Positions 1 to 64,000 of a stretch of DNA of 64,000 bases are shown piece after piece. The stretch lies in contig JAFROW010000004.1 in NCBI GenBank assembly GCA_017429505.1, positions 163,411-227,410 of the forward strand, given 5' to 3'. A program made the position numbers and the translations under genes. The notes beneath the pieces were generated by a model that was not told the origin of the DNA, did no database searches, and worked only from the letters and a program-made list of their open reading frames with translations. This DNA comes from Clostridia bacterium (GTDB taxonomy: Bacteria > Bacillota > Clostridia > TANB77 > CAG-508). Numbering within the stretch: position 1 is the first letter of the stretch; each line of letters opens with the position of its first letter.

Positions 1-1470
1 TTTTACTTCTTCTTTTGTATAGATATATTCGTCTTCATCATTTACTATAGAATTATATTCGTCTGTGGCACAAGTTACAAATAGCTTTATATTCTTCTTA
101 AACTTGTTTATCCATTTTGAAATATTATCTTTTGTAATTCCATGTTGTAGAAATATAAAATCAAAGTTGTATAAATCCTTTACATAATCTTTTTTGTCTT
201 CAAATGCATTTATAACCCACTCATTTGCTTGAGATGAAATTATCTTTGAAGCTAACAAAAAATACAATTTGTATTTAAATGAATTATATTTTATAACCTT
301 TCCATATTTTTTCATTTCTTTAAAGTCTTTTGACTTTTTGTCTATTACGAAATAAACCCTTGCGTTTTTTTCTATTTTAGCTATATATTTAAATAAATGC
401 ATTCCATTATCATTTGCTCTATGAGTTCTGTCAGATACAAGCCAAATAGGTTTATGATTAATTGAATATATTAAGTACATAATTCTATACCAAGCTATTT
501 TGTATTCTTTTATTTTTAATAAACTTCTTATATATTTACATTCATGCTTTAATATTGTTTTTTTTCTACTTTTTTTAATTAAAATAGTACTATTTTTTTG
601 TTTGACTATATATCTATTTTTTGAATAATATGATTCATCTAATTCATTTAATTTTGCAAACTTTTCAAAATCTGCATTTAACTTTATTTCAGCGTTTTCT
701 TTATATTGTAATATAAATTTAAATCTCTTTACTTTTTTCAAAGGTATTTTTATTTTGTATCTTTGCAAATTAGTCACTTTTCCAAAAATGCTTACTTTAT
801 CTTTTATTGTAAATGGAATTAATTCTAATTCTTTTCTTTTTTTATTGTCATATTCTACATATATTTTATAATCAGATTTAGGTAAAATGCATTGTACTAG
901 TCCTTCTAAAACTAGTTCATCATTTTGTATTTCCATTATTATAATTTTAAAAACAGATTTATTCTTTAGATTAGTTAAATGCATGCCATTATAATATACA
1001 TGTGGCTTTTTCATTGTTAATTCTTGTAAAATATTTTTTTCGTATTTCAAATTTAACATTAAAATTTTATGTCCTACATATATATCTTTTTGTTCAATAA
1101 TAATATTATCTTGTATTTTTTGTAATATATTTTTTATTTGATTAATAAATATATCTTTTTCTTGCTCTCCAATTATTGTTGATAAATTAATACTCGAAAT
1201 ATCAAAATTAAATAGCCATTGCAAGTCATAAGCAATTTGATATTGTATATATGGTATTACACTTCCATATTTAGATGTGCTTTCATTTATTAGGCAATTA
1301 TAATACTTTACTAAGTTCTCATGCCATTGTTTATCATTTTTTAACATTTCATAATCTAAAGAATTGTTATCATCTTTTTTATAATATTGCGCTGATTTCA
1401 TGAATTCATTTTTACATTTTTCTAGTATTTCTTTTCCTTTTGAAATTTCAGCATCATTAAAATTTTGCAT
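1..1470 (-). CDS. CDP-glycerol:polyglycerophosphate phosphotransferase family protein (3' end outside window)
   Basis: The frame is open from the ATG at 1470 to the window edge (490 codons), so the C-terminus is missing. An AAGGAG site lies 8 bases before the ATG. About residues 410-470 hold the start of a Glyphos_transf (TagF/TarB-like) domain: LVSDRTHRANDNG, then ISSQANEWV and the conserved FIFLQHGITKDN with its HG pair. The N-terminal part looks like an accessory or linker region. The family moves glycerol- or ribitol-phosphate from CDP-alcohols onto teichoic-acid-like chains at the inner membrane face. The next gene upstream makes CDP-glycerol, which supports the substrate. The exact acceptor is not visible. 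Confidence 0.85.
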   Translation of the reverse strand, partial: MQNFNDAEISKGKEILEKCKNEFMKSAQYYKKDDNNSLDYEMLKNDKQWHENLVKYYNCLINESTSKYGSVIPYIQYQIAYDLQWLFNFDISSINLSTIIGEQEKDIFINQIKNILQKIQDNIIIEQKDIYVGHKILMLNLKYEKNILQELTMKKPHVYYNGMHLTNLKNKSVFKIIIMEIQNDELVLEGLVQCILPKSDYKIYVEYDNKKRKELELIPFTIKDKVSIFGKVTNLQRYKIKIPLKKVKRFKFILQYKENAEIKLNADFEKFAKLNELDESYYSKNRYIVKQKNSTILIKKSRKKTILKHECKYIRSLLKIKEYKIAWYRIMYLIYSINHKPIWLVSDRTHRANDNGMHLFKYIAKIEKNARVYFVIDKKSKDFKEMKKYGKVIKYNSFKYKLYFLLASKIISSQANEWVINAFEDKKDYVKDLYNFDFIFLQHGITKDNISKWINKFKKNIKLFVTCATDEYNSIVNDEDEYIYTKEEVK

Positions 1471-1496
1471 TATATTATCTCCTTACAATAGATAAT

Positions 1497-1934
1497 TTAT
1501 TGTTCATTTACAGGATATTCCTTATTAATCTTATCTCTTAAAATTGTAGACGAAATATGACCCGTATATGGGAAATATACTACTTCAGCACCTACTTTTG
1601 CTAGTTTTTCTTCCGCTTCTTTGAATATTGGTTTTCCTTTCCAATCATCACCTACAAACATAGCATCAAATTTATATTTTTCCCATGCGCCAAATTTATT
1701 TTTATCTACTTGTGGTACAACCTCATCAACATATTTAAGTGCTTCTATAATTTGCACTCTTTCTTCAAATGGAATAATTGGTGTCTTATTTTTTTCTTTT
1801 TGTACCAATTCATCTGTGCTTACAGCAACAATTAAATAATCACATTGCTCTTTTGCTTTTTTTATTAAATTTAAATGTCCTATATGGAACATATCATATA
1901 CTCCTGCTGTATATCCAACTTTATACTTTTTCAT
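1497..1934 (-). CDS. tagD: Glycerol-3-phosphate cytidylyltransferase (TagD/TarD-like)
   Basis: A 145-residue nucleotidyltransferase of usual TagD size. It shows the HIGH motif near the N-terminus (YDMFHIGHLNLI), the middle VSTDELV and VGDDWKG segments and the C-terminal ISSTILR signature. It makes CDP-glycerol from CTP and glycerol-3-phosphate for the neighbouring phosphotransferase. I use the ATG at 1934, which has GAGGAG seven bases upstream, rather than the TTG at 1937. The start lies inside the end of the preceding GT2-LicD gene, so the two are probably translationally coupled. Related cytidylyltransferases with other substrates exist, so glycerol-3-phosphate is inferred from similarity and context. 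Confidence 0.88.
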   Translation of the reverse strand: MKKYKVGYTAGVYDMFHIGHLNLIKKAKEQCDYLIVAVSTDELVQKEKNKTPIIPFEERVQIIEALKYVDEVVPQVDKNKFGAWEKYKFDAMFVGDDWKGKPIFKEAEEKLAKVGAEVVYFPYTGHISSTILRDKINKEYPVNEQ

Positions 1935-3858
1935 CAATTTTCTCCTCTTCTACATTAAAATTAACTTCATAAAAATTAAAATGATTTATTCTTTTTTCTT
2001 CTGGTGGTAGACTCATATAGTGTGGTCCGAATAGATGCTTTAAATATTCTTCCCACCCTGCTGGTATAGTGTATTTTCTTCCTTCAAAATCCATTTCTAA
2101 TCCTGAATCTACAAACCACTCTTTTTTCATAACTCTCTTTTTCAATGGTCTATAATGACTTCCAAAACTACATACTAATTTTGTATTTGGATTTTTGCAT
2201 GCGTTTTTAATAAACTTGTCCCTTTTCATTTGAAGATGATAGTTTGGGAACAACATATACCATTTATATAACAATCTGCTTAAAAAGTGATTTGATAGGC
2301 ATTTTCCTGTTTGGCATGCACAATTTAAAACATTGAATTTTTCTAACATAATGCTTTGCTTAATATCTGATTTTTCTGGAAATAGATCTAAAGGTAATAT
2401 ATCTATATATATTCCTTGATGAATATCTACTCCATCAAATTTAGGTTCTCTAACATATGTATTATTTAATCTTATTTTTGCAAATAGTAAGATAAATTTT
2501 TTATCTGTTATATTTGTTTGATAAAAATATTCTTTTCCAAGCTCTTTTTCTGCTATCTCTCCAAATTTATCATAATCTTCTCTTGGCATAATAATATCTA
2601 TATCATCATCCCATGGAATAAAACCTTTATGTCTAACAGCTCCAAGTAGCGTACCACCATAAAGAAAATATTTTAAGTTATGTTTTTTACAAACTCTTAC
2701 AAATTCATCTAAAATCTGTAACTCTTTGTTATGTAACTCCTTGAATATTTCTTTATCCTCATCTGTTAATTGACTCATTGAAACACCATAAGCTACTTTT
2801 TTGCTTATGTTCTTTTTGGCTTTTTTCTTATTTTCTTTTAAATTTCTTTTCTTTATAGTTTTAGCTTTATGGTCTTTATATTTATCGCCCAATACTTTTA
2901 GCACATATGCAACATATAAATCTTTTTTGCTTAATGTAACTAAATATTTCATTTTTATCATTGTAATTTTGTTAACATTTTCTAATTTTTCTATTTCTTT
3001 AAAATGTTCTTTTATAAATTTACCAATTTGTTTTAAATATTCTTCGTTTTCTTTAATTTCTTTTCTTCTTTGAGCACATAGTAGTATTAAATTAAGAGCT
3101 TCTCTTGTAACATTTTCTAGCAAAACCTTTTTTATTTTTGGATATTTTTTGTATAAATCATTATATCTTGATAAATGTGCAAAAACAAAATCACATTGAT
3201 TTTTTACTGTAATAGTGTTTACATAGCTTTTGTCGTATTTATAATAATAGTATTTAGCATCTGGCAAAAATACTATTTTATCTGTTTTTTCAAATAATTT
3301 ATGTACTAAATATGTTCCTTCATAAATCATTCCTTCTGGAAAAGTTATACCATCAAAAATTTCTTTTTTAAATAGCTTATTCCAAAAAACTGATCTTATT
3401 GTGAAATCACTTACCAATTCTTTTATAGCTTCTTCTGTGTTATATATGTATAGCTTTCCATCAGATCTTACCATAGTATCTTTATTTGGTATAGCCCTAA
3501 AGTATCTACAACATGTAATTGCAGAATCATATTTTTTTGCATTATCATATAAATATTCATACATGTCTGGTGTTGCCCAATCATCAGGATCAATAAACCC
3601 AATATATTCTCCTGTAGCAATTTTAAGTCCTGCATTTCTTGCAGCACATACTCCTGCATTTTTTTGATGGATTACTTTAATTCTATTATCCATTTTTGCA
3701 TACGCATCAATTATTTTTCCGCAATTATCTGGCGATTCATCATCAATTAAAATTATTTCTAAATTTTTATAAGTTTGCTTTAATAAACTATCTATACATC
3801 TTCTTAATAATGGTTCCACATTATATATTGGGACAATTATACTTATTTTTTCTTCCAT
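1921..3858 (-). CDS. Bifunctional GT2 glycosyltransferase / LicD-family phosphotransferase fusion
   Basis: A 645-residue two-domain protein. Residues 1 to about 300 are a GT2 (GT-A) glycosyltransferase (ISIIVPIYN, AARNAGL, DPDDW for the DxD metal site). After a Lys-rich linker, residues about 360-630 form a LicD domain with GTLLGAVRHKGF and WDDDIDI, the nucleotidyltransferase-like core that attaches phosphocholine or similar phospho-alcohols to glycans. The fusion implies that one polypeptide adds a sugar and then decorates it. I choose the third in-frame Met (3858), because AAAGGA lies 12 bases upstream. Earlier GTG and ATG codons are poorly placed. It sits in a surface-polymer operon with TagD and TagF-like genes. 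Confidence 0.88.
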   Translation of the reverse strand: MEEKISIIVPIYNVEPLLRRCIDSLLKQTYKNLEIILIDDESPDNCGKIIDAYAKMDNRIKVIHQKNAGVCAARNAGLKIATGEYIGFIDPDDWATPDMYEYLYDNAKKYDSAITCCRYFRAIPNKDTMVRSDGKLYIYNTEEAIKELVSDFTIRSVFWNKLFKKEIFDGITFPEGMIYEGTYLVHKLFEKTDKIVFLPDAKYYYYKYDKSYVNTITVKNQCDFVFAHLSRYNDLYKKYPKIKKVLLENVTREALNLILLCAQRRKEIKENEEYLKQIGKFIKEHFKEIEKLENVNKITMIKMKYLVTLSKKDLYVAYVLKVLGDKYKDHKAKTIKKRNLKENKKKAKKNISKKVAYGVSMSQLTDEDKEIFKELHNKELQILDEFVRVCKKHNLKYFLYGGTLLGAVRHKGFIPWDDDIDIIMPREDYDKFGEIAEKELGKEYFYQTNITDKKFILLFAKIRLNNTYVREPKFDGVDIHQGIYIDILPLDLFPEKSDIKQSIMLEKFNVLNCACQTGKCLSNHFLSRLLYKWYMLFPNYHLQMKRDKFIKNACKNPNTKLVCSFGSHYRPLKKRVMKKEWFVDSGLEMDFEGRKYTIPAGWEEYLKHLFGPHYMSLPPEEKRINHFNFYEVNFNVEEEKIDEKV

Positions 3859-3922
3859 TTTTTCTAGCATTCCTTTCTGAGGCACATATTTGATTTTTCA
3901 GTTCAACTTAAATTTTTTATTT

Positions 3923-4870
3923 TTATGCCTTAAATAATATTTTCAAGTACAAATATAGTAAATTTTTTTTCTTTCTTTTAATTTTTTTTGCATATTCGCA
4001 TTGTGTTCTCCATCTAGGAAAACTTATATTCAACATCCAAATCGCCTTAAATAAATATGTTAAATTGTATAATTTTGAATTTGAATTTTGATTAATCTGA
4101 TTTATTCTGTAGTATATATGTCTTACATTTATCTCACGTATCAAATTATAATTTTTTGTATATAATTTATTTTTCTTACAATAATTGTTAAATATTTTTA
4201 AAACCTTTAGCATAGTTAAACTTTTGATTTTTTTGTCGTTCATTATAGAATCATTTCTATTAAATGTATAATTATATAAAGGTTCATCTACATATCCAAT
4301 TTTTTTAGCTTGAATTAATAATGGATAAACTGAACATATATCTTCAAAAATGAGACCTTCTGGGAACTTAATATTGTAAGTATTAAACATATCTTTCTTG
4401 TATATTTTATTCCATGCATAAGGTTTAGATTTAATAACAATACTTTCTCTAGTATCATTTTCTTCTACTTCTAATTTTTTTAGATTATTACCATTGTCTA
4501 ATATTTGATAATAATCGCAAATAACTATGTCACAATCATTAATTACTGCATGATTATATAATTTTTCATACATGTGTATGTCAACACTATCATCTGAATC
4601 CACAAATCCTATATAGTCACCATTTGCTCTTTCAAGTCCATAGTTTCTTGCAGCTGATAGTCCATGATTTTCAGTTTCGAAAAAATCAATTAAATTTGGA
4701 TACAATTCTTTATATTTTTTTACAACATCTATACTCTTGTCTTTGCTTCCATCAACTACTACAATAATTTCAAAGTTATCTATGGTTTGGTTTACTAAAC
4801 TATTTAAACATTTATCTATATATTTTTCAACATTATATACTGGTACTATGATACTTAATTTTTTATTCAT
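3923..4870 (-). CDS. GT2 family glycosyltransferase
   Basis: A 315-residue GT-A glycosyltransferase. It opens with LSIIVPVYNVEKYIDKCL, followed by AARNYGLERANG and the metal-binding GFVDSDDS. The tail after residue 220 is basic and probably membrane-associated. It transfers a sugar from a nucleotide-sugar donor during assembly of the surface polymer. The start at 4870 is preceded by AAGGAAGG at good distance, which favours it over the upstream ATG at 4888. Donor and acceptor cannot be read from sequence. Confidence 0.85.
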   Translation of the reverse strand: MNKKLSIIVPVYNVEKYIDKCLNSLVNQTIDNFEIIVVVDGSKDKSIDVVKKYKELYPNLIDFFETENHGLSAARNYGLERANGDYIGFVDSDDSVDIHMYEKLYNHAVINDCDIVICDYYQILDNGNNLKKLEVEENDTRESIVIKSKPYAWNKIYKKDMFNTYNIKFPEGLIFEDICSVYPLLIQAKKIGYVDEPLYNYTFNRNDSIMNDKKIKSLTMLKVLKIFNNYCKKNKLYTKNYNLIREINVRHIYYRINQINQNSNSKLYNLTYLFKAIWMLNISFPRWRTQCEYAKKIKRKKKNLLYLYLKILFKA

Positions 4871-4918
4871 GTAAACCTTCCTTTTCACTTTTCCATAATT
4901 ATACTATTTTTCTTATTT

Positions 4919-6628
4919 TTAGTCAATATTTTGTTTTTTTCTACTATTATATATTAATATTGTTATAAATATTGTACTAAAAACAACTGAAATAGCTTTC
5001 GCAAAATTATGCAAAATAGTTCCTTTATAGTTTACTATAATAGTTCCTGGTTTGTCAATTTCAAATTCTATAAATCCATTACTATTTTCATAATAATTAA
5101 TCTTTTCTTTGTTTTTATGTTCATCTTGTAATTCTATTGAATATCCTAAATAATATAGTCTAGGAATCTCTATAATTATTTTTTCTGTATTATTAAAACT
5201 AATTTTAAATTCTAAATACGGAGTTTTATTTTTTAATATTTCAACCTTTTCAGGATTCCCTATTTTTATTAAGATATCCTCATTTCTGCTTTTTAAATAA
5301 TTTATATTTTCTTTTGCTTTTAGTGGTAAATACTCTCTTCTAGCTCCACATGCTTTATTATCTAAACTAGAAACATCATTTAGAGAAATAACTTCATTTT
5401 TATTGATATTTTCTAAATGTGTAATTCTTGAAACATCTGTTAATAGAATTACACATATTGTAATTAGTAATAATTTTTGTACTTCATTGTTTTTGATGCT
5501 AATCATAGAAATACCAGCTATAACACTTGAACCTAAACTAATAAATGTGCACATTCTCCATGGGAATTGAATATTCCATAGTATTTTTGGAATATAATTC
5601 CAGTTAATAATTTTAAGAGTCATTATAACAGATATTAATGTTATAATTACTGTTCCTATAAATATTTTCTTCGATGTATCTTCTTTTTTTCTTATATCCT
5701 TAAATTTTATTATTGTTACTGCCATTAAGAGTATTGTTATAATACTAATATATTTAGGCTTTTTCTTGGCAGTTGCAAAAAATAAATCATCTAAATTTAA
5801 TCTATGAGTGTGAATTTTTTTAATATTTGCCATTCCATCTGGTTGAAATACTACGTACTCTCCATTAATTTTGTGTTCTACCATAGGTATAGTAAATGGA
5901 GCCGTTATACCCAAAACCAAGAACGTTGCTAAAAAAAGACTTAATAATGCTTTTTTATTTAGCCAACTCTTGATATTTATAAGTAAAATTATTGCTAACA
6001 TAATAGTAAAAAAGATGGTTATTACTAAATGGGATAATATCATCCCACAATACCCTATAACAAAATATTTTAAAAACTTATTATATTCTTTATTGAAAAG
6101 ATAATATATACCTATAAATACTATTGGCATAAAAACAAATATCATTATTTCCGTATATGCCATTCTTAAAAATATGTCATTTAAAAAATATGGCGAACAC
6201 ATATATATAATTGTAGATGTAACTGATGCAATTTCATTTTTAAATACTATTTTCATCATCTTGTACATCATACTTCCAGCTAGAAATACAATTAGAAATT
6301 CAAATATCTTTACGCTTGAAATTAATGATAATCCTAGTCTTTTTATAATAAAATGAATTATTATGGTTCCCCAATAACTAATTTGTGGATAAAAAATTCC
6401 ATTTGCATACCCCATATTATTTGCCATTATTGGGTTAATTTTACTAGGGAAAAGAGTAAAATCTTTTAATGATATATATTTGTCAATAGAGAATAAATTA
6501 GCAATATGACAAATATAGTCATCTCCTCTTATTATTCCCTTTTTCATATATGGAATAAATATAGCAACAGCTATCATAAAAATAATAATATAACTTTTGT
6601 TTATATTTTTTATCTTTTCTTTTATCAT
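4919..6628 (-). CDS. Polytopic membrane protein, PTPS-related/GT-C-like family
   Basis: About 569 residues with roughly ten hydrophobic segments and a soluble C-terminal part (about residues 410-530) before a last membrane helix. The N-terminal RGDDYICHIANL and NGIFYPQISYWG segments resemble the '6-pyruvoyl-tetrahydropterin synthase-related' membrane family (PF10131), which looks like GT-C glycosyltransferases despite its name. A role in adding lipid-linked sugars outside the membrane fits its place with two GT2 genes, but is inference. The start at 6628 has GAGAAGGAGAG just upstream and replaces a longer, unsupported start at 6661. Confidence 0.65.
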   Translation of the reverse strand: MIKEKIKNINKSYIIIFMIAVAIFIPYMKKGIIRGDDYICHIANLFSIDKYISLKDFTLFPSKINPIMANNMGYANGIFYPQISYWGTIIIHFIIKRLGLSLISSVKIFEFLIVFLAGSMMYKMMKIVFKNEIASVTSTIIYMCSPYFLNDIFLRMAYTEIMIFVFMPIVFIGIYYLFNKEYNKFLKYFVIGYCGMILSHLVITIFFTIMLAIILLINIKSWLNKKALLSLFLATFLVLGITAPFTIPMVEHKINGEYVVFQPDGMANIKKIHTHRLNLDDLFFATAKKKPKYISIITILLMAVTIIKFKDIRKKEDTSKKIFIGTVIITLISVIMTLKIINWNYIPKILWNIQFPWRMCTFISLGSSVIAGISMISIKNNEVQKLLLITICVILLTDVSRITHLENINKNEVISLNDVSSLDNKACGARREYLPLKAKENINYLKSRNEDILIKIGNPEKVEILKNKTPYLEFKISFNNTEKIIIEIPRLYYLGYSIELQDEHKNKEKINYYENSNGFIEFEIDKPGTIIVNYKGTILHNFAKAISVVFSTIFITILIYNSRKKQNID

Positions 6629-6731
6629 AATCTCTCCTTCTCTTTTTTCATCATATAACATATTTTGATTTTTTTCAATATTTTTAGTTGAAAAATATGA
6701 AAAGGTTTTAAAAATTTTTTCAAAAAAACTA

Positions 6732-6761
6732 TTGACAACTAGTTCTTTTTTGTGCTACAAT
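6732..6761 (+). promoter_or_regulatory. Sigma-A promoter of tRNA-Leu
   Basis: TTGACA at 6732-6737 and TACAAT at 6756-6761, 18 bases apart. Transcription would begin about 12 bases before the tRNA. Confidence 0.7.
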
Positions 6762-6780
6762 AATATTTGTTAAAAGAAAT

Positions 6781-6863
6781 GCGGATGTGGCGGAACTGGC
6801 AGACGCGCTGGTCTTAGGAACCAGTACTTCGGTGTGGGGGTTCAAGTCCCTTCATCCGCACCA
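6781..6863 (+). tRNA. tRNA-Leu (anticodon UAG)
   Basis: The acceptor arms GCGGATG and CATCCGC pair fully. The anticodon stem CTGGT/ACCAG closes the loop CTTAGGA, giving anticodon TAG, which reads CUA and the CUN box. The variable arm is the class II kind, the T arm is GGGGGTTCAAGTCCC, and CCA is encoded at 6861-6863. It is one of the few plus-strand genes here. Confidence 0.95.
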
Positions 6864-6869
6864 AAATAT

Positions 6870-6905
6870 CAGGTTAGAAATCAAATTTCTAGCCTGTATT
6901 TTTTA
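6870..6905 (+). terminator. Rho-independent terminator after tRNA-Leu
   Basis: An 11-bp stem (CAGGTTAGAAA with TTTCTAGCCTG, one G.U pair) closes a 5-base loop and is followed by TATTTTTTAT. Confidence 0.85.
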
Positions 6906-6949
6906 TACTATTTCGCCAACGTATTTACTCCAATTATAATTACTAAATT

Positions 6950-8293
6950 TTAGTTTATCGCTGTTCCATTAACATATAATTTATATCCATTAAAATTAAT
7001 ATTGCTATAAGATGAATCAATATCTTCAAGTGAAGTAATATAAGAATCACCTGTCAAAGTAATTTTTGAACTTGAGTCTAGTTTTAAAGCAATAGATTTT
7101 GCAGTATTTGCTGAATTTATTGTTCCTTTGTAGTTTGAATTCTCTGTTAAATTCATAACTAATGTAGAAATATTGTCTACAATTATATTTCCGCTTGCTT
7201 CTTGTTTTTTCATATTTAAGGTCACATCTCCACCATTAGAACCTGAGTTACCCCATTTTCCGGCTTGAATTCTTAAGAAGTCTCCATCATTATTTACAAT
7301 TTTGTTATTAGTTAAATTAACTTCAGCAGTTGTATTTGTTACAAATATTGTATCTCCTTTATTTGTTGTTATAGTAGAATTCTCTGCTGTAAACTTGGCA
7401 GTACCTGTATCTGCGTCTCCTGACATAGATTGGTAAAGAAATATATTTTTATAAGTTTCAGAGTTTCCATTTAAAGTAGTATTTGTATCTGTTAATGTAC
7501 AATTACTTAAAGTAATACTATTTTTTCCTTCTACCACAGCTCCTTCTGATTTTGTGGCTGTTAAATTAGCATTTTTCACAGTAATATCTGCAGTTGAGTA
7601 TATAGCAGGTGAACCTACTCCATTAGTTGTATAATCTCCTCCTGTTATAGTCATAGTTCCTCCACCTCTATCGCTTCTAATAGCTGCAGAACTATTTCCC
7701 TCAGTTGTAACTTTTAAATCTTCAGCTGAAAGTGTCCCTCCACCTGCAACCATAATTCCTCCAGACATATTGCTAGAGGTGTTTATGCTTAAATTCTTTA
7801 CATTAGCTTCACCTGTACCATATACAAATAATCCATTTGCATGTGAACCATTTGTTGTAATAGTAGAATCAGATATGTTTAGCTTTCCATTATTATTAAC
7901 TAATATACCTGCATTTGTTCCATAAAAATCAGCATTTTCATCACTAGAATCTCCTGTTTTTGTAATAGAACTCTTTGTTAATGTTACATTTCCTCCTGTC
8001 TTAACTAATAATGCATTTTGACTTCCTTCACTGCTTTCATAATTTGTATTTGTTATTGTTTGTGTATCTGAAATTTCTGTTTTTCCAGAAGATTCTACAG
8101 AACTAGAACTTGAGTTTTCTCCATGTAGCCCGCCCATTCCTCTAGGTCCTCCTGGCATTTGACTTTGACTTGGTCCTTGGTTTTGATTTGAATTAGATAT
8201 ATTATTATCAGACTTTAGAGCATACCATAATAGTCCTCCTAATACTCCTAATAATATAATAATTACAATCACTTGAATTATTGTTTTTTTCAT
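6950..8293 (-). CDS. Membrane-anchored extracellular beta-helix protein
   Basis: A 447-residue protein. Residues 5-27 form a single hydrophobic anchor (VIVIIILLGVLGGLLWY). A Ser/Gly/Gln-rich linker follows, then a long Thr/Asn/Ser-rich region of short beta-rungs typical of right-handed parallel beta-helices (repeats such as ITTNGSHANGLFVYG and TTEGNSSAAIRSDRGGG). No catalytic residues are recognisable, so it may bind carbohydrate or act as an adhesin. AAGGAGG lies 9 bases before the ATG. An OmpR-type direct repeat lies 48 bases upstream of the start, so two-component control is plausible. Function is not proven. Confidence 0.7.
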   Translation of the reverse strand: MKKTIIQVIVIIILLGVLGGLLWYALKSDNNISNSNQNQGPSQSQMPGGPRGMGGLHGENSSSSSVESSGKTEISDTQTITNTNYESSEGSQNALLVKTGGNVTLTKSSITKTGDSSDENADFYGTNAGILVNNNGKLNISDSTITTNGSHANGLFVYGTGEANVKNLSINTSSNMSGGIMVAGGGTLSAEDLKVTTEGNSSAAIRSDRGGGTMTITGGDYTTNGVGSPAIYSTADITVKNANLTATKSEGAVVEGKNSITLSNCTLTDTNTTLNGNSETYKNIFLYQSMSGDADTGTAKFTAENSTITTNKGDTIFVTNTTAEVNLTNNKIVNNDGDFLRIQAGKWGNSGSNGGDVTLNMKKQEASGNIIVDNISTLVMNLTENSNYKGTINSANTAKSIALKLDSSSKITLTGDSYITSLEDIDSSYSNINFNGYKLYVNGTAIN

Positions 8294-8340
8294 ACTTTTT
8301 TCCTCCTTGTTTTTTATTTGACTATATATTACTCTCCCAA

Positions 8341-8358
8341 CCTTAAATAAACCTTAAA
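8341..8358 (-). promoter_or_regulatory. Direct repeat, possible OmpR/VanR-type response-regulator site
   Basis: On the minus strand TTTAAGG occurs twice with an 11-base period (8352-8358 and 8341-8347), as expected for a response-regulator dimer. A TATATA-like -10 lies near 8326-8331, so the repeat sits in the -35 region of the beta-helix gene. No regulator gene is adjacent in this window. Confidence 0.5.
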
Positions 8359-8414
8359 TATGATAAGATTTTACATTGTTAAAAAATGTTAATTACATTG
8401 TGATAAGACTAAAA

Positions 8415-8463
8415 TGTCGAAAATACTCGAAAAGTTTTTTTATGCTTTCGACCCATTTCGACA
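8415..8463. repeat. Nested inverted repeat
   Basis: TGTCGAAA (8415-8422) pairs with TTTCGACA (8456-8463), and an inner TCGAAAAG can pair with CTTTCGA. There is no T-run directly after it, so it does not look like a simple terminator. Confidence 0.45.
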
Positions 8464-8531
8464 CACTTTATGTTAATTGTATGTTATAATTATATTATGT
8501 AAAGAAATTTAGTTCAAAGTTCATTTTAGTC

Positions 8532-8582
8532 AAAAAAAGATATTAACGATATTTGCTTTTTATTCTTTATCGTTAATATCTT
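8532..8582 (-). terminator. Rho-independent terminator downstream of rng
   Basis: A perfect 14-bp stem (8537-8550 with 8569-8582) with an 18-base loop. On the minus strand it is followed by seven T's (8538-8532). The 8294-8641 gap otherwise holds the direct repeat, the nested inverted repeat and a GGGACGG-type element. Confidence 0.8.
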
Positions 8583-8611
8583 TATCTTTTACCTTAAAAA
8601 TTAAGGTTGAA

Positions 8612-8638
8612 TTTTTTCTCCGTCCCAAAAATGAACCT
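8612..8638. repeat. GGGACGG-type intergenic element, copy 1
   Basis: On the minus strand it reads AGGTTC, a short A/T spacer, GGGACGGAG and a poly-A tail. An almost identical element occurs at 16833-16859, and related ones at 46151-46194 and 62125-62146. Confidence 0.5.
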
Positions 8639-8641
8639 AGT

Positions 8642-9826
8642 TTAATTCTCATCTAAATGACTACAAATATGTTTTCTAGTCATTTCCATTAAATTAAGTT
8701 TAGTAAATCCTTCAACTTGAGTTTTTGCTCTATCTTTTTTCAATTCTTCTTTAAGCAAGTTTTCTATTTTTTCATTATTTTCTTTAACATGCATATCTAT
8801 GTAATCTATTATAATAATTCCTCCAATATCATGAAGTCTAAGTTGTTTTGCAATTTCTATTGTCGCTTCTTTATTCACTTTAAATATTGTATTTTCCAAA
8901 TCAGATTTACCAGTAAATTTACCTGTATTTACATCTATTGCAGTCAGTGCCTCTGTTTTGTCTATAGTTATAAATCCACCACAATTAAGCCATACTTTTC
9001 TATTTTTTGATTTATTAATTTGCGAGTTTAAGTCATACATTTCTAGTAAATTTTGTTTTGGTAAAAAGTCAAGTTTTACACCTTTTATTTCTTCTATTTG
9101 CATTAATTTTTTTAATTCTTCAAATTCTTCTTTATCGTTTGTTATAACTTTATCAACTTTTAGATCTATAAGAATTTTTGATTGCACATTTTCAGAAGAA
9201 TAAATAAGTTTACTTGTTTTGCTTTTTTTATAGTTTTCTTCAATTTCTTTCCATTTCATTTTGCATCTTTTTATGTCTTTTTTTATCTCTTCATCGCTTG
9301 CAAGTTCTGCAGAAGTTCTTATTACGACTCCTTCTTTTGAAGATAAACTCTCCTTTGCAAATATTAAAAGTTCTTCTTTTCTTTTCATATTTTCTATTTT
9401 TTGAGAAATTGTTATAATATCTGTATTTGGCATAAAAACTATATATTTACTTGGTATGCTAATATGTGTAGAGATTCTAGCTCCTTTTTTATCATTACTA
9501 TCCTTTTTTATTTGTATTAATATTTTTTGATTTGGTTTTAGTACATCTGTGATTTTTTTGTTTCCTAAATCTACATCTTTATTTTTTTCATCAACCTGTG
9601 GTAATGCATCTTTTAGATGTAACAAACCTTTTCTGGAATCACCATAATCAACAAACGCTGATTGCATTCCAGGAACAATATCAGAAACTTTTCCTGCATA
9701 AATATTTCCTTCAAGTCTATTATTTTTCGTATTTTGATCATCTTGATATTTTTCAATTAATTTACCATTTTCTACTAAACATATCGTTTCTACATCTTTG
9801 TTTTTGTTTATAATTAGTTCCAACAT
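8642..9826 (-). CDS. rng: Ribonuclease E/G family endoribonuclease
   Basis: A 394-residue Rne/Rng homologue. An S1-like domain spans about residues 35-120 (GNIYAGKVSDIVPGMQSAFV). The catalytic core carries both conserved Asp motifs, TAIDVNTGKF and GGIIIIDYIDM, which bind magnesium in RNase E/G. The protein ends just after the LMEMTRKH motif, so the zinc-link CPxC segment and small domain of longer homologues are absent. The family cleaves single-stranded AU-rich RNA in rRNA maturation and mRNA decay. The gene follows pth by 12 bases. GGGG and AAGG purine runs precede the ATG. Confidence 0.92.
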   Translation of the reverse strand: MLELIINKNKDVETICLVENGKLIEKYQDDQNTKNNRLEGNIYAGKVSDIVPGMQSAFVDYGDSRKGLLHLKDALPQVDEKNKDVDLGNKKITDVLKPNQKILIQIKKDSNDKKGARISTHISIPSKYIVFMPNTDIITISQKIENMKRKEELLIFAKESLSSKEGVVIRTSAELASDEEIKKDIKRCKMKWKEIEENYKKSKTSKLIYSSENVQSKILIDLKVDKVITNDKEEFEELKKLMQIEEIKGVKLDFLPKQNLLEMYDLNSQINKSKNRKVWLNCGGFITIDKTEALTAIDVNTGKFTGKSDLENTIFKVNKEATIEIAKQLRLHDIGGIIIIDYIDMHVKENNEKIENLLKEELKKDRAKTQVEGFTKLNLMEMTRKHICSHLDEN

Positions 9827-9838
9827 TTCCTTTCCCCT

Positions 9839-10399
9839 TTAATTAAATTTGTTCATTGCTTCATCTATTCCATCTCTTAAAATTTCTGGAAGAGCATCTG
9901 TTGCTAAATTTATTCCTTTTAATAAATTTATATAGTCTTCATTTGAAACTTTAGAAATAACATATTCTATTAAATTTGATTTATCTTCGCAAAATCCTGT
10001 TCCAATTCTTATTCTTGGAAATTCTTCTGTTTGAAGACTTTGAATAACTGATTTCATACCATTGTGTCCACCTGGTCCACCTTTTTTTCTAATCTTTATA
10101 ATTCCTGTTTCTAAATCTATATCATCATATATAATTATAATATTGTTTGCAGGAATTTTATAAAAGTTTGCTATTTCTATAATTGAGTCACCACTTAAAT
10201 TCATATAAGTTTGTGGCTTGCACAAAATAACTTTTTCATTTTCTATTGTTCCTGTGCCATAAATTGCTTTAAACCCACTTTTATTAATCTCGATATTGTA
10301 TTTTTCTGAGATCGTGTTCAAAACATCGAATCCCATATTATGCCTTGTAAAGCAATATTCTGGCTCTGGATTTCCCAATCCTACTATAAGATACATCAT
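9839..10399 (-). CDS. pth: Peptidyl-tRNA hydrolase
   Basis: A 186-residue protein, the usual Pth length. It contains LIVGLGNPEPEY, the catalytic His region FTRHNMGF, and KPQTYMNLSG, YDDIDLETG and GGPGGHNGMKS, all classic Pth motifs. It recycles peptidyl-tRNA that drops off ribosomes. Two tandem ATG codons lie at 10399 and 10396, with AAAGGA 4 and 7 bases upstream, so either may be used. It sits in a housekeeping run with rng and prmC. Confidence 0.97.
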   Translation of the reverse strand: MMYLIVGLGNPEPEYCFTRHNMGFDVLNTISEKYNIEINKSGFKAIYGTGTIENEKVILCKPQTYMNLSGDSIIEIANFYKIPANNIIIIYDDIDLETGIIKIRKKGGPGGHNGMKSVIQSLQTEEFPRIRIGTGFCEDKSNLIEYVISKVSNEDYINLLKGINLATDALPEILRDGIDEAMNKFN

Positions 10400-10471
10400 A
10401 AAATCCTTTCAATCAATTATTATTTTATTTTTTTAATATATAAGTATTTTGAGATATAATCTTATTTAACA

Positions 10472-11932
10472 TTATATTATACTCCGCGAATTTTGCCCTG
10501 TTGTTTTCTCATATATTTTTCTCAAAAACATATACAAATACTCATCTTTAAGCCTAATCAAAATAATTCCATAAACTATTACACCTACAATTACCTGTAA
10601 AATAATTGAAGCAATTCCTCTTGAAACAATAATTTTTGTTAAATTGCATGCTATAAACATTATGACTGATGCAAATAAATACTTATAAGATAATTTTACA
10701 ACAGACTTAAATTTTATTTCTCTTTTAAGTTGTCTAAATTGCATATAATCAACTGCTACTTGCGAAATTACTGTTGCAATACAAGCTCCTACTGATGTCC
10801 ATAAAGAGATAAAAATATAATTAAGTACAAAATTAACTAAAACTCCAACTCCAACAGAAATTGTGTATTCTTTTTGCCTTTGTGTTGGTATTAAATATTG
10901 ATTTCCTAAAACATTTGCAACTCCCATAAGTAATATGATGGGACTTATTATGCACATAAGTGTTGATGTTTTTTCAAATCCAGGTCCAAAAAATATTGGT
11001 GTAAATGCTTTTGAAATACTTATTAATCCAAACGTCATTGGGAAACTAAGCAAAAAAGTAAAACTAAATGATCTTTTTATATAATAATTTATTTGCTTTT
11101 TTTCGCCATTTGCAAACATATTCGCCATTCTTGGAATCATAACAATACCAAGTGATGTAACAACTGTCAGCAATAGTCTTATAACTTTTTGACTTTGCTC
11201 ATAATATCCTGTTTCAGATTTATCTACAACAATTTTTCCAAGCATTGTCGTATCTAACATGTTGTATAACTTAGATGTAATTTGAGGAATAAAAAGCAAA
11301 ATAATTGGCTTTATTTGATGTGATAAATTAATTTTTCCTATTTTTACTCCTCTAAAATATTTTGGCAAATATAGCCAAAGCGTTAAGTTTCCTATAAAAT
11401 CTGCTAATGAATAAATATACATATATGTTACTAAATCTTGCTCTTTTTTTACAAATATAAATATTAAAGCAACACTTATTGTTCTAACCAAAATATTTCT
11501 TGTTACAGTTTTTTTGAATTCTTCTAACCCTTGGAAAAACCAGCTTATATCAAAAGCACCTGCTAAAAGTTCAAATAACAGAATTCTATAATACTCGCTA
11601 TATTCTCCTGTTCTCATAAAACACACAAAATAAATTGCAATTGCAACTGATATTGTAATAAATCTAAAAAGAACAAGTTCTATAAAAATTCTTTTTCGCT
11701 TTTGTTTTTTTTGCTGTGCATACGCAATCTCTCTTTGTCCATAAAGTGCAACTCCTAGTGACCCAAACAAAACAAAGTAATTTACAATTGTGTATGTATA
11801 GCTATATATTCCTGTACCTCTAGCGCCTAATACTCTTGATAAATATGGTGTTGTAATTAATGGTAATATTAAAATTAATACTTGATACGCTAAATTGTAT
11901 AAATAATTCTTCGTTATACTTTTTTTAGGCAT
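10472..11932 (-). CDS. Oligosaccharide flippase (Wzx/MATE-like)
   Basis: About 486 residues with 12-14 hydrophobic segments. The N-terminal LILPLITTPYLSRVLGARG followed by TGIYSYT is typical of polysaccharide-synthesis flippases (PF01943, MOP superfamily). It probably moves lipid-linked glycan units across the membrane, possibly for the glycopolymer cluster at the left end, although it lies between prmC and pth. The start at 11932 has AGAAGGA five bases upstream. The longer frame to 11980 has no ribosome site. Confidence 0.85.
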   Translation of the reverse strand: MPKKSITKNYLYNLAYQVLILILPLITTPYLSRVLGARGTGIYSYTYTIVNYFVLFGSLGVALYGQREIAYAQQKKQKRKRIFIELVLFRFITISVAIAIYFVCFMRTGEYSEYYRILLFELLAGAFDISWFFQGLEEFKKTVTRNILVRTISVALIFIFVKKEQDLVTYMYIYSLADFIGNLTLWLYLPKYFRGVKIGKINLSHQIKPIILLFIPQITSKLYNMLDTTMLGKIVVDKSETGYYEQSQKVIRLLLTVVTSLGIVMIPRMANMFANGEKKQINYYIKRSFSFTFLLSFPMTFGLISISKAFTPIFFGPGFEKTSTLMCIISPIILLMGVANVLGNQYLIPTQRQKEYTISVGVGVLVNFVLNYIFISLWTSVGACIATVISQVAVDYMQFRQLKREIKFKSVVKLSYKYLFASVIMFIACNLTKIIVSRGIASIILQVIVGVIVYGIILIRLKDEYLYMFLRKIYEKTTGQNSRSII

Positions 11933-11990
11933 TTTTATCCTTCTTTCTTTTTCATTTCCATAGTATAGCAAAATTTGCAATTTTTGTCAA

Positions 11991-12836
11991 TTACCCAATT
12001 TGCGTAACAATAACCCTGTCATTTTCACACAAATCTTTTTTACAATATGTTTCCACATACCTTTTTTGCCCTTCAATAATTTTTTTCACTGCTTCTTTTT
12101 GATTATATCCTATTTCTACACATAAGTATCCTTGTCTATTTAAAAAATCATGACCTTTTTCATAAATTTTTCTATAAAAGTCAAGCCCATCTTTTCCACC
12201 ATCTAAAGCAATTATTGGCTCTTGTCTTACATCTTTTGGCAATTTATTTATCTCAGAAGTTACTATATATGGTGGATTTGAAACTATTATATCAAATTTA
12301 ATATTTTTTATTTTCTGAAATAAATTAGATTCTATAAAATCTATGTTATTCAATACTCCATTTAATTTTGCATTATATTTCGCTATTTCTAAGGCTTTTT
12401 TGCTTATATCTGTTGCAACAATTTTAACATTAGGTATGTTCTTAGCAAGAGATACAGCTATAGCACCACTTCCAGTACATAAATCTAAAATATATGGATT
12501 TTGTAATCTATTTGCAATTTTTATAACTTCTTCTACTAAAATTTCTGTATCTGGTTGAGGAATAAGTACATCTTTTGTAACTACAAAATTCAATTTCATA
12601 AATTCCTGAACACCTGTAATATATTGAAGTGGCTCGCCAGCAATAAGTCTTTTTATATTTTTCACATACTCATCTCTTTGTACATTTGTAACTTCTTTAT
12701 TATCATATATTATTAAATATTCTCTCGATTTTTTTAAAGTATGCTGTAAAATTGCTCTAGCTTTATTTTTCGGTCCATCAATATCTTCATTTTTTAGCAT
12801 TATTATTCCTTGATTTAGTAGTTCTTTTATTGTCAT
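11991..12836 (-). CDS. prmC: Release factor glutamine methyltransferase
   Basis: About 281 residues. An N-terminal helical domain (about 1-75) contains the YITGVQEF segment. The SAM-binding Rossmann domain has LDLCTGSGAIAVSLA and the substrate-binding SNPPYI motif (NPPY) that recognises the GGQ glutamine of RF1/RF2. The ATG at 12836 follows GGGAGGA and overlaps the hemW stop as ATGA, so translation is probably coupled. Confidence 0.95.
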   Translation of the reverse strand: MTIKELLNQGIIMLKNEDIDGPKNKARAILQHTLKKSREYLIIYDNKEVTNVQRDEYVKNIKRLIAGEPLQYITGVQEFMKLNFVVTKDVLIPQPDTEILVEEVIKIANRLQNPYILDLCTGSGAIAVSLAKNIPNVKIVATDISKKALEIAKYNAKLNGVLNNIDFIESNLFQKIKNIKFDIIVSNPPYIVTSEINKLPKDVRQEPIIALDGGKDGLDFYRKIYEKGHDFLNRQGYLCVEIGYNQKEAVKKIIEGQKRYVETYCKKDLCENDRVIVTQIG

Positions 12837-13996
12837 ACAAATTCCTCCCATACAAGATTAGCTAAATCCAATCCTTTATTAGAAAGTTTTATTCTGTCTC
12901 CATCTATTGAAATTAGCTTTTCTTCATAAAGCTTTTTTAGTTCTTTTCTATATAACATTATAGGATTTTCATTAAAAATTCTTTCGAATTCTTGAATTGA
13001 AATTCCATCTATTTTTCTTAATCCTAAAATCATGTATTCATTCATCTTTTGAGTTTTATCTTGCACTTCTTCTGTTATAATGTTTTTCTCAAAATTCTGA
13101 GTATTACAATTTTTTATATATTCTTCCATATTAGAAATATTTCCAAATCTTTTATTATCTATATACGAATATGCTGCAACTCCAAATCCTATATATTCTT
13201 TTTGATTCCAGCAATCTAAATTATGCTTAGACTCAAATCCAGGCTTTGCAAAATTTGATATTTCATAATGTTTATATCCTTTTAATTCTAAAAAATTTTT
13301 AACATACCAATACATCTGTCTTTCTGCTTCTTCATCAGGCAGTTCTAATTTTCCTGTATCAATTAATTTTTGAATTGGCGTATCATCTTCTACAATTAGA
13401 GAATATACAGAAATATGTTCAGGATTTAATTTACATATTTTTTCTAAAGAGTCTTTTAAATCTGCTATTGATTGGTTTGGAAGCCCAAGCATTAAATCAA
13501 CATTAATATTTTTAAACCCTATTTTTCTCGCTAAATTATATGTTTCTATAAATTGTTGATAATTATGTATTCTTCCAATTTGTTTTAATAATTCATCTTT
13601 GGTGCTTTGAAGTCCTATGCTTAATCTATTAACTCCAGCATTTTTATAATCCTCAAGTTTTTGTTTTGTAATTGTTCCTGGGTTTATTTCTATTGTAATA
13701 GATATTTCGTCTATTTGAGTTTTTTTTGTGTCATTTGTTCGATTTGGCGAAATATCTAATGTTTTAAAAATATCAATTATATATTTACTATCTATATATG
13801 AAGGAGTTCCCCCACCTATATATATAGTTTTTATTTTATAATCCTTATTTAATTTTTTCCAATTTTCAATTTCTTTTTTCATAGCTTCTACATATTCTCT
13901 TTGTTTCTCTTCTTTATTTGCAAATGACACAAAATCACAATACAAGCACTTTTGCTTACAAAAAGGAATATGAATATATACGCCTAATTCTTTCAT
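12833..13996 (-). CDS. hemW: Radical SAM heme chaperone HemW-like protein
   Basis: A 387-residue protein. It starts with VYIHIPFCKQKCLYCDF, where CxxxCxxC plus the following Phe binds the 4Fe-4S cluster. GGGTPSYI (SAM contact) and SIGLQS follow, then the HemW C-terminal domain with YEISNFAKPG. HemW proteins resemble HemN but act as heme carriers and lack true coproporphyrinogen oxidase activity. The start lacks a strong ribosome site. It heads a coupled pair with prmC. Confidence 0.9.
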   Translation of the reverse strand: MKELGVYIHIPFCKQKCLYCDFVSFANKEEKQREYVEAMKKEIENWKKLNKDYKIKTIYIGGGTPSYIDSKYIIDIFKTLDISPNRTNDTKKTQIDEISITIEINPGTITKQKLEDYKNAGVNRLSIGLQSTKDELLKQIGRIHNYQQFIETYNLARKIGFKNINVDLMLGLPNQSIADLKDSLEKICKLNPEHISVYSLIVEDDTPIQKLIDTGKLELPDEEAERQMYWYVKNFLELKGYKHYEISNFAKPGFESKHNLDCWNQKEYIGFGVAAYSYIDNKRFGNISNMEEYIKNCNTQNFEKNIITEEVQDKTQKMNEYMILGLRKIDGISIQEFERIFNENPIMLYRKELKKLYEEKLISIDGDRIKLSNKGLDLANLVWEEFV

Positions 13997-14094
13997 TTAT
14001 TTTAACATTCCATTCTTTAAAGTTCAAATTTTAATTAAATATGTTTACAAATAACAATTGTTTTTATCTTTACCTGATATATATATTTATTTTT

Positions 14095-14124
14095 AAAAAA
14101 ATATTTAATCGTGCACAATTAAAT
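14095..14124 (-). terminator. Likely terminator downstream of whiA
   Basis: A 7-bp stem (14103-14109 with 14118-14124) around a GTGCAC-containing loop, followed on the minus strand by ATTTTTTTAAA. A second AT stem around GCGCGC lies immediately to the right, so the two may form alternatives. Confidence 0.5.
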
Positions 14125-14172
14125 CGCGCGCAATTTAATTTTTTTCATCCAAAAATATAATAATACATTCTC

Positions 14173-15036
14173 TCATTTTGATAATTCTATAATTTTCTTT
14201 AATCTATAATTAACTCCTGATTTTCCAACAGGATTTTTTAATTTTTTTCCAAGTTCAGCAAGTGGCATATCAGGATACTCTAATCTAAGTTCTGCTAATT
14301 CCTGTAAACTCTTATCCATCTTGTTAAAATTACCATTTTCTTTTAGTTTTTTTATTGCATTTATTTGTTCAACAGAAGCATTTAAAATCTTATTTAAATT
14401 CGCTGTTTTACAATTAACCAGCCTGTTTATTTTATTATTCATATCTCTTTGTACTCGAATCTGTTCAAATTCAAGCACAGATTTGTTTGCTCCAATAAAT
14501 GCCAAAAATTTTGAAATTTCTTCTCCCTCTTTAATATAAATGCCTTTTTCTATAGATTTGAGATTTATATTAAAATCTTTTAATACTTCTATTAAAAATT
14601 TTATTAACTCACTATTTTCAACTTTTATTTCTAAGTGATATTTATTTTCAGGATTATTTACTGAACCTGATCCCATAAACAATCCTCTTACAAAAGCTCT
14701 TTTTTCTAGCTCTTCGGCTTTTACCAAAAAATCTTTCAAGCCTTGTGTCTCAGTTTGTTTCAAATATTCTATAACCTTAGGACTTTTTGCAGTAATCACA
14801 TAAACTTTTCCTTGTAAATCAATTTTAAAGTCATTAATATCAACATTTTTTAGTAATTTTCCAAATCGATTTATATTATATTCATTTTCAGTCGAAAACT
14901 TAATTTTGTTTTTATCAAATTCACTATTTGCACTTGATAAATATCCTACAAGTTCATATTTTACTTCATTTTTTTTAGCTAAATTACTTAATTCACTTAA
15001 TTCCTTTTTTATTTCATACGAAAAAGATCTGTTCAT
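14173..15036 (-). CDS. whiA: DNA-binding protein WhiA
   Basis: A 287-residue WhiA homologue. An N-terminal region (SYEIKKEL) leads into two LAGLIDADG-like segments, of which FVRGLFMGSGSVNNP is the clear one. After NRLVNCKTANLNK comes a C-terminal helix-turn-helix (LAELRLEYPDMPLAELGKKL and VNYRLKKI). In Firmicutes WhiA affects cell division and chromosome segregation. The usual rapZ and yvcK partners are not next to it here. Its start overlaps the last base of the DUF2207 gene. Confidence 0.93.
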   Translation of the reverse strand: MNRSFSYEIKKELSELSNLAKKNEVKYELVGYLSSANSEFDKNKIKFSTENEYNINRFGKLLKNVDINDFKIDLQGKVYVITAKSPKVIEYLKQTETQGLKDFLVKAEELEKRAFVRGLFMGSGSVNNPENKYHLEIKVENSELIKFLIEVLKDFNINLKSIEKGIYIKEGEEISKFLAFIGANKSVLEFEQIRVQRDMNNKINRLVNCKTANLNKILNASVEQINAIKKLKENGNFNKMDKSLQELAELRLEYPDMPLAELGKKLKNPVGKSGVNYRLKKIIELSK

Positions 15037-16763
15037 TAACGGAAGCCACCTCCGCCTCCGCCACCACCGAAGGAACCTCCGCCTCCGCCTCCAGAAGAGA
15101 ATCCTCCTCCTCCAGAGCTATAGCTTTCTGCAGCAGCTCTTGCAGAATTTGCACTAGATACACCTCTTGAAGATACGTAATTTATATATACTAGATTGTC
15201 ATAAGAGCCATAATTTGTTTGCTCAATCATATCTGGATATAGCTCTTTAAATTGTTTAGAAACTTGTTTTGCAATTCCAAGTAATTGTGCATATATTAAA
15301 TAATCTTCAAATAATTCTACTTCTATTGCATATCTTTCTTGAATTAATGTATATTCAAGTAAAAATCTCTTAAGGCCTGCAATATGAATTGCTTCTTCTT
15401 TTAACTCTTGTGTAGCAGTATATTTAGTTCCAAATAATCCTTTTCCTTCGTTTTTTATAAGTCCATCTGCATTAAGTAATGATCTTTGATCTTTTAAAAT
15501 GTTATCAAACCAACCTAATATTTTCTCATAACTTGATTTACACCATTTTTCAAATTCTTTATTTTCTAATATTCCATCTTTACTTGCAACATGCATCATA
15601 TGAAATAGGCTTTCTTCTCTTTCATTTTCAAATTTTTTGGTCACTTCATCTCCAAGAATTATAACAGTTTGTTCTTTTTTAAAAATTTTGCCTCCATCTC
15701 TTTGTTCTGTTCTAATCATACCAGCTTTTAGCCACTTTAAGATAATTGCTCCTAAAATATCGGTTTTATTTTTCATAATTCCATATTGGTATGCAATATA
15801 GTATGCCCTAAAAATATCCCCATTACATGGAATATCTCTATAATATGCAACATCTTTTGGAATTTTCTTTCCTGACTCACCATATTTGAATCCATATTTT
15901 TTTCCTGAGGTTGTGCTAGACACAATCGCAATAATTACAAATGGTATAAAAGTTATGATAACACTAAAAAATCCAACTATTGCAGTAATTATTTTTTCAA
16001 ACCATGATACTTGTTTTTTGTTATAAGGTGTAGACCCTTCTTGTGCCATTTCATAATAATAATTAAAATCATGATTTAACACATTGCTTGTATTAAATGT
16101 CTCTTTTGGAAACTTTGCTAAAAATGTCATATATTCAGACTTAGCAAGGCTTTTTCCTTCTGTATCCATATGGATTGCTCCATCATTTTTATCCACATAG
16201 CAAAGTGCTCCATACTTTCCATATCCCCATACATCTATTGTATCTGGAAAAAAAGTATTTGCATGAACTTTTATCTTTACGCTTCCAATAGTAGTTGAAA
16301 AATCATAAGGAATTAAAGTCCAATACATCATTTGAGAATCTGTAAGTTCAGATACAAAGTTAGAAATATTGTATTTTGCTGTATATACATTAGAACCATA
16401 ATTACTTATTCCCCAACAAAGTTCTACACCATTGTATATTTTGTTAATTCCACATTTATATGCCTTTTCACTCATCGTCTCATCCGTGTCCCATGTGCCT
16501 ATATTTGTATATGTTTTTGTTTTATCATATACTCTTAGATTTGTAATTTGCGAATTTCCTAAACTGTAATATGGATGGTAAACCTCTGTTCCTTGATTTG
16601 TTGAGCAAGTCCACACTTCTGTTACTTCCGCATTTCCATTGTTATCTACATAAATATCCATATTTATGCTACTTATTGAATTTGCATTTACTATATTTTT
16701 TAATCCTATTGTGAAAAATAATGCTATTGAAATTATTGTTAATTTTAAAATTTTATTTTTCAT
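15036..16763 (-). CDS. DUF2207 membrane protein with Gly-rich tail
   Basis: A 575-residue protein. A signal peptide (residues 1-27) is followed by an extracellular domain of about 210 residues with a beta-rich DUF2207 look. A membrane segment lies near residue 270 (ITAIVGFFSVIITFIPFVII) and a cytoplasmic region follows. The end is a low-complexity tail of Ser and Gly runs closing in GGGGFR. DUF2207 proteins are widespread in Firmicutes and have no assigned role. The stop overlaps the whiA start. The Gly codons form a GC-rich repeat at about 15040-15110 that could be unstable. Confidence 0.8.
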   Translation of the reverse strand: MKNKILKLTIISIALFFTIGLKNIVNANSISSINMDIYVDNNGNAEVTEVWTCSTNQGTEVYHPYYSLGNSQITNLRVYDKTKTYTNIGTWDTDETMSEKAYKCGINKIYNGVELCWGISNYGSNVYTAKYNISNFVSELTDSQMMYWTLIPYDFSTTIGSVKIKVHANTFFPDTIDVWGYGKYGALCYVDKNDGAIHMDTEGKSLAKSEYMTFLAKFPKETFNTSNVLNHDFNYYYEMAQEGSTPYNKKQVSWFEKIITAIVGFFSVIITFIPFVIIAIVSSTTSGKKYGFKYGESGKKIPKDVAYYRDIPCNGDIFRAYYIAYQYGIMKNKTDILGAIILKWLKAGMIRTEQRDGGKIFKKEQTVIILGDEVTKKFENEREESLFHMMHVASKDGILENKEFEKWCKSSYEKILGWFDNILKDQRSLLNADGLIKNEGKGLFGTKYTATQELKEEAIHIAGLKRFLLEYTLIQERYAIEVELFEDYLIYAQLLGIAKQVSKQFKELYPDMIEQTNYGSYDNLVYINYVSSRGVSSANSARAAAESYSSGGGGFSSGGGGGGSFGGGGGGGGFR

Positions 16764-16832
16764 TTATCTTATCCTCCTAGATTTTTTTGCACTAACATAC
16801 CCATTTTCAGTAGTTTCCAAGATGAAGTTACT

Positions 16833-16859
16833 TTTTTTCTCCGTCCCCAAAAGGAACCT
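16833..16859. repeat. GGGACGG-type intergenic element, copy 2
   Basis: On the minus strand AGGTTCCTTTTGGGGACGG leads into a poly-A run. It closely matches copy 1 at 8612-8638. It begins at the stop codon of the ABC transporter gene and fills the short gap before the DUF2207 gene. Confidence 0.5.
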
Positions 16860-18736
16860 CACTCTAATTCAAACGCACCTGTATACAACTGATAATATTG
16901 TCCTTTTTCTTCTAACAATTGCTCATGTGTTCCTCTTTCTATAATATTTCCATGTTCCAGAACCATTATAGCTTTGGCATTTCTAACTGTTGAAAGTCTA
17001 TGTGCAATTACAAAAACTGTTCTTCCATTCATAAGTTTATCCATTCCTTCTTGAACCAATTTTTCTGTTCTTGTATCTATGCTTGAAGTAGCTTCATCCA
17101 AAATCATGACAGGCGGATCATTTATTGCACATCTTGCAATTGCTAAAAGCTGTCTTTGTCCTTGTGATAGCTGACTTCCATTTTGAGTTAACATTGTGTC
17201 ATATCCATTTGGAAGCATTGATATAAACTCATGTGCATTTGCTATTTTTGCTGCATTTATTACTTCTTCATCTGTTGCATCAAGTTTTCCATATTTAATG
17301 TTTTCTTTTATAGTTCCTGTAAACAAGTTTGTATCTTGTAAAACCAATCCTAAAGATCTTCTTAAATCTTCTTTTTTGATTTTATTAATATTTATTCCGT
17401 CATATCTTATTTTTCCGTCTTCTACATCATAAAATCTATTAATAAGATTTGTAATTGTAGTTTTTCCTGCACCTGTTGCTCCAACAAATGCAATTTTTTG
17501 ACCAGGTTTTGCATAAAGAGAGATATTGTGCAAAATTTCTTTATCAGGCTCATATCCAAAATCTACATTTTCCATTTCTATATGACCTTTTAGTTCAATA
17601 TACTCTAAACGTCCGTCATGATGAGGATATTTCCAGGCCCATTTTTCTGTTCTTTCTTCAGTTTCTGTAATATTTCCTTTTTCATCAATTTTTGCATTTA
17701 CAAGTGTTACATATCCATCATCAACTTCTGGTTCTTCATCTATTAGTTTAAAAATTCTTGTTGCACCTGCAATTGCCATAACAACAGTGTTTGCTTGACT
17801 CGATACATTTTTTATAGGTTGATTAAAGCTTCTGGTTAATGCTAAAAATGAAGCAATAGTTCCAATTGTAAGAGATGGCACCTTTCCTGATATTGCAAGA
17901 AATGCTCCAATTATTGCAACTAATACATACTCAATATTTCCTAAATTGTTAAGTATTGGCATTAATATATTTGCAAATTTATTTGCATTTACCATATTAT
18001 CAAATAAATTTTCATTTAGTTTATCAAAATTGTCTTTTGCTCTATCCTCATAATTAAATACTTTTACAACCTTTTGACCATTTATCATTTCTTCTATATA
18101 GCCATTTACTTTTCCTAGAGTTTCTTGTTGCCCTATAAAGTACGAACCACTTCTTTTGGTTATAGACATTGTAACTCTAAGCATTATAGCTACAAATAAA
18201 AATATGAATAATGTTAACTGCCAACTTAAAGCAAACATTGAAATTGTAACTGCAATTAGTGACAAAATTGAAGATACAAGTTGTGGCATGCTTTGTGAAA
18301 TCATTTGCTCTAATGTGTCTGTATCATTTGTATAATAACTCATTACATCTCCATGAGGTACTGTGTCGAAATATTTTATTGGCAGCTTTTGCATTTTTGC
18401 AAACATTGTATCTCTTATTTTTTTCAAAGTTCCTTGTGCTATAACTACCATAAGTCTGTTATAAATAAATGTTGCAATAATTCCAAGTAAGAAAATTCCG
18501 CACATAATTAATACTAAATTTCTTAATCCATCAAAAACAGGATTTTCAGTTCCAAGTAGTGGAACTATGTAATCATCTATTATTTTTTTGCTAAATAAAG
18601 GTGCTGAAACTGATACAACAGAACTTATAACTAAACAAACAAATACTAAAATTAAATGTTTTTTGTATTTTTCAGTTATTATTTTTAAAAGTCTTTTTAC
18701 AGTGCCTTTATTTAACTCAGGTCTTTTATCTTTCAT
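16859..18736 (-). CDS. ABC exporter half-transporter (TMD-NBD), subunit B
   Basis: A 625-residue fused transporter. Six membrane helices span about residues 20-320 and the ATPase domain about 385-620. The ATPase shows Walker A GATGAGKTT, Q-loop LVLQDTNLF, signature LSQGQRQ, Walker B VMILDEATSSID and the H-loop AHRLST. An insert of about 40 residues separates the membrane and ATPase domains (EETERTEKWAWKYPHHDG). It pairs with the following half-transporter to make a heterodimeric exporter. The substrate, a drug, lipid or peptide, cannot be told. Confidence 0.93.
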   Translation of the reverse strand: MKDKRPELNKGTVKRLLKIITEKYKKHLILVFVCLVISSVVSVSAPLFSKKIIDDYIVPLLGTENPVFDGLRNLVLIMCGIFLLGIIATFIYNRLMVVIAQGTLKKIRDTMFAKMQKLPIKYFDTVPHGDVMSYYTNDTDTLEQMISQSMPQLVSSILSLIAVTISMFALSWQLTLFIFLFVAIMLRVTMSITKRSGSYFIGQQETLGKVNGYIEEMINGQKVVKVFNYEDRAKDNFDKLNENLFDNMVNANKFANILMPILNNLGNIEYVLVAIIGAFLAISGKVPSLTIGTIASFLALTRSFNQPIKNVSSQANTVVMAIAGATRIFKLIDEEPEVDDGYVTLVNAKIDEKGNITETEERTEKWAWKYPHHDGRLEYIELKGHIEMENVDFGYEPDKEILHNISLYAKPGQKIAFVGATGAGKTTITNLINRFYDVEDGKIRYDGININKIKKEDLRRSLGLVLQDTNLFTGTIKENIKYGKLDATDEEVINAAKIANAHEFISMLPNGYDTMLTQNGSQLSQGQRQLLAIARCAINDPPVMILDEATSSIDTRTEKLVQEGMDKLMNGRTVFVIAHRLSTVRNAKAIMVLEHGNIIERGTHEQLLEEKGQYYQLYTGAFELE

Positions 18737-18832
18737 TATTTCCTCCCTTTTTATAATTAACTGATATAATTATCTCTATATTACCAATTATATTTCCCAT
18801 ATTTGCTCCATATTTATTATAAAATTTCGAAA

Positions 18833-20563
18833 TTAATTTTGTTGAGTTTGAGACTCATAAACTTCTTTATAAATCTTATTAGTTTTAACTAACTCCTCAT
18901 GAGTTCCAACTGCATCTATTTTTCCTTGTTTCATAACAATTATTTTGTCACAATCTTCTACTGAAGAAATTCTTTGAGCAATTATTATTTTAGTAGTATT
19001 TGGTATTTTCTTAGCAAAAGCATCTCTAATTAACTTATCTGTTTTTGTATCTACCGCAGATGTAGAATCATCTAAAATAAGTATTTTAGGCTTTTTTACT
19101 AATGCTCTTGCAATACATAATCTTTGCTTTTGACCTCCAGATACATTTGTTCCACCTTGTTCTATATATGTATCATATTTATCAGGCATTTCCTGAATAA
19201 AACTATCTGCTTGTGCTAACTTACAAGCTTCTATTAATTCTTCATCTGTAGCATTTTCATTTCCCCAACGAAGATTTTCTTTAATTGTTCCTGAAAATAG
19301 CACATTTTTTTGTAGAACACAACTTACTGCATCTCTTAAAATTTTTAAATCATAATTTTTCACATTATTTCCTGCAACTAAAAGACTTCCTTCAGTAACA
19401 TCATAAAGTCTTGGAATTAAGTTTACAAGTGAAGATTTTCCAACACCTGTTCCTCCTATTATTCCAACTGTTTCTCCTGAATTTATTTTTAAATTAATAT
19501 TTTTTAAAACTTCTTTTTCTTTTTCTCCAATGTAGCTAAATGCAACATCTTTGAATTCTATTGATCCATCTTCTACTTCCATTATAGGGTCATCTATATT
19601 TTTTATACTTGGTTCTTCATCTAATACTTCCACAATTCTTTTTGCCGAAGCCATTGAAATTGTAAGCATTACAGAAATCATTGTAAGCATCATTATAGAA
19701 AACAAAACTTGAATTGCATAAGTTATTAAACTTGTAAGCTCACCTGTTGTAAGTTCTGTGCTATTTGTTGTAACAATAATTCTTGCACCTATCCATGAAA
19801 TTAAAATCATTGCCGCATACATTGCAAATTGCATAGTTGGTGAATTATACGCCAATATTTTTTCTGCTTTTGAAAATAATCCAAAAATCTCTTCAGATTT
19901 ATTATTAAACTTATTTTTTTCTTGTTCTTCTAAACAAAATGATTTAACAACTCTCATACCTGATGTATTTTCTTCAACAATATTATTTAAATCATCATAT
20001 TTTTTAAATACTTTTTCAAATAATGGCATTGCAAGCCTTGATATAACAAATAAAATAACTGCAACAAGTGGTATTAATGCAAAAAATATAAGTGACATTT
20101 TTACATTTATTTTTATTGCCATAATAAGTGAAAATATAAGCATTAAAGGTGCTCTTATAGCAATTCTTATTATCATTTGAAAAGCATGTTGAACATAAGT
20201 TACATCTGTTGTAAGTCTTGTAACTATACTTGAAGTGCTAAATTTATCTATATTTGCAAATGAGAAATTTTGAACCTTGTAATACAAATCTTTTCTTAAA
20301 TTTTTTGCAAATCCACTTCCTGCTTTTGCAGCAAACATTCCAGAAATTGCGCCAAATATTAAAGATAATATGGTAAATGCAACTAATGCTATACCTATTC
20401 TTACAGTATTATCTATTGAAGATTTGTTAATTCCTTCATCTATTAATAAAGCCATAAAATATGGCACAATTACTTCTAACACAACTTCCATTGCAACAGA
20501 AAGTGGAGTTAAAATCGCTTCTTTTTTGTATTCTCTTATTGATTTTGCTAATTTCTTTATCAT
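18833..20563 (-). CDS. ABC exporter half-transporter (TMD-NBD), subunit A
   Basis: A 576-residue partner of the downstream transporter. Six membrane helices precede an ATPase domain with Walker A GGTGVGKSS, signature VSGGQKQRL, Walker B ILILDDSTSAVD and AQRISS in place of the H-loop His. The Walker B motif is followed by Asp rather than Glu (ILDDS), a usual sign of the degenerate site in heterodimeric exporters. The ATG at 20563 follows GGAGGA. The longer frame to 20653 has no such site. Confidence 0.93.
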   Translation of the reverse strand: MIKKLAKSIREYKKEAILTPLSVAMEVVLEVIVPYFMALLIDEGINKSSIDNTVRIGIALVAFTILSLIFGAISGMFAAKAGSGFAKNLRKDLYYKVQNFSFANIDKFSTSSIVTRLTTDVTYVQHAFQMIIRIAIRAPLMLIFSLIMAIKINVKMSLIFFALIPLVAVILFVISRLAMPLFEKVFKKYDDLNNIVEENTSGMRVVKSFCLEEQEKNKFNNKSEEIFGLFSKAEKILAYNSPTMQFAMYAAMILISWIGARIIVTTNSTELTTGELTSLITYAIQVLFSIMMLTMISVMLTISMASAKRIVEVLDEEPSIKNIDDPIMEVEDGSIEFKDVAFSYIGEKEKEVLKNINLKINSGETVGIIGGTGVGKSSLVNLIPRLYDVTEGSLLVAGNNVKNYDLKILRDAVSCVLQKNVLFSGTIKENLRWGNENATDEELIEACKLAQADSFIQEMPDKYDTYIEQGGTNVSGGQKQRLCIARALVKKPKILILDDSTSAVDTKTDKLIRDAFAKKIPNTTKIIIAQRISSVEDCDKIIVMKQGKIDAVGTHEELVKTNKIYKEVYESQTQQN

Positions 20564-20612
20564 GAAAATTCCTCCTACACACAAGCATACGTAAAAATAT
20601 ATACTAAAACAA

Positions 20613-21938
20613 TTATATATTAAAATCCTTAATTCTTTCCCTAAAATCATCAAAATTAATTAGTTTCCATGACCAGTTATATTTACTATCTGTTCCCGGA
20701 ACATTCATTCTTGCGCTGTCATCCAAGCCCAAAATATCTTGAACTGTAATAACAGCAATTCGTGCCTTGCATTTTATGCAATATTGCATAATTCCTATGT
20801 TTACATTAATATCATAACATTCGTTTCTTCTTAAAAATTCTTTTAGTTTTTCTTTGTGTTCATCATCTAGTATTTTGTACCAACCATAAATTGTTGAACA
20901 ATCATGATTTCCAGGAAACACAAGTACATTTTCTTCTTCATTGTCTCTATCATAATAATTGTCTAAATCAATAGAAAATTGAAGTATTTTCTGTCTTGTG
21001 AAACCATAATGTTCCCTTAGTGCCACTGTTTCTTCTCTTATGTCTCCTAAATCTTCAATTATTAAGCTTTCTGTTTTTACACTACCATCTTTAAATAATT
21101 CATCAAAGAAACCATAACTAAAACTATCTACATAAACTCCTTCTTTGCCAGATTTTCCTATTGGAATTTTAAAAAATGAGTCATATCCTCTAAAATAGTC
21201 TACTCTAACTTTGTCAAATAATTCTAAATAATATTTAAATATTCCTACTAAATATTTGTAATTATCTTTTTTCATACCTTCTACATTATATACAGGGCTT
21301 CCCCATTTTTGTCCATCTTCATTAAAATAATCTGGTGGAGTTCCTGCCTCAAATGTAAACTTTCCATGTTTCATTTCAAAACAATCTGAATGATACATTG
21401 TATCAACAGAATCAAAATCAGGATAAAACGGCATGTCTCCTATTATCAGAATTCCTTTTGAATTTGCATATGATTTAAGTTCCATCCATTGCTTAAATAA
21501 TATGTATTGAAGAAATCCATAGTATTCCTTATTATTCTTTTCTTTTTTATGCATAAATTCAGCATATTTTTTTATTTCTTTATTCTCTATAAATTCCTTA
21601 TACTCTTTTGTTTTTCTAAATTTAATAAATGCTTCTATGTAGTATTTTTCTTTGAAGTTATCATAAACTGCTCTATCTGTTTGTTCTCTTGTTTCAGCAT
21701 TTTTAATTAAACCATCTTCTATCAATTTATCTAAAGAAATATAGTCTTCATTTAATGCGTAAAAACTAGTAGGTGAATATGGTAATCTGTTACATGCATT
21801 GATCGGAAGAACTTCCCAATATTTTATTCCATTTTCGCTTAGTATATCTATAAATTCATATGCTTCATTTCCAAAATCTCCAATTCCATATTTACTCGGA
21901 AGTGAAAAGATTGGAAGAAGTATCCCTTTTTCTTTCAT
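20613..21938 (-). CDS. malQ: 4-alpha-glucanotransferase (GH77)
   Basis: A 441-residue GH77 enzyme, slightly shorter than typical amylomaltases (about 490). Visible features are LPSKYGIGDFG, the donor-site YSPTSFYALN, the nucleophile region VRVDYFRG (the usual DHFRG has His changed to Tyr), the acid/base IIEDLG, and the third carboxylate in GNHDCST in place of GTHDNDT. All three catalytic acids are present. It rearranges alpha-1,4-glucans in maltodextrin or glycogen use. It starts 22 bases after the transglutaminase-like gene. Confidence 0.92.
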   Translation of the reverse strand: MKEKGILLPIFSLPSKYGIGDFGNEAYEFIDILSENGIKYWEVLPINACNRLPYSPTSFYALNEDYISLDKLIEDGLIKNAETREQTDRAVYDNFKEKYYIEAFIKFRKTKEYKEFIENKEIKKYAEFMHKKEKNNKEYYGFLQYILFKQWMELKSYANSKGILIIGDMPFYPDFDSVDTMYHSDCFEMKHGKFTFEAGTPPDYFNEDGQKWGSPVYNVEGMKKDNYKYLVGIFKYYLELFDKVRVDYFRGYDSFFKIPIGKSGKEGVYVDSFSYGFFDELFKDGSVKTESLIIEDLGDIREETVALREHYGFTRQKILQFSIDLDNYYDRDNEEENVLVFPGNHDCSTIYGWYKILDDEHKEKLKEFLRRNECYDINVNIGIMQYCIKCKARIAVITVQDILGLDDSARMNVPGTDSKYNWSWKLINFDDFRERIKDFNI

Positions 21939-21959
21939 TTGTAGTCCTCTTTTCTAACT

Positions 21960-22718
21960 TTATTCTCTTATTGGTTCTTTAACATATTTTTTCATGTCTA
22001 AATCTTGATAGTTATCTTTATTAAACATACATTTCTTGCCACCAATTTCTGTAATTTTTCTTGTAGGTTGCATTTTAAAAATATCACCTGTAGATGCCGT
22101 TACCCAATCTTCCATATTGTATGGTTCATGTTCTTTAATCCAACCATCTTGATAAAATTTAACCATTGTCATGTCAAAATGTACCCATCTCTGTTCTTCT
22201 GGTAAATATATTAAGGTCCATGTGTGTCCTGTAGTTCCAATGTCAGCAACTTTTAAATGTTTGATTCCTAAATCTTTACATATTTTTTCTAAGAACACTC
22301 TATATTCAGAACAAACCCCATCTACAAGCATACCATTGTTATATACTGGCGTATAATGTGGTATTTCTAGCCATTGTATTTCATCATGTTCTAGAACCTC
22401 ATCGGTTTTATAAAATCCTGTTTTCTTAGCTGGTTTATATGGAATATGTATTATATTGCCATAGTTTTGAAATAATCTTTCTTTGTTTCTATCAGTTAAT
22501 TCTCTTCCTTCTACCTTTATAAATGCTTCATCTAATAATTCTATTGCCTTTTCTTTTGAATATGGTTTTTCAACTATATCAAATTCTATTATTTCATTTG
22601 GAGAAAGTTGTGAATGTTTAGAAATATTATTAATATCAAGAATTTTTTTATTAATTCTATCAAATGTTTCAGCACATTTAGATCCAATCTCATCTTTACC
22701 AAATCTAGTTAATTTCAT
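21960..22718 (-). CDS. Transglutaminase-like cysteine-protease-fold protein, 5' end uncertain
   Basis: 252 residues from the only in-frame ATG (22718). The C-terminal half carries a transglutaminase-type triad: Cys in DGVCSEYR, His in TGHTWTL and Asp in VHFDMTMV. The frame stays open and coding-like for about 33 codons upstream of 22718 (for example YEYFREYVTYNYDELQ), with no ATG, GTG or TTG. An ATG at 22800 in another frame would join this stretch if one base were lost from the five-base run at 22776-22780. The gene may therefore be frameshifted at its 5' end. Substrate unknown. Confidence 0.65.
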   Translation of the reverse strand: MKLTRFGKDEIGSKCAETFDRINKKILDINNISKHSQLSPNEIIEFDIVEKPYSKEKAIELLDEAFIKVEGRELTDRNKERLFQNYGNIIHIPYKPAKKTGFYKTDEVLEHDEIQWLEIPHYTPVYNNGMLVDGVCSEYRVFLEKICKDLGIKHLKVADIGTTGHTWTLIYLPEEQRWVHFDMTMVKFYQDGWIKEHEPYNMEDWVTASTGDIFKMQPTRKITEIGGKKCMFNKDNYQDLDMKKYVKEPIRE

Positions 22719-22860
22719 AATCTGTAGCTCATCATAATTGTATGTTACATATTCTCTAAAGTACTCATATATAAGAAAAAGAACCTCTTTGGTAGTACAT
22801 CCAGCTTTTTTTACTTTCTATATTTTATCATTTATATTGTAATTTTACAACATTTTTTAC

Positions 22861-22892
22861 AAAAAAATATCAGAGACTTGCACAATCTCTGA
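22861..22892 (-). terminator. Terminator of the 1191-residue surface protein gene
   Basis: The stem TCAGAGA/TCTCTGA (22870-22876 with 22886-22892) is followed on the minus strand by TATTTTTTT. Confidence 0.85.
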
Positions 22893-22909
22893 CATTTTCT
22901 ATTTTACTA

Positions 22910-25900
22910 TTATTTTTTAGTTTTTACATTAAAAACCTTGCTCCATTCAGAATAGAATTTCTTTCCATTAACAAGTTTATATGTTCTTATTCTTACATAA
23001 TATTTCTTTTTTGCTTTTAATTTCTTTACTGTACTTGATGTTGTTTTGTTTTTCTTAATTGTAACTTTCTTATTTCCTGATTTTAAATTTTTATCTGTAG
23101 AATATTGTAGTTCATATCCAGTAGCTTGAGTTTTTTGCGCTTTCCATGTTGCTTTAAATTGTTTTTTGCCTGCTAATATTTTTTTTAATTTTGTTCCCTT
23201 TGGAATTATTTTAAATGTTCTTGTTATTGTTCCTGTATAATTGCCTTTTCCTGTTATTGTAACAGTTGCTTTTCCTATCTTTTTATTTGAACTATATGAA
23301 ATAGTATAATCTATTCCTTCTTTTAATGTTATGTTTCCGTCTTTAAAACTTAACGATTGAGTTAATTTCTTTCCTGTATAAGTTTTATCTTTTATGCCAG
23401 AAACTATAATATTAGCAATGCTCTTATTTGTTATCGTTAATGTCGCTGTTTTATTTGAAATTGAATTATAGTGTTCATAATCTCCTATGAAGTTTGCTGT
23501 AACTTGATAATTCCCTACATTTATTTTTCCATTATTTGTGTATGTTACTTTTACTCCTGCTGGGAGTCCGTATGCAACAATATTGTGTGATTTTCCATCA
23601 TATGGAATTAAAATATTTTCAAATTTAATTTTGCTTGTGTCATAATCAGCTTTATTTACTTTAATCTTGTAGCTTGCTTTAGTTTCTTTATAAAATTCAG
23701 TTTCACTTGCAGTTGCATATATTTCAGTTTCTCCAACTCCTACAATTGTAACTTCTCCTGTTGTCTTATTTACTGTTGCTACTTTAGAATTTTTAGAAGT
23801 ATAAGTTACTTTTCCATCTCCTACATTATGAGTTGATTTTATTGTAAATTTTGAATCTGTATATTTTTTAGTAATTACAGGTTGTGTAAAACTAAGTCCT
23901 TGATTCATTTTTTCTACAATTTCAACATATTTTATAATTGTACCTGCATAGTTTCCTTTTCCTTCTACTATAACTTTTATTTTTTCGCCAGGTTCACCAT
24001 CTTGTCTTTCAAAAGAAACAATGTAATCTTTATCTTTTGCCAATACTTTTCCATTTATATTTACTTTTACATTAGGATTTAATGCTTTTCCTGTATGTCC
24101 CATTTTTTCAGGTACTTCTACATCAGAATCTTTTAATTCTTTTGCTTTAATATTAAATTTTTCTTTTATATCATCAAAAACATAATTACTTGTAGGCGCA
24201 GATTTTATCGTAATTGTTCCTTTCCCTGCATTTATGTTGTCTACATATTCTACAGTATAATCTACTCCTTTTACAAGAGTTATATCTCCTTCTGTAATTT
24301 TTACAGTTACTTCTGGATTAATTGCATTTCCAGTATATGTATAGTTTTCTTCTTTTCCGCTAATTTGCGGAGTAACTTGTTTTCTTTTTATTTCAAATTC
24401 TTTTATTGCATATCCACCAGCATATATTTCATCAGTATCTTCAACTACATATTTTACAATATATTTTCCTGCATGAGTTGGAACTTCTTTAGAAAAATCT
24501 AATTGTTCTATTGTTTTTCCTTCTTCTTTTAATGCATATTCATAATGGTCATCTGCATCAACTATTTTTCCGCTTCCACTAGGTGAAGGAATATCTCCAA
24601 ATACACAATCTGAAATATCTACAGTTAAATTCTGTGGTATTTTAGTAACAACAAATTCAACTTGTCCTCTGTATTCATCTCCATCTATTGTGTTAACTAT
24701 AATTGTAGTATTGTATGTTCCCGGTTTTAAATTTGTATTCGGCCTTATAGAAAGTGAACCTAGTGAATTTGTTGTTCCTGGCAAAATATCCATAGGTTCT
24801 TTTAATCTCAATTTATCATCATGAAAATTATGTTCATTACCATCTCTTTTTAGTCCAATGCTATCTATTGTTATAGTGTCATCTGTAACGTTTTTTATAA
24901 CAATGTCAGTTTGATTTGGTTCATCATATCCATATTCTTGAGCATCAATAACTACTTTATCTATTTTTAAGCCTTTAATTGGCATAATTATTAAAGTGCA
25001 ATCTCCTCTATATGCTTTTCCACAAGTTGTAGAATTTGGTTGATCAATTAATTCATCGTCACCATCTATATATACTAACTTAGAATTTGGTCCTAGTATT
25101 TCTGAAATAGGGTCTGAAGAATACTTCTTACTTGCAAATTTTAATATTTCTCCTTGATCGCCTTCAATATTTCTTATATTTATTCTATTTATAGTTATCT
25201 TTGAATCATATGTAGTTCTAAATTCGAATAATGCTTTTGAGCATAAAAAGAAGCCATTATTTATAGTTAAATTAAATAAATTTGTATCTTCAAAAACTCT
25301 CTCTGCAGTTGTTTCTACAGCTGCACCATTAACTATCATATTTATCTTGCCATATGTATAATTAATTGGCACAAATACTGAACGACTTGAAGCATCTACT
25401 TTTTTAGCCTCTATTGTTCCTAGCATTTTTATATCATTATTTATTGTAAAATTATGATTTGTATAATATTTTACATTTATTTTGCTATTGCCATCTAAAT
25501 ATAAATAGCATTCATTTAAGTCTAATATTTTTTCATTACCATTAATTATTATGTCTAAATCATTTGTAGCATCAATATCTCCATCTAATATAATAGTTTT
25601 TACCTCAGGTGTTTGTATAGCATTATTTAATTCATCTATAGTTTCAACATGTGCAATTTCATCACAATCAGACTTTTTCTTAATTTCTATAATTCCTGTT
25701 CTATTATTTATACTATCATAATCACCATATATTGAACTAATCTCATCTTCTAGATTATCAGTATATTTTCTAATTCCATTTACCCATATATCACTATTTG
25801 AATCAACAACTTGGGATATTTTAGTTTGATCATTTGTGATATTAAAACTTGCCTTCTCAATATTTGTAGATACAGTTATTTTATTAATAGTTAAATTGAC

Positions 25901-26485
25901 GTGATTATCTGCAAAAATTGTTGCTGAATTGAAATTTGTAATAAATGTTCCATTTTTTATATTAAGTCCAATGTTATCACTATCACTTGTTGTAATTAAG
26001 TAATTTCTACTTGATGGACCTTCATATATTCCACCATCTATAATGACATTACAATTTTCATAATAAGTGTCATTTTCCTTATAATTACTTAATTTTATTA
26101 AAGAATTAGTACTTGAAATTCCATCTATTTTCCCTTCATCTGTGCTATCTGTTATAGTAAGTGTGCAATTATCATTTTTAAAAAATACATTTATTCCAGC
26201 TTCAAAACCTACAGTTTTATTGATTGTGATAGTATGTCCATTTAAATCTAACACACTATCTTCTGTTATAATATAATTACACGCTTCATCAGAAACTTTA
26301 AGTTCTATATCATCATCTAGCCTTACATTTGTATTCAAAGTTGATGACCCTAAAGTAGTTATAAGTTCTATCGGATTTGTTACTAGTCTTACTTCACTAG
26401 CTTCAACTTTTCCACTTAATAGATATAAAAATCCAATTGAAAAAATAATTAAAAATAGAGCTATTTTTTTGTTTATCTTCTTCAT
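22910..26485 (-). CDS. Large secreted multi-domain surface protein (beta-helix, Ig-like, Fn3-like)
   Basis: About 1191 residues. A signal peptide (1-30) precedes two beta-helix-like stretches with repeated LDLNGHTITI-type rungs (about 60-520). Several beta-sandwich repeats of the YTGxxxxP type follow, then a Big_2-like Ig domain (SKNSKVATVNKTTGEVTIVG) and more YDG-type repeats. A C-terminal Fn3-like module (about the last 100 residues) contains LKKILAGKKQFKATW and YYVRIRTYKLVNGKK. No LPXTG motif is visible, so anchoring is unclear. The ATG at 26485 follows GGAGG. The C-terminal module is shared with the next gene upstream, which marks paralogous or modular adhesins. Confidence 0.8.
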   Translation of the reverse strand: MKKINKKIALFLIIFSIGFLYLLSGKVEASEVRLVTNPIELITTLGSSTLNTNVRLDDDIELKVSDEACNYIITEDSVLDLNGHTITINKTVGFEAGINVFFKNDNCTLTITDSTDEGKIDGISSTNSLIKLSNYKENDTYYENCNVIIDGGIYEGPSSRNYLITTSDSDNIGLNIKNGTFITNFNSATIFADNHVNLTINKITVSTNIEKASFNITNDQTKISQVVDSNSDIWVNGIRKYTDNLEDEISSIYGDYDSINNRTGIIEIKKKSDCDEIAHVETIDELNNAIQTPEVKTIILDGDIDATNDLDIIINGNEKILDLNECYLYLDGNSKINVKYYTNHNFTINNDIKMLGTIEAKKVDASSRSVFVPINYTYGKINMIVNGAAVETTAERVFEDTNLFNLTINNGFFLCSKALFEFRTTYDSKITINRINIRNIEGDQGEILKFASKKYSSDPISEILGPNSKLVYIDGDDELIDQPNSTTCGKAYRGDCTLIIMPIKGLKIDKVVIDAQEYGYDEPNQTDIVIKNVTDDTITIDSIGLKRDGNEHNFHDDKLRLKEPMDILPGTTNSLGSLSIRPNTNLKPGTYNTTIIVNTIDGDEYRGQVEFVVTKIPQNLTVDISDCVFGDIPSPSGSGKIVDADDHYEYALKEEGKTIEQLDFSKEVPTHAGKYIVKYVVEDTDEIYAGGYAIKEFEIKRKQVTPQISGKEENYTYTGNAINPEVTVKITEGDITLVKGVDYTVEYVDNINAGKGTITIKSAPTSNYVFDDIKEKFNIKAKELKDSDVEVPEKMGHTGKALNPNVKVNINGKVLAKDKDYIVSFERQDGEPGEKIKVIVEGKGNYAGTIIKYVEIVEKMNQGLSFTQPVITKKYTDSKFTIKSTHNVGDGKVTYTSKNSKVATVNKTTGEVTIVGVGETEIYATASETEFYKETKASYKIKVNKADYDTSKIKFENILIPYDGKSHNIVAYGLPAGVKVTYTNNGKINVGNYQVTANFIGDYEHYNSISNKTATLTITNKSIANIIVSGIKDKTYTGKKLTQSLSFKDGNITLKEGIDYTISYSSNKKIGKATVTITGKGNYTGTITRTFKIIPKGTKLKKILAGKKQFKATWKAQKTQATGYELQYSTDKNLKSGNKKVTIKKNKTTSSTVKKLKAKKKYYVRIRTYKLVNGKKFYSEWSKVFNVKTKK

Positions 26486-26512
26486 TTTTTCCTCCAAATT
26501 TATTTAAAAGAC

Positions 26513-26534
26513 GGACTAGAATCAAATCTAGTCC
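26513..26534 (-). terminator. Hairpin between the two surface-protein genes
   Basis: An 8-bp stem GGACTAGA/TCTAGTCC with a 6-base loop, followed on the minus strand by GTCTTTTAAA. The T-run is weak, so partial read-through into the next gene is likely. Confidence 0.6.
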
Positions 26535-26547
26535 ATCTTATTAGCAA

Positions 26548-29196
26548 TTATTTCTTTGTAGTAACTTTCTTTGATTTACTCCACTCAGAACAAATTTTCT
26601 TTCCATTTACTGTTTTGTATGTTCTAATTCTTACATAATATTTTTTCTTTGGTTTTAAATCTTTGAATTTTTGTGATGTTTTCTTATTATCTTCAATAAG
26701 CTCTTTGCTTGAATTCTTCTTAAACTTGTTATCTGTTGCATATTGAATTTGATATCCAGAAGTTTTGTCTGTGTTTTTATTCCATATAGCCTTAAATTGT
26801 TTTGAACCAGCTTTTAATTTTTTTAATGTTGTTCCTTGTGGTTTTATTGTATATTTAAGTTCTTTTGTTCCTTTATATTTATTTTTAAATTTAATTGTTA
26901 CTTTGTATTCTCCAACTTTTTTACTCTTTTTATTAGAATAGGTTATAGAATAATTTGATTCGTTTATAACATTACCTTTACTGTCTTTAACTTTTACTGT
27001 TGGAATTTGAACTTTTTTATTATATTTAAAAGTTGTTTTTGATAGTTTTATAGTTTTTGCATAATATATTTTTTCCGTTGTTGTTTTTGTACTAAGCACA
27101 TCTCCACATGCTGTACATTTAGTTTGATATTTTCTTACTATTTTACCATTCTTTGTTAGTGTTGCTTTTGTTTTTTCTTTTGAAATAACTTCTTCTTTTG
27201 GATTATGTGCTATTTTAGGTGTAATAGTACTTGCAATTGTTATTTCTTGTGTTCCATTTGAATCTTTAAATATTCTGTTGCAAACATTACATTTGTAATA
27301 AGAAATATTTCCTGTAGCTTTACATGTTGCTGACTTAGCCCCAATATTTGTAACTGTATGTTTATGCCATTTTGCATAAATAGTTGTATTTTTCTCTATT
27401 TTAGTATTCTTAAAATCAAATACTTTGCTAAATTCTTTATCAACATACCAACCTTCAAATACATTTCCTTCTTTTTTAGGATCAGCTGGTTTAGTTGCAT
27501 ATGGCTTATTCGTCCATACAGTTTGTTTTGGTATATATGTTCCTCCATTAGTTTCAAATTTAACTTCATAATCTATTAATTGTTGTACAATGGCTTTTAT
27601 GTCTCTGTTTTTAGTAACTGTAAATGTATATGTTTCATTATTTGATAATACTTTATTGTCTTCATTCCAAGATTCTAAATAATATCCATCATCTACTTTT
27701 GCCTTTAAAGTTACCTTATCTCCTTCTTTATATTTACCTGTTCCTTCAACTTCTCCTCTTTCTGCTCCTGTTCCTGCTAATGATGTTTTAGCAGAAATTG
27801 TATAATATTTTAACCATTTAGCATATAAAGTTATATGTGCAGAAATTGTATCTTCTTCAAAATTAAATTCATTTTTTAACTCTTTATCTTTAAACCATCC
27901 AACAAACGCATATCCTTCTTTTGTAGGATTTTCGGGTTTTGCTACATTTTTTCCTTTAAATACAATGTCACTTTTTACAAAGCTTCCTCCATTGCTATCA
28001 AACGCAACTATATAATAATTTGTTTCTGTAAGGAAATATTCTGGAGAATATACTTTTGCAACTGAGCTATGAAACTCTTCTACATAATCAGTTTTATCAG
28101 CTTTCCATTCCTTGCCATCTACTTTAACTTTAATGTTTTCTGCTAATTTATATATATCTCCTGCATTTGGCATATCGCCTTCATTGTCTATACATACATT
28201 ACATGTAAATCTCCATATACCATTTTCAAAAACACCTAATCCATTTGTATTTTCCCAACTTCCACTATTTTCATTTTTCTTTTGCCATACTCCTTTAGAA
28301 AACTTAAAGTAAGCTGGACTTCCATTTAAAACTGTGAATGATGGTTTGTTTGATAAGCTTTCTCCAAATTTTGTAATGCTATCTATATTAGATGTTGCCG
28401 TAACTTCTGATACTGTTTCTCTATTATTTAGATTAATTTCTGTATTTGCTACACTTATTCTTAACTCTTCTTCTCTATTCGAACTATCTTTTATTAAAAC
28501 TATTAAATTTTGATTAGTTCCTACTTGTGTTGGAGTTCCACTTATTGTGCCATCATTTGAAACCTTTACCCAATCAGGTCCGGATTTTTTACTAAATGTA
28601 TATGGTTTTGTTCCACCCTCTACATATGAAGCTATTGAATATTGAGTAATAGGTATGCCTTCTGTATTTTTTCCTATATCTAATTTATTAGAATCATATA
28701 CTATTAAGTCTTCTGGTTCATCAATTATATATTCTTTTGAATATACTCTAGCACGCGAATTGTTAGATTGTATTACAGAATTATCTGCCTCCCAATCTTT
28801 TCCATTAACTTTTACTTTAATCTTTTCTGCTAATTTATGGGTATCTCCTGCATCTGGATATGCTCCTCCATTTCTTATATAAATATTACAATTATATCTC
28901 CATGTCCCTGCTCTAAATTTATCAGAAACATCTTTATCGATCCAAGTTTCTCCCTCTTTTCTTTGCCAATTGCCATTTTCAGTATCAAAATATGCTCTAC
29001 ACTCTTCTTCAGGTATTTCAATATGTGGATTAACACATTCTGTTCCCCAAACTGGAATTAAATCTATATCGTCTGACTCTCCAATAACTTCATCAACTTC
29101 TACACGATCATCTGATGCATATACGACATTAGTCGTTGGTATCACTAAGCTTAAAATCATAATAAAAATAAGTAAAATTGAATTTAGTTTTTTCAT
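26548..29196 (-). CDS. Secreted surface protein with InlB-type repeats and Fn3-like C-terminus
   Basis: 882 residues with a signal peptide (1-27). Two related domains (about 50-150 and 300-390) share the pattern AGDxHKLAEKIKVKVNGKxW. A putative Ig domain (VKVSNDGTISGTPTQVG) lies between them. Two Listeria-Bacteroides InlB repeats follow (FDSNGGSF...YAKW and FETNGGTY...YAKW), then a Cys-containing stretch with CxxC pairs. The Fn3-like C-terminal module matches that of the neighbouring 1191-residue protein (YYVRIRTYKTVNGKK). AAGGAGG precedes the ATG. It is probably a wall-associated adhesin. The ligand is unknown. Confidence 0.8.
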   Translation of the reverse strand: MKKLNSILLIFIMILSLVIPTTNVVYASDDRVEVDEVIGESDDIDLIPVWGTECVNPHIEIPEEECRAYFDTENGNWQRKEGETWIDKDVSDKFRAGTWRYNCNIYIRNGGAYPDAGDTHKLAEKIKVKVNGKDWEADNSVIQSNNSRARVYSKEYIIDEPEDLIVYDSNKLDIGKNTEGIPITQYSIASYVEGGTKPYTFSKKSGPDWVKVSNDGTISGTPTQVGTNQNLIVLIKDSSNREEELRISVANTEINLNNRETVSEVTATSNIDSITKFGESLSNKPSFTVLNGSPAYFKFSKGVWQKKNENSGSWENTNGLGVFENGIWRFTCNVCIDNEGDMPNAGDIYKLAENIKVKVDGKEWKADKTDYVEEFHSSVAKVYSPEYFLTETNYYIVAFDSNGGSFVKSDIVFKGKNVAKPENPTKEGYAFVGWFKDKELKNEFNFEEDTISAHITLYAKWLKYYTISAKTSLAGTGAERGEVEGTGKYKEGDKVTLKAKVDDGYYLESWNEDNKVLSNNETYTFTVTKNRDIKAIVQQLIDYEVKFETNGGTYIPKQTVWTNKPYATKPADPKKEGNVFEGWYVDKEFSKVFDFKNTKIEKNTTIYAKWHKHTVTNIGAKSATCKATGNISYYKCNVCNRIFKDSNGTQEITIASTITPKIAHNPKEEVISKEKTKATLTKNGKIVRKYQTKCTACGDVLSTKTTTEKIYYAKTIKLSKTTFKYNKKVQIPTVKVKDSKGNVINESNYSITYSNKKSKKVGEYKVTIKFKNKYKGTKELKYTIKPQGTTLKKLKAGSKQFKAIWNKNTDKTSGYQIQYATDNKFKKNSSKELIEDNKKTSQKFKDLKPKKKYYVRIRTYKTVNGKKICSEWSKSKKVTTKK

Positions 29197-29287
29197 TTCT
29201 TCCTCCTTAGTTTTTAATTATCTATATTAAATCATATTACATTTTTTTTTGCAATACATATTTCGACAAAAAATTATATTAAATAAC

Positions 29288-29324
29288 AAAAAAGCCTTAA
29301 AATTATATATTTCAAAGCTTTTTT
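29288..29324 (-). terminator. Terminator downstream of the carboxypeptidase gene
   Basis: An 8-bp A/T-rich outer stem AAAAAAGC/GCTTTTTT with a further imperfect inner stem. T-runs flank both sides, so it could work in either direction. Nothing else is seen in 29197-29425. Confidence 0.6.
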
Positions 29325-29425
29325 ATTTTTTCTAACTACATTAATGGTGTAACAAGTCTTAAAAGTGCTTGCCATGTTCTTAGACAAATCCACTAATTAA
29401 TCAATTATCTGTATAATATGCAATT

Positions 29426-30673
29426 TTATTCAACTCTGTTTACTTCATATACATTTTTTCTGCGTTTTTTCTTTATTACAATAATTATACAAATTATAAC
29501 AGCTAATACTCCAGCTCCTATTAATATTTCAACATAATATGTTTTTTTAATTACTTCATTTTCAGCTAAAAGTTTAGCATTATACTCTAATCCATCTACT
29601 GTATATTTTATAGTTCCTAATTCCTGTCCTTTAAGGATTGGAGCAACAATTTCTTCATTTAAATTTATTTCAGGTTCTATTTCTTCAGCTTTTATTGCTA
29701 TATTATTCATAGCTTTAATATCATCACTAATTACTAAATTTAAGTTTTTAGTTTCTTTTGTAGCTTTTTCTACTTCAATGCTTTTAATTACATCACCTTT
29801 TTTGTGAATTTGAGTATATTCATAATTATCGAAAAAATAGTTCATCATATTTTTTGTTTCTGAAAATTTGCTTTCTGCAGTTTTAGCACCTAAAACTACA
29901 GTAATTACATCAAACCCATTTTTTGAAGTACTTGTTATTAAACAGTTTCCGGCTTGTAAAGTTGTACCTGTTTTTATACCTTTTACATTTTCATCATAAT
30001 ATCTACTATTTGGATTTACAAAATTATTTGTATTTTTCATAATTCTATCTTTTTTTGAGTATTTATTAGTAGCAGATAAAGTGTGTTGGTATGTAGAAAC
30101 AATTTTAACGAATTCTTCATTTTCCATAGCATATTTAGCAATTAAATACATATCATAAGCTGTTGTGTAATGATTACTATTATGAATTCCATTTGGATTT
30201 ACAAAGTGTGAATTTTTACAACCAAGTTCTTCTGCTTTTTTATTCATCATATTTGAAAAGCCATCTACAGAGCCACCAACATGCTCTGCTAAAACATAAG
30301 CTGCATCATTTGCAGATTTAAGCATAAGTGCATATAGCAAATCTTCTACAGTCATTTGTTCTCCTACAAATAGTGGTGCTATAACATAACCTGATGGTAT
30401 ATTTGATATTGCAGTTTTTGAAACAGTTACTGTATCTGTTAATTTGCAATTTTCTAGTGTTAAAATTGCTGTTAATATTTTTGTAACTGATGCAGGATAA
30501 TTTTGAATTTTACTATTTTCTTCATAAATAATTTTACCCGAATTTTCTTCTACTATTATTGATGCCTTTGCATTAACTGAAAAATCATTTGCGCCATATA
30601 CAAAAATGCAGTTAGACATAATAATAGCAATAAGTATAATTGCAATAATTGTTTTTTTGATTCTTTTGTTCAT
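29426..30673 (-). CDS. D-alanyl-D-alanine carboxypeptidase (S11, PBP5-like)
   Basis: A 415-residue protein with signal sequence (residues 8-28). The penicillin-binding motifs are SVTK (SxxK nucleophile, in YPASVTKILTA), SAND (SxN) and KTG (GIKTGTT). A C-terminal beta domain follows, then a membrane helix (ILIGAGVLAVIICIIIVI) and a basic tail. It trims the terminal D-Ala of peptidoglycan stem peptides on the outer membrane face. Single-pass C-terminal anchoring replaces the amphipathic helix of classical PBP5. The start has AGAAGGG upstream. Confidence 0.93.
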   Translation of the reverse strand: MNKRIKKTIIAIILIAIIMSNCIFVYGANDFSVNAKASIIVEENSGKIIYEENSKIQNYPASVTKILTAILTLENCKLTDTVTVSKTAISNIPSGYVIAPLFVGEQMTVEDLLYALMLKSANDAAYVLAEHVGGSVDGFSNMMNKKAEELGCKNSHFVNPNGIHNSNHYTTAYDMYLIAKYAMENEEFVKIVSTYQHTLSATNKYSKKDRIMKNTNNFVNPNSRYYDENVKGIKTGTTLQAGNCLITSTSKNGFDVITVVLGAKTAESKFSETKNMMNYFFDNYEYTQIHKKGDVIKSIEVEKATKETKNLNLVISDDIKAMNNIAIKAEEIEPEINLNEEIVAPILKGQELGTIKYTVDGLEYNAKLLAENEVIKKTYYVEILIGAGVLAVIICIIIVIKKKRRKNVYEVNRVE

Positions 30674-30732
30674 ATTTTTTCATTCCCTTCTATGTTTTGA
30701 TTTATTATATCATAACTATTTTTTTATAACAA

Positions 30733-30760
30733 CAAAAAGATAGAAACTTTTTAAGTTCCT
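30733..30760 (-). terminator. Terminator downstream of hsp20
   Basis: AGGAACTT pairs with AAGTTTCT (one G.U pair) around a 3-base loop, followed on the minus strand by ATCTTTTTG. The rest of 30674-30930 holds only short inverted repeats. Confidence 0.6.
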
Positions 30761-30930
30761 ACCTTTAATATTTTTACAATACATTTTATATTAGCTTATT
30801 CTATACATAAAAATCTTACGATTTTTCTTTTGAAGATAAAATCGATTTTATTCTCACTTCAAGTTGCGAAACTTAGAAGTTTCATAGTGTTTCCTATAAA
30901 ATAGAGCAATCATATATGAATTTCAGCTGA

Positions 30931-31353
30931 TTATTGTATTTCAATTTTTTTAGCTTGTGGTAATTCTTTTTTAGCTTCCATTTTTGGAATACGTATTTTT
31001 AGAATTCCATTTTTAAATTCTGCATGTATATCTTCTTCTGTAACATCTTCTCCTACAAAGAAGTTTCTTGAGCATTCTCCATAAAATCTTTCTTTGTGAA
31101 CATATCTTTCATTTTCATCGCTACTATTGTCTTTTTCAATTTTAGCAGAAATAGTTAAATATCCTTCTTTTAGCTCAAGATTAATGTTTTCTTTTTCATA
31201 TCCTGGCAAATCCATTTCTATAATGTACTCATCACCTTTTTCTTTAATGTCTGTTTTCATTAAAGATTGCTCTCTTCTTGAGAAAAAATCATCTCCTTTA
31301 AAAAAATCATCGAATAAATCAAATTCGTTTCTTCTTCTTGGTATCATCATCAT
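30931..31353 (-). CDS. Hsp20 family small heat-shock protein
   Basis: About 140 residues, the usual bacterial sHSP length. The alpha-crystallin domain runs from about residue 35 (DIKEKGDEYIIEMDLPGYEKENI) and ends with the conserved FKNGILKIRIPK. The N-terminal segment contains FDLFDDFFKGDDFF. It is an ATP-independent holdase that keeps unfolding proteins soluble. I choose the ATG at 31353, seven bases after AGGAGTG. The frame's GTG at 31362 lies inside that ribosome site. A CIRCE operator overlaps its promoter, so HrcA control is likely. Confidence 0.92.
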   Translation of the reverse strand: MMMIPRRRNEFDLFDDFFKGDDFFSRREQSLMKTDIKEKGDEYIIEMDLPGYEKENINLELKEGYLTISAKIEKDNSSDENERYVHKERFYGECSRNFFVGEDVTEEDIHAEFKNGILKIRIPKMEAKKELPQAKKIEIQ

Positions 31354-31442
31354 AAAAACCACTCCTTTTTATTTTTTTTTTACGTGTTGATACTCTTTTT
31401 TAAGGGTATTCACATATATGTAATATTTCCTATTACAGTTAT

Positions 31443-31484
31443 ATTATACCACTATTTTTAGCAAAGTCAATAGTAGAGTGCTAA
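31443..31484 (-). promoter_or_regulatory. Sigma-A promoter with CIRCE (HrcA) operator
   Basis: On the minus strand TTAGCACTC, nine bases, then CTTTGCTAA (31484-31458) matches the CIRCE layout. The left arm is perfect and the right arm keeps the last six bases. TTGACT (31470-31465) and TATAAT (31448-31443) are 16 bases apart, so the operator covers the -35 box. This predicts HrcA repression of hsp20. Confidence 0.8.
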
Positions 31485-31564
31485 AAAAGTTTGTGAATTT
31501 TTTGTGAACAATTTATTTCTTGTGTAATTACTGATTTTTTATAGGTTTTACGTTCTTTTTTCTA

Positions 31565-32176
31565 CTATACATTTTTATTTAGTGCTTTTTCTATCTGTTC
31601 TAATGTAATTGGTCCTTGTCTTAAAATTTTTATTTCTTCTGATGTGCAATCAAGTATTGTACTTGATTGTCCTTTTGGAACTTCACCTTCTAAAATTCCA
31701 TCTAATGTTGGAAAGGCTTTCTCTACTTCTTCTAAAGTCTGACATGTAGGCTCTCCACTTATATTTGCACTTGTCATAAAAATTGGATTTTCAACTTTTT
31801 GTATTAATTGTTCTAATATTTTTGAAGTTGCCATTCGAATTGCAATTTTTGTATATTCATTATCTATAGAATCAAGTAATTTAATTTGCTTCTCTAAAAT
31901 CAATGTTATAGGTCCTGGCATAAATTTATTAATTAACGCTTCAGCTTTTTTATTTACAATTGCAATATTTTTTATCTGTTCTTCATCTGCACACATAATA
32001 GGAAATAATTTATTTAGTGGTCGGTTCTTGATTTCTATTAATCTATCATGTGCCTTCTCAGAATTCATTCTAGCACATACACCATAAACTGTATCTGTTG
32101 GAACGCAAATAACTCCATCATTTTTAAGTATATTTGCTAATTCTTCTATTTGGTTTTGTTTATATTTTTTTATCAC
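31565..32176 (-). CDS. tsaC: Threonylcarbamoyl-AMP synthase (Sua5/YrdC/YwlC family)
   Basis: A 203-residue YrdC-domain protein. It shows GVICVPTDTVYGVCAR, KNRPLNKLFPIM, the PGPITLILE motif and TSANISGEPT. It forms threonylcarbamoyl-AMP from threonine, bicarbonate and ATP for t6A modification of ANN-decoding tRNAs. It is shorter than Sua5 proteins with the C-terminal Sua5 domain, so it is the single-domain type. No partner Tsa gene is in the window. Confidence 0.92.
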   Translation of the reverse strand: MIKKYKQNQIEELANILKNDGVICVPTDTVYGVCARMNSEKAHDRLIEIKNRPLNKLFPIMCADEEQIKNIAIVNKKAEALINKFMPGPITLILEKQIKLLDSIDNEYTKIAIRMATSKILEQLIQKVENPIFMTSANISGEPTCQTLEEVEKAFPTLDGILEGEVPKGQSSTILDCTSEEIKILRQGPITLEQIEKALNKNV

Positions 32177-32229
32177 TTTAATTACCTCGCTATTTTCAAA
32201 AATATTCAGTTTTACCTTTTAAAATATCT

Positions 32230-33117
32230 TTAATTTAATAACCATTCAATTATTTTGTTTGTATCTGTTTCACTTATTTTAATATTTTCATCTAATAATC
32301 CTATTTTTGGTCTAATACCATCATCATTATGAAAGTCAGATCCTATAGTTACTTGTAAATTATATTTTTTAGCAAATTCATTCCATTTTTTTACATCATT
32401 AATTTTATTGTTGTTTTTATCTACATATATATAATTTGCTTCAATACCATCAGCATTCATACTTTTTACAATTTGTAATATATCATTATCTGTTAAATTA
32501 TTTTCATATTTATATGCCACAGGATGTGCTAGCACAACTTTTCCACCTGCTTGTCTTATTATATTAGCAGCTTGTTTAGGTGTAACTGTTGTTTTTTTTA
32601 CATAAGCAGGTTTACCTTCATTCATTATATTTTCTATAAATTCTCCCTTATTTGGAATATGACCAAATTTTTTTATTAATAAATTTTCATTTTTAGGATT
32701 TTTTATTATATCCAAAGCAATGTGTGCTTTCGTAACAGATTTAATTTGATCTAGTTCATATAAATTTATAAAATATCCAAGTTTTTCAAGTGCGTTTGCA
32801 ACTTTTTTTAAATAATCATGTCTATAATTTTTTATAAGATTCAATTGCTCTTTAAAAATCTGATTGCTTATATCTATATTGTAACCTAAAACATGAATTC
32901 CCACTCCTTTATATATTGTGGAAATTTCAACCGCTGTTATTATTTGAATTTGTTTGTTCTTAGAATACTTGAATAATTCTTCACTATAGGCCTCTATAGT
33001 ATCATGATCTGCTATTGCTATTGTTTTTACCTCATTCCTTACCGCCTCATCTATTACTTCTTTTGGTGAAAAATAACCATCTGAACAAATAGTGTGAATA
33101 TGTAAATCTATTTTCAT
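32230..33117 (-). CDS. PHP-domain phosphoesterase
   Basis: A 295-residue PHP protein. Motif I is DLHIHTICSDG and motif II IADHDT. VVLAHPVAY and the C-terminal GSDFHNDDG supply further metal ligands. Family members include nucleoside 3',5'-bisphosphate phosphatases and RNase AM (TrpH/YciV), which act on nucleic-acid ends and small nucleotides. The ATG overlaps the preceding gene's stop by four bases, so the two are translated together. Substrate not provable from sequence. Confidence 0.85.
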   Translation of the reverse strand: MKIDLHIHTICSDGYFSPKEVIDEAVRNEVKTIAIADHDTIEAYSEELFKYSKNKQIQIITAVEISTIYKGVGIHVLGYNIDISNQIFKEQLNLIKNYRHDYLKKVANALEKLGYFINLYELDQIKSVTKAHIALDIIKNPKNENLLIKKFGHIPNKGEFIENIMNEGKPAYVKKTTVTPKQAANIIRQAGGKVVLAHPVAYKYENNLTDNDILQIVKSMNADGIEANYIYVDKNNNKINDVKKWNEFAKKYNLQVTIGSDFHNDDGIRPKIGLLDENIKISETDTNKIIEWLLN

Positions 33118-34127
33118 TCATCTATCCTCATTTCATTAAAGGTTTTATCCTCTAATTTAATATCTCTCCATATATTCATTTTTTTTATAAATAGTTCATA
33201 TAACTCTGGTGTAGAGTAAAATCTTCTTTTCGTCGCTTCTCCTAAAACTTGAAATAGAATTTGCCATAACTCCTCATCATTATATTTTTCTGTTATTTGC
33301 TTTCTAGAAGCCATTAACTCTTCTTCTAATGAATGATTAAAATTAAATCCTGTAAATGATAATAAAAAATCATGTACAAAATTATATGCCATATCATCAT
33401 ATTGCCAAGTTTTTCTATATGATCTTGGATGTATAGGTAAATATGGAATTTCGGAATTTTTTATACTATTATCTATTGTTTCTGGAACCTGATGTATCAT
33501 TTTTTTCAACTTAGAGTATTCTATGATATGTGCATCTAGAGGAAGAAAAACTGAAGGCATTCTTCCATTTTTCAAATTTTCAACAATATTTTTTACATCT
33601 TGGATTGTTTGAATAGGATCAACATCAGATGTATGTAATCCATATTGTAAAAATAATCTTGATAAAATCTGCTCTGCATCTTGAACATGTCCATCTGCAC
33701 AAACTAGCCACATATCAATATCAGGCAATCGATTTATTACTTTTCTTGGCTTTAGACCATCATCCATTTTTGGACATGGTTTACATACTTGTTTCAAATC
33801 TGGCATAGTATCATAGTTAGATGTTAAGCAGCCTCTACACCCCCATATTGTTCTTTTACTTTTTTTAGCGTGGTTTAATAAATCTGCATTATAGTTAAAT
33901 TGTTCAGTTATAATTGGTAGCTCTCCTTTATAATTATCTCCCAATGCATAAAATGGATATCCCGTTCCAAAAGAGCCATGATTTCCAGGAACTTTTGATG
34001 CAATTTCATTAAAAACATCTATATTCTTTTTTATATACTCTTTTTTTAGTTCAGTATTGGTTTGTTCATAAAGATTTGATATATACGTAACTTGTTTTAT
34101 AAATTTTAATAAATCACTACTTTTCAT
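33114..34127 (-). CDS. Uncharacterised Cys-containing protein coupled to PHP phosphoesterase
   Basis: A 337-residue protein I do not recognise. It is soluble and has a Cys cluster at about residues 97-121 (WGCRGCLTSN, then VCKPCP), giving two CxxC pairs that could bind zinc or an iron-sulphur cluster. It also has a conserved-looking RLPDIDMWLVCADGH. A tail rich in Tyr, Phe and Trp follows. GGAGGA lies eight bases before the ATG. Overlap with the PHP gene suggests a shared task, perhaps in nucleic-acid or nucleotide processing, but that is context only. Confidence 0.7.
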   Translation of the reverse strand: MKSSDLLKFIKQVTYISNLYEQTNTELKKEYIKKNIDVFNEIASKVPGNHGSFGTGYPFYALGDNYKGELPIITEQFNYNADLLNHAKKSKRTIWGCRGCLTSNYDTMPDLKQVCKPCPKMDDGLKPRKVINRLPDIDMWLVCADGHVQDAEQILSRLFLQYGLHTSDVDPIQTIQDVKNIVENLKNGRMPSVFLPLDAHIIEYSKLKKMIHQVPETIDNSIKNSEIPYLPIHPRSYRKTWQYDDMAYNFVHDFLLSFTGFNFNHSLEEELMASRKQITEKYNDEELWQILFQVLGEATKRRFYSTPELYELFIKKMNIWRDIKLEDKTFNEMRIDE

Positions 34128-34241
34128 GTATTATTCCTCCATAAAATAAATATATATTGTTGTCATAGTTCAATAATTTTGTACTCCCTTTATTATATCT
34201 AATGTTAAATCTTTAAAGAGATTTTACTATTTAACTCTATT

Positions 34242-35594
34242 CTATAATAAAGGCGTCATATATATAGGTAAATACAAAACATCATTTTCTTCTTTCAAAT
34301 CTCCTTGATGTACTATAATTGATTTATTTAAGTAATCTTTATATTTATTTTTAAATTTGTTTAATGAAGAAAAAGTATAGTTTTTGCCTGATTTCACTTC
34401 TATTGGAGTAATATTATGTTTTGATGTTATTTTACTTTTTGCAATTAAAAAATCTATTTCCATTCTTTCTGATGAATCTTCTCTACTACTTTTTGAATAA
34501 TAATATAATTTTTTCTTTGCTGCCACAAGCATTTGTGCAACAATATTTTCTATAATCATTCCTTCATTAAAACTTAACTTATCAAATAATATTTTTTTGT
34601 AAACTTCTTCATCTACCAATCCTTTTTCATCAAAAGCCATTGAAAGAAGCAACCCTGTGTCAAACATATAGCATTTAAATGAACTAGAATCCATATTGAG
34701 CTTTAAGCCTATATTTGGTTCTGTTGTATTATATGCAATATTTATAAGTCCTGCGTCTTGTAACCAATAAAATGCACCATAATATTCCCTATATCTAGCG
34801 TTAACATCTAATGAAGCTAAATTAAATTTCTTTTCGTGTTTTTGCAATTGTGCAGGAATATCATCAAATATTTGCTTAACTTTTAAACTTACATCTTCAG
34901 CATGTTTTCGGATATCATCCCTATATAGCTCTATTACATCTCTTTTTACTGCATCTACTTTTTCGAAATCTCTTGTTTCAGCATAAATTTCTACAGCTTG
35001 AGGTATCCCGCCAACTATTAGATATTCTTTAAAATAGTCCATTGCCTTTCTATGCATCGCTGGTTCTAATGGTATTTTTTTATTATAACACATTTTTATA
35101 AAATCCATTAATGTGTCATTCCCCATAGCCCAAACAAATTCTTCAAAATCCATAGGTTCCAATCTTAATTTATGTTCTTCTGAAGGAATCAAAATATCTT
35201 TTACATTCTTTTTAATAGACACTAATGAACCTGTTTCAATGTAATCATACCTTCCATCTGCAACTAAATGTTTAATAGCTCCCCTTGCTTTAGGACAAAA
35301 CTGCACCTCATCAAAAATAAATAATGTCTCACGTTCATATAATTTTGTATTAAAATATCCTGATAAATAAGTAAATAAATAATCTAAATTGTCCATATAA
35401 TTTTCAAATAAATCTTTTACAGCTTGTGAAACTTTTGAAAAATCTATCAATATATATGTTTTATAGTTTTCTTTTGCAAATTGCTCTGCTATATAACTTT
35501 TTCCAACTCTTCTTGCTCCATCTATTAATATTGCTTTTTTCCCTTGACTTTCATTCTTCCATTTGATTAATTCATCATATATTTTTCTTCTCAT
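34242..35594 (-). CDS. AAA_14 ATPase with DUF4143 nuclease-fold C-terminus, copy 1
   Basis: A 450-residue ATPase. Walker A is GARRVGKS (about residues 26-33), Walker B is TLFIFDEVQ, and ETGSLVSI fits sensor 1. A helical DUF4143 region follows. The C-terminus has a PD-(D/E)xK-like signature: EIDFLIA, then PIEVKSGK about 20 residues later. Such proteins are common in gut anaerobes and have no settled role. The ATG at 35594 follows GGGAGG. The promoter carries a tandem repeat array. Two relatives lie at 35966-37258 and 50533-51843. Confidence 0.88.
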   Translation of the reverse strand: MRRKIYDELIKWKNESQGKKAILIDGARRVGKSYIAEQFAKENYKTYILIDFSKVSQAVKDLFENYMDNLDYLFTYLSGYFNTKLYERETLFIFDEVQFCPKARGAIKHLVADGRYDYIETGSLVSIKKNVKDILIPSEEHKLRLEPMDFEEFVWAMGNDTLMDFIKMCYNKKIPLEPAMHRKAMDYFKEYLIVGGIPQAVEIYAETRDFEKVDAVKRDVIELYRDDIRKHAEDVSLKVKQIFDDIPAQLQKHEKKFNLASLDVNARYREYYGAFYWLQDAGLINIAYNTTEPNIGLKLNMDSSSFKCYMFDTGLLLSMAFDEKGLVDEEVYKKILFDKLSFNEGMIIENIVAQMLVAAKKKLYYYSKSSREDSSERMEIDFLIAKSKITSKHNITPIEVKSGKNYTFSSLNKFKNKYKDYLNKSIIVHQGDLKEENDVLYLPIYMTPLL

Positions 35595-35637
35595 GTTTAA
35601 ACCTCCCAATATAAACATTTTCATGTATTATAAATAT

Positions 35638-35666
35638 ATTATATCACGAAATCAGGATTTTTGCAA
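35638..35666 (-). promoter_or_regulatory. Promoter of AAA_14 copy 1, inside the repeat array
   Basis: TTGCAA (35666-35661), 17 bases, then TATAAT (35643-35638). The -35 box and the whole spacer lie within the proximal 33-bp repeat unit, so anything binding the repeats would compete with RNA polymerase. Confidence 0.75.
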
Positions 35667-35833
35667 GTTATATATTTCACGTTTTCAGGATTTTTACAAG
35701 TTGTGTATTTCACGTCTTCAGGATTTTTGTATTTACTATATGCTTTTGGTTGCATACTTTCTAAACAACTACCTACAATTATCATTGTTTCTTGAGTATC
35801 AAAACAATTTGTTTTTAATAAATCTTTCATCAT
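35639..35833 (-). pseudogene. 5' fragment of a possible ZmaR-like GNAT gene running into repeat array A
   Basis: A frame of about 64 codons starting MMKDLLKTNCFDTQETMIIV. AGGTGGTGAGA stands just before the ATG. The region around ETMIIVGSCLE followed by AYSKYKNPED resembles my memory of the N-terminus of GNAT proteins of the zwittermicin-resistance (ZmaR) type. After about residue 37 the frame is made of the 33-bp repeats and stops. It is probably a truncated gene cut where the AAA_14 promoter and array begin. The family call is tentative. Confidence 0.45.
35644..35734. repeat. Tandem direct-repeat array A (33-bp period, about 2.6 units)
   Basis: Units start at 35644, 35677 and 35710, each beginning TCACG and sharing TCAGGATTTTT and AAGTT. 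Read on the minus strand they encode an in-frame 11-residue repeat (CKNPENVKYIT). There is no spacer structure, so this is not a CRISPR array. Confidence 0.9.
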
Positions 35834-35842
35834 TCTCACCAC

Positions 35843-35884
35843 CTATACAATATCATCTTTCAAATCTTTATTAAACATCACTAT
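35843..35884 (-). pseudogene. 3'-end relic of a GNAT acetyltransferase gene
   Basis: The last 13 codons plus stop (IVMFNKDLKDDIV) match the end of the intact GNAT gene at 42034-42450 (IVMFNKDWKDDIVLN), nearly base for base. No further upstream homology is visible. Confidence 0.7.
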
Positions 35885-35965
35885 CTAAATATATTTTTTA
35901 ATTCTAGTATTAATTTTGGAAACATCTCCACATAGCACACTATCATTAATTCTAATCTATTATTC

Positions 35966-37258
35966 TCATGGTTTTAAAGCTGTAATTGGCACAATATAAA
36001 TACCAGTTTCTGGATCTTTTACTACTGCCGAACATTTTCCTACTATAACACACATAAATACTGGTTTTTTTACCATATTATCGTAGAAATTTAATAGACT
36101 TTTTTTTGCCTCATCTACTTGATTAAAGCCTAATTTTATTTCTACAGCAGCATATTCTCCATCTGAAAATTCTAAAATTGAATCTACTTCTAATCCCGTC
36201 ACATTATCTCTAAAATGATATAAATGTCCATCTAGATAATCCATATAAATTCTTAAATCTCTTTCTACTAATGCCTCGAACATAAATCCAAATGTATTTA
36301 AATCTTTTAAAAGTTTTTCTGTTGTTAATCCTAAGCAAGCACATGATAATGATGGATCGGTAAGATGTCTCTTAGGCGATTTTCCTACTCTATTAGGCGA
36401 ACGATAATTTTCACTATATGCCTCTTGATTTTCAATCAAATGAAGTCTATCTAGAACATCTAAATAGTCAATTACTGTATCTCTACTAGATAATAGTTCT
36501 GTTCCACTTTCATACTCTTCTATATCTTTTATTATTGTTTTATTCCCTACAATCGACGCTTCATTTCTTGCAAGTGATTTAAGTAACATTTTCATTTTAT
36601 TTTTATCTCTTCTCTTTTCCGCTTCCTCATTCATATCTACATTTAAAACAGAATCAATGTATGATTTTGGTATTAATCCAATTTTATTTTCACTTACATT
36701 TATATTAGCGGGCCAACCGCCTCTTATCAACAATTTTGCCAATTGTTGTATTTCTATGTTACCTGTATTAAGTGTTTCTTGTGTGTGATTTAACATATTG
36801 GTTAAAGAAGCTTCCCCTGTAGAATCTCCAGATTCATATAAACTCATAGTATACATATTTAATCTTCCAATTCTTCCTGCACCTGAATGATGTACTTTTT
36901 CTTTCATTATTTTATTTGGTAATGTTGTAGATCCTGTTATAATAAAATTACCTTTCTCAGTAGTTTTATCACATTCACGTCTTACTGCATCCCATATAGA
37001 TGGCACCAAATGCCACTCATCAATTAATTGTGGCCTTTTTTCCAAATCTTTATTAAAAATTGATTTAACATCTATTTTTGCCATTTCTCTTACATCATCA
37101 TCATCTATAAAAATTTCACTTTTAACATGCTTTAATGATGTCCAAGTTTTTCCACACCATTTTGGCCCTTCTATGCTTACAGCTCCAAATACGGATAAAT
37201 AATCTTCTAATTTCTTCTCTATTAATCTATTTCTATACTTTGCTTCATCTATAGTCAT
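35966..37258 (-). CDS. AAA_14 ATPase with DUF4143 nuclease-fold C-terminus, copy 2
   Basis: A 430-residue, more diverged relative. Walker A is GPKWCGKT, Walker B is RPQLIDEWHLV, and FIITGSTTLP fits sensor 1. The C-terminal nuclease-like signature is LEVDSILEF followed by AAVEIKLG. The ATG at 37258 has AGAGGTGAG upstream. The frame's earlier TTG/ATG codons read through the promoter. The gene has its own N17 promoter and a 23-bp tandem array. It does not form an operon with copy 1, since more than 350 bases of relics and array lie between them. Confidence 0.87.
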   Translation of the reverse strand: MTIDEAKYRNRLIEKKLEDYLSVFGAVSIEGPKWCGKTWTSLKHVKSEIFIDDDDVREMAKIDVKSIFNKDLEKRPQLIDEWHLVPSIWDAVRRECDKTTEKGNFIITGSTTLPNKIMKEKVHHSGAGRIGRLNMYTMSLYESGDSTGEASLTNMLNHTQETLNTGNIEIQQLAKLLIRGGWPANINVSENKIGLIPKSYIDSVLNVDMNEEAEKRRDKNKMKMLLKSLARNEASIVGNKTIIKDIEEYESGTELLSSRDTVIDYLDVLDRLHLIENQEAYSENYRSPNRVGKSPKRHLTDPSLSCACLGLTTEKLLKDLNTFGFMFEALVERDLRIYMDYLDGHLYHFRDNVTGLEVDSILEFSDGEYAAVEIKLGFNQVDEAKKSLLNFYDNMVKKPVFMCVIVGKCSAVVKDPETGIYIVPITALKP

Positions 37259-37277
37259 TTCACTCACCTCTTTATTT

Positions 37278-37306
37278 AATATATCATTTTTTAAACTAAA
37301 AGTCAA
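37278..37306 (-). promoter_or_regulatory. Promoter of AAA_14 copy 2
   Basis: TTGACT (37306-37301), 17 bases, then TATATT (37283-37278). The last repeat of array B ends six bases upstream of the -35 box. Confidence 0.75.
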
Positions 37307-37312
37307 TAATCA

Positions 37313-37375
37313 GTCGACACTTTTTAATGATTTTGGTCGACACTTTTTAACGTTTTTAGTCGACACTTTTTAATT
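37313..37375. repeat. Tandem direct-repeat array B (23-bp period, 3 units)
   Basis: GTCGACACTTTTTAA occurs at 37313, 37336 and 37359, with variable 8-base tails. Each unit holds the palindrome GTCGAC. The outermost unit encodes the last codons and stop of the DUF3021 gene (KSVD). Array D at 41885 has related units. Confidence 0.92.
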
Positions 37376-37799
37376 TTTTTTTATATTCATTAAGCATTTC
37401 TGTATATTTTTCTCCTTCTTTAGTTAAAATATTATCTGTTATCATAAATATTGTACAACCTAAAGTATATGCTATTATAAATCTTATGGCAATTCCTTGT
37501 ACTGAGGGTTGAAAAAATTGTTCTTTTATTGCAAATATTAAAATTACTACACATATAAAAAACAAAAGCAAAAATCCTCTTTTTGTATATGATAATTGTT
37601 TTAAAATTTTAGGTGATAAAAATATTCTTTCTAGTATAGCACTAATTACACATAGTCCAAAAATATTTATAAAATCCATTGTGGAAATTAATTCAATGTT
37701 AAAAATTTTTGCTCTAATTACCCAAAATATTGTAGTTGTTGAAATAGAAATAGCTAAAAATTTTAGTATTTCATTTGTTTCATATTTTAATTTATCCAT
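37356..37799 (-). CDS. DUF3021 family four-helix membrane protein
   Basis: 147 residues with four hydrophobic segments (about 12-32, 42-60, 72-92 and 103-123) and a charged C-terminus. Length, topology and pairing with a LytTR regulator fit DUF3021, whose members probably modulate the partner regulator. The start overlaps the LytTR gene end by eight bases. Its last codons lie within repeat array B, so the array has grown into, or supplied, the 3' end. Confidence 0.75.
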   Translation of the reverse strand: MDKLKYETNEILKFLAISISTTTIFWVIRAKIFNIELISTMDFINIFGLCVISAILERIFLSPKILKQLSYTKRGFLLLFFICVVILIFAIKEQFFQPSVQGIAIRFIIAYTLGCTIFMITDNILTKEGEKYTEMLNEYKKKLKSVD

Positions 37800-38256
37800 C
37801 TTTTTTTCCTCCTATTCCAATTTTCTTTTTAAATACTGAAACATATTGCCTTGAAATATAAATTTTTTCACCATTATCCATTGTCGCTAACATTTTGCCA
37901 TCAAATTCTGGTTTAACAGATTTTACTCTATTTAAATTTACTATAAAAGATTTTGAAACTCTTAAAAATGATGTATCTTCATATTTTTCATCTATTTCAT
38001 ATAATCTCATTCCTACTTCAAATACACCATCTTCTGTATAGCAAAATGTTTTTCTATCTACAGTTTCAAAATATAGAATTTCATTTTGATCTAAACAATA
38101 TGTTTCTCCGTGAGATATTCCTATAATTTTCTTTTCACTATTATTAATATTTTTTATAAAAGAAATTAATTTTATAATATTTTCATCTGTTTTATTACAT
38201 TCAATGTTAATTATTGTTTCTTTTATATCTGAATTTTCTATTATATTAACAATCAA
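37792..38256 (-). CDS. LytTR-domain DNA-binding regulator
   Basis: 154 residues. There is a short N-terminal region without a receiver domain, then a LytTR domain from about residue 50: LDQNEILYFETVDRKTFCYT and FLRVSKSFIVNLNRVKSV. These stand-alone LytTR proteins are encoded with a DUF3021 membrane partner and often regulate themselves. Targets are not visible. AAAAGGAGA lies upstream of the ATG. Confidence 0.88.
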   Translation of the reverse strand: MIVNIIENSDIKETIINIECNKTDENIIKLISFIKNINNSEKKIIGISHGETYCLDQNEILYFETVDRKTFCYTEDGVFEVGMRLYEIDEKYEDTSFLRVSKSFIVNLNRVKSVKPEFDGKMLATMDNGEKIYISRQYVSVFKKKIGIGGKKDG

Positions 38257-38366
38257 TTTTTATCATCTCCTTTTGTAGCTACTACATTTATTATAATAAA
38301 AAATATAAAAAAAACAATACTTATGCACATAAGATGCTAAATATTGTGTATAAAATGCTTTTGTAG

Positions 38367-38397
38367 GATACTTTTAGGGACACCTTCCAAAAGTATC
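38367..38397. repeat. Palindromic intergenic element
   Basis: A perfect 9-bp stem GATACTTTT/AAAAGTATC with a 13-base loop containing AGGGACACC. Related sequence lies at 45181-45209. The T-rich side points along the plus strand, where there is no gene, so it is more likely a REP-like element than a terminator. Confidence 0.5.
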
Positions 38398-38408
38398 TCT
38401 TTTTATTA

Positions 38409-38729
38409 TTATATTACTCCAAAAGCAGGAACATTTATTGTTACCGCTTCAAAAGATCCTTCAGCTGAATAATTAGTATTTTTATCTAAATACAATACAT
38501 CTCCACTTTCAAGGTGTACTTTTTCTCCATCTATAATAAAATTTGCATTTGCACTAATAAAATAATATACTCTTTCATTTTTTAATTTAGTTAAATCTAA
38601 TCTCCCATCTAATTTCGTAACTGCTAAACTTATATTTTCTGTAGTTTCTTTTGTTAAATAATTATCCGCAAAATGTACCTCGCTAATGTTTCTCCTCACT
38701 TTTTGATTTTTCGATATTTTTTTGTACAT
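38409..38729 (-). CDS. Small cupin-like protein
   Basis: 106 residues. Beta-rich, with YYFISANANFIIDGEKV and LESGDVLYLDKNTNYSAEG, the GD-containing turn typical of single-domain cupins. The metal-binding His residues of enzymatic cupins are not evident. GAGGAG is seven bases before the Met at 38729. The longer ATG at 38744 overlaps that site. Function unknown. It is followed downstream by a palindromic element. Confidence 0.6.
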   Translation of the reverse strand: MYKKISKNQKVRRNISEVHFADNYLTKETTENISLAVTKLDGRLDLTKLKNERVYYFISANANFIIDGEKVHLESGDVLYLDKNTNYSAEGSFEAVTINVPAFGVI

Positions 38730-38746
38730 AGTCATTCTCCTCATAT

Positions 38747-39370
38747 TTATAATTTATTAATTAGATACTCACATATTTTCTTATGCCCATTTGTATTTGG
38801 ATGTAATCCATCTATAAAATCTTCTTTTTGCAATACATCTTTCATTGGTATGTATTTGATTTTATTTTTTTTGCAAAGTACTTCAAGTTCGCTGTCAAAA
38901 TTTAATATTGATTGCAAATCCTTATCATATTCAGATATAACTTCATTATCATACTTATTAGGTTTCCACAAAAACTTTTCACCACATTCTATTCGAGTTA
39001 ATCCTAGAATTATTAAATCACAATTATTTTCTAAAACTATTTTTGTAATTTTACATATATTTTCTTTGAATTTTTCTATACTATTTTTCTGATTTCCGTT
39101 AAATTCTTTTGTATCATTTATTCCAATAGAAAGTATTACTATGTTTTTAAATTCTTCGTGCTTAAATGATTTCAAAATACTTTCTATTTTATTTAATATA
39201 TCTGTGCTTGTTGCTCCTGGAAAACCAGCAATATGAACATAATTATTGCATACTTTCGAATCGTCTTTATTTACTATATAGTTTTTAAACATTGTTGCCC
39301 ATCCATTAGTTTCAAAATCTCCTATGCCATAAACTATACTATCACCACAAATAATAATGTTATTTTTCAT
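38747..39370 (-). CDS. SGNH/GDSL-family hydrolase
   Basis: 207 residues. Block I is GDSIVYGIG with the Ser nucleophile, block III is ILSIGINDT, and block V is DGLHPNTNGH with the Asp-His pair. The protein has no signal peptide and so is probably cytoplasmic. It is an esterase or lipase-like hydrolase of unknown substrate. The gene follows the alpha/beta hydrolase by 12 bases. Confidence 0.88.
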   Translation of the reverse strand: MKNNIIICGDSIVYGIGDFETNGWATMFKNYIVNKDDSKVCNNYVHIAGFPGATSTDILNKIESILKSFKHEEFKNIVILSIGINDTKEFNGNQKNSIEKFKENICKITKIVLENNCDLIILGLTRIECGEKFLWKPNKYDNEVISEYDKDLQSILNFDSELEVLCKKNKIKYIPMKDVLQKEDFIDGLHPNTNGHKKICEYLINKL

Positions 39371-39382
39371 TTATATCACCTT

Positions 39383-40165
39383 CTAATTATTTTCATATAA
39401 ATCTTTTATAAAATTAACGCTAACTTCTATTGCCTTATTCAATGCTTCTTTATCATCTGCAAATGCGTGTGTTCCTTTTTCAATTAATTCTAACTTTGAA
39501 TTTTTACATAATTTTGATACTTTGACTGATAATTCATAAGGAATCATAGTATCATCAAGTCCATGCACAAATAACTTCGGTAATTCAACATTTATTAGAT
39601 GTTTATATGGCACTATTTTATATACTTCATTATATAATGGTAGTCCTAATTTAAATATTTTTCCTGTCCTCTTGCTTTTTATTTGATAATATCCTTGTTT
39701 TTCAGCAATTTTTTTATGTTCTTCTGTAAAGAAACCTTCTGGTTCAATTGTAGCAAGGTAATCTAATGCTCCATACCACAAAATTAAACCTTTTATGGTT
39801 GGAAATTTTTTATAATCTAGTAAAGACAATATGCTTGCACCAAAACTTGCACCCAAAATAACTATTTCGTCAAATCCTTTTTTATTTAACATTTCGATAG
39901 TCTTTTCTAAATCTTTAACTTCCTTTGTAGGAGTCATCTCATAATCATTTCCTGTACTTTCGCCATGTCCTCTAAAATCAAATCTAAAAGAATTTATTTT
40001 TTTCTCCTGCAATTTTTCAACTAAATCATTAAAACTATTTCTCTCCGTTTTATCTCCATTAAAGCCATGACATAATAAAACTAATTCTTTGTTATCATTT
40101 ACTTTAGAAAGTAATCCACATAATTTGATATTATCAGTACTTTCATAATATAACTTCTCTTCCAT
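39383..40165 (-). CDS. Alpha/beta hydrolase
   Basis: 260 residues. LLCHGFNGDKTERNSF forms the oxyanion region, ILGASFGASI has the nucleophile Ser in a GxSxG elbow, HGLDDTMIP carries the Asp and EKGTHAF the His. The whole triad is present. The fold matches serine-aminopeptidase-like hydrolases (Hydrolase_4). Cytoplasmic. It probably forms a short transcription unit with the SGNH gene. Confidence 0.88.
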   Translation of the reverse strand: MEEKLYYESTDNIKLCGLLSKVNDNKELVLLCHGFNGDKTERNSFNDLVEKLQEKKINSFRFDFRGHGESTGNDYEMTPTKEVKDLEKTIEMLNKKGFDEIVILGASFGASILSLLDYKKFPTIKGLILWYGALDYLATIEPEGFFTEEHKKIAEKQGYYQIKSKRTGKIFKLGLPLYNEVYKIVPYKHLINVELPKLFVHGLDDTMIPYELSVKVSKLCKNSKLELIEKGTHAFADDKEALNKAIEVSVNFIKDLYENN

Positions 40166-40243
40166 ATATTTTCATCTCTTTCTATTTAAATAAATTCTAA
40201 TAATTATTTAAATTTTGATATTTTCTAATATTCTTCCACTATT

Positions 40244-40741
40244 TTACATTTTATCACATATAATTACTTTTTTAGTTTTATTTATAAAATCAATAATCTC
40301 AATTGTTTCTTGTTCATGAATATCTAATTTAGAGTTTATTCCCCAAATCTTACATTCTGTTATTTCCGCTTTTATTAAAACTTCATTTTCTAATAAAGTA
40401 TAACTTTTATATGTTTCAAAATGCTTTCGTTTAATTAACTCTATAAAATCATCATTTTGAATTGGTTTTCCTACTATTTTAGCTTTTCCTTTAAAATTAT
40501 ATGCACCAATATTAAATGCAATATTGTTATTTTCCTGAATATTTCTTATTTTTTCAAATGTTTTGTCAGTTTGAAAATATACTATAAGTCCTTTATTAAC
40601 TATACACATCTGTGCTGTTGAAACAATACCTTTTTTATTTGAAGTAGCTATTGTAGCAAATTTTGTATTTTTAATTAAATTATCAATTTTATTAATTTCT
40701 TCTTCTAATCCTATTTCATTTAAATATTCAATATTATCCAT
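40244..40741 (-). CDS. Pyridoxamine 5'-phosphate oxidase-like FMN-binding protein
   Basis: 165 residues with the split-barrel pattern: TKFATIATSNKKGIVSTAQM, then IVYFQTDKTFEKIRNI and the GAYNFKGKAKIVG strand. It fits PNPOx-like proteins, which bind FMN or F420. The true pyridoxamine oxidase C-terminal dimerisation region is lacking, so vitamin B6 synthesis is not implied. Confidence 0.8.
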   Translation of the reverse strand: MDNIEYLNEIGLEEEINKIDNLIKNTKFATIATSNKKGIVSTAQMCIVNKGLIVYFQTDKTFEKIRNIQENNNIAFNIGAYNFKGKAKIVGKPIQNDDFIELIKRKHFETYKSYTLLENEVLIKAEITECKIWGINSKLDIHEQETIEIIDFINKTKKVIICDKM

Positions 40742-40875
40742 AAATTCTTCTCCTCGCTCCTACACATAATTTATTTTGTTTCCATTATTTTGTAATCATT
40801 TAAATTTTTCATTTACATTCATCTCCTACTTTGTAATTTTTTCATTTTTAAAATCATTTAAAATATATAAATTAA

Positions 40876-41859
40876 TTATTTTCTAGCTATATATAAATCT
40901 GCTGTAGTTGGTATTTCTTCAATTCTTTTAATATCTGTAAACTTACTTTCTTTTAGTAAATTTTTTATTTCACTATGTGTATATACTTTCCCATCTTTAG
41001 AATTTACAAGCATTTCAATTGCAAATTGAACAGAAAATTCCGGACTTATTTTGTCATCATTTAAGAAAAAGCTTGTTAAAAATATTCTTCCATTTGGTTT
41101 TAATACATCATAAATATTGTCTAATAATTTTTTCACGTTATCTTTAGGTTCCTGATGTATTACTGCAAATAAAAATACATCATCATATTTTTCTTTTGGA
41201 AAACACTCATTATAATCACAAGAAACGGATACTAATCTATTTTGTAAATTTTCTTTTTCTATATTTTTATTCTGAATTTTAGATACTTTTGGTAAATCTA
41301 TCATTTTTCCTTTAACAGACTCATACTTTTTAGCTACATTTATTAAATATGTACCTGCTCCTGCTCCAACATCTAATATAGTATGATTTTCAAAATTATA
41401 GTTATTTGCTATATATTCTGCCTGTGGAATAGCGTTTGCTTGCATACCATTAATAAAATTATCTGCCTGTTCATCTGTCAAGTCCCTAAAATTTTTTAAT
41501 GAAAAATTATTATCTTTTATTGCATTTTCTAAATTATCATATTTCATCATTACTGTTTGAGCAAAATCAATATATCCTGTTTGATTATATTTTGAATTTT
41601 TAAGCAAAATATCCTTATACTGCTCTAAAAAATACCCATTTTCACTTTTACATATAATTTTATGATAAACTAAACCATTTAGAATAGGTTCAATTTTTAT
41701 ATCTGTAACATTTAATTCTTCTGATATTTGCTTTAAACTTTTTATATCTTCTGATAAACAATTAAAAATACCCAAATTGTTTGCTGTTATTATTAAGTAT
41801 GTTAATTTATAGCTGTTTACCATTGATTTTAAATTACTTATTTGTTCCTTAATTTCCAT
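40876..41859 (-). CDS. SAM-dependent O-methyltransferase (winged-helix dimerisation type)
   Basis: 327 residues. An N-terminal winged-helix dimerisation region (LKQISEELNVTDIKIEPILN) precedes a Rossmann SAM domain with ILDVGAGAGTYLINVAKKY. LFAVIHQEP is near the catalytic region. The layout resembles methyltransferases of secondary metabolism (Methyltransf_2). I choose the Met at 41859, which follows GGAG. The longer frame to 41940 only reads through repeat array D. A relic of a second copy's 3' end lies at 44013-44123. Confidence 0.85.
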   Translation of the reverse strand: MEIKEQISNLKSMVNSYKLTYLIITANNLGIFNCLSEDIKSLKQISEELNVTDIKIEPILNGLVYHKIICKSENGYFLEQYKDILLKNSKYNQTGYIDFAQTVMMKYDNLENAIKDNNFSLKNFRDLTDEQADNFINGMQANAIPQAEYIANNYNFENHTILDVGAGAGTYLINVAKKYESVKGKMIDLPKVSKIQNKNIEKENLQNRLVSVSCDYNECFPKEKYDDVFLFAVIHQEPKDNVKKLLDNIYDVLKPNGRIFLTSFFLNDDKISPEFSVQFAIEMLVNSKDGKVYTHSEIKNLLKESKFTDIKRIEEIPTTADLYIARK

Positions 41860-41884
41860 ATTTTTCTCCATTTTCCAACAAATT

Positions 41885-41950
41885 TGATATACATTTTTTA
41901 AGAAATTTAATATACATTTTTTAATAATTTTAGTCGACATTTTATTTGCA
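41885..41950. repeat. Tandem direct-repeat array D (23-bp period, 3 degenerate units)
   Basis: Units start at 41885, 41908 and 41931, sharing T-A-ACATTTTT-type cores. The third unit (TAGTCGACATTTT) resembles the units of array B. The array lies directly upstream of the methyltransferase gene, where no AAA_14 gene is present. Confidence 0.8.
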
Positions 41951-42033
41951 TTTATTTAAAAATTTTTATGTTTTTTATTTGTATGTAAAACTCTTATATT
42001 ACTCATTTTTCTTGTTCCTCTTTCCCTTTATTT

Positions 42034-42450
42034 CTAATTAAGCACAATATCATCTTTCCAATCTTTATTAAACATCACTATTCCATCAACACTAAATCCA
42101 AATTTATTATAATACTTTTCTTTGTCTAGCTCTGTTGATAGTATTCTTCTTCCAAAGCCCTTATAATGCTCACATATTTTGTTCATTAAATATGTGCCAA
42201 TTTTATTTTTTTGGTACTCTGGCTTAATTAGTAAATATGTAATAAAAACATTGATATATCCATCACTAATTGTTGAAATAAGACCTATTAAGTCCTTATC
42301 CTTCCATGCAGTAATAACACAATCACTATTTTTTATTGCATTATACAATCTATTAGGGTATTCTGCTGTTTTCCAACCAACTGATGAAAATAGCTCTACT
42401 AATTTATTTTTGTCTATATCTTTAATAAATTTGTATTCAATATCATTCAT
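42034..42450 (-). CDS. GNAT family N-acetyltransferase
   Basis: 138 residues. The acetyl-CoA motif is LIKPEYQKNKIGTYLMNKI (Q-x-x-x-I-G-x-x-L form), preceded by CVITAWKDKDLIGLI and followed by YYNKFGFSV. It acetylates an amine substrate that cannot be identified. It is stand-alone in the accessory region. Its last codons are duplicated as a relic at 35843-35884. Confidence 0.87.
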   Translation of the reverse strand: MNDIEYKFIKDIDKNKLVELFSSVGWKTAEYPNRLYNAIKNSDCVITAWKDKDLIGLISTISDGYINVFITYLLIKPEYQKNKIGTYLMNKICEHYKGFGRRILSTELDKEKYYNKFGFSVDGIVMFNKDWKDDIVLN

Positions 42451-42486
42451 AGTTTTTGTCTCTCCTATCTTTCTTTATTTACATTA

Positions 42487-42656
42487 CTATTTTTCTTCCC
42501 CTTTGTTTTTTGGTTGTTCTCTTTGAGAATTCATAATTTCAGCATAGATATCTTCAATTTTATCTATTTCATCAGAGTATTTGCTCAAATGACGATATTC
42601 ATCAGAATTTATTATTATATAATTAGATAAATCTAACCTAATTTTTCTTTTTCCAT
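42487..42656 (-). pseudogene. Small gene with homopolymer frameshift
   Basis: A good ribosome site and ATG (42656) start MEKEKLG, then a stop. Adding one A to either five-A run (plus-strand T-runs at 42642-42646 or 42648-42652) joins it to a coding-like frame. That frame contains RLDLSNYIIINSDEYRHLS, then DKIEDIYAEIMNSQ, ending KNKGEEK at 42487. The product would be about 56 residues of unknown function, just downstream of the 147-residue unknown gene. Confidence 0.5.
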
Positions 42657-42670
42657 ATTATTTAACCCCT

Positions 42671-43114
42671 TTAATAACCATAAACTTCTGATGCCAAAGG
42701 ATTTAAAAAATATATTAAAGTATCATCGGTTTTAAACTCTATAGCATCCCATTCTGTTCTCTTTATATATGAATATCTTGAATCTTTTCCCACCTTATTC
42801 ATTAAGACATTTCTATCTTTTACAACAAAATCGGCTGCAGCTTCCCAATTTAATCGTGTTTCATCAAAATATCTAATTTTAATATGTCTTAAATCTCCAT
42901 ATTTTGTTTTAATAGGTTGATTTAGTAAATAAACATTACCTCTCTCTGTTTCTTTAAGCAATTTGGATTTTTCACTTATCTCATTATCTAATTGTTTTTT
43001 GTGTTCTTCACTAATAGGAAATATATCAATAAAATCAATCTTTTGTAGTCCTTCAATTTCTACTAAATCTTTTTCTATTCTATTTAAATTTTTCTTGATA
43101 ATTTCTTCAAACAT
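42671..43114 (-). CDS. Uncharacterised 147-residue protein
   Basis: I do not recognise the family. It is charged and soluble, with DIFPISEEHKKQLDNEI, YGDLRHIKIRYF and a C-terminal WDAIEFKTDDTLIYFLNPL. The ATG at 43114 follows GGGGGAG and lies one base past the end of the aldo/keto reductase gene, so the two are co-translated. The upstream extension to 43174 overlaps that gene and has no ribosome site. Confidence 0.65.
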   Translation of the reverse strand: MFEEIIKKNLNRIEKDLVEIEGLQKIDFIDIFPISEEHKKQLDNEISEKSKLLKETERGNVYLLNQPIKTKYGDLRHIKIRYFDETRLNWEAAADFVVKDRNVLMNKVGKDSRYSYIKRTEWDAIEFKTDDTLIYFLNPLASEVYGY

Positions 43115-43115
43115 A

Positions 43116-43988
43116 TTATATTTCTCCCCCATTTTGATTTGCCAATTGATCAATTGTAACTCCTGATTCATCATTCCAATTTATTTCAATTGAATTTATC
43201 TTTTCATTTTGAAATTCGTTTAGTATTTCATAATCTTCTTTATTCATCTCAAAATCTAATGCTTCAATATTCTCTTTTATTCTATCTTTGTTTGTTGATT
43301 TTATTATAGGTATAATCTCTTTTTCTTTTATAATCCAATTTATCATTACTTGATTTTGAGTTTTATTATATTTTTCTGCTAATTGTTTTAAAAACTCATA
43401 ATTTTTTTGAGCAATCTTATTTCTTCTTAATGGTTGATATGCAGTAAATAAAATATCATTTTCTTTACAATAATCAATCAATCCTTTATTTTCATAGTAT
43501 TTACAATCTAAATTATATATACCTTCAAAAAAATCAATCTTAACAATACTATTTATTTGTTTTAATTGTTCTAAATTAACATTACTAATACCTATATACT
43601 TGACTTTTCCAAGTTTTACTAACCCGTCGATTTCTCTGTATATTTCTAACATTGGAATTTTACACACAGCAAATGTATGTATTTGAAAGCAATCTACATA
43701 ATCTATATCAAGAATTTTCAGATAATAATTTAATTGATTTTCAACATCTTCTATTTTTTCAACATATCTTTCTAAATTTGCACATATGAATAGATTTTCT
43801 CTTCCAACTAATTTTATAAAATCCTTCATCTTTTCGACTACTTTACCATTATTATATAACAATGATAAAGGCAGATAATTTTGCCCTAAATCAAATGAAT
43901 ATTTTAATGCTTCTAAATCTTTTTCAAAATTTTCTGGATCTATTTTCCATGTTCCTATTCCAATTTTACATATATCATTCTTGTTCAT
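43116..43988 (-). CDS. Aldo/keto reductase family protein, degenerate active site
   Basis: 290 residues with the AKR barrel pattern: KIGIGTWKI, VDCFQIHTF, GKVKYIGISNVNLEQL and the NADP-loop region PIIKSTNKDRIKENI. The catalytic His (QIH) and a Tyr (LLYNNG) are visible. The usual Asp (FDTAxxYG) reads YLPLSLLY, and the usual Lys (TKV) reads CANLER. It may therefore lack normal reductase chemistry or serve another role. Confidence 0.8.
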   Translation of the reverse strand: MNKNDICKIGIGTWKIDPENFEKDLEALKYSFDLGQNYLPLSLLYNNGKVVEKMKDFIKLVGRENLFICANLERYVEKIEDVENQLNYYLKILDIDYVDCFQIHTFAVCKIPMLEIYREIDGLVKLGKVKYIGISNVNLEQLKQINSIVKIDFFEGIYNLDCKYYENKGLIDYCKENDILFTAYQPLRRNKIAQKNYEFLKQLAEKYNKTQNQVMINWIIKEKEIIPIIKSTNKDRIKENIEALDFEMNKEDYEILNEFQNEKINSIEINWNDESGVTIDQLANQNGGEI

Positions 43989-44012
43989 AACCGATTCCTC
44001 TCAAACTTTTAA

Positions 44013-44123
44013 TTATTTTCTAGCTATATATAAATCCGCTGGACTTGGTATTTCTTCAATTCTTTTAATATCTATAAACTTACTTTCTTTTAGTAAATTT
44101 GTTATTTCACTATGTGTATATAC
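44013..44123 (-). pseudogene. 3'-end relic of an O-methyltransferase gene
   Basis: About 36 codons plus stop (VYTHSEITNLLKESKF to DLYIARK) match the C-terminus of the methyltransferase at 40876-41859 with few changes, at DNA level too. No rest of the gene is present. The sequence diverges abruptly at about 44124. Confidence 0.88.
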
Positions 44124-44183
44124 TCATTTGGATATCTGAAATGCTGTTTCCAATTACTAATAATTTTTTATATTCCTAACCTC

Positions 44184-44532
44184 TTATAAATCATTTTTTC
44201 TTGTATCAATATGTGTACTAGGTTCAAATGGTGGATTCATAATTTCAACCATTTTCATTTTACCTTTAAAAGCAAATTCTGTACCTACTGGAATTTCAAT
44301 AGTATCACCCTTTTCAATTTCATATTTATATCCACCAATACATGCAACTCCTCTACCCTCTATAATGTAATATATATGTATGCTTTTAGTTTCTTTTTGA
44401 TAATTGTGGATCTATTTCAGCTACTAAAAATTCTTTCTTTTCCTCGTCAGAAAACATATTATTTATGCAATCATATGTTGACTTTGATACAAGATTTTTA
44501 TTTTCAATAACTTTATTAAAAATTAATTTCAT
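44184..44532 (-). pseudogene. Cupin-domain protein gene with homopolymer frameshift
   Basis: The 5' part starts MKLIFNKVIENKNLVSKST and stops after AEIDPQLSKRN. In the next frame the protein resumes with TKSIHIYYIIEGRGVACIGG, a cupin sequence ending FEPSTHIDTRKNDL. Removing one A from the five-A run (plus T-run 44394-44398) restores a single frame of about 115 residues. AAGAGG precedes the ATG, and the gene starts two bases before the end of def. It is either a real mutation or an assembly error. Another relic of this family is at 49487-49555. Confidence 0.75.
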
Positions 44533-44533
44533 T

Positions 44534-45076
44534 TCATTCCTCTTTTCTCAAATCAAATTTATCTATCATTTGCTTAGTTGCAAAACCGTCTTTACATTTT
44601 ACTTTTTCAAGAAATACAATTCCATCTAAATGATCACATTCATGTTGTATATCTCTTGCTGTAAAGCCATTTACCTCTTTTACTATTTTTTCTCCATTTT
44701 CATTATAATATGTTACTTCAATATTGGTGTATCTTTTAACTTTTCCTCTTATAGAAGGTACACTTAAACAACCTTCAAATTCTATAGATGTATTATCTGA
44801 TATTTTTCTCCACTTTGGATTTATCATTACTGTTGTCGGAACTTCTTCGCAATCCTTATATGAACATTTTTCTTTGTTGACTTGAATAATTACTATTCGT
44901 CTATTTATTCCCGCCTGTGGTCCTGCTATTCCAAATCCACCTGAAAAATTTAATGTTTCTTTTAAATCTTCTATTTCTTCTAAAATTTCGTTATTAATGT
45001 TGTTTATATCTACTTTTTCGCATTTTGTTGCTAATATTTGGTCTCCCACTTCTCTTATTCTTAATACTTTCCCCAT
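44534..45076 (-). CDS. def: Peptide deformylase
   Basis: 180 residues. Motif 1 is GFGIAGPQAG (usual GxGxAAxQ, with one Ala changed to Gly), motif 2 is EGCLSVP with the metal-binding Cys, and motif 3 is QHECDHLDG with both metal-binding His and the catalytic Glu. It removes the N-formyl group from new proteins. It lies in the accessory region rather than with fmt, so it may be a second, accessory copy. Confidence 0.95.
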   Translation of the reverse strand: MGKVLRIREVGDQILATKCEKVDINNINNEILEEIEDLKETLNFSGGFGIAGPQAGINRRIVIIQVNKEKCSYKDCEEVPTTVMINPKWRKISDNTSIEFEGCLSVPSIRGKVKRYTNIEVTYYNENGEKIVKEVNGFTARDIQHECDHLDGIVFLEKVKCKDGFATKQMIDKFDLRKEE

Positions 45077-45180
45077 AATTTCGCCTCCATATTTTTAAGT
45101 TTTATTACTTTTATACTAATAATGTCAAATTTATTTTAATATTTTTCATTATGCACCCTACTTATTTGAAAAGATGTTTT

Positions 45181-45209
45181 TTTAGGTTCCCTAAAAGTAT
45201 CCCTAAAAT
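45181..45209. repeat. Intergenic element related to the palindrome at 38367
   Basis: On the minus strand it reads TTTTAGGGATACTTTTAGGGA followed by ACC and poly-A, two imperfect copies of a TTTTAGGGA unit. It shares GGATACTTTTAGGGA with 38366-38380. Confidence 0.45.
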
Positions 45210-45216
45210 CATTTTC

Positions 45217-46113
45217 CTAATGTTCTGGTTCTTCTGGCTCACCAGCTGAATCTGAGTTCGTTAGCTCATTTTTTCCAGGGCCATATTTAGCCATACGCTC
45301 TCTAATTGATGTAATTCCTATTTCTGTTGGTCCCTTTCCATAAGCTGCTTTAGCCTCTTCAATTGTAATTGTATCTATACTATTTCTTTTTTCTAAATAA
45401 AATTCATGTCTTTTTTTATAAAATTCATCTATCCAGACAAAACCATTTTTATCTACTATAAATCCTCCTTCTTCTAAATATGCGACTTTACGTTCTTCTA
45501 TTTTTAAAGAGTTACATTTTATATGTTTGCTATCGGCAAATCGTTTTGCTAGTTCATCTATTCTATAAAGCGGATTAAATTCATTTATTTTATCAAACGG
45601 ACTACTATTCCCACGTTTAGAATCACTAGATTGAGGTGAAATGGCATACTCAAGATTTTGCGCACAATTATAAAATCCACAATCCCATAATGCATCTTCA
45701 ACACTCTCATAATATCCTTCTAACACATCTTGAATTTCAAAAACCTGTACTAGACTTTCTAACTTTGTTGCAACTTCTTCTTGCTCACCATTAGCATAAA
45801 TTCTATATGCTTCTCTACTACAATTATATGTGAAACCTAAAATCCCATCACGAATTAATCTAGTTATACGTCTTTTATTGTCCTCAGATAATTTTCCTAA
45901 TTCAATATATTTGATATCACTTGACTCATCTCTATTACTACACATAAATGTTCCTATGTTTCTTTCCCATAGAGCCATACATGCCCTTTGGCATTCTGGT
46001 ATAACATATTCGCCTATATTTGCTTGAACTACATGCCATGGCATATAAAGATAATTATATTGTGATTCTGTATGATTTGGCAATACATACTTCCCTTTAT
46101 CAACACTATTCAT
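45217..46113 (-). CDS. Uncharacterised 298-residue protein
   Basis: Family not recognised. It is soluble and rich in acidic residues. A segment at about 36-60 reads VIPECQRACMALWERNIGTF, with two Cys, followed by FMCSNRDESSD. Two further Cys lie in DALWDCGFYNCAQNL. The tail is Glu/Pro/Ser-rich (SAGEPEEPEH). AGGGAGAG precedes the ATG. It sits between the phosphatase-like gene and def with a repeat element on both sides. Confidence 0.6.
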   Translation of the reverse strand: MNSVDKGKYVLPNHTESQYNYLYMPWHVVQANIGEYVIPECQRACMALWERNIGTFMCSNRDESSDIKYIELGKLSEDNKRRITRLIRDGILGFTYNCSREAYRIYANGEQEEVATKLESLVQVFEIQDVLEGYYESVEDALWDCGFYNCAQNLEYAISPQSSDSKRGNSSPFDKINEFNPLYRIDELAKRFADSKHIKCNSLKIEERKVAYLEEGGFIVDKNGFVWIDEFYKKRHEFYLEKRNSIDTITIEEAKAAYGKGPTEIGITSIRERMAKYGPGKNELTNSDSAGEPEEPEH

Positions 46114-46150
46114 TTTAAACTCTCTCCCTTGTAAAATATATTTAGTTTTT

Positions 46151-46194
46151 TGAGGTCACCTTCCTCTTTGGCTAATAGAACCGTCCCTTTGTCC
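46151..46194. repeat. GGGACGG-type element, copy 3, read into a coding region
   Basis: On the minus strand it contains GGACAAAGGGACGGTTC and ends GGTGACCTCAAAA. It forms the last codons of the inositol-phosphatase-like gene (VGQRDGSISQRGR), so the element has extended that protein. Confidence 0.5.
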
Positions 46195-46923
46195 AACTTC
46201 TAGTCTTTCATTTTCACTGTACTTTGCTTCCTTTTTTAGTAATTCCAAAAATCCAGTACTGTTTGCACCAATATGGCAACCATCTTCATCAAAAATTTTG
46301 CCTCCTGCTTGTCTAACTAAATAAAGTCCAGGTACATAATCCCAAGCATTATTTTTTCTGTAAATACATGCACTTAATCTTCCACAAGCAACCCAAGCAA
46401 AATTAATACATGCACAAAAATTGCAATCATTTTTATTGTATTCTCTCATTTTGGCAGTTCCAATTATTCCATTACCTGCTGTTACTGCATACATACCATT
46501 TTTCGTAGATAGATTATTTACTTGTATTTTTTCTCCATTTAAAAAGGCTCCATTTTCATCTGCATAATATAATTCATTTAGTTTTGGTAAGAAAATTACA
46601 GAACTACAAGTTTTTCCATTTCTTATACAAGCAACTTGAATTCCCCAAAGTGGTAACCTATTTGCAAAATTGATTGTTCCATCAATTGGATCAATTGTAA
46701 AACAATTTTCTGTTAAATTATTGTCACTATTATATTCTTCACTTACTATTGTAAAATCTGGATAATTTTCTTTTATTTGTTCAATCATATAGTTTTCTAT
46801 TTCTAAGTCAAAATTTGTAACTAAATCTCCATCGTTTCCTTTTGCCTTTACTTCAAACTCATCTGTTATAAGTTTATTGGCATTTTTTACTAAATCAATT
46901 AAAAATCTTGTGTCTTTATTCAT
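46156..46923 (-). CDS. Inositol monophosphatase family protein
   Basis: 255 residues. Metal-site motifs are IVSEEY, the signature DPIDGTINFANRLP, and the C-terminal AWDYVPGLYLVRQAGG. All ligands of lithium-sensitive magnesium phosphatases are present. The substrate could be inositol phosphate, PAP or a sugar phosphate. The last 15 or so residues are encoded by a GGGACGG-type repeat and are probably not part of the ancestral protein. Confidence 0.9.
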   Translation of the reverse strand: MNKDTRFLIDLVKNANKLITDEFEVKAKGNDGDLVTNFDLEIENYMIEQIKENYPDFTIVSEEYNSDNNLTENCFTIDPIDGTINFANRLPLWGIQVACIRNGKTCSSVIFLPKLNELYYADENGAFLNGEKIQVNNLSTKNGMYAVTAGNGIIGTAKMREYNKNDCNFCACINFAWVACGRLSACIYRKNNAWDYVPGLYLVRQAGGKIFDEDGCHIGANSTGFLELLKKEAKYSENERLEVGQRDGSISQRGR

Positions 46924-46966
46924 TTTATTTACACCTCTATACTTAAATGATTTCCCTAATGACTAA

Positions 46967-47239
46967 TTATTTATTTGTCTTATTTTTGTCTTCCCAAGCT
47001 TTTCTTACAAAACCTAATGAAAGAGTAGATAAGGTAAAACCAATAACTGGCACTAATGAGCTTAATAATATATTATCATAATTTCTTATTACATATGAAT
47101 AAGTGATAACAACAATATAAGTCAAAATCATTATACATATTTTCCTTGTCCAACAAGTTTCCCATTTTTTATCTAATTCAACTCTTTTATTTCTTGTTTT
47201 TATATTTTCTATTTCTTGTTCTATTTCTTTTAAATCCAT
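46967..47239 (-). CDS. Small two-helix membrane protein
   Basis: 90 residues. A charged, coiled-coil-like N-terminus (KEIEQEIENIKTRNKRVELD) leads to two hydrophobic segments (about 32-50 and 57-77), with a short basic end. There is no recognisable family. GAGG precedes the ATG. Confidence 0.55.
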   Translation of the reverse strand: MDLKEIEQEIENIKTRNKRVELDKKWETCWTRKICIMILTYIVVITYSYVIRNYDNILLSSLVPVIGFTLSTLSLGFVRKAWEDKNKTNK

Positions 47240-47326
47240 TTTTTATTCCTCTTTTCTTAATTTTTTTATTATACTACTTTCAACAACTTTTCTAAAAGAT
47301 ATAGTCTGTCAGATCATTTATATGGT

Positions 47327-47347
47327 TTATAAGTCTATATCTGCATA
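47327..47347 (-). pseudogene. 3'-end relic matching the HD-domain gene
   Basis: The reading YADIDL-stop and about 15 bases after it match the end of the HD gene at 52103 (YAYIDL-stop). Roughly 30 of 36 bases agree. The match is short, so it is only suggestive on its own. Confidence 0.4.
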
Positions 47348-47374
47348 TATCCCAATACTTTATCTCAAATATTA

Positions 47375-48025
47375 TTATATCTCAATAGTTTCATCATTTT
47401 CAAGTATTTTGTATTTCACTTCATATTTTTCAAACATTGCTTTTATATAATCAAAATCTGGTGGAAATGCTGGATTATCCATATGAATAGGAATTGTTAA
47501 CTTTGCTTCAACTTCTTTTGAATATAAAGCAGATTCAAAGGCTGACATTGTTAAGCCATGTCCTGTTACAGGAATACATAAAATATCTGCTTTGTAATCA
47601 TTTTGGAAGCATATTGTATCACTTGTTGTATATAATCTATTTTCTCCATCATCAACAATATAACCAACATTTTCATTAATTTCTTTTCCTTTTAATAGTG
47701 GTTGATATCCATGTATAGCATGCACTACTTCAATAGTTATATCTCCCATTTGAAATACATCTTTTTCTTTAATAATGTTTATATTTAAATCTTCATTTGC
47801 ATTTTGTACTTCTCTAGTAGAATATATGGTTATGTTTTTGTTTAATTTTTTTAGAACCTCTGCATTACAATGATCTGGATGTTTATGTGTTATTAAAATA
47901 ATATCTACATTATTCCAAATATCAAAATATTCTTCTTTATATTTTAATATTCCCGGATCTATCAATATTCTTTTTCCTTTTGTTTCAATTAGTAAACATG
48001 ATTGTGGAAATTTTGTAATTTTCAT
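47375..48025 (-). CDS. Metallo-beta-lactamase-fold hydrolase (UlaG-like)
   Basis: 216 residues. The metal motif is THKHPDHCN (HxHxDH form, with the second His changed to Lys-His-Pro order), then HAIHGYQP, TSDTICF and PVTGHGLTMS, ending in PIHMDN. It resembles L-ascorbate-6-phosphate lactonase/UlaG-type MBL proteins. The substrate is unknown, and most such stand-alone proteins are hydrolases of phosphate esters or lactones. Confidence 0.87.
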   Translation of the reverse strand: MKITKFPQSCLLIETKGKRILIDPGILKYKEEYFDIWNNVDIILITHKHPDHCNAEVLKKLNKNITIYSTREVQNANEDLNINIIKEKDVFQMGDITIEVVHAIHGYQPLLKGKEINENVGYIVDDGENRLYTTSDTICFQNDYKADILCIPVTGHGLTMSAFESALYSKEVEAKLTIPIHMDNPAFPPDFDYIKAMFEKYEVKYKILENDETIEI

Positions 48026-48043
48026 AATTAGCTCCCCTTTCTT

Positions 48044-48538
48044 TTATTCAGCACCTACTATTTTTGAAATGCTTTCTATCAATTCATCAGCTATATTTAT
48101 ACTACATGCGTGTCTATTATTCTTAAGATAATCTATATCAACCCATTTAGCAGTTTTAGCATATTCTTTTTCATCTTCATCAAAACCTTCATCTGAAATT
48201 TCTCCATCAACTATTTTAACAAAATAATAAATCATATAACTCTGATAATCTTTATTTTTCTTTTTATGATGAAAAAATGATGTATATATATTTAACAATT
48301 GAATAGGCTCTACTATATATCCTGTTTCTTCTTTTACTTCACGTATTAGAGTTTCAATATGTGTTTCTCCTTTTTTGGCAGTCCCTCCCGGATAATCATA
48401 GCCATCATACTGCGGAGATATTAAAATTTTATTATTTTTTATAGCAATCCCATAAAGATGAACAGATATATCTAATTTTTCTGAATCTACAATATATTCA
48501 TTATTATAAACATCGTGTGTAATAGTTTTATTATCCAT
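48044..48538 (-). CDS. NUDIX hydrolase
   Basis: 164 residues. The Nudix box runs from GTAKKGETHIETL through REVKEETGY, with the conserved Glu pair. It cleaves a nucleoside diphosphate linked to X. The second substrate-binding region does not show which. It lies just downstream of a truncated NUDIX gene. A GGAGGG site stands before the ATG. Confidence 0.9.
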   Translation of the reverse strand: MDNKTITHDVYNNEYIVDSEKLDISVHLYGIAIKNNKILISPQYDGYDYPGGTAKKGETHIETLIREVKEETGYIVEPIQLLNIYTSFFHHKKKNKDYQSYMIYYFVKIVDGEISDEGFDEDEKEYAKTAKWVDIDYLKNNRHACSINIADELIESISKIVGAE

Positions 48539-48593
48539 ATAATTCGTCCCTCCTTTAGTGTTTCTAGCTTGTTTATTCCTTTTGGATTAAGTG

Positions 48594-48764
48594 TTAGCCA
48601 TCTAATAAATCTTCGTTAGCTTCTACATGTCCTCCTGGTAACTCATATTCTCCATCACAAAATCCAGTATTTTTTCTTAAAACCAATAGTACTTCTTTTT
48701 TTCCACTGTTTTCTCTATTTAACATTAAATCAACTACAATTGCGCTCTTATATCTTTCTTCCAT
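48594..48764 (-). pseudogene. Truncated NUDIX hydrolase (5' half only)
   Basis: 56 residues from a well-placed ATG (GGAAGGAGATATTC upstream). It reads YKSAIVVDLMLNRENSGKK and then YELPGGHVEANEDLLDG, and stops inside the Nudix box before the REUxEE part. It is not similar enough to the next gene to be its recent copy. It cannot be active. Confidence 0.8.
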
Positions 48765-48777
48765 GAATATCTCCTTC

Positions 48778-49494
48778 CTAACTAATACTGTTCACTTTTT
48801 TAATCAATCTTTTCTTATTATTTTCGAAAATTTCCTTCCTATGTCCATTAGCTCCACTAGGATGCGGAAATCCAAACAGAATAGTGTATTTATTGTTTAT
48901 TATGGAATTATCTATTAAATATTTTAATACTTCTTCAACTGCTTTTCCTAATGGAATTATCACTACATTTTGCAATTCATTTATTTCGCTTATAAAATAT
49001 TTTTTTATATATTTGAGTAACAATTCATTACATAAAATATCTGGATTATGTCCATTATAATTTTTACCATTAATAAAAACAGGATATTTTATCAATGATG
49101 TTGTGTGTAACAAGTTATTATCTTCATTAAATAATTCACTAGATGAATCTAATTTAAATTTTTTATTAAGTCCTATTTGATCTAGCATATCTATTAAGTT
49201 TTTTCTCATACTGCCAGAAAATCTAGAGTTATATTTACATTTTTTTAAAATATCTATAATTTCTATATTATTAACTAATCCTTCATTTGCTGTTTTAAAA
49301 GCAATTTGTGTTTGAGTCCATCCTGGAGTAATTCCAATTACAAAAATTTTTGCTTTTTTATTTACAAATTCATTATGCGGTGCATAATATATATTAATTT
49401 TTTCATCTTTTTCTAATAAAAATTTTTTATTTAATATATCTTCTTTTTCAAATCTGTTTAATTGTATAATTTTATCAATATAATTCTCAAACAT
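48778..49494 (-). CDS. Uracil-DNA-glycosylase-superfamily protein
   Basis: 238 residues. It has IFVIGITPGWTQTQIAF (position of the GxDPG water-activating loop) and FGFPHPSGANGHR (position of the HPS/HPSP DNA-binding loop), with VVIIPLGKAVEEVL between. This fits the UDG fold, but the catalytic acid of motif 1 is replaced by Thr-Pro. It may bind DNA without glycosylase action or cut another lesion. GGAG lies before the ATG. Confidence 0.75.
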   Translation of the reverse strand: MFENYIDKIIQLNRFEKEDILNKKFLLEKDEKINIYYAPHNEFVNKKAKIFVIGITPGWTQTQIAFKTANEGLVNNIEIIDILKKCKYNSRFSGSMRKNLIDMLDQIGLNKKFKLDSSSELFNEDNNLLHTTSLIKYPVFINGKNYNGHNPDILCNELLLKYIKKYFISEINELQNVVIIPLGKAVEEVLKYLIDNSIINNKYTILFGFPHPSGANGHRKEIFENNKKRLIKKVNSIS

Positions 49495-49555
49495 TTCTTT
49501 CTCCTGTTATTCTTGTATCAATATGTGTACTTGGCTCAAATAGAAATACTTTCAT
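49487..49555 (-). pseudogene. 3'-end relic of a cupin gene
   Basis: 23 codons (MKVFLFEPSTHIDTRITGE) include FEPSTHIDTR, identical to the end of the frameshifted cupin at 44184. The DNA match is about 29 of 33 bases. The relic overlaps the ribosome site and start of the UDG-like gene. Confidence 0.7.
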
Positions 49556-49565
49556 TGTTTCATCC

Positions 49566-50477
49566 TTATTTCAAGTAATTACTAACTATAATACTTTCTT
49601 CTTTTTCATTTATTGTTGCTTCTGCTCCTATTGGAATTATACTGTTTCCATGTCTGTGTCCAAAATCATTAGTTTTTACAACAGGAATGTCAGCATTTAT
49701 CTTTCTTAATTCTTCAACAATATCATATTTATTTTCTTTTGCATATTGAAGTTGGTAAATGTAGCCAAATACTATTGCTTTATTTAATACACCCATCTGA
49801 TTAATTTGCTCTAACATAGCATTCCACTGTATAATATCAGAATGATAACCTTCTAAAAATAATATTGAATCTCTTAAATCTGGCATATATGGCGTTCCTA
49901 ATAGTTTTAACAAGCATCTAACATTAGTTCCATATATTTTTCCTTCTATCACTTCATCTTTAAAATTATAGAACTTTCTGTTATCGAAAGGAATAATTGT
50001 ATTGTTTGCATTAAATAATTTATCCACAATTTCATTTTTGTCATAGTCTGTTACTTCGTCTTTGCCGAACCATATGTAGTCTTGGCAATGAAAAGTAATT
50101 AGTCCTGTCATTTTATTTATTGCACATAGCAAAACTGTAATATCACTCATTCCGCAAAATATTTTAGGATTGTTTTTTATATTATCGAAATCTATATATG
50201 GTAGTATTCCATTTACCATATCTCCGCCTTTTACTGTAAAAATAGCTTTGACTTCCTTATCACTAAACATATTATTTAAATCTGTTGCTCTTTGCAAAGG
50301 AGTTCCTGCACAATATTCATCATCAGAATATAAATATTTCCCATATTTTACTTTTAGTCCCAAACTTTCAAAATACTTAGTTGCATTTTCTAAATACACT
50401 TTATCTGTACTTTTTAAAGCTTTATCTGGAGCAATAACACCTATTGTGTCTCCCTGTTTTAATTTTTGTGCTAACAT
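49566..50477 (-). CDS. LD-carboxypeptidase / MccF-like S66 peptidase
   Basis: About 303 residues. It opens LKQGDTIGVIAPDKAL, and the nucleophile lies in FCGMSDITVLL (GxSD). TFHCQDYIWFG and IKGKIYGTN-type segments follow, with a likely catalytic His in FGHRHGN. The S66 family contains murein LD-carboxypeptidases and MccF, which breaks microcin C-type nucleotidyl-peptides. The sequence seems closer to the MccF type. The ATG at 50477 follows TAGGAGGA. Upstream in-frame codons lie in the AAA_14 copy 3 gene tail region. Confidence 0.87.
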   Translation of the reverse strand: MLAQKLKQGDTIGVIAPDKALKSTDKVYLENATKYFESLGLKVKYGKYLYSDDEYCAGTPLQRATDLNNMFSDKEVKAIFTVKGGDMVNGILPYIDFDNIKNNPKIFCGMSDITVLLCAINKMTGLITFHCQDYIWFGKDEVTDYDKNEIVDKLFNANNTIIPFDNRKFYNFKDEVIEGKIYGTNVRCLLKLLGTPYMPDLRDSILFLEGYHSDIIQWNAMLEQINQMGVLNKAIVFGYIYQLQYAKENKYDIVEELRKINADIPVVKTNDFGHRHGNSIIPIGAEATINEKEESIIVSNYLK

Positions 50478-50532
50478 AAAATTCCTCCTATATTCAAATA
50501 AAATAATTACCACTTTGTATATATTTTTATTA

Positions 50533-51843
50533 TTATATACAAAAAGCCGCATACAAAGGAATAGATTTAATATTATTCTCAAATCCAAAATTTCTAGTTG
50601 AAAATCTTATAGCATATTTTGGCTTAAACTCTTCCATATACATATTTAAACTAACAGATCTAACATTATTTCCACTTTTAACTTCTATTGGTATTATTCC
50701 GTCTTCATTGCTATATAAGGCAAAATCTATTTCAGCATTTCTGTCTGAAGTCCAATAATATAATGATTCACCTTTTGCAGTTAATTCTTGTGCTATATAA
50801 TTTTCAGTAATTGCACCTTTATAAATAAAAGTTTTGTCTAGCATAATATCTGGATATTTAATTTCACTCATACAAGTTAGTATTCCAACATCACTTAAAT
50901 AAATTTTAAATGTGTTTTCATCTATATAAACTTTTAAGGGGATTTCCATTCTTTTTGACTTATAATTTATTAATATTAATTTTGAAGCAACTAGCCAATC
51001 AATAGCACTTTCATATTTTCTTTTTCGTGCATTTTCATCATTATCATCAATAAAATTATATTTAAAATTCTTTTTATCTTTAGCTAATTGACTTGGAATG
51101 TTTTTATACACTTTTTCAATTTTGACTGTTTCTATTTCGCTAGTTACATATTTTTTCATATCTGCAATATATGAATCTTTAATATCTTCGATTATGTGCG
51201 AATCGAATTTTAAAATATCCAAATCATTTTCTACAAAATTTTTAACTGCTTCCGGCATCCCTCCAACACATAAATACTGCTTGTATAAAGTTAATGCTTG
51301 CTCATGTGCATATTCCGGCATTGGCGACATATTAGAATAACACTCTTTTATCTTGTCTCTTAGCATATCTTTTCCTGTAGCTAATAAAAATTCTTCAAAA
51401 TTCATTGGATACATATATTCCATTCTAATTTTTCCCACAGGAAACGATCCTTTAAATCTGTTAATCTTAACTCCTAATAAACTACCTGCACATATTATTT
51501 TATATGGCTTAGTAGATTCATTAAAATACTTTAGTGAAACAATGCAATTTTCACTTTCTTGAACTTCATCAAAAAATATTAATGTTTTTTCAATATCTAT
51601 CTTTTTACCTAAATATAGCTCTAAATTGCTTATTATCTTTTCATCATCAATTGTATCCTCGAAAATGCTTTTAACATCTTTATTTTTTTCCAAATTAAAA
51701 TATAAATATTCCTCATAATTTTTTTTTGCAAATTCTTCTATAATAAAAGTCTTTCCTATTTGTCTTGCTCCTACAACCATTAAAGGCTTTTTCATTCCTG
51801 ATTCTTTCCAATCTTGTAATGTTTTTTCAAAAAATCTACGCAT
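50533..51843 (-). CDS. AAA_14 ATPase with DUF4143 nuclease-fold C-terminus, copy 3
   Basis: 436 residues. Walker A is GARQIGKT, Walker B is TLIFFDEVQ, and ICAGSLLG fits sensor 1. The helical middle domain has the LPxxEFLLATG-like NFEEFLLATGKD. The C-terminus shows EIDFALYS then PIEVKSGNN, a PD-(D/E)xK-like signature. It is closer to copy 1 than to copy 2. The ATG at 51843 follows GGAGG. Two abutting tandem arrays lie upstream of its promoter. Confidence 0.88.
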   Translation of the reverse strand: MRRFFEKTLQDWKESGMKKPLMVVGARQIGKTFIIEEFAKKNYEEYLYFNLEKNKDVKSIFEDTIDDEKIISNLELYLGKKIDIEKTLIFFDEVQESENCIVSLKYFNESTKPYKIICAGSLLGVKINRFKGSFPVGKIRMEYMYPMNFEEFLLATGKDMLRDKIKECYSNMSPMPEYAHEQALTLYKQYLCVGGMPEAVKNFVENDLDILKFDSHIIEDIKDSYIADMKKYVTSEIETVKIEKVYKNIPSQLAKDKKNFKYNFIDDNDENARKRKYESAIDWLVASKLILINYKSKRMEIPLKVYIDENTFKIYLSDVGILTCMSEIKYPDIMLDKTFIYKGAITENYIAQELTAKGESLYYWTSDRNAEIDFALYSNEDGIIPIEVKSGNNVRSVSLNMYMEEFKPKYAIRFSTRNFGFENNIKSIPLYAAFCI

Positions 51844-51865
51844 TTTTTTACCTCCATTCAAGTTA

Positions 51866-51894
51866 ATTATAACATAAATTTATTTAATAAGCAA
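51866..51894 (-). promoter_or_regulatory. Promoter of AAA_14 copy 3
   Basis: TTGCTT (51894-51889), 17 bases, then TATAAT (51871-51866). Array C begins eight bases upstream of the -35 box. Confidence 0.75.
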
Positions 51895-51902
51895 TAATTT
51901 AT

Positions 51903-51980
51903 GCCACTTTTTGCAGGTATAAATTTTAAATTTTCGCCACTTTTCGCGGGTATAATTTTAAGATAACTGCCACTTCAAAT
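51903..51980. repeat. Tandem direct-repeat array C (33-bp period, about 2.4 units)
   Basis: Units start at 51903, 51936 and 51969. Each begins GCCACTT and the first two share GGTATAA and TTTTAA. On the minus strand the shared core is AAAAGTGGC. Confidence 0.9.
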
Positions 51981-52026
51981 TTTTATTGCAAAAAAGTCAA
52001 TACTTTTATTGCAAATTAGTCATATT
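51981..52026. repeat. Tandem direct-repeat array E (23-bp period, 2 units)
   Basis: TTTTATTGCAAA followed by AGTCA-type sequence occurs at 51981 and 52004. It directly abuts array C. The rest of 52027-52102 is AT-rich without visible features. Confidence 0.8.
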
Positions 52027-52102
52027 ATTTAACATATTTTCATTTATTATTTTTCATAATTCAATAGTATTGATATTCTTTTTTATCACTCATTTATTTG
52101 AT

Positions 52103-53137
52103 TTATAAGTCTATATATGCATATTTACTTATTTTCATATTTAAATAATTATCTATTTCATTTTTTGCTTTACTTGAAATATCATATATTCTTCCTTCTG
52201 GAGTGATAGGATTAATATATCTTCTTTTAACTTTTCTATCTACACAAAATTTATCTTTATTAAATTCTTCACATTCAATAAATTTATTACAATTCATAAA
52301 TCTATCAAATTGAAGTGATATATCTTTGTTTTCACAATTTTTTATTTTGTCAATTATTTGTTTTTCTGATAATTGATACAAATCATGTATAGTTATATAC
52401 TTACTATTGTACATTTTTTTAATAATATCTGCAAAAAAATACATAGTTATTGTATCTTCTGCACTAATCCATATTGGCCACAACTTGCTTGCACCATCAA
52501 TAAATTTTTCTGCAACTTTAGTTGATTTAAATCCTAATTCATATATTCCATTTTCGTTTTTTATAACTTCAATATTATTATAAATATCTTTAATTTGTGA
52601 TAAATCCCATACTTTTTTAAAATAAACCCCATTCATAAAAGTATATTCTAGCCTGTCTGCGGATAGTTTTGGAGCTTTATTATCTGCTATTGGGTATATT
52701 TTATAATCGCATATTTCTTCTAATTTAATATTATCCCTTTTTAATAAACTCATTATTTCTTTTGAATTCGTTATAGTATCGATTGTTTTTTCCTCTGTTG
52801 ATTCCTGCTTTTCAGCATCTCCATTTAGAAAATCTAAACAATGTTTAAAGGCTGGACTAGATATATCATGAAATAGTCCTGCTAATGTTTGCTTTTTATC
52901 ATGTGTGAAGTTCCAAATAATTAGAGCCACTCCAACGCTATGCATTAGTACAGAATACATATTATTATATATATTTGGCTTTCTCCAATATGACCCACAT
53001 ATTTGGTTTATTCCTTTTAATTTTTGCATTTCTGAAGTATATATGTAATCATTTAAAAAATCCGGAAAATCCTTTGAAAGTATTTTAAAATATTCTTTTG
53101 TATCATCTTTTTGTTCGTCTATATAGCTTCTTTTCAT
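52103..53137 (-). CDS. HD-domain phosphohydrolase
   Basis: 344 residues. The metal site is visible as YSVLMHSVGVAL (His), LAGLFHDISSPAF (His-Asp pair) and KLSADRLEYTF (final Asp). The spacing fits dGTPase-like or nucleotide-hydrolysing HD proteins. No partner domain is fused. The 3' end has a short relic copy near 47327. AAGGAGGA lies upstream of the ATG. Confidence 0.85.
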   Translation of the reverse strand: MKRSYIDEQKDDTKEYFKILSKDFPDFLNDYIYTSEMQKLKGINQICGSYWRKPNIYNNMYSVLMHSVGVALIIWNFTHDKKQTLAGLFHDISSPAFKHCLDFLNGDAEKQESTEEKTIDTITNSKEIMSLLKRDNIKLEEICDYKIYPIADNKAPKLSADRLEYTFMNGVYFKKVWDLSQIKDIYNNIEVIKNENGIYELGFKSTKVAEKFIDGASKLWPIWISAEDTITMYFFADIIKKMYNSKYITIHDLYQLSEKQIIDKIKNCENKDISLQFDRFMNCNKFIECEEFNKDKFCVDRKVKRRYINPITPEGRIYDISSKAKNEIDNYLNMKISKYAYIDL

Positions 53138-53164
53138 TATTCGTCCTCCTTGTATGTTTTATCC

Positions 53165-53989
53165 TTAATATTGCCTTAGCCATTCAATTGCATCTTCTAA
53201 CCATGTGGTTCCTTCAAGAGAATGCTCTGCATTTTCATAGATAATAAGTTTATATGTTTTGTTAGCTTTTTTTAATGCATCAGCCATTTTATATGCCTGT
53301 TCAACTCTAACTCTCCAGTCTGCTGTTCCATGACATATTAATAATGGTGTATTAATTTTTTCAGCCCAATATACAGCAGAACGTTTAATAAATTCTTCAG
53401 GACAATCGTTTGGAGAACCTCCTACAAGTTCGTGAAAAACTTGCTTCATGGCATCCTCTCTTGAATTGTAATTATCTATACAGTCTGCAAGACCAGAATA
53501 AACTACCCCTGCTAGTATTCTCTTATCAATACTACATACCCTATATGTCATCATTCCTCCTCTTGAACCGCCTACCATATAAACCCCTTTACTATTGACA
53601 AAGCTCAAATCTAGTGTAATATCAATTAAATTTATTACATCATAAACATCATCTCCGCCAAATTCTTCTTTTCCTGTTCCTCCACAATTTCCCCTGTATT
53701 GACTAGCTAAAACAGCATATCCAGCTTTAGCTAATTTACACATACGAATTTTCTTTTTTATGGCACCAAATTCTCTATTTCCACCTCTATTATAAATTAG
53801 TCCATCTAGTAATCCATTTTTGTTTTTAGGAAATATTGCATATCCTTCAACTTCATATATTCCTGAAATATATCGAATTGAATATACTTCAACATCATCT
53901 TTGAATCCTTCTTCCGCATCTTCTTTTCTTACATTAATAATTCTTTTATCTTTTTTTAATTCTTCTTCATAATTAATAACATTTTTCAT
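53165..53989 (-). CDS. Alpha/beta hydrolase of prolyl-oligopeptidase type
   Basis: 274 residues. The nucleophile elbow is VGGSRGGMM, the Asp lies in CHGTADWRV and the His in YENAEHSLEG. ILASQYRGNCGGTG forms the strand before the oxyanion site. It resembles the catalytic domain of S9 peptidases without the propeller, so it is probably a small-peptide or ester hydrolase. Cytoplasmic. Confidence 0.87.
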   Translation of the reverse strand: MKNVINYEEELKKDKRIINVRKEDAEEGFKDDVEVYSIRYISGIYEVEGYAIFPKNKNGLLDGLIYNRGGNREFGAIKKKIRMCKLAKAGYAVLASQYRGNCGGTGKEEFGGDDVYDVINLIDITLDLSFVNSKGVYMVGGSRGGMMTYRVCSIDKRILAGVVYSGLADCIDNYNSREDAMKQVFHELVGGSPNDCPEEFIKRSAVYWAEKINTPLLICHGTADWRVRVEQAYKMADALKKANKTYKLIIYENAEHSLEGTTWLEDAIEWLRQY

Positions 53990-54018
53990 TCTTTACTCAC
54001 TCCCTGTTTTATAAACTC

Positions 54019-54877
54019 TTATATTTTTATCAAAATAATACTAATAATAATCATAATTGCAGCTATAATTTTCTTAAATAAATCATCTCTTTCTTTCAAG
54101 AATAAATAACCAACAATTACATTTAGCATAACTGTTAGAGTGCTTAGAGGCGCAACTATTGTTACATTTCCAAGTTGATATGCTCTTAGATTTAAAAATA
54201 TAGAAAGCCCCCAAGTTACTCCTGTTGTGATAATTGCTTTCTTATTTCCATTAATAAATTCGTTTTTTATATCTTTTGGCTTTACTCTTTCAAATATAGA
54301 TATAAGCATTGCAGGAATTATGATTGTCAAAGCAATATAAAATGGTAAGTTGAAATTCTCTGATATATTAACATCTAAAAATAAAGCAATTGTAAATGAA
54401 ATATTTGCAACTATACCTAATAAAACATATCTATTAAATTCCATTTTTCCTTTTTTATAAAATATTAAAACATTACTCAAAATAATTAACATTGCACCGA
54501 TAAATTTAGTTAATACAAACTGTTCTTTAAGGAAAATTAATCCAGCAAATATCATAAAAGTTGTAGATAACTGTTTTAACGTACTAAACGTAGAGGCTTC
54601 AATTCCGCTTCTTACTGTTGTATTTACCCTATCAGATATGGCATAAAATATAATTGATAATCCAAGCATTATATACACTTTTATATCTGTTGGAAACTTA
54701 AATTCAAAAAATGGGCATAATAGAAGTGCAGTTAGTCCAGCAATTACTTGCAGTAAAATAGTTAATGCACCTTCATTTTTTTAATGTTTTAGTAGTAATT
54801 TTGTAAAACTGTGTAAATATAGTTGCCATAAATAGATATGAAATTACGTATAATATCCAATTATTCAATATGTTCAT
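54019..54877 (-). pseudogene. EamA/DMT transporter gene with A7 homopolymer frameshift
   Basis: The start at 54877 overlaps the NUDIX stop as ATGA and reads WILYVISYLFMATIFTQ, then stops after KTLKK. Loss of one A from the seven-A run (plus T-run 54776-54782) joins it to NEGALTILLQVIAGLTALL and the rest, ending at 54019. The restored protein is about 285 residues with ten helices in two EamA halves. It is a small-molecule exporter type. Slippage at A7 could still yield some full protein. Confidence 0.8.
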
Positions 54878-55416
54878 GAAATCCTCCTACTTCTTTTCAA
54901 TAATTGATTTTCAAATAAATAATTCATTACAAATAAATAATCGTTTTTAAACAGATTAGGCTTATCCATCATCAATTTTCTTATTTCCGCTTCTGTCATA
55001 AAATATATTTCTTCAATCCCATCTTTATCATAATTTGTAATTCTATTATTATATTCTAAAATATATACTTTTTGAAATGTATTACTATCACTAGTAAATG
55101 GTGAAAAATATGCAATTTCTTGTAGTTCTACATTACTTATACCTAATTCTTCTTTAAGCTCTCTATAAGCTGCTTCATCATATTCTTCTCCTGAATTAAC
55201 ATGACCACCAACTGAAAAATCATAGCAATTAGGGAAGATCTTTCTATTTGAACTTCTTTTAGGTACTATTATTTTTTTGTCATAAGTTAGTATTAATATA
55301 TTTATAAATCTCATTTGTGAAGGTCTTATTGTATTTTGCATATCTTCAGCTATTTTTCCTATAACTTCATCTATCTCATTTACAATATCAAAATATTCTA
55401 AATTATCTTTCTTCAT
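54874..55416 (-). CDS. NUDIX hydrolase (isopentenyl-isomerase-like subgroup)
   Basis: About 180 residues. The N-terminal DIVNEIDEVIGKI and the box GGHVNSGEEYDEAAYRELKE followed by ELG match NUDIX enzymes of the Idi-like layout, often found stand-alone. I choose the Met at 55416 after AAAGAG. The gene overlaps both neighbours, so it is part of a coupled three-gene unit with an unknown protein and an EamA transporter. Confidence 0.87.
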   Translation of the reverse strand: MKKDNLEYFDIVNEIDEVIGKIAEDMQNTIRPSQMRFINILILTYDKKIIVPKRSSNRKIFPNCYDFSVGGHVNSGEEYDEAAYRELKEELGISNVELQEIAYFSPFTSDSNTFQKVYILEYNNRITNYDKDGIEEIYFMTEAEIRKLMMDKPNLFKNDYLFVMNYLFENQLLKRSRRIS

Positions 55417-56245
55417 TATTTCCACTCTTTTCTTTAATTCTTAATCTCTCAGGCAAAATAATTTCTGGAACAATAATTTTTCCGTTTTCAATTTGAACAA
55501 TTGAAATATATTCTTTATAATTCTTTTGAAGCTCTGTTGCTGTAAACATTGGAAATATAACTTTTTCAATTATCTGTTCAAATATAGTATTGTTTATTCC
55601 GCAATATTTACATGGAATTGAATTTTCTGCTATTTCTCTTTGTGTAATTCCATCTTCTACAAGTTTGTTTATTCTTATTTTTCTTAAAACATCATATTCA
55701 CTTTGGCTTACTACTTTTTTTCTATATTGCCTGTAATTAATATCATTTAAAAATAATATATCCTGCCATGGAATTGCAAAAGACTCATGACATGCACTGC
55801 CATGACTTAAGCAGCTGCCATCCCAGCCTTTACCAACATAATCTATAAGTAATTGTTTTTGTGTTCTATAATCTAAATAAAAACATCCTTCTGTTTTATA
55901 TGTTGGACAAAAAGCTCCATCATTCCAATAAATTAATGCTACTCCATTAGACCCCAATTTGCTAGATTTTTTCTTTACTTCTTTAAAAAAATCAAATATA
56001 GTGTCTCTGTTTCCATTTTGTCCATTAACACCAATAGGAATATCTCCTATCTTTGTATCTGAACGCATATAGAAGTTTTTTTGGTCTGGATATGTATCTA
56101 ATAGTTCTTGTACTTCTTCTTCACTTTGTATTATATAATAATGTGGAAATGTAGGCAATTTATATCTTTTAGATAATAGAAATCCTTTTGCTTTTCCATA
56201 TTTAGATATTTCATTTAAATCTGTTTTTACATTTGCATTTAACAT
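55403..56245 (-). CDS. Uncharacterised 280-residue protein
   Basis: Not recognised. The N-terminal SKRYKLPTFPHYYIIQSEEE and NFYMRSDTKIGDIPIG look faintly like ATP-grasp nucleotide-binding sequence. A Cys/His stretch (GSCLSHGSACHESF) and a CKYCG pair lie further on. It overlaps the NUDIX gene by 14 bases, which suggests joint action on a nucleotide-type substrate, but this is speculation. Confidence 0.65.
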   Translation of the reverse strand: MLNANVKTDLNEISKYGKAKGFLLSKRYKLPTFPHYYIIQSEEEVQELLDTYPDQKNFYMRSDTKIGDIPIGVNGQNGNRDTIFDFFKEVKKKSSKLGSNGVALIYWNDGAFCPTYKTEGCFYLDYRTQKQLLIDYVGKGWDGSCLSHGSACHESFAIPWQDILFLNDINYRQYRKKVVSQSEYDVLRKIRINKLVEDGITQREIAENSIPCKYCGINNTIFEQIIEKVIFPMFTATELQKNYKEYISIVQIENGKIIVPEIILPERLRIKEKSGNNEER

Positions 56246-56267
56246 GTTATTTTCTCCTTAATATTAT

Positions 56268-56867
56268 TTATTCTGTTTCTACTACTTTGTAAGTACTTAT
56301 ATTATCTACTACGATTGCTTGATTATTTGATAACTTTATAAATTTATATTTCATATATTCTTCTTCAATTTCATCAGCTAATTTAGTATATTTATCTTTA
56401 CTTTTATAATGTGGTAAAATATAAAATTCCACTAAATTCATAGCTTTATAATTACTCAATAATGGTGCTTGAGCTTTATGATCTAGTTTTTGAGCATATT
56501 CAATTGATGGACAAGCAATACATGCACCTGCACTTGAGCCAATATATATTTTATTATTTGCAAATTCTTTCAGTTCTAGTAAAACATCTTTATTTTTTAA
56601 TTGTTGTAACAAATAGAAACTATTTCCGCCTGCAACAAATATTGAATCTACAATTTTAAACTTTTTTAAAATATCTTGTTTGCTTTCTTTTGAAATATCT
56701 ATTTCTATTACTTTATAGTTCATTTGCGATAAGTCTTCTCTATCTTGATACATATAATCTCTATTTTCTTCTAGTTCAGAAGCTGTTGCAATAAATCCTA
56801 TGTTTGAATTTTGTTTCAAATATTTTTTAATTATTTCTTTATTTTTTGATAATAAAATTAGCATCAT
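56268..56867 (-). CDS. Peptidase S51 (dipeptidase E-like)
   Basis: 199 residues. The nucleophile region is YIGSSAGACIACPS, with FVAGGNSFYLLQQL before it and YILPHYKSKDKYTKL carrying the His. The family cleaves Asp-X dipeptides or cyanophycin dipeptides. The fold is class I glutamine-amidotransferase-like. GGAG lies 4 and 7 bases before two tandem ATG codons. Confidence 0.87.
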   Translation of the reverse strand: MMLILLSKNKEIIKKYLKQNSNIGFIATASELEENRDYMYQDREDLSQMNYKVIEIDISKESKQDILKKFKIVDSIFVAGGNSFYLLQQLKNKDVLLELKEFANNKIYIGSSAGACIACPSIEYAQKLDHKAQAPLLSNYKAMNLVEFYILPHYKSKDKYTKLADEIEEEYMKYKFIKLSNNQAIVVDNISTYKVVETE

Positions 56868-56898
56868 TTTTCTCCTTTATTGTTATGATTTATATAAT

Positions 56899-57417
56899 TT
56901 ATACTTTTTTATCTTTTCTAAAATCATATCTATATATCCCTATCAATGTAGAAATTGTCATTAATATATCTGATATAGAAGCTGTGTAAGCTTTAATTAC
57001 AATGTCATATATTACCCATAATATTATATTTAAAAGAGTAATTTTTCTTATATTGCTTTCTTTTTCTTGCAATATTGTTAAAGTATAAAGAATAGAACAT
57101 ATTATAGGTAATACATCAATGCAGCTTGTATAAGTTATTCCACCTAGAACAATTGATATTAAAATATATATTCCTATAATTACTTTTGGTACTTTAACTC
57201 CTTTGTTTTCAAATATTTTATTAATTAAAGTTTGTATTATTGCAAATCCACATATTAATGCACCACTATAGCTTTCTAATAGTAAAAAATTAATTGCAGA
57301 AAAAAGATTTGCAAGTATAAACATAAATATTATTTGTTTCTTATTTTTCATTTGCATTGCAAGTACATTTGCTATTATTACTATTACTCCAAAAAATTGT
57401 GCTATATAAAAATTCAT
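56899..57417 (-). CDS. YgjV-family inner membrane protein
   Basis: 172 residues with six hydrophobic segments. The opening AQFFGVIVIIANVLAMQMKN and LANLFSAINFLLLESYSGA match the YgjV (Imp-YgjV) family of unknown function. A short frame of 23 codons ends six bases before the start. Confidence 0.8.
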   Translation of the reverse strand: MNFYIAQFFGVIVIIANVLAMQMKNKKQIIFMFILANLFSAINFLLLESYSGALICGFAIIQTLINKIFENKGVKVPKVIIGIYILISIVLGGITYTSCIDVLPIICSILYTLTILQEKESNIRKITLLNIILWVIYDIVIKAYTASISDILMTISTLIGIYRYDFRKDKKV

Positions 57418-57422
57418 AAAAA

Positions 57423-57494
57423 CTACATTCCTTTCTCGTTTCGTTCAAAGACACACATAGTTGTAAAATTTTTTTCTTTAAAACTAATCTCCAT
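57423..57494 (-). CDS. Possible 23-residue leader or 5' relic
   Basis: ATG at 57494 with AGAAGAGAA upstream reads MEISFKEKNFTTMCVFERN and ends at 57423, just before ygjV. It may be a regulatory leader or the leftover start of a lost gene. Confidence 0.3.
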   Translation of the reverse strand: MEISFKEKNFTTMCVFERNEKGM

Positions 57495-57519
57495 TCTCTT
57501 CTTTCAAAAGTTCGCAAAA

Positions 57520-58356
57520 TTACTCTTTCTTTTTTGTATAATAATATTCTGTACATATTTCTTTAAAACCAAGTTTGTTGTAAATTTGTTCTGGATAAAA
57601 TCCTTTTTCTGTTTGTAAAAAAGCCACCTTCTTATTCATTTCTTTACATTTTTTTAATAATTGTTTTATAACTTCTTTTCCAATTCCTTTATTTCTGTAC
57701 GAACTCTTTATTGCCAAACAATATATGCCAAATATTTCTTCATCATAAGCATCTTCTATAATACCTATAACTTCATTTTCATTTTTTATAATATAAAAAT
57801 CATGTTCAATTCTATCAGTAGATTTTTTATAATTCTTATATGCTTCTTTGTATGCCAAGTCTAAATCTCCATAAGGGTCATCATCATTTCCTGTTACATA
57901 ACTATCATACATTACATTGCTAAATAGCTCCATGTCTGTAGTCTTTTCTAAAGAAATTTTTAAGTTGCAATTTGTAACTATATTTTGCACAATTTCGAAA
58001 TCAGTATATATTTGCCATACTTCATTTGAAACACATTCATATATATTGGGATCAAAAACTTCATCTCTTTTGTCAAATATATATCCATCCGTTGGAAGTA
58101 CTGCAACACAAAATTCTCTGTTATATTGTTCATTAATTAGATTTTCTGCTTTTTTTAATAATTCAATCGCTTCTGCATTATTACTTGCTTTAATTGAATT
58201 TATGTAATTATAGTAAAAATCCGAAATTATATTGCTATATACAATGTTAAACTTTTCATATTCCTTATTTTCAGTTATACCAATTCCAATATTAGAATCT
58301 ATATTAAATCTATCTAATTTAGTAATCAAATCTATTTTTTCTAAATTATCACTCAC
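57520..58356 (-). CDS. GNAT family N-acetyltransferase with N-terminal extension
   Basis: 278 residues. The GNAT core occupies the last 130 or so, with IFGIYCLAIKSSYRNKGIGK (acetyl-CoA loop RNKGIG) and YNKLGFKEICTEYYY. About 150 N-terminal residues form a separate, acidic domain without a known match. Substrate unknown. Stand-alone gene. Confidence 0.83.
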   Translation of the reverse strand: MSDNLEKIDLITKLDRFNIDSNIGIGITENKEYEKFNIVYSNIISDFYYNYINSIKASNNAEAIELLKKAENLINEQYNREFCVAVLPTDGYIFDKRDEVFDPNIYECVSNEVWQIYTDFEIVQNIVTNCNLKISLEKTTDMELFSNVMYDSYVTGNDDDPYGDLDLAYKEAYKNYKKSTDRIEHDFYIIKNENEVIGIIEDAYDEEIFGIYCLAIKSSYRNKGIGKEVIKQLLKKCKEMNKKVAFLQTEKGFYPEQIYNKLGFKEICTEYYYTKKKE

Positions 58357-58393
58357 TTTATCTCTACCTCTTAATATTTTTACTTCTATTTAA

Positions 58394-58927
58394 TTAATCA
58401 ATAACATATTTCCACCCTGGTTGCCACTCTTTTGTTTTTCGCCAATCATTTTTTATTGCTTCTTCCCATGTTATATTTTTTGTTAAAACTTCTAGTGCTA
58501 ATTGCGGTGCTCTATGAGCAACAATTCCTATTGTTTTATTATCATAGTTTTTTCTTAAAAATTCTATAAAATCTTCTATTCTATTTTGTACATCTAATAA
58601 AGATTCTCCATTAGGAAAAGGTGTATCTATATGCTCTTCATATTTAACTAAACTTTTATCTTCTCCATCAAAATCTCCATAATTACATTCTCTTAATCTT
58701 TTATCTTGTATTTTTTCTAATTCTGGCCAAGCTAAATTTGCTGAATCTACTGCTCTAATTAAATCTGATGTAAATAAAACATCAAATTTATAATTAGTAA
58801 TCTCTCCTAATCTTTTTGCTTGTTCTTTTCCTTGTTCATTTAAATTGACCTGTTTCCATCCACTACACTTTGAATCTGCATTGTCAAATGTAGTTCCATG
58901 AACAAAATATATTATTTCTATAGACAT
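58394..58927 (-). CDS. Histidine-phosphatase-family protein with altered RHG motif
   Basis: 177 residues of phosphoglycerate-mutase-like fold: LNEQGKEQAKRLGE, LFTSDLIRAVDSA, ECNYGDFDGE and VAHRAP. The first motif is VHGTT instead of RHGxT, so the Arg that binds the phosphate next to the catalytic His is Val. The other pocket residues are kept. Activity may be weak or changed. Confidence 0.85.
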   Translation of the reverse strand: MSIEIIYFVHGTTFDNADSKCSGWKQVNLNEQGKEQAKRLGEITNYKFDVLFTSDLIRAVDSANLAWPELEKIQDKRLRECNYGDFDGEDKSLVKYEEHIDTPFPNGESLLDVQNRIEDFIEFLRKNYDNKTIGIVAHRAPQLALEVLTKNITWEEAIKNDWRKTKEWQPGWKYVID

Positions 58928-58975
58928 TTTTTCATCACTTCCTATTAAACTATTATATAATATATAAACAACAAA

Positions 58976-59031
58976 AACAAGCGAACACGCAAAAAAATAA
59001 CAGATAATTACTTATCTGCTACTTTGGCTCG
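58976..59031 (-). repeat. Terminator-bearing direct repeat, left of dinD
   Basis: Contains CAGATAA/TTATCTG (7-bp stem, 4-base loop), followed on the minus strand by TTATTTTTTTG. It is therefore a terminator for dinD. Some 47 bases are nearly identical to 60115-60172. Confidence 0.75.
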
Positions 59032-59111
59032 AAATCTATAATTATTTTTAAAAACTTTCAAGTATAAATATCTAAATCTCAACTTTAAATTAAAATTATT
59101 ATTATGATATT

Positions 59112-59942
59112 TTAAAACTTTTTCAAACTTTTCTTATTTTCTTTCTCTAATTGTTTTAAACTTTTTTCTGGTGTAGGCAAATCTTCTGGCATAATTCCAC
59201 CATTCTTTGCTATTACTTCTCTTATATTTTTTCCAATTGTATAATGAGTCTTATTTGCTTCTATTTCAGAATTAATTTTATCTTTTCTCAATTTTTGTTC
59301 TGTTTGAGAAATTCTAAACAAATTTGCAATTAATTCGTCACTTCCCATATTGTCTAAAATGTTTTCTCTATATCTCAAGCCTTTTCTTTTTGCAATATCA
59401 TCTGCTGTTTCTCCATTATATAATCCTTTATATCCTGCATTGTGAAATCTATCAAAATTCTTAACTCCAGCATTTTTAGCTGCTTGATTTAGTGAATAAT
59501 TTCCTTTTCTTGTTAAATTTCTTTGATAAAATCTCTTTTCATCTTCTGTTAACATACAATATTCTTTTTCACTAATTTCTTGTTTTCTAGTTTGAACAGC
59601 AAAATATGTTTGTGCAAGAGCAATTACTTTTTTCCTGCTATCACCATTTTGAGCTATTAAGTATGCAGCATATCTAGTTAATTTGTAATCTTCTATTAAT
59701 TCCTCTTTTCCTTTTCCAGATATTATTGACTTCCTGACATCAGGAAAGCAATCTTTTATTGATATTCCACTATTTTCGCAAGCATCCATAGCTTTTTTTA
59801 AAACTTTTTTAAAATTTTCCCATTTAGAATACTGCAAAACTTTCATCAATTCTCTTGCATACCAAAATTCTAATCCATTTTCATCTGTATGTTTAATTTC
59901 TTCAAATCTTTTGTTATAAGTTTCTTCCATTTCTTGATTCAT
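59112..59942 (-). CDS. dinD: DNA-damage-inducible protein D
   Basis: 276 residues matching DinD: FWYARELMKVLQYSKWENF, DYKLTRYAAYLIAQNGD and ALAQTYFAVQTRKQE (BRO-N/KilA-like domain), then FYQRNLTRKGNYSLNQAAKNAG. In E. coli DinD is SOS-induced and inhibits RecA filament functions. A LexA-box-like sequence lies after its promoter. The gene is isolated between two copies of a terminator repeat, which suggests it arrived as a unit. Confidence 0.9.
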   Translation of the reverse strand: MNQEMEETYNKRFEEIKHTDENGLEFWYARELMKVLQYSKWENFKKVLKKAMDACENSGISIKDCFPDVRKSIISGKGKEELIEDYKLTRYAAYLIAQNGDSRKKVIALAQTYFAVQTRKQEISEKEYCMLTEDEKRFYQRNLTRKGNYSLNQAAKNAGVKNFDRFHNAGYKGLYNGETADDIAKRKGLRYRENILDNMGSDELIANLFRISQTEQKLRKDKINSEIEANKTHYTIGKNIREVIAKNGGIMPEDLPTPEKSLKQLEKENKKSLKKF

Positions 59943-60018
59943 AAGAACACTCCCTTTTTAATAAAATTTAGTTCTTACTACATATACTTTTACAATTAAA
60001 CTACATTTATTATCACAT

Positions 60019-60062
60019 TGAACTATTGTTTGTATTTTATAACAATTCTAACTATTTGTCAA
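60019..60062 (-). promoter_or_regulatory. dinD promoter with LexA-like site
   Basis: TTGACA (60062-60057), 17 bases, TAAAAT (60039-60034). Directly after it (plus strand 60020-60031) lies GAAC-TATT-GTTT, one base off the GAACNNNNGTTC core of Gram-positive LexA boxes. SOS control is therefore likely but unproven. Confidence 0.6.
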
Positions 60063-60114
60063 CCATTATTTTATTTTTTTACAAAAATTTTTCTTTCTAT
60101 ATAATATTAATCTC

Positions 60115-60172
60115 AACAAGCAAACACGCAAAAAATAACAGATAATTACTTATCTGCTACTTTGGCGCCTCG
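60115..60172 (-). repeat. Terminator-bearing direct repeat, right of dinD
   Basis: Nearly identical to 58976-59031, with the same hairpin. Its right end adds GCCTCG, so on the minus strand ACGAGGCGCCAAA matches the 3' end of tRNA-Asn including CCA. It terminates the GIY-YIG gene. Nothing else is seen in 60173-60279. Confidence 0.7.
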
Positions 60173-60279
60173 TATTTTACTCGATTCTTCTCTAATAATC
60201 TGTAGAAACCCTTATATTTCAGCATTTATAAATTCTCATTTTAGCTATATGCAGTCATCGTACAGTAGTAGGATTATTT

Positions 60280-61071
60280 TTACTTAATTTCAAATTCTTT
60301 AAATAAATCATTACCCCACTTTAAGTATTCTGTTCCCATAAACATAGTAATAGTATCTTTTAATTTTATACCTATTTGCTTTAAAATATCTTCTATATTT
60401 TCGTTCATTTCTAAAGAATGATCTATAATCATTTTTGACAAAGTTTTATGTAAGACATTATAATTTCCAAGTAATAAAGTGTAATTTGCAGAATAATATT
60501 TATATTTTAACAAAGACTCATCAAAATTTCTTATTTTATCTTCAAATTTTTCTAAAGCTATTCTTCCCTCTCTTGCAATTTTGTTGTAGTTAGGTGTCTC
60601 CTTTGCATATTGTAATTCTGACATTATTTTATTTGACTGTATTATTTCTTCAAATTGATTAAATCCATAAATTGAAGATTCAAAAAAATTTATCCAGTAT
60701 TTTTCTCTTTCGTCTAGTTTTTCCTTTTCGCAATGTTCTAAAACTTTGAATTTTATATCCTCTAAAGTTTTATTATTATTTTTTAAGGTAGATACTAATT
60801 TGCAATATAAATATTTTCCAGCATTTAAAGGAATTTGCTTATTGTATTCCATTTTACTTAATATATATAATTTTTTTGTATTTCCTCTGTGTGATGATCT
60901 CCTATTGTATAAATTTACAGACTGACCAACATATATAGGAATAAGATAATCCAAAGAAATCCCATCAATATACATCAAATATATACCACTTGTTTTATCT
61001 CTAGTGTCAACATCTCTTAATTCATTTTTGATTTTTTCAAAATCATTTATTACCTCACTATAACTTCTCAC
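60280..61071 (-). CDS. GIY-YIG nuclease-domain protein
   Basis: 263 residues. The GIY-YIG module lies at about 27-120: GIYLMYIDG, PIYVGQSVNLYNRRSSH (YVG with the catalytic Arg) and KLDEREKYWINFF (metal-binding Glu). The C-terminal 140 residues are helical and have no known domain. It may be a free-standing endonuclease of a mobile element. No phage or intron partner is visible nearby. Confidence 0.82.
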   Translation of the reverse strand: MRSYSEVINDFEKIKNELRDVDTRDKTSGIYLMYIDGISLDYLIPIYVGQSVNLYNRRSSHRGNTKKLYILSKMEYNKQIPLNAGKYLYCKLVSTLKNNNKTLEDIKFKVLEHCEKEKLDEREKYWINFFESSIYGFNQFEEIIQSNKIMSELQYAKETPNYNKIAREGRIALEKFEDKIRNFDESLLKYKYYSANYTLLLGNYNVLHKTLSKMIIDHSLEMNENIEDILKQIGIKLKDTITMFMGTEYLKWGNDLFKEFEIK

Positions 61072-61240
61072 TTTGCACCTCTTCGATTTTATATATAAAT
61101 TACCTATATTTTATCACAAAATTTAAAAAATGCAATTATTAATCTCCTGTTATTCTATATAAAAATAATTTTAAGTGTACAATTAAATGTACAGTAACGT
61201 GGAGACTTTTTTAAATATCTGTGTACATTCAAAAATAATA

Positions 61241-61323
61241 AAAAGCCATTCGTTTGAATGGCTTTTACTGACGCTTTGCATCAGCTCGGGTCAGGTCCTA
61301 ATCTAGTAAACTATTTCAGACCC
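61241..61323. other. Cluster of three hairpins, possible structured RNA or leader
   Basis: Three stems follow each other: 61241-61251 with 61256-61266 (11 bp, loop GTTT), 61268-61274 with 61278-61284 (7 bp, loop TTT), and 61288-61292 with 61319-61323. On the minus strand the first stem is followed by TATTATTTTT, a terminator, so a minus-strand RNA of about 130-150 nt is possible. On the plus strand it has no promoter. 61072-61240 shows nothing else. Confidence 0.4.
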
Positions 61324-61451
61324 ATAAAATAATATTATTTATAATATATATTATTCTACTTCATATTTAAATTATACACTAGAATTTGAAAAATGTACAT
61401 ACTTTTTTAAAAATATTTCAATTTTTATGTTTAAAATATAGAATATCATTT

Positions 61452-61480
61452 TTGACAATTAACATAAAATATAGTATAAT
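61452..61480 (+). promoter_or_regulatory. Sigma-A promoter of plus-strand operon
   Basis: TTGACA, 17 bases, TATAAT, a perfect consensus, about 45 bases before the leader ORF. Confidence 0.85.
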
Positions 61481-61525
61481 AGAAATGTAACTAAAGCGAT
61501 AATATTCGTATGCAGGAGGTTAAGA

Positions 61526-61552
61526 ATGAACAACTTTAGGGAGGACAAATGA
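61526..61552 (+). CDS. Eight-codon leader peptide (MNNFREDK)
   Basis: GCAGGAGG stands six bases before the ATG. The frame stops with a TGA that overlaps the ATGs of the next gene (AAATGATGG). The ribosome site of that gene (GGGAGG) lies inside the leader, so translation of the leader should influence it. Confidence 0.6.
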   Translation: MNNFREDK

Positions 61553-61833
61553 TGGAAACTTCAATTGAGATAACAAATGATGGAAAAATATATTGTAATG
61601 GAATTAAAGAAGATTCAGTTAATGGTTTTTTGATATTATTTGCGATGTATGCTCAAGAAGATGACTATAATTATATAAGAATGAATGAAGGTATGGTACA
61701 ACCTCAAAAGAAGAATATTGTGATATCTTTTGGGATAGAATTATACCCTACAGATTTTTTTATAAAGAATGTATTGTCATCGATGGATTTTGAAGTGACC
61801 AAAAAATTTATTGCAGATATTTATGGTCTGTGA
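61549..61833 (+). CDS. Uncharacterised 94-residue protein
   Basis: Not recognised. Acidic, with ITNDGKIYCNGIKEDSVNGF, a Met/Tyr-rich middle and ISFGIELYPTDFFIKNVL. GGGAGG lies four bases before the first ATG and seven before the second (61552), which may be the real start. It is first in a plus-strand operon that opposes all neighbours, with a consensus promoter and leader peptide. Confidence 0.65.
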   Translation: MMETSIEITNDGKIYCNGIKEDSVNGFLILFAMYAQEDDYNYIRMNEGMVQPQKKNIVISFGIELYPTDFFIKNVLSSMDFEVTKKFIADIYGL

Positions 61834-61879
61834 TAACAAAAAATGCTTTAGCCCAGAAGCATAACAGCGAGGTATATCA

Positions 61880-62095
61880 GTGGAAAAGAAAAAAATAAAA
61901 GCAGTTAGAAAAGGCGGAAATTCTCCTGTTAGATTTTTCCTAATGATAGGCGATGAAAAAATAGGAATGATTGATAACAGAGGTAATATATGTGTAGTGG
62001 ATGTTTATAAAAAACAATATATGGCAGATATAGAGAGATATATGTTTGAAGAATGGCGAACAGAGAGATTTTCTTGGGGATATATGCCATATTAA
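61880..62095 (+). CDS. Uncharacterised 71-residue protein, GTG start
   Basis: GAGG seven bases before a GTG at 61880. The product is basic at the start (KKKIKAVRKGGNSP), then FFLMIGDEKIGMIDNRGNIC and an aromatic end. It lies 46 bases after the first gene and is followed by a strong terminator, so the two form a closed small operon. Family unknown. Confidence 0.6.
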   Translation: MEKKKIKAVRKGGNSPVRFFLMIGDEKIGMIDNRGNICVVDVYKKQYMADIERYMFEEWRTERFSWGYMPY

Positions 62096-62124
62096 AACCT
62101 TTACAATTGAATATTGAACATTAT

Positions 62125-62154
62125 GAGGGACTATGGGCGGTTCCTCTTTTTTTT
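62125..62154 (+). terminator. Terminator of plus-strand operon
   Basis: GAGGGAC/GTTCCTC stem (7 bp, one G.U) with an 8-base loop and eight T's. Its stem and loop contain GGGAC and GGGCGG, close to the GGGACGG-type repeats. Confidence 0.85.
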
Positions 62155-62293
62155 ATAACTCAACACGAGGATATATGGTGCAAGGATTTAGTTCAATTCA
62201 TAATATATTTTTGGAAAATAGCAACATTTATCATATTTTTATAATTTGTGAGAATACTGGTTACATCCATAGTATAGTAGTAGAAAATATTTC

Positions 62294-62740
62294 CTATTTT
62301 TTAAATATACTTTTAATCTTATCAATTATTTTTTTTAGTATAGATTCCTTAAATTCTACCATTGCAACACTATCAATATTGGTATTTTCTTTAATCTCTG
62401 TTTCGTTTTTATTCTTAAAAATATTTTCTGGATTATATTTTTCATATTTTTCTTTTTCTATTTGCTCTCGATCATATTTTTCTTTTGCAATAATTCTTTC
62501 CCTTTGATAGTCAGTAGCCCAATAATCTCTAAATATATTAGCAAATATAGCTTTTGTTTTTTTTAGCATTTTTTGTTGGTCAAATGGCTTATTTTTATCA
62601 ACTTTATAATTATAAGTTCTATCCATCTTATTTATATACAAAATTAATTTTTTCTCCGGTATTTTTTCTACTGATTCTCTAGGGAAAAATTTAAGCAATT
62701 CGATGAATTCTGTACATGCTTTCTCATATGTATCTTCCAT
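62294..62740 (-). CDS. Uncharacterised 148-residue charged protein
   Basis: Not recognised. About residues 1-75 look folded (YEKACTEFIELLKFFPRES, then IPEKKLILYINKMD). A long Lys/Glu-rich helical stretch follows, and the end is basic (IIDKIKSIFKK), which could bind a membrane surface. AGGAG precedes the ATG. It is ten bases after the next gene upstream, so the two are co-transcribed. Confidence 0.65.
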   Translation of the reverse strand: MEDTYEKACTEFIELLKFFPRESVEKIPEKKLILYINKMDRTYNYKVDKNKPFDQQKMLKKTKAIFANIFRDYWATDYQRERIIAKEKYDREQIEKEKYEKYNPENIFKNKNETEIKENTNIDSVAMVEFKESILKKIIDKIKSIFKK

Positions 62741-62750
62741 AATTAAACTC

Positions 62751-63041
62751 CTATCTAAATAAATTTTCTATCCTTTTTAATATTTCTTCATTTGACATCT
62801 CTTCAAATGATTTTTCATCATCTTTGTCTTGTACTTCTTCATTTATTGTAGCTTTTCCAGCTTCTTGCTCATCAAAAATTGGTTCTTCACTTAATGAAGC
62901 AAGTAAATTTTTAATATCTTGAAGTTCTTCTCTAGTTCGGATATTTCTATCCTCACTTTGTTGTTTATTATCCCATTTACATTCTTGAAAAGAATCCAAA
63001 TCGCCTTTTTCTATTTTACTTCTTCTCATTTCTAGTCCCAT
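62751..63041 (-). CDS. Uncharacterised 96-residue acidic protein
   Basis: Not recognised. An N-terminal basic patch (MRRSKIEKG) precedes a strongly acidic middle and the end MSNEEILKRIENLFR. The ATG at 63041 follows AGAGGTG. The frame's GTG at 63050 is part of that site. It forms a two-gene unit with the next gene. Confidence 0.6.
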   Translation of the reverse strand: MGLEMRRSKIEKGDLDSFQECKWDNKQQSEDRNIRTREELQDIKNLLASLSEEPIFDEQEAGKATINEEVQDKDDEKSFEEMSNEEILKRIENLFR

Positions 63042-63208
63042 AAAAATCACCTCTATAATTATTATATCATATTAACTATTTCTTTGCAATATTGTAAAAA
63101 AATGTAAACACAAAAACAGTAGTAGCTATAGTTGTGTCGAAATATTTTAAAATATTACATCTGAATATTGCATGAATTCTAAAATCATCGAAAATACTAA
63201 CTTATAAA

Positions 63209-63245
63209 CAAAAATAGACTTTGAGCAAAATTACCCAAAGTCTAT
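63209..63245 (-). terminator. Terminator of the rRNA/tRNA operon
   Basis: A 10-bp stem ATAGACTTTG/CAAAGTCTAT (63214-63223 with 63236-63245) and TTTTTG on the minus strand, four bases after the tRNA CCA end. 63042-63208 has no other visible feature. Confidence 0.88.
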
Positions 63246-63249
63246 ATTT

Positions 63250-63556
63250 TGGCGCCTCGTGCAGGGCTCGAACCTGCGACCTATCGGTTACGCACTACAT
63301 TAATTTTCATTAACATTATATAAATATAATTTGTAGTCTGGACTTGCTCTTTACCATATCTTATGACTTAGGTAGGTGGTGTAAAGTCTCTACACACGGC
63401 TTTTGCCTTGCTCGGTGTTGTCTTCAACATTACTTGCTAAGAGTTCCACCGAATTAGCCACCTTATTCATCTATATGTTTCCATATAGAGCTGCTAACTC
63501 TTTGGTCTTATGACCTGCTCGACAGCCGAGCGCTCTACCAACTGAGCTAACGAGGC
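63250..63556 (-). tRNA. tRNA-Asn (GUU), interrupted by a group I intron
   Basis: Exon 1 is 63556-63522 (positions 1-35) and exon 2 is 63290-63250 (36-73 plus CCA). Joined, the acceptor GCCTCGT/ACGAGGC, D arm, anticodon stem with CTGTTAA loop and T arm GCAGG/CCTGC all form, apart from a C-U mismatch at 27-43. The anticodon is GTT. It lies 11 bases after 5S rRNA in the operon. The tRNA cannot work without splicing. Confidence 0.93.
63291..63521 (-). other. Group I intron (231 nt, no ORF) in tRNA-Asn
   Basis: The 5' exon end CTGT pairs with an internal GCAG just inside the intron, giving the U.G wobble at the splice site (P1), and the last intron base is G. The P/Q pairing CGGTG/CACCG (P4), a GGC-AAAA-GCC stem (P6), the R-like AGAGACTTTAC and S-like AAGATATGGTAAAG (P7) are present in order. 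No homing endonuclease frame fits inside. It should be self-splicing. Confidence 0.9.
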
Positions 63557-63567
63557 ATATATAAAAT

Positions 63568-63683
63568 CTAGCGACAACCTATTTTCCCAGCAAGGTAACT
63601 CGCAAGTATCTTTGGCACTATTTTGCTTGACTTCTGTGTTCGGAATGGGAACAGGTATTACCAAAATAGTCATCATCACTAGA
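63568..63683 (-). rRNA. 5S ribosomal RNA
   Basis: About 116 nt. The conserved core CCCATTCCGAACACAGAAG and the complementary ends (CTAGTGATGATG-type 5' end, GTCGCTAG-type 3' end) are present. Exact ends are estimated. Confidence 0.9.
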
Positions 63684-63861
63684 AAATTGATAACTTATTT
63701 AATTTACATTTTGTATTATATTACATTATTTACATTTTTGCAATAGTTTATACAAAATTTTCTAAATTTTTAGTTAAAATATAAAGCACACTCAAAAATA
63801 CATAGATGAATGGCAAGTTTTAGTTATTAACTTTCTTCGATTCCTTGCTTAACTTTTTTGT

Positions 63862-64000
63862 GGTTAAGCCCTCGATTTATTAGTATTGGTTGACTTAATA
63901 CATTACTGCACTTACATCTCCAACCTATCTACCAGTTAGTCTTTCTGGAATCTTACTACCTTAACGGTATGGGATATCTTATCTTAGGGTGGGCTTCACA
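63862..64000 (-). rRNA. 23S ribosomal RNA, 3' end (rest outside window)
   Basis: 139 nt of the 3' end are present, with AAGATATCCCATACC, GTAGATAGGTTGGAGATG and the terminal ATCGAGGGCTTAACC. The 63684-63861 spacer to 5S has no other feature. Confidence 0.93.

What the first reader, a model, noticed from the sequence alone, without database searches (positions are those of the whole stretch)
34242..51980. Three AAA_14/DUF4143 ATPase genes, each with its own promoter-proximal tandem repeat array
Copies at 34242-35594, 35966-37258 and 50533-51843 each have an ATPase domain and a PD-(D/E)xK-like C-terminus. Each is preceded by a short direct-repeat array (periods 33, 23 and 33 bp, about 2 or 3 helical turns) with no sequence shared between the three. 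Array A covers the -35 box and the N17 spacer, and arrays B and C end 6-8 bases upstream of -35. A nuclease-fold ATPase with private iterons at a strong promoter suggests a self-regulating module, possibly defence or selfish.
Basis: partly seen in the sequence, partly recalled or inferred. Interest (0 to 1): 0.85.

Follow-up and report, generated by a model that had tools for sequence, protein, structure and literature searches.

The report
Defence-candidate ATPases with clade-specific promoter repeats
Genes of a very common but unexplained family of ATPase-nucleases, thought to be anti-phage defences, carry short DNA repeat arrays at their own promoters whose spacing depends on the protein's branch of the family, so each gene probably controls itself through private binding sites.

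Summary
The three window genes are AAA_14+DUF4143 ATPase-nucleases (PADLOC phage-defence candidate PDC-S01). Their arrays are the three highest-scoring tandem arrays in the window; the genome's fourth, apparently broken copy also has a repeat (lag 32).

In a tree of 202 relatives, array period follows protein clade. Clade C (genes A, C): period 31-34 in 84 of 118. Clade B (gene B): 22-24 in 16 of 18. Other clades: 0 and 1 of 64. Unrelated neighbouring genes: 8 and 7 of 431. Virus-derived and plasmid relatives mostly agree. Clade C shares a core, AAAAA-N-GTG. Exact unit cores occur only in their own arrays in this genome. ATPase and nuclease residues are almost invariant.

Most likely each protein binds its array and represses its own promoter. 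The array is missing at threshold in 34 of 118 clade C genes, including 15 of 17 phylum-wide members.

The parts
34242..35594 (-). Gene A: AAA_14 + DUF4143 ATPase-nuclease, 450 aa, clade C, PDC-S01
   Evidence: Pfam E 1.5e-22 and 4.1e-23; PADLOC PDC-S01 E 3.5e-112
35630..35729 (-). Array A: 3 units of 33 bp (AAAAATCCTGA..CGTGA); the last unit runs into the -10
   Evidence: TRF 35652-35729 period 33 score 128; copies listed; exact core found twice in the genome, both here
35638..35666 (-). Predicted promoter A, TTGCAA-N17-TATAAT, covered by array A
   Evidence: consensus scoring (as L004); a prediction only
35966..37258 (-). Gene B: AAA_14 + DUF4143 ATPase-nuclease, 430 aa, clade B, PDC-S01
   Evidence: Pfam E 7e-14 and 1.5e-29; PADLOC PDC-S01 E 6e-59
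37305..37380 (-). Array B: 3 units of 23 bp (TTAAAAAGTGTCGAC + 8)
   Evidence: TRF 37312-37380 period 23 score 110; copies; exact core 3 times in the genome, all here
37278..37306 (-). Predicted promoter B, TTGACT-N17-TATATT
   Evidence: as L002; a prediction only
50533..51843 (-). Gene C: AAA_14 + DUF4143 ATPase-nuclease, 436 aa, clade C, PDC-S01
   Evidence: Pfam E 4e-24 and 3.7e-28; PADLOC PDC-S01 E 6e-152
51896..51980 (-). Array C: 2 good and 1 degraded unit of 33 bp (core GCRAAAAGTGGCR)
   Evidence: TRF scores 95 and 90; copies; exact core twice in the genome, both here
51866..51894 (-). Predicted promoter C, TTGCTT-N17-TATAAT
   Evidence: as L003; a prediction only

Best explanation
Each gene is an autoregulated single-gene module. 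The encoded AAA+ ATPase-nuclease binds, probably through a winged-helix segment between the ATPase and nuclease parts, to 2-4 tandem sites at its own strong sigma-70 promoter, and so represses itself cooperatively. Spacing between sites is set by the protein's geometry: 32-33 bp in clade C, 23 bp in clade B. The sequence read at each site drifts, which keeps each copy on its own switch. When an invader draws the protein away from its promoter, or changes its nucleotide or oligomeric state, the promoter is released and the nuclease is made. Shown: the arrays, their clade-locked period, their place beside predicted promoters, privacy of exact cores in one genome, and conserved ATPase and nuclease residues. 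Inferred: binding by the protein itself, the winged helix, the direction of regulation (repression), and the trigger. Assumed from the PADLOC label: defence.
For: Period tracks the protein clade: clade C lag 31-34 in 84/118 and 22-24 in 2/118; clade B lag 22-24 in 16/18 and 31-34 in 0/18; other DUF4143 clades 0/64 and 1/64; unrelated neighbours 8/431 and 7/431; dinucleotide shuffles at most 0.3%. B and C are each one clade with FastTree support 100. At under 60% identity: 24 of 39 clade C and 6 of 7 clade B representatives. Further relatives, by similarity and not placed in the tree: 11 of 23 virus-derived C-like genes reach the threshold at 32-33 and none at another lag; 9 of 13 named plasmid or phage-collection C-like genes do; 7 of 7 B-like genes peak at 23 or 46, though only 4 of the 7 reach 19/24. 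One Collinsella aerofaciens plasmid carries a C-type gene with 33 bp (24/24) and a B-type gene with 23 bp (17/24). Arrays abut or overlap predicted promoters: B 8/17 end upstream of -35 and 9/17 overlap; C 32/61 upstream, 25/61 overlap, 4/61 downstream. Variable placement at good promoters fits occlusion better than precisely spaced activation. Exact unit cores occur only in their own arrays in the 1.98 Mb genome. Catalytic residues: clade C K31 118/118, D92 118/118, D373 114/118, E387 117/118, K389 118/118; clade B all nine checked positions 18/18. Weak Pfam matches to nuclease families support the C-terminal fold (NERD in 46 of 87 members). Precedent: RptR represses a defence-island promoter by cooperative binding to three direct repeats (PMC12255303, abstract and section 23 read).
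Against: No binding or expression data. The winged-helix assignment rests on my reading of the middle region; among the 25 of 77 Pfam families shown for clade C, the only wHTH-named one is PF24409, in 2 of 87 members at best E 0.0048; no structure could be predicted. Promoter calls are soft: all 78 arrays passed the score cut, no shuffled control was run, and some calls are plainly far from the array. Site similarity follows protein similarity only weakly, with small partial-correlation peaks at aa 1-30, 201-250 and 351-390, not confined to the proposed DNA-binding part. Paralogues in one genome are no more distinct in their sites than genes from different genomes (7 against 219 pairs). 34 of 118 clade C genes miss the threshold; 10 of these 34 have a weaker core pair at 32-33. 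Only 2 of 17 clade C genes from the phylum-wide sample pass. In named records Fusobacterium and Bacteroides uniformis show no array, Vescimonas shows 20/24 at lag 42 instead, and Parabacteroides only 17/24 at 33. A different DUF4143 group (470-490 aa) has a weak lean to lag 33 (z 4.5, 11 genes), so period 33 may not be confined to clade C. A Thermus thermophilus HB27 relative (24% identity) has no array.
Confidence: 0.6

Rival explanations
1. The array is an activating or assembly platform: the protein oligomerises on it next to the -35 and recruits RNA polymerase, or stays stored there as a primed complex.
For: In 32/61 clade C and 8/17 clade B arrays the array ends just upstream of the predicted -35, a usual place for activators.
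Against: Many of the predicted promoters are close to consensus and should need no activator; 25/61 and 9/17 arrays overlap the promoter and 4/61 lie downstream (predictions without a shuffled control).
Confidence: 0.17
2. A different regulator, encoded elsewhere, binds the arrays.
For: Binding by the gene's own product is not shown.
Against: Each window copy has its own unit with no exact matches elsewhere in the genome, and period follows the ATPase clade in hosts of several phyla. One dedicated regulator per copy would be needed. A constant partner gene was not looked for systematically; the annotated neighbours in the named records that carry annotation differ from record to record.
Confidence: 0.08
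3. The array is the module's own recognition site for its nuclease (self-cutting, homing or a mobile end), so the element is selfish.
For: In many closer relatives nucleotide homology spans array, promoter and ORF and then stops; active-site residues are kept.
Against: An adjacent ordinary gene is likewise shared without its surroundings in this genus, and none of the 9 loci inspected (of 20 fetched) showed an empty site. The 3' ends were not searched systematically for repeats.
Confidence: 0.07
4. The repeats are ordinary AT-rich slippage with no function.
For: The regions are AT-rich (clade C upstreams 0.715, controls 0.694; array-positive 0.73, array-negative 0.68).
Against: Fixed period by clade, controls at 1.6-1.9%, shuffles at most 0.3%, and arrays in less AT-rich relatives such as Collinsella and L306.
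Confidence: 0.02

Closest known systems
PDC-S01 phage defence candidate (PADLOC-DB 2.0.0)
   Same: The window proteins match its profiles over nearly their whole length. Passages of PMC12988326 call it the fourth most common defence across prokaryotes and an ATPase fused to a PD-(D/E)xK domain.
   Different: I found no mention of promoter arrays, period classes or autoregulation in the passages read or in the searches named in the full report. [quoted passage not shown]
RptR, repressor of a restriction-modification/DarTG2 island (PMC12255303)
   Same: Cooperative binding to three direct repeats in a defence promoter.
   Different: RptR is a small separate regulator with 9-bp repeats; here the presumed regulator is the ATPase-nuclease itself and units are 23 or 32-33 bp. 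Binding is shown there, not here.
Iteron-bound Rep initiators and parS-type arrays of plasmids (recalled, from no call)
   Same: Tandem sites about two or three helical turns apart, bound by the protein encoded beside them.
   Different: No replication or partition role is indicated; here the arrays sit at the gene's promoter.
PDC-S27 (ATPase_2 + DUF234)
   Same: Sister ATPase-nuclease family; shows a 15-bp periodicity near its promoters (PADLOC label for 3 proteins).
   Different: Another period; shorter and weaker units (2 of 20 reach 19/24 at lag 15), lying mostly downstream of the -10 by eye.

Membership tests
PDC-S01 | Near full-length match to PADLOC PDC-S01 profiles | tested here: met
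   best E 3.5e-112, 6e-59, 6e-152 for genes A, B, C
PDC-S01 | ATPase domain with intact Walker A and B | tested here: met
   K31 and D92 in 118/118 clade C; K37 and D80 in 18/18 clade B
PDC-S01 | PD-(D/E)xK-like motif | tested here: met
   D373 114/118, E387 117/118, K389 118/118; clade B E357, D359, E373, K375 18/18
PDC-S01 | Antiviral activity | not testable with these tools
   candidate family; needs phage assays
PDC-S01 | Embedding in a defence neighbourhood (how the candidates were found in print, not required of each copy) | tested here: inconclusive
   10 window neighbours scanned, 0 PADLOC matches at E 0.001; not all neighbours were scanned; A and B lie side by side
Autorepressed operator array (RptR-like) | Direct repeats at the promoter | tested here: met
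   the promoter itself is predicted
Autorepressed operator array (RptR-like) | Specific binding by the regulator and repression | not testable with these tools
   needs gel shift and reporter assays
Autorepressed operator array (RptR-like) | DNA-binding domain in the protein | tested here: inconclusive
   helix-turn-helix-like pattern in the middle region by eye; one wHTH-named Pfam family in 2 of 87 members, E 0.0048; structure tool off
Mobile or selfish cassette | Precise borders and empty sites beyond those of ordinary genes | tested here: not met
   an ordinary neighbour is as isolated; no empty site in 9 loci inspected

The most novel reading that the evidence does not exclude
[quoted passage not shown] The AAA+ protein assembles on its private array as a stored sensor complex, and disturbance of that complex by an invader both releases the promoter and frees the nuclease, so that one protein and one array make a whole inducible immune switch.
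Probability: 0.2. Interest if true: 0.92.

Novelty: new variant of a known kind. Interest (0 to 1): 0.78.

Why it matters
PDC-S01 is reported as the fourth most common defence-like family of prokaryotes (PMC12988326, passage), and I found no account of how it works. A conserved cis-element with a clade-set period gives a direct handle: it predicts what the protein binds, how far apart its bound units sit, and how it is switched. It also offers a cheap sequence marker of subfamily. The 15-bp periodicity of PDC-S27 hints that the principle extends over a wider class of ATPase-nucleases.

Tried and rejected
Mobile cassette: in many closer relatives homology covers array, promoter and ORF only (in more distant ones it lies inside the ORF, and L038 runs on to 50137). 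But the neighbouring gene 52103-53137 is equally isolated in related genomes (9 of 20 fetched loci inspected). Dropped as evidence of mobility.

Regulon: exact core searches found only the arrays. With 1 mismatch the C core has 4 further single sites, and with 2 mismatches the B core has 1 further site against 4 for the reversed-pattern control. None of these lie close together; their neighbourhoods were not inspected, and the A core was not searched with mismatches.

Phage decoys: one two-copy C-array pattern gave 0 matches in viral contigs.

Coevolution by protein segment: weak. Orthogonality between paralogues: none seen (7 against 219 pairs).

Solved relatives: of 9 PDB sequences matched by the clade C profile at E up to 1, only Midasin was significant, over the Walker region. 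NCBIfam and PHROGs: nothing informative.

DUF234 was fetched as a negative control and proved not to be one: best lag 15 in 8 of 16 used (of 20 loci, L224 and three genes under 400 aa left out). Of the 'control' neighbours, 15 of 724 were family homologues (some are fragments of the target gene) and were removed; 10 of those 15 had TRF arrays. Among the remaining 709, 20 had TRF arrays of score 60 or more. Neighbouring loci overlap in places, so a few controls may be counted twice.

Rows dropped: of 80 loci, three (L056, L089, L095) were left out at the start because the match begins inside the gene or at the contig end. 219 genes were found, 211 with at least 150 nt upstream and a start; 202 distinct proteins of 370-560 aa went into the tree; 1 clade C gene with under 200 nt upstream was left out of the counts. 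TRF alone is less sensitive: score 60 or more in 76 of 211 genes over all clades. Clade limits were read off the printed tip order after labels were known; monophyly and support 100 were then checked. The relatives were found with gene C, so they are biased towards its clade. Start codons were assigned by my own rule; the starts of L326 and L327 were moved by hand after one search had placed them inside the gene. Of 30 virus-derived C-like loci, 2 partial and 5 duplicate ones were left out; of 7 B-like loci, 1 duplicate and 1 partial. Named records were chosen for taxon spread: 11 of 60 plasmid and 2 of 13 phage records, and 3 of 209 for gene B, of which the Thermus one is not among the 7. The motif search assigns one best site to each of 37 sequences whether good or poor (scores 4.8-12.6), and its 4 shuffles were mononucleotide with 8 restarts against 25. 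The lag tests cover several groups and 51 lags without correction.

Paper searches returned mostly unrelated papers.
Full report
WHAT IS THERE. The three genes are real and lie at the given coordinates. Each matches AAA_14 and DUF4143 above the Pfam cut-offs and the PADLOC candidate family PDC-S01 over nearly its full length. Array A (35652-35729, period 33), B (37312-37380, period 23) and C (51896-51975, period 33) are the three highest-scoring tandem arrays that TRF finds in the window. Of 58 further ORF upstreams examined in the window, 2 reach the lag criterion, and one of those is gene A under another start codon. The genome has a fourth DUF4143 gene (L001, apparently broken in frame), also with a repeat of lag 32 upstream (19/24).

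ENRICHMENT. I collected relatives with the DUF4143 profile in 55 related genomes (matches in 42) and in 149 phylum-wide genomes (matches in 48) (the match list is capped), with gene C in a public genome collection (80 loci kept of 144 relatives, 77 used), and by fetching 80 further regions. From 219 genes, 202 distinct near-full-length proteins, including some found among the neighbours, went into a tree. For each gene the 250 bases before the start were scored for the best 24-position window that repeats itself at a given lag; 19 of 24 counts as a hit.

Clade C (119 proteins, FastTree support 100, holding window genes A and C): lag 31-34 in 84 of 118, lag 22-24 in 2 of 118. Clade B (18 proteins, support 100, holding window gene B): lag 22-24 in 16 of 18, lag 31-34 in 0 of 18. 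Other DUF4143 clades: 0 of 64 and 1 of 64. Unrelated genes in the same loci with at least 100 bases of gap: 8 of 431 and 7 of 431. At any lag from 12 to 60 the hits are 18 of 18 (B), 84 of 118 (C), 9 of 64 (others) and 28 of 431 (controls). Dinucleotide shuffles stay at or under 0.3% for these lag ranges. Fisher tests give 5e-61 (C) and 4e-22 (B), but related genes are not independent. At under 60% identity, 24 of 39 clade C and 6 of 7 clade B representatives are positive.

FURTHER SETS (by similarity; not placed in the tree). Virus-derived contigs gave 23 distinct C-like genes: 11 reach the threshold at 32-33 and none at any other lag. For B-like genes, 5 virus-derived and 2 plasmid genes (Collinsella; Lentilactobacillus at 26% identity) all peak at 23 or 46; 4 of the 7 reach 19/24 and the rest 17-18 (two starts set by hand). 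Of 13 named plasmid or phage-collection records of C type, 9 reach 19/24 at 32-33: Segatella copri, Segatella hominis, Collinsella, Vibrio coralliilyticus, Acinetobacter towneri, Criblamydia, Agathobacter rectalis and two unclassified phage-collection contigs. Parabacteroides reaches 17/24 at 33; Vescimonas has 20/24 at lag 42; Fusobacterium and Bacteroides uniformis show nothing (the assigned start of the Fusobacterium gene and of one phage contig is uncertain).

LIMITS OF THE RULE. 34 of 118 clade C genes miss the threshold; 10 of these 34 still carry a core pair at 32-33, against 8 of 431 controls. Genes from the phylum-wide sample pass in only 2 of 17, so the array is weaker or absent in part of the clade. 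Array-positive upstreams are somewhat richer in AT (0.73 against 0.68).

ANATOMY. The clade C core on the coding strand is an A-tract followed by GTG (AAAAA-N-GTG). A motif search over 37 array stretches, among them some from Bacillota, Bacteroidota, Pseudomonadota, Actinomycetota and Chlamydiota hosts, gives log-likelihood 171 against 81-101 for four shuffles; individual sites score from 4.8 to 12.6, so some fit poorly. The core lies on the coding strand in 73 of 77 confidently anchored arrays; 7 more of the 84 could not be anchored. The flanks of the core vary. Several arrays read as dyads (seen by eye). Arrays are placed at predicted sigma-70 promoters: in clade C, 32 of 61 TRF arrays end upstream of the -35, 25 overlap the promoter and 4 lie downstream; in clade B, 8 of 17 end upstream and 9 overlap. 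All 78 passed the promoter score cut and no shuffled control was run, so these placements are soft. In the window's genome each exact unit core occurs only in its own array; looser searches for two of the cores add a few single sites.

PROTEIN. The Walker and PD-(D/E)xK positions are almost invariant in both array-bearing clades. Weak Pfam matches to nuclease families occur (NERD in 46 of 87, UPF0102 in 13 of 87 clade C members). The middle region has a helix-turn-helix-like pattern by eye, most clearly in the other clades; of the 25 of 77 Pfam families shown, only PF24409 is wHTH-named, in 2 of 87 members. A winged helix is therefore inferred.

MECHANISM. A period fixed by the protein's clade, with unit sequences that differ between copies, across distant hosts, points to the encoded protein as the binder. 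Good predicted promoters and variable placement over or beside them point to repression. I therefore favour autorepression through private tandem operators, with release on invasion. The trigger is conjecture. A table passage of PMC4406477 lists a Thermus AAA_14/DUF4143 gene (TT_P0211) at 6.6 among genes changed by plasmid DNA. A relative in the same organism, TT_RS11170, has no array; whether it is that gene, and in which clade it falls, was not checked. Site and protein similarity correlate only weakly by segment, and paralogues show no special orthogonality.

WIDER PATTERN. The sister family DUF234, which is PDC-S27 in PADLOC for the 3 proteins scanned, was meant as a negative control and has a 15-bp periodicity near its promoters (best lag 15 in 8 of 16, combined z 9.2; 2 of 20 reach 19/24 at lag 15). 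One other DUF4143 clade (20 genes, support 100) leans to 39-40 bp (best lag 39-40 in 10 of 20, z 5.7), with palindromic sites near the promoter by eye. A third group (470-490 aa, 11 genes) leans weakly to 33 (z 4.5). These are weaker than the B and C signals, come from small sets and are not corrected for the number of lags and groups tried.

KNOWN WORK. 'DUF4143' occurs in 1 paper of the library, 'COG1373' in 7 (listing only), 'PDC-S01' in 3 (passages of two read). Passages of PMC12988326 call PDC-S01 the fourth most common defence across prokaryotes and say that validation is pending for most such candidates. Passages of PMC10855318 on such candidates were also read. Searches for repeats, promoters and autoregulation with such proteins (listings only, apart from RptR, PMC12255303, whose outline, abstract and section 23 were read) showed no report of these arrays in the titles and abstracts listed. 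Searches were too broad to help. Preprints and most subscription journals are not in the library, so novelty is a statement about these searches only.

VERDICT. The interpretation as a self-regulating module is well supported by sequence but untested at the bench. Defence is plausible by family label. A selfish cassette is not supported.

Noticed in passing
L223-L242 (DUF234 / PDC-S27 genes): Promoter regions of the sister ATPase-nuclease family show a 15-bp periodicity, for example TTAGTAACT units, mostly downstream of the -10 by eye.
   Followed up: partly
L206-L221 group (DUF4143 genes of about 400 aa), e.g. L213, L221, L161 second gene: A third DUF4143 clade has palindromic sites near its promoters, with best lag 39-40 in 10 of 20.
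   Followed up: partly
L133, L138, L140, L141, L196-L200 group (DUF4143 genes of about 470-490 aa): A weak lean to lag 33 in 11 upstreams (z 4.5), outside clade C.
   Followed up: no
L001 (G000:C3:15700-19194): The genome's fourth DUF4143 gene appears broken in frame but keeps a period-32 repeat before its start.
   Followed up: partly
L035:6001-10470: A related contig carries C-, B- and A-type genes side by side, each with an array (B and A types by TRF; C type by lag only).
   Followed up: no
G000-G034: The number of DUF4143 matches within the genus ranges from 0 to 16 per genome.
   Followed up: no
window:41869-41967: An AT-rich 23/34-bp tandem array (TRF scores 87 and 80) at the start of ORF 40876-41940; the ORF was not identified.
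   Followed up: no
L043:4908 (upstream): A gene not matching the family has a period-23, two-copy array with an AAAAAAGTGG-like unit.
   Followed up: no
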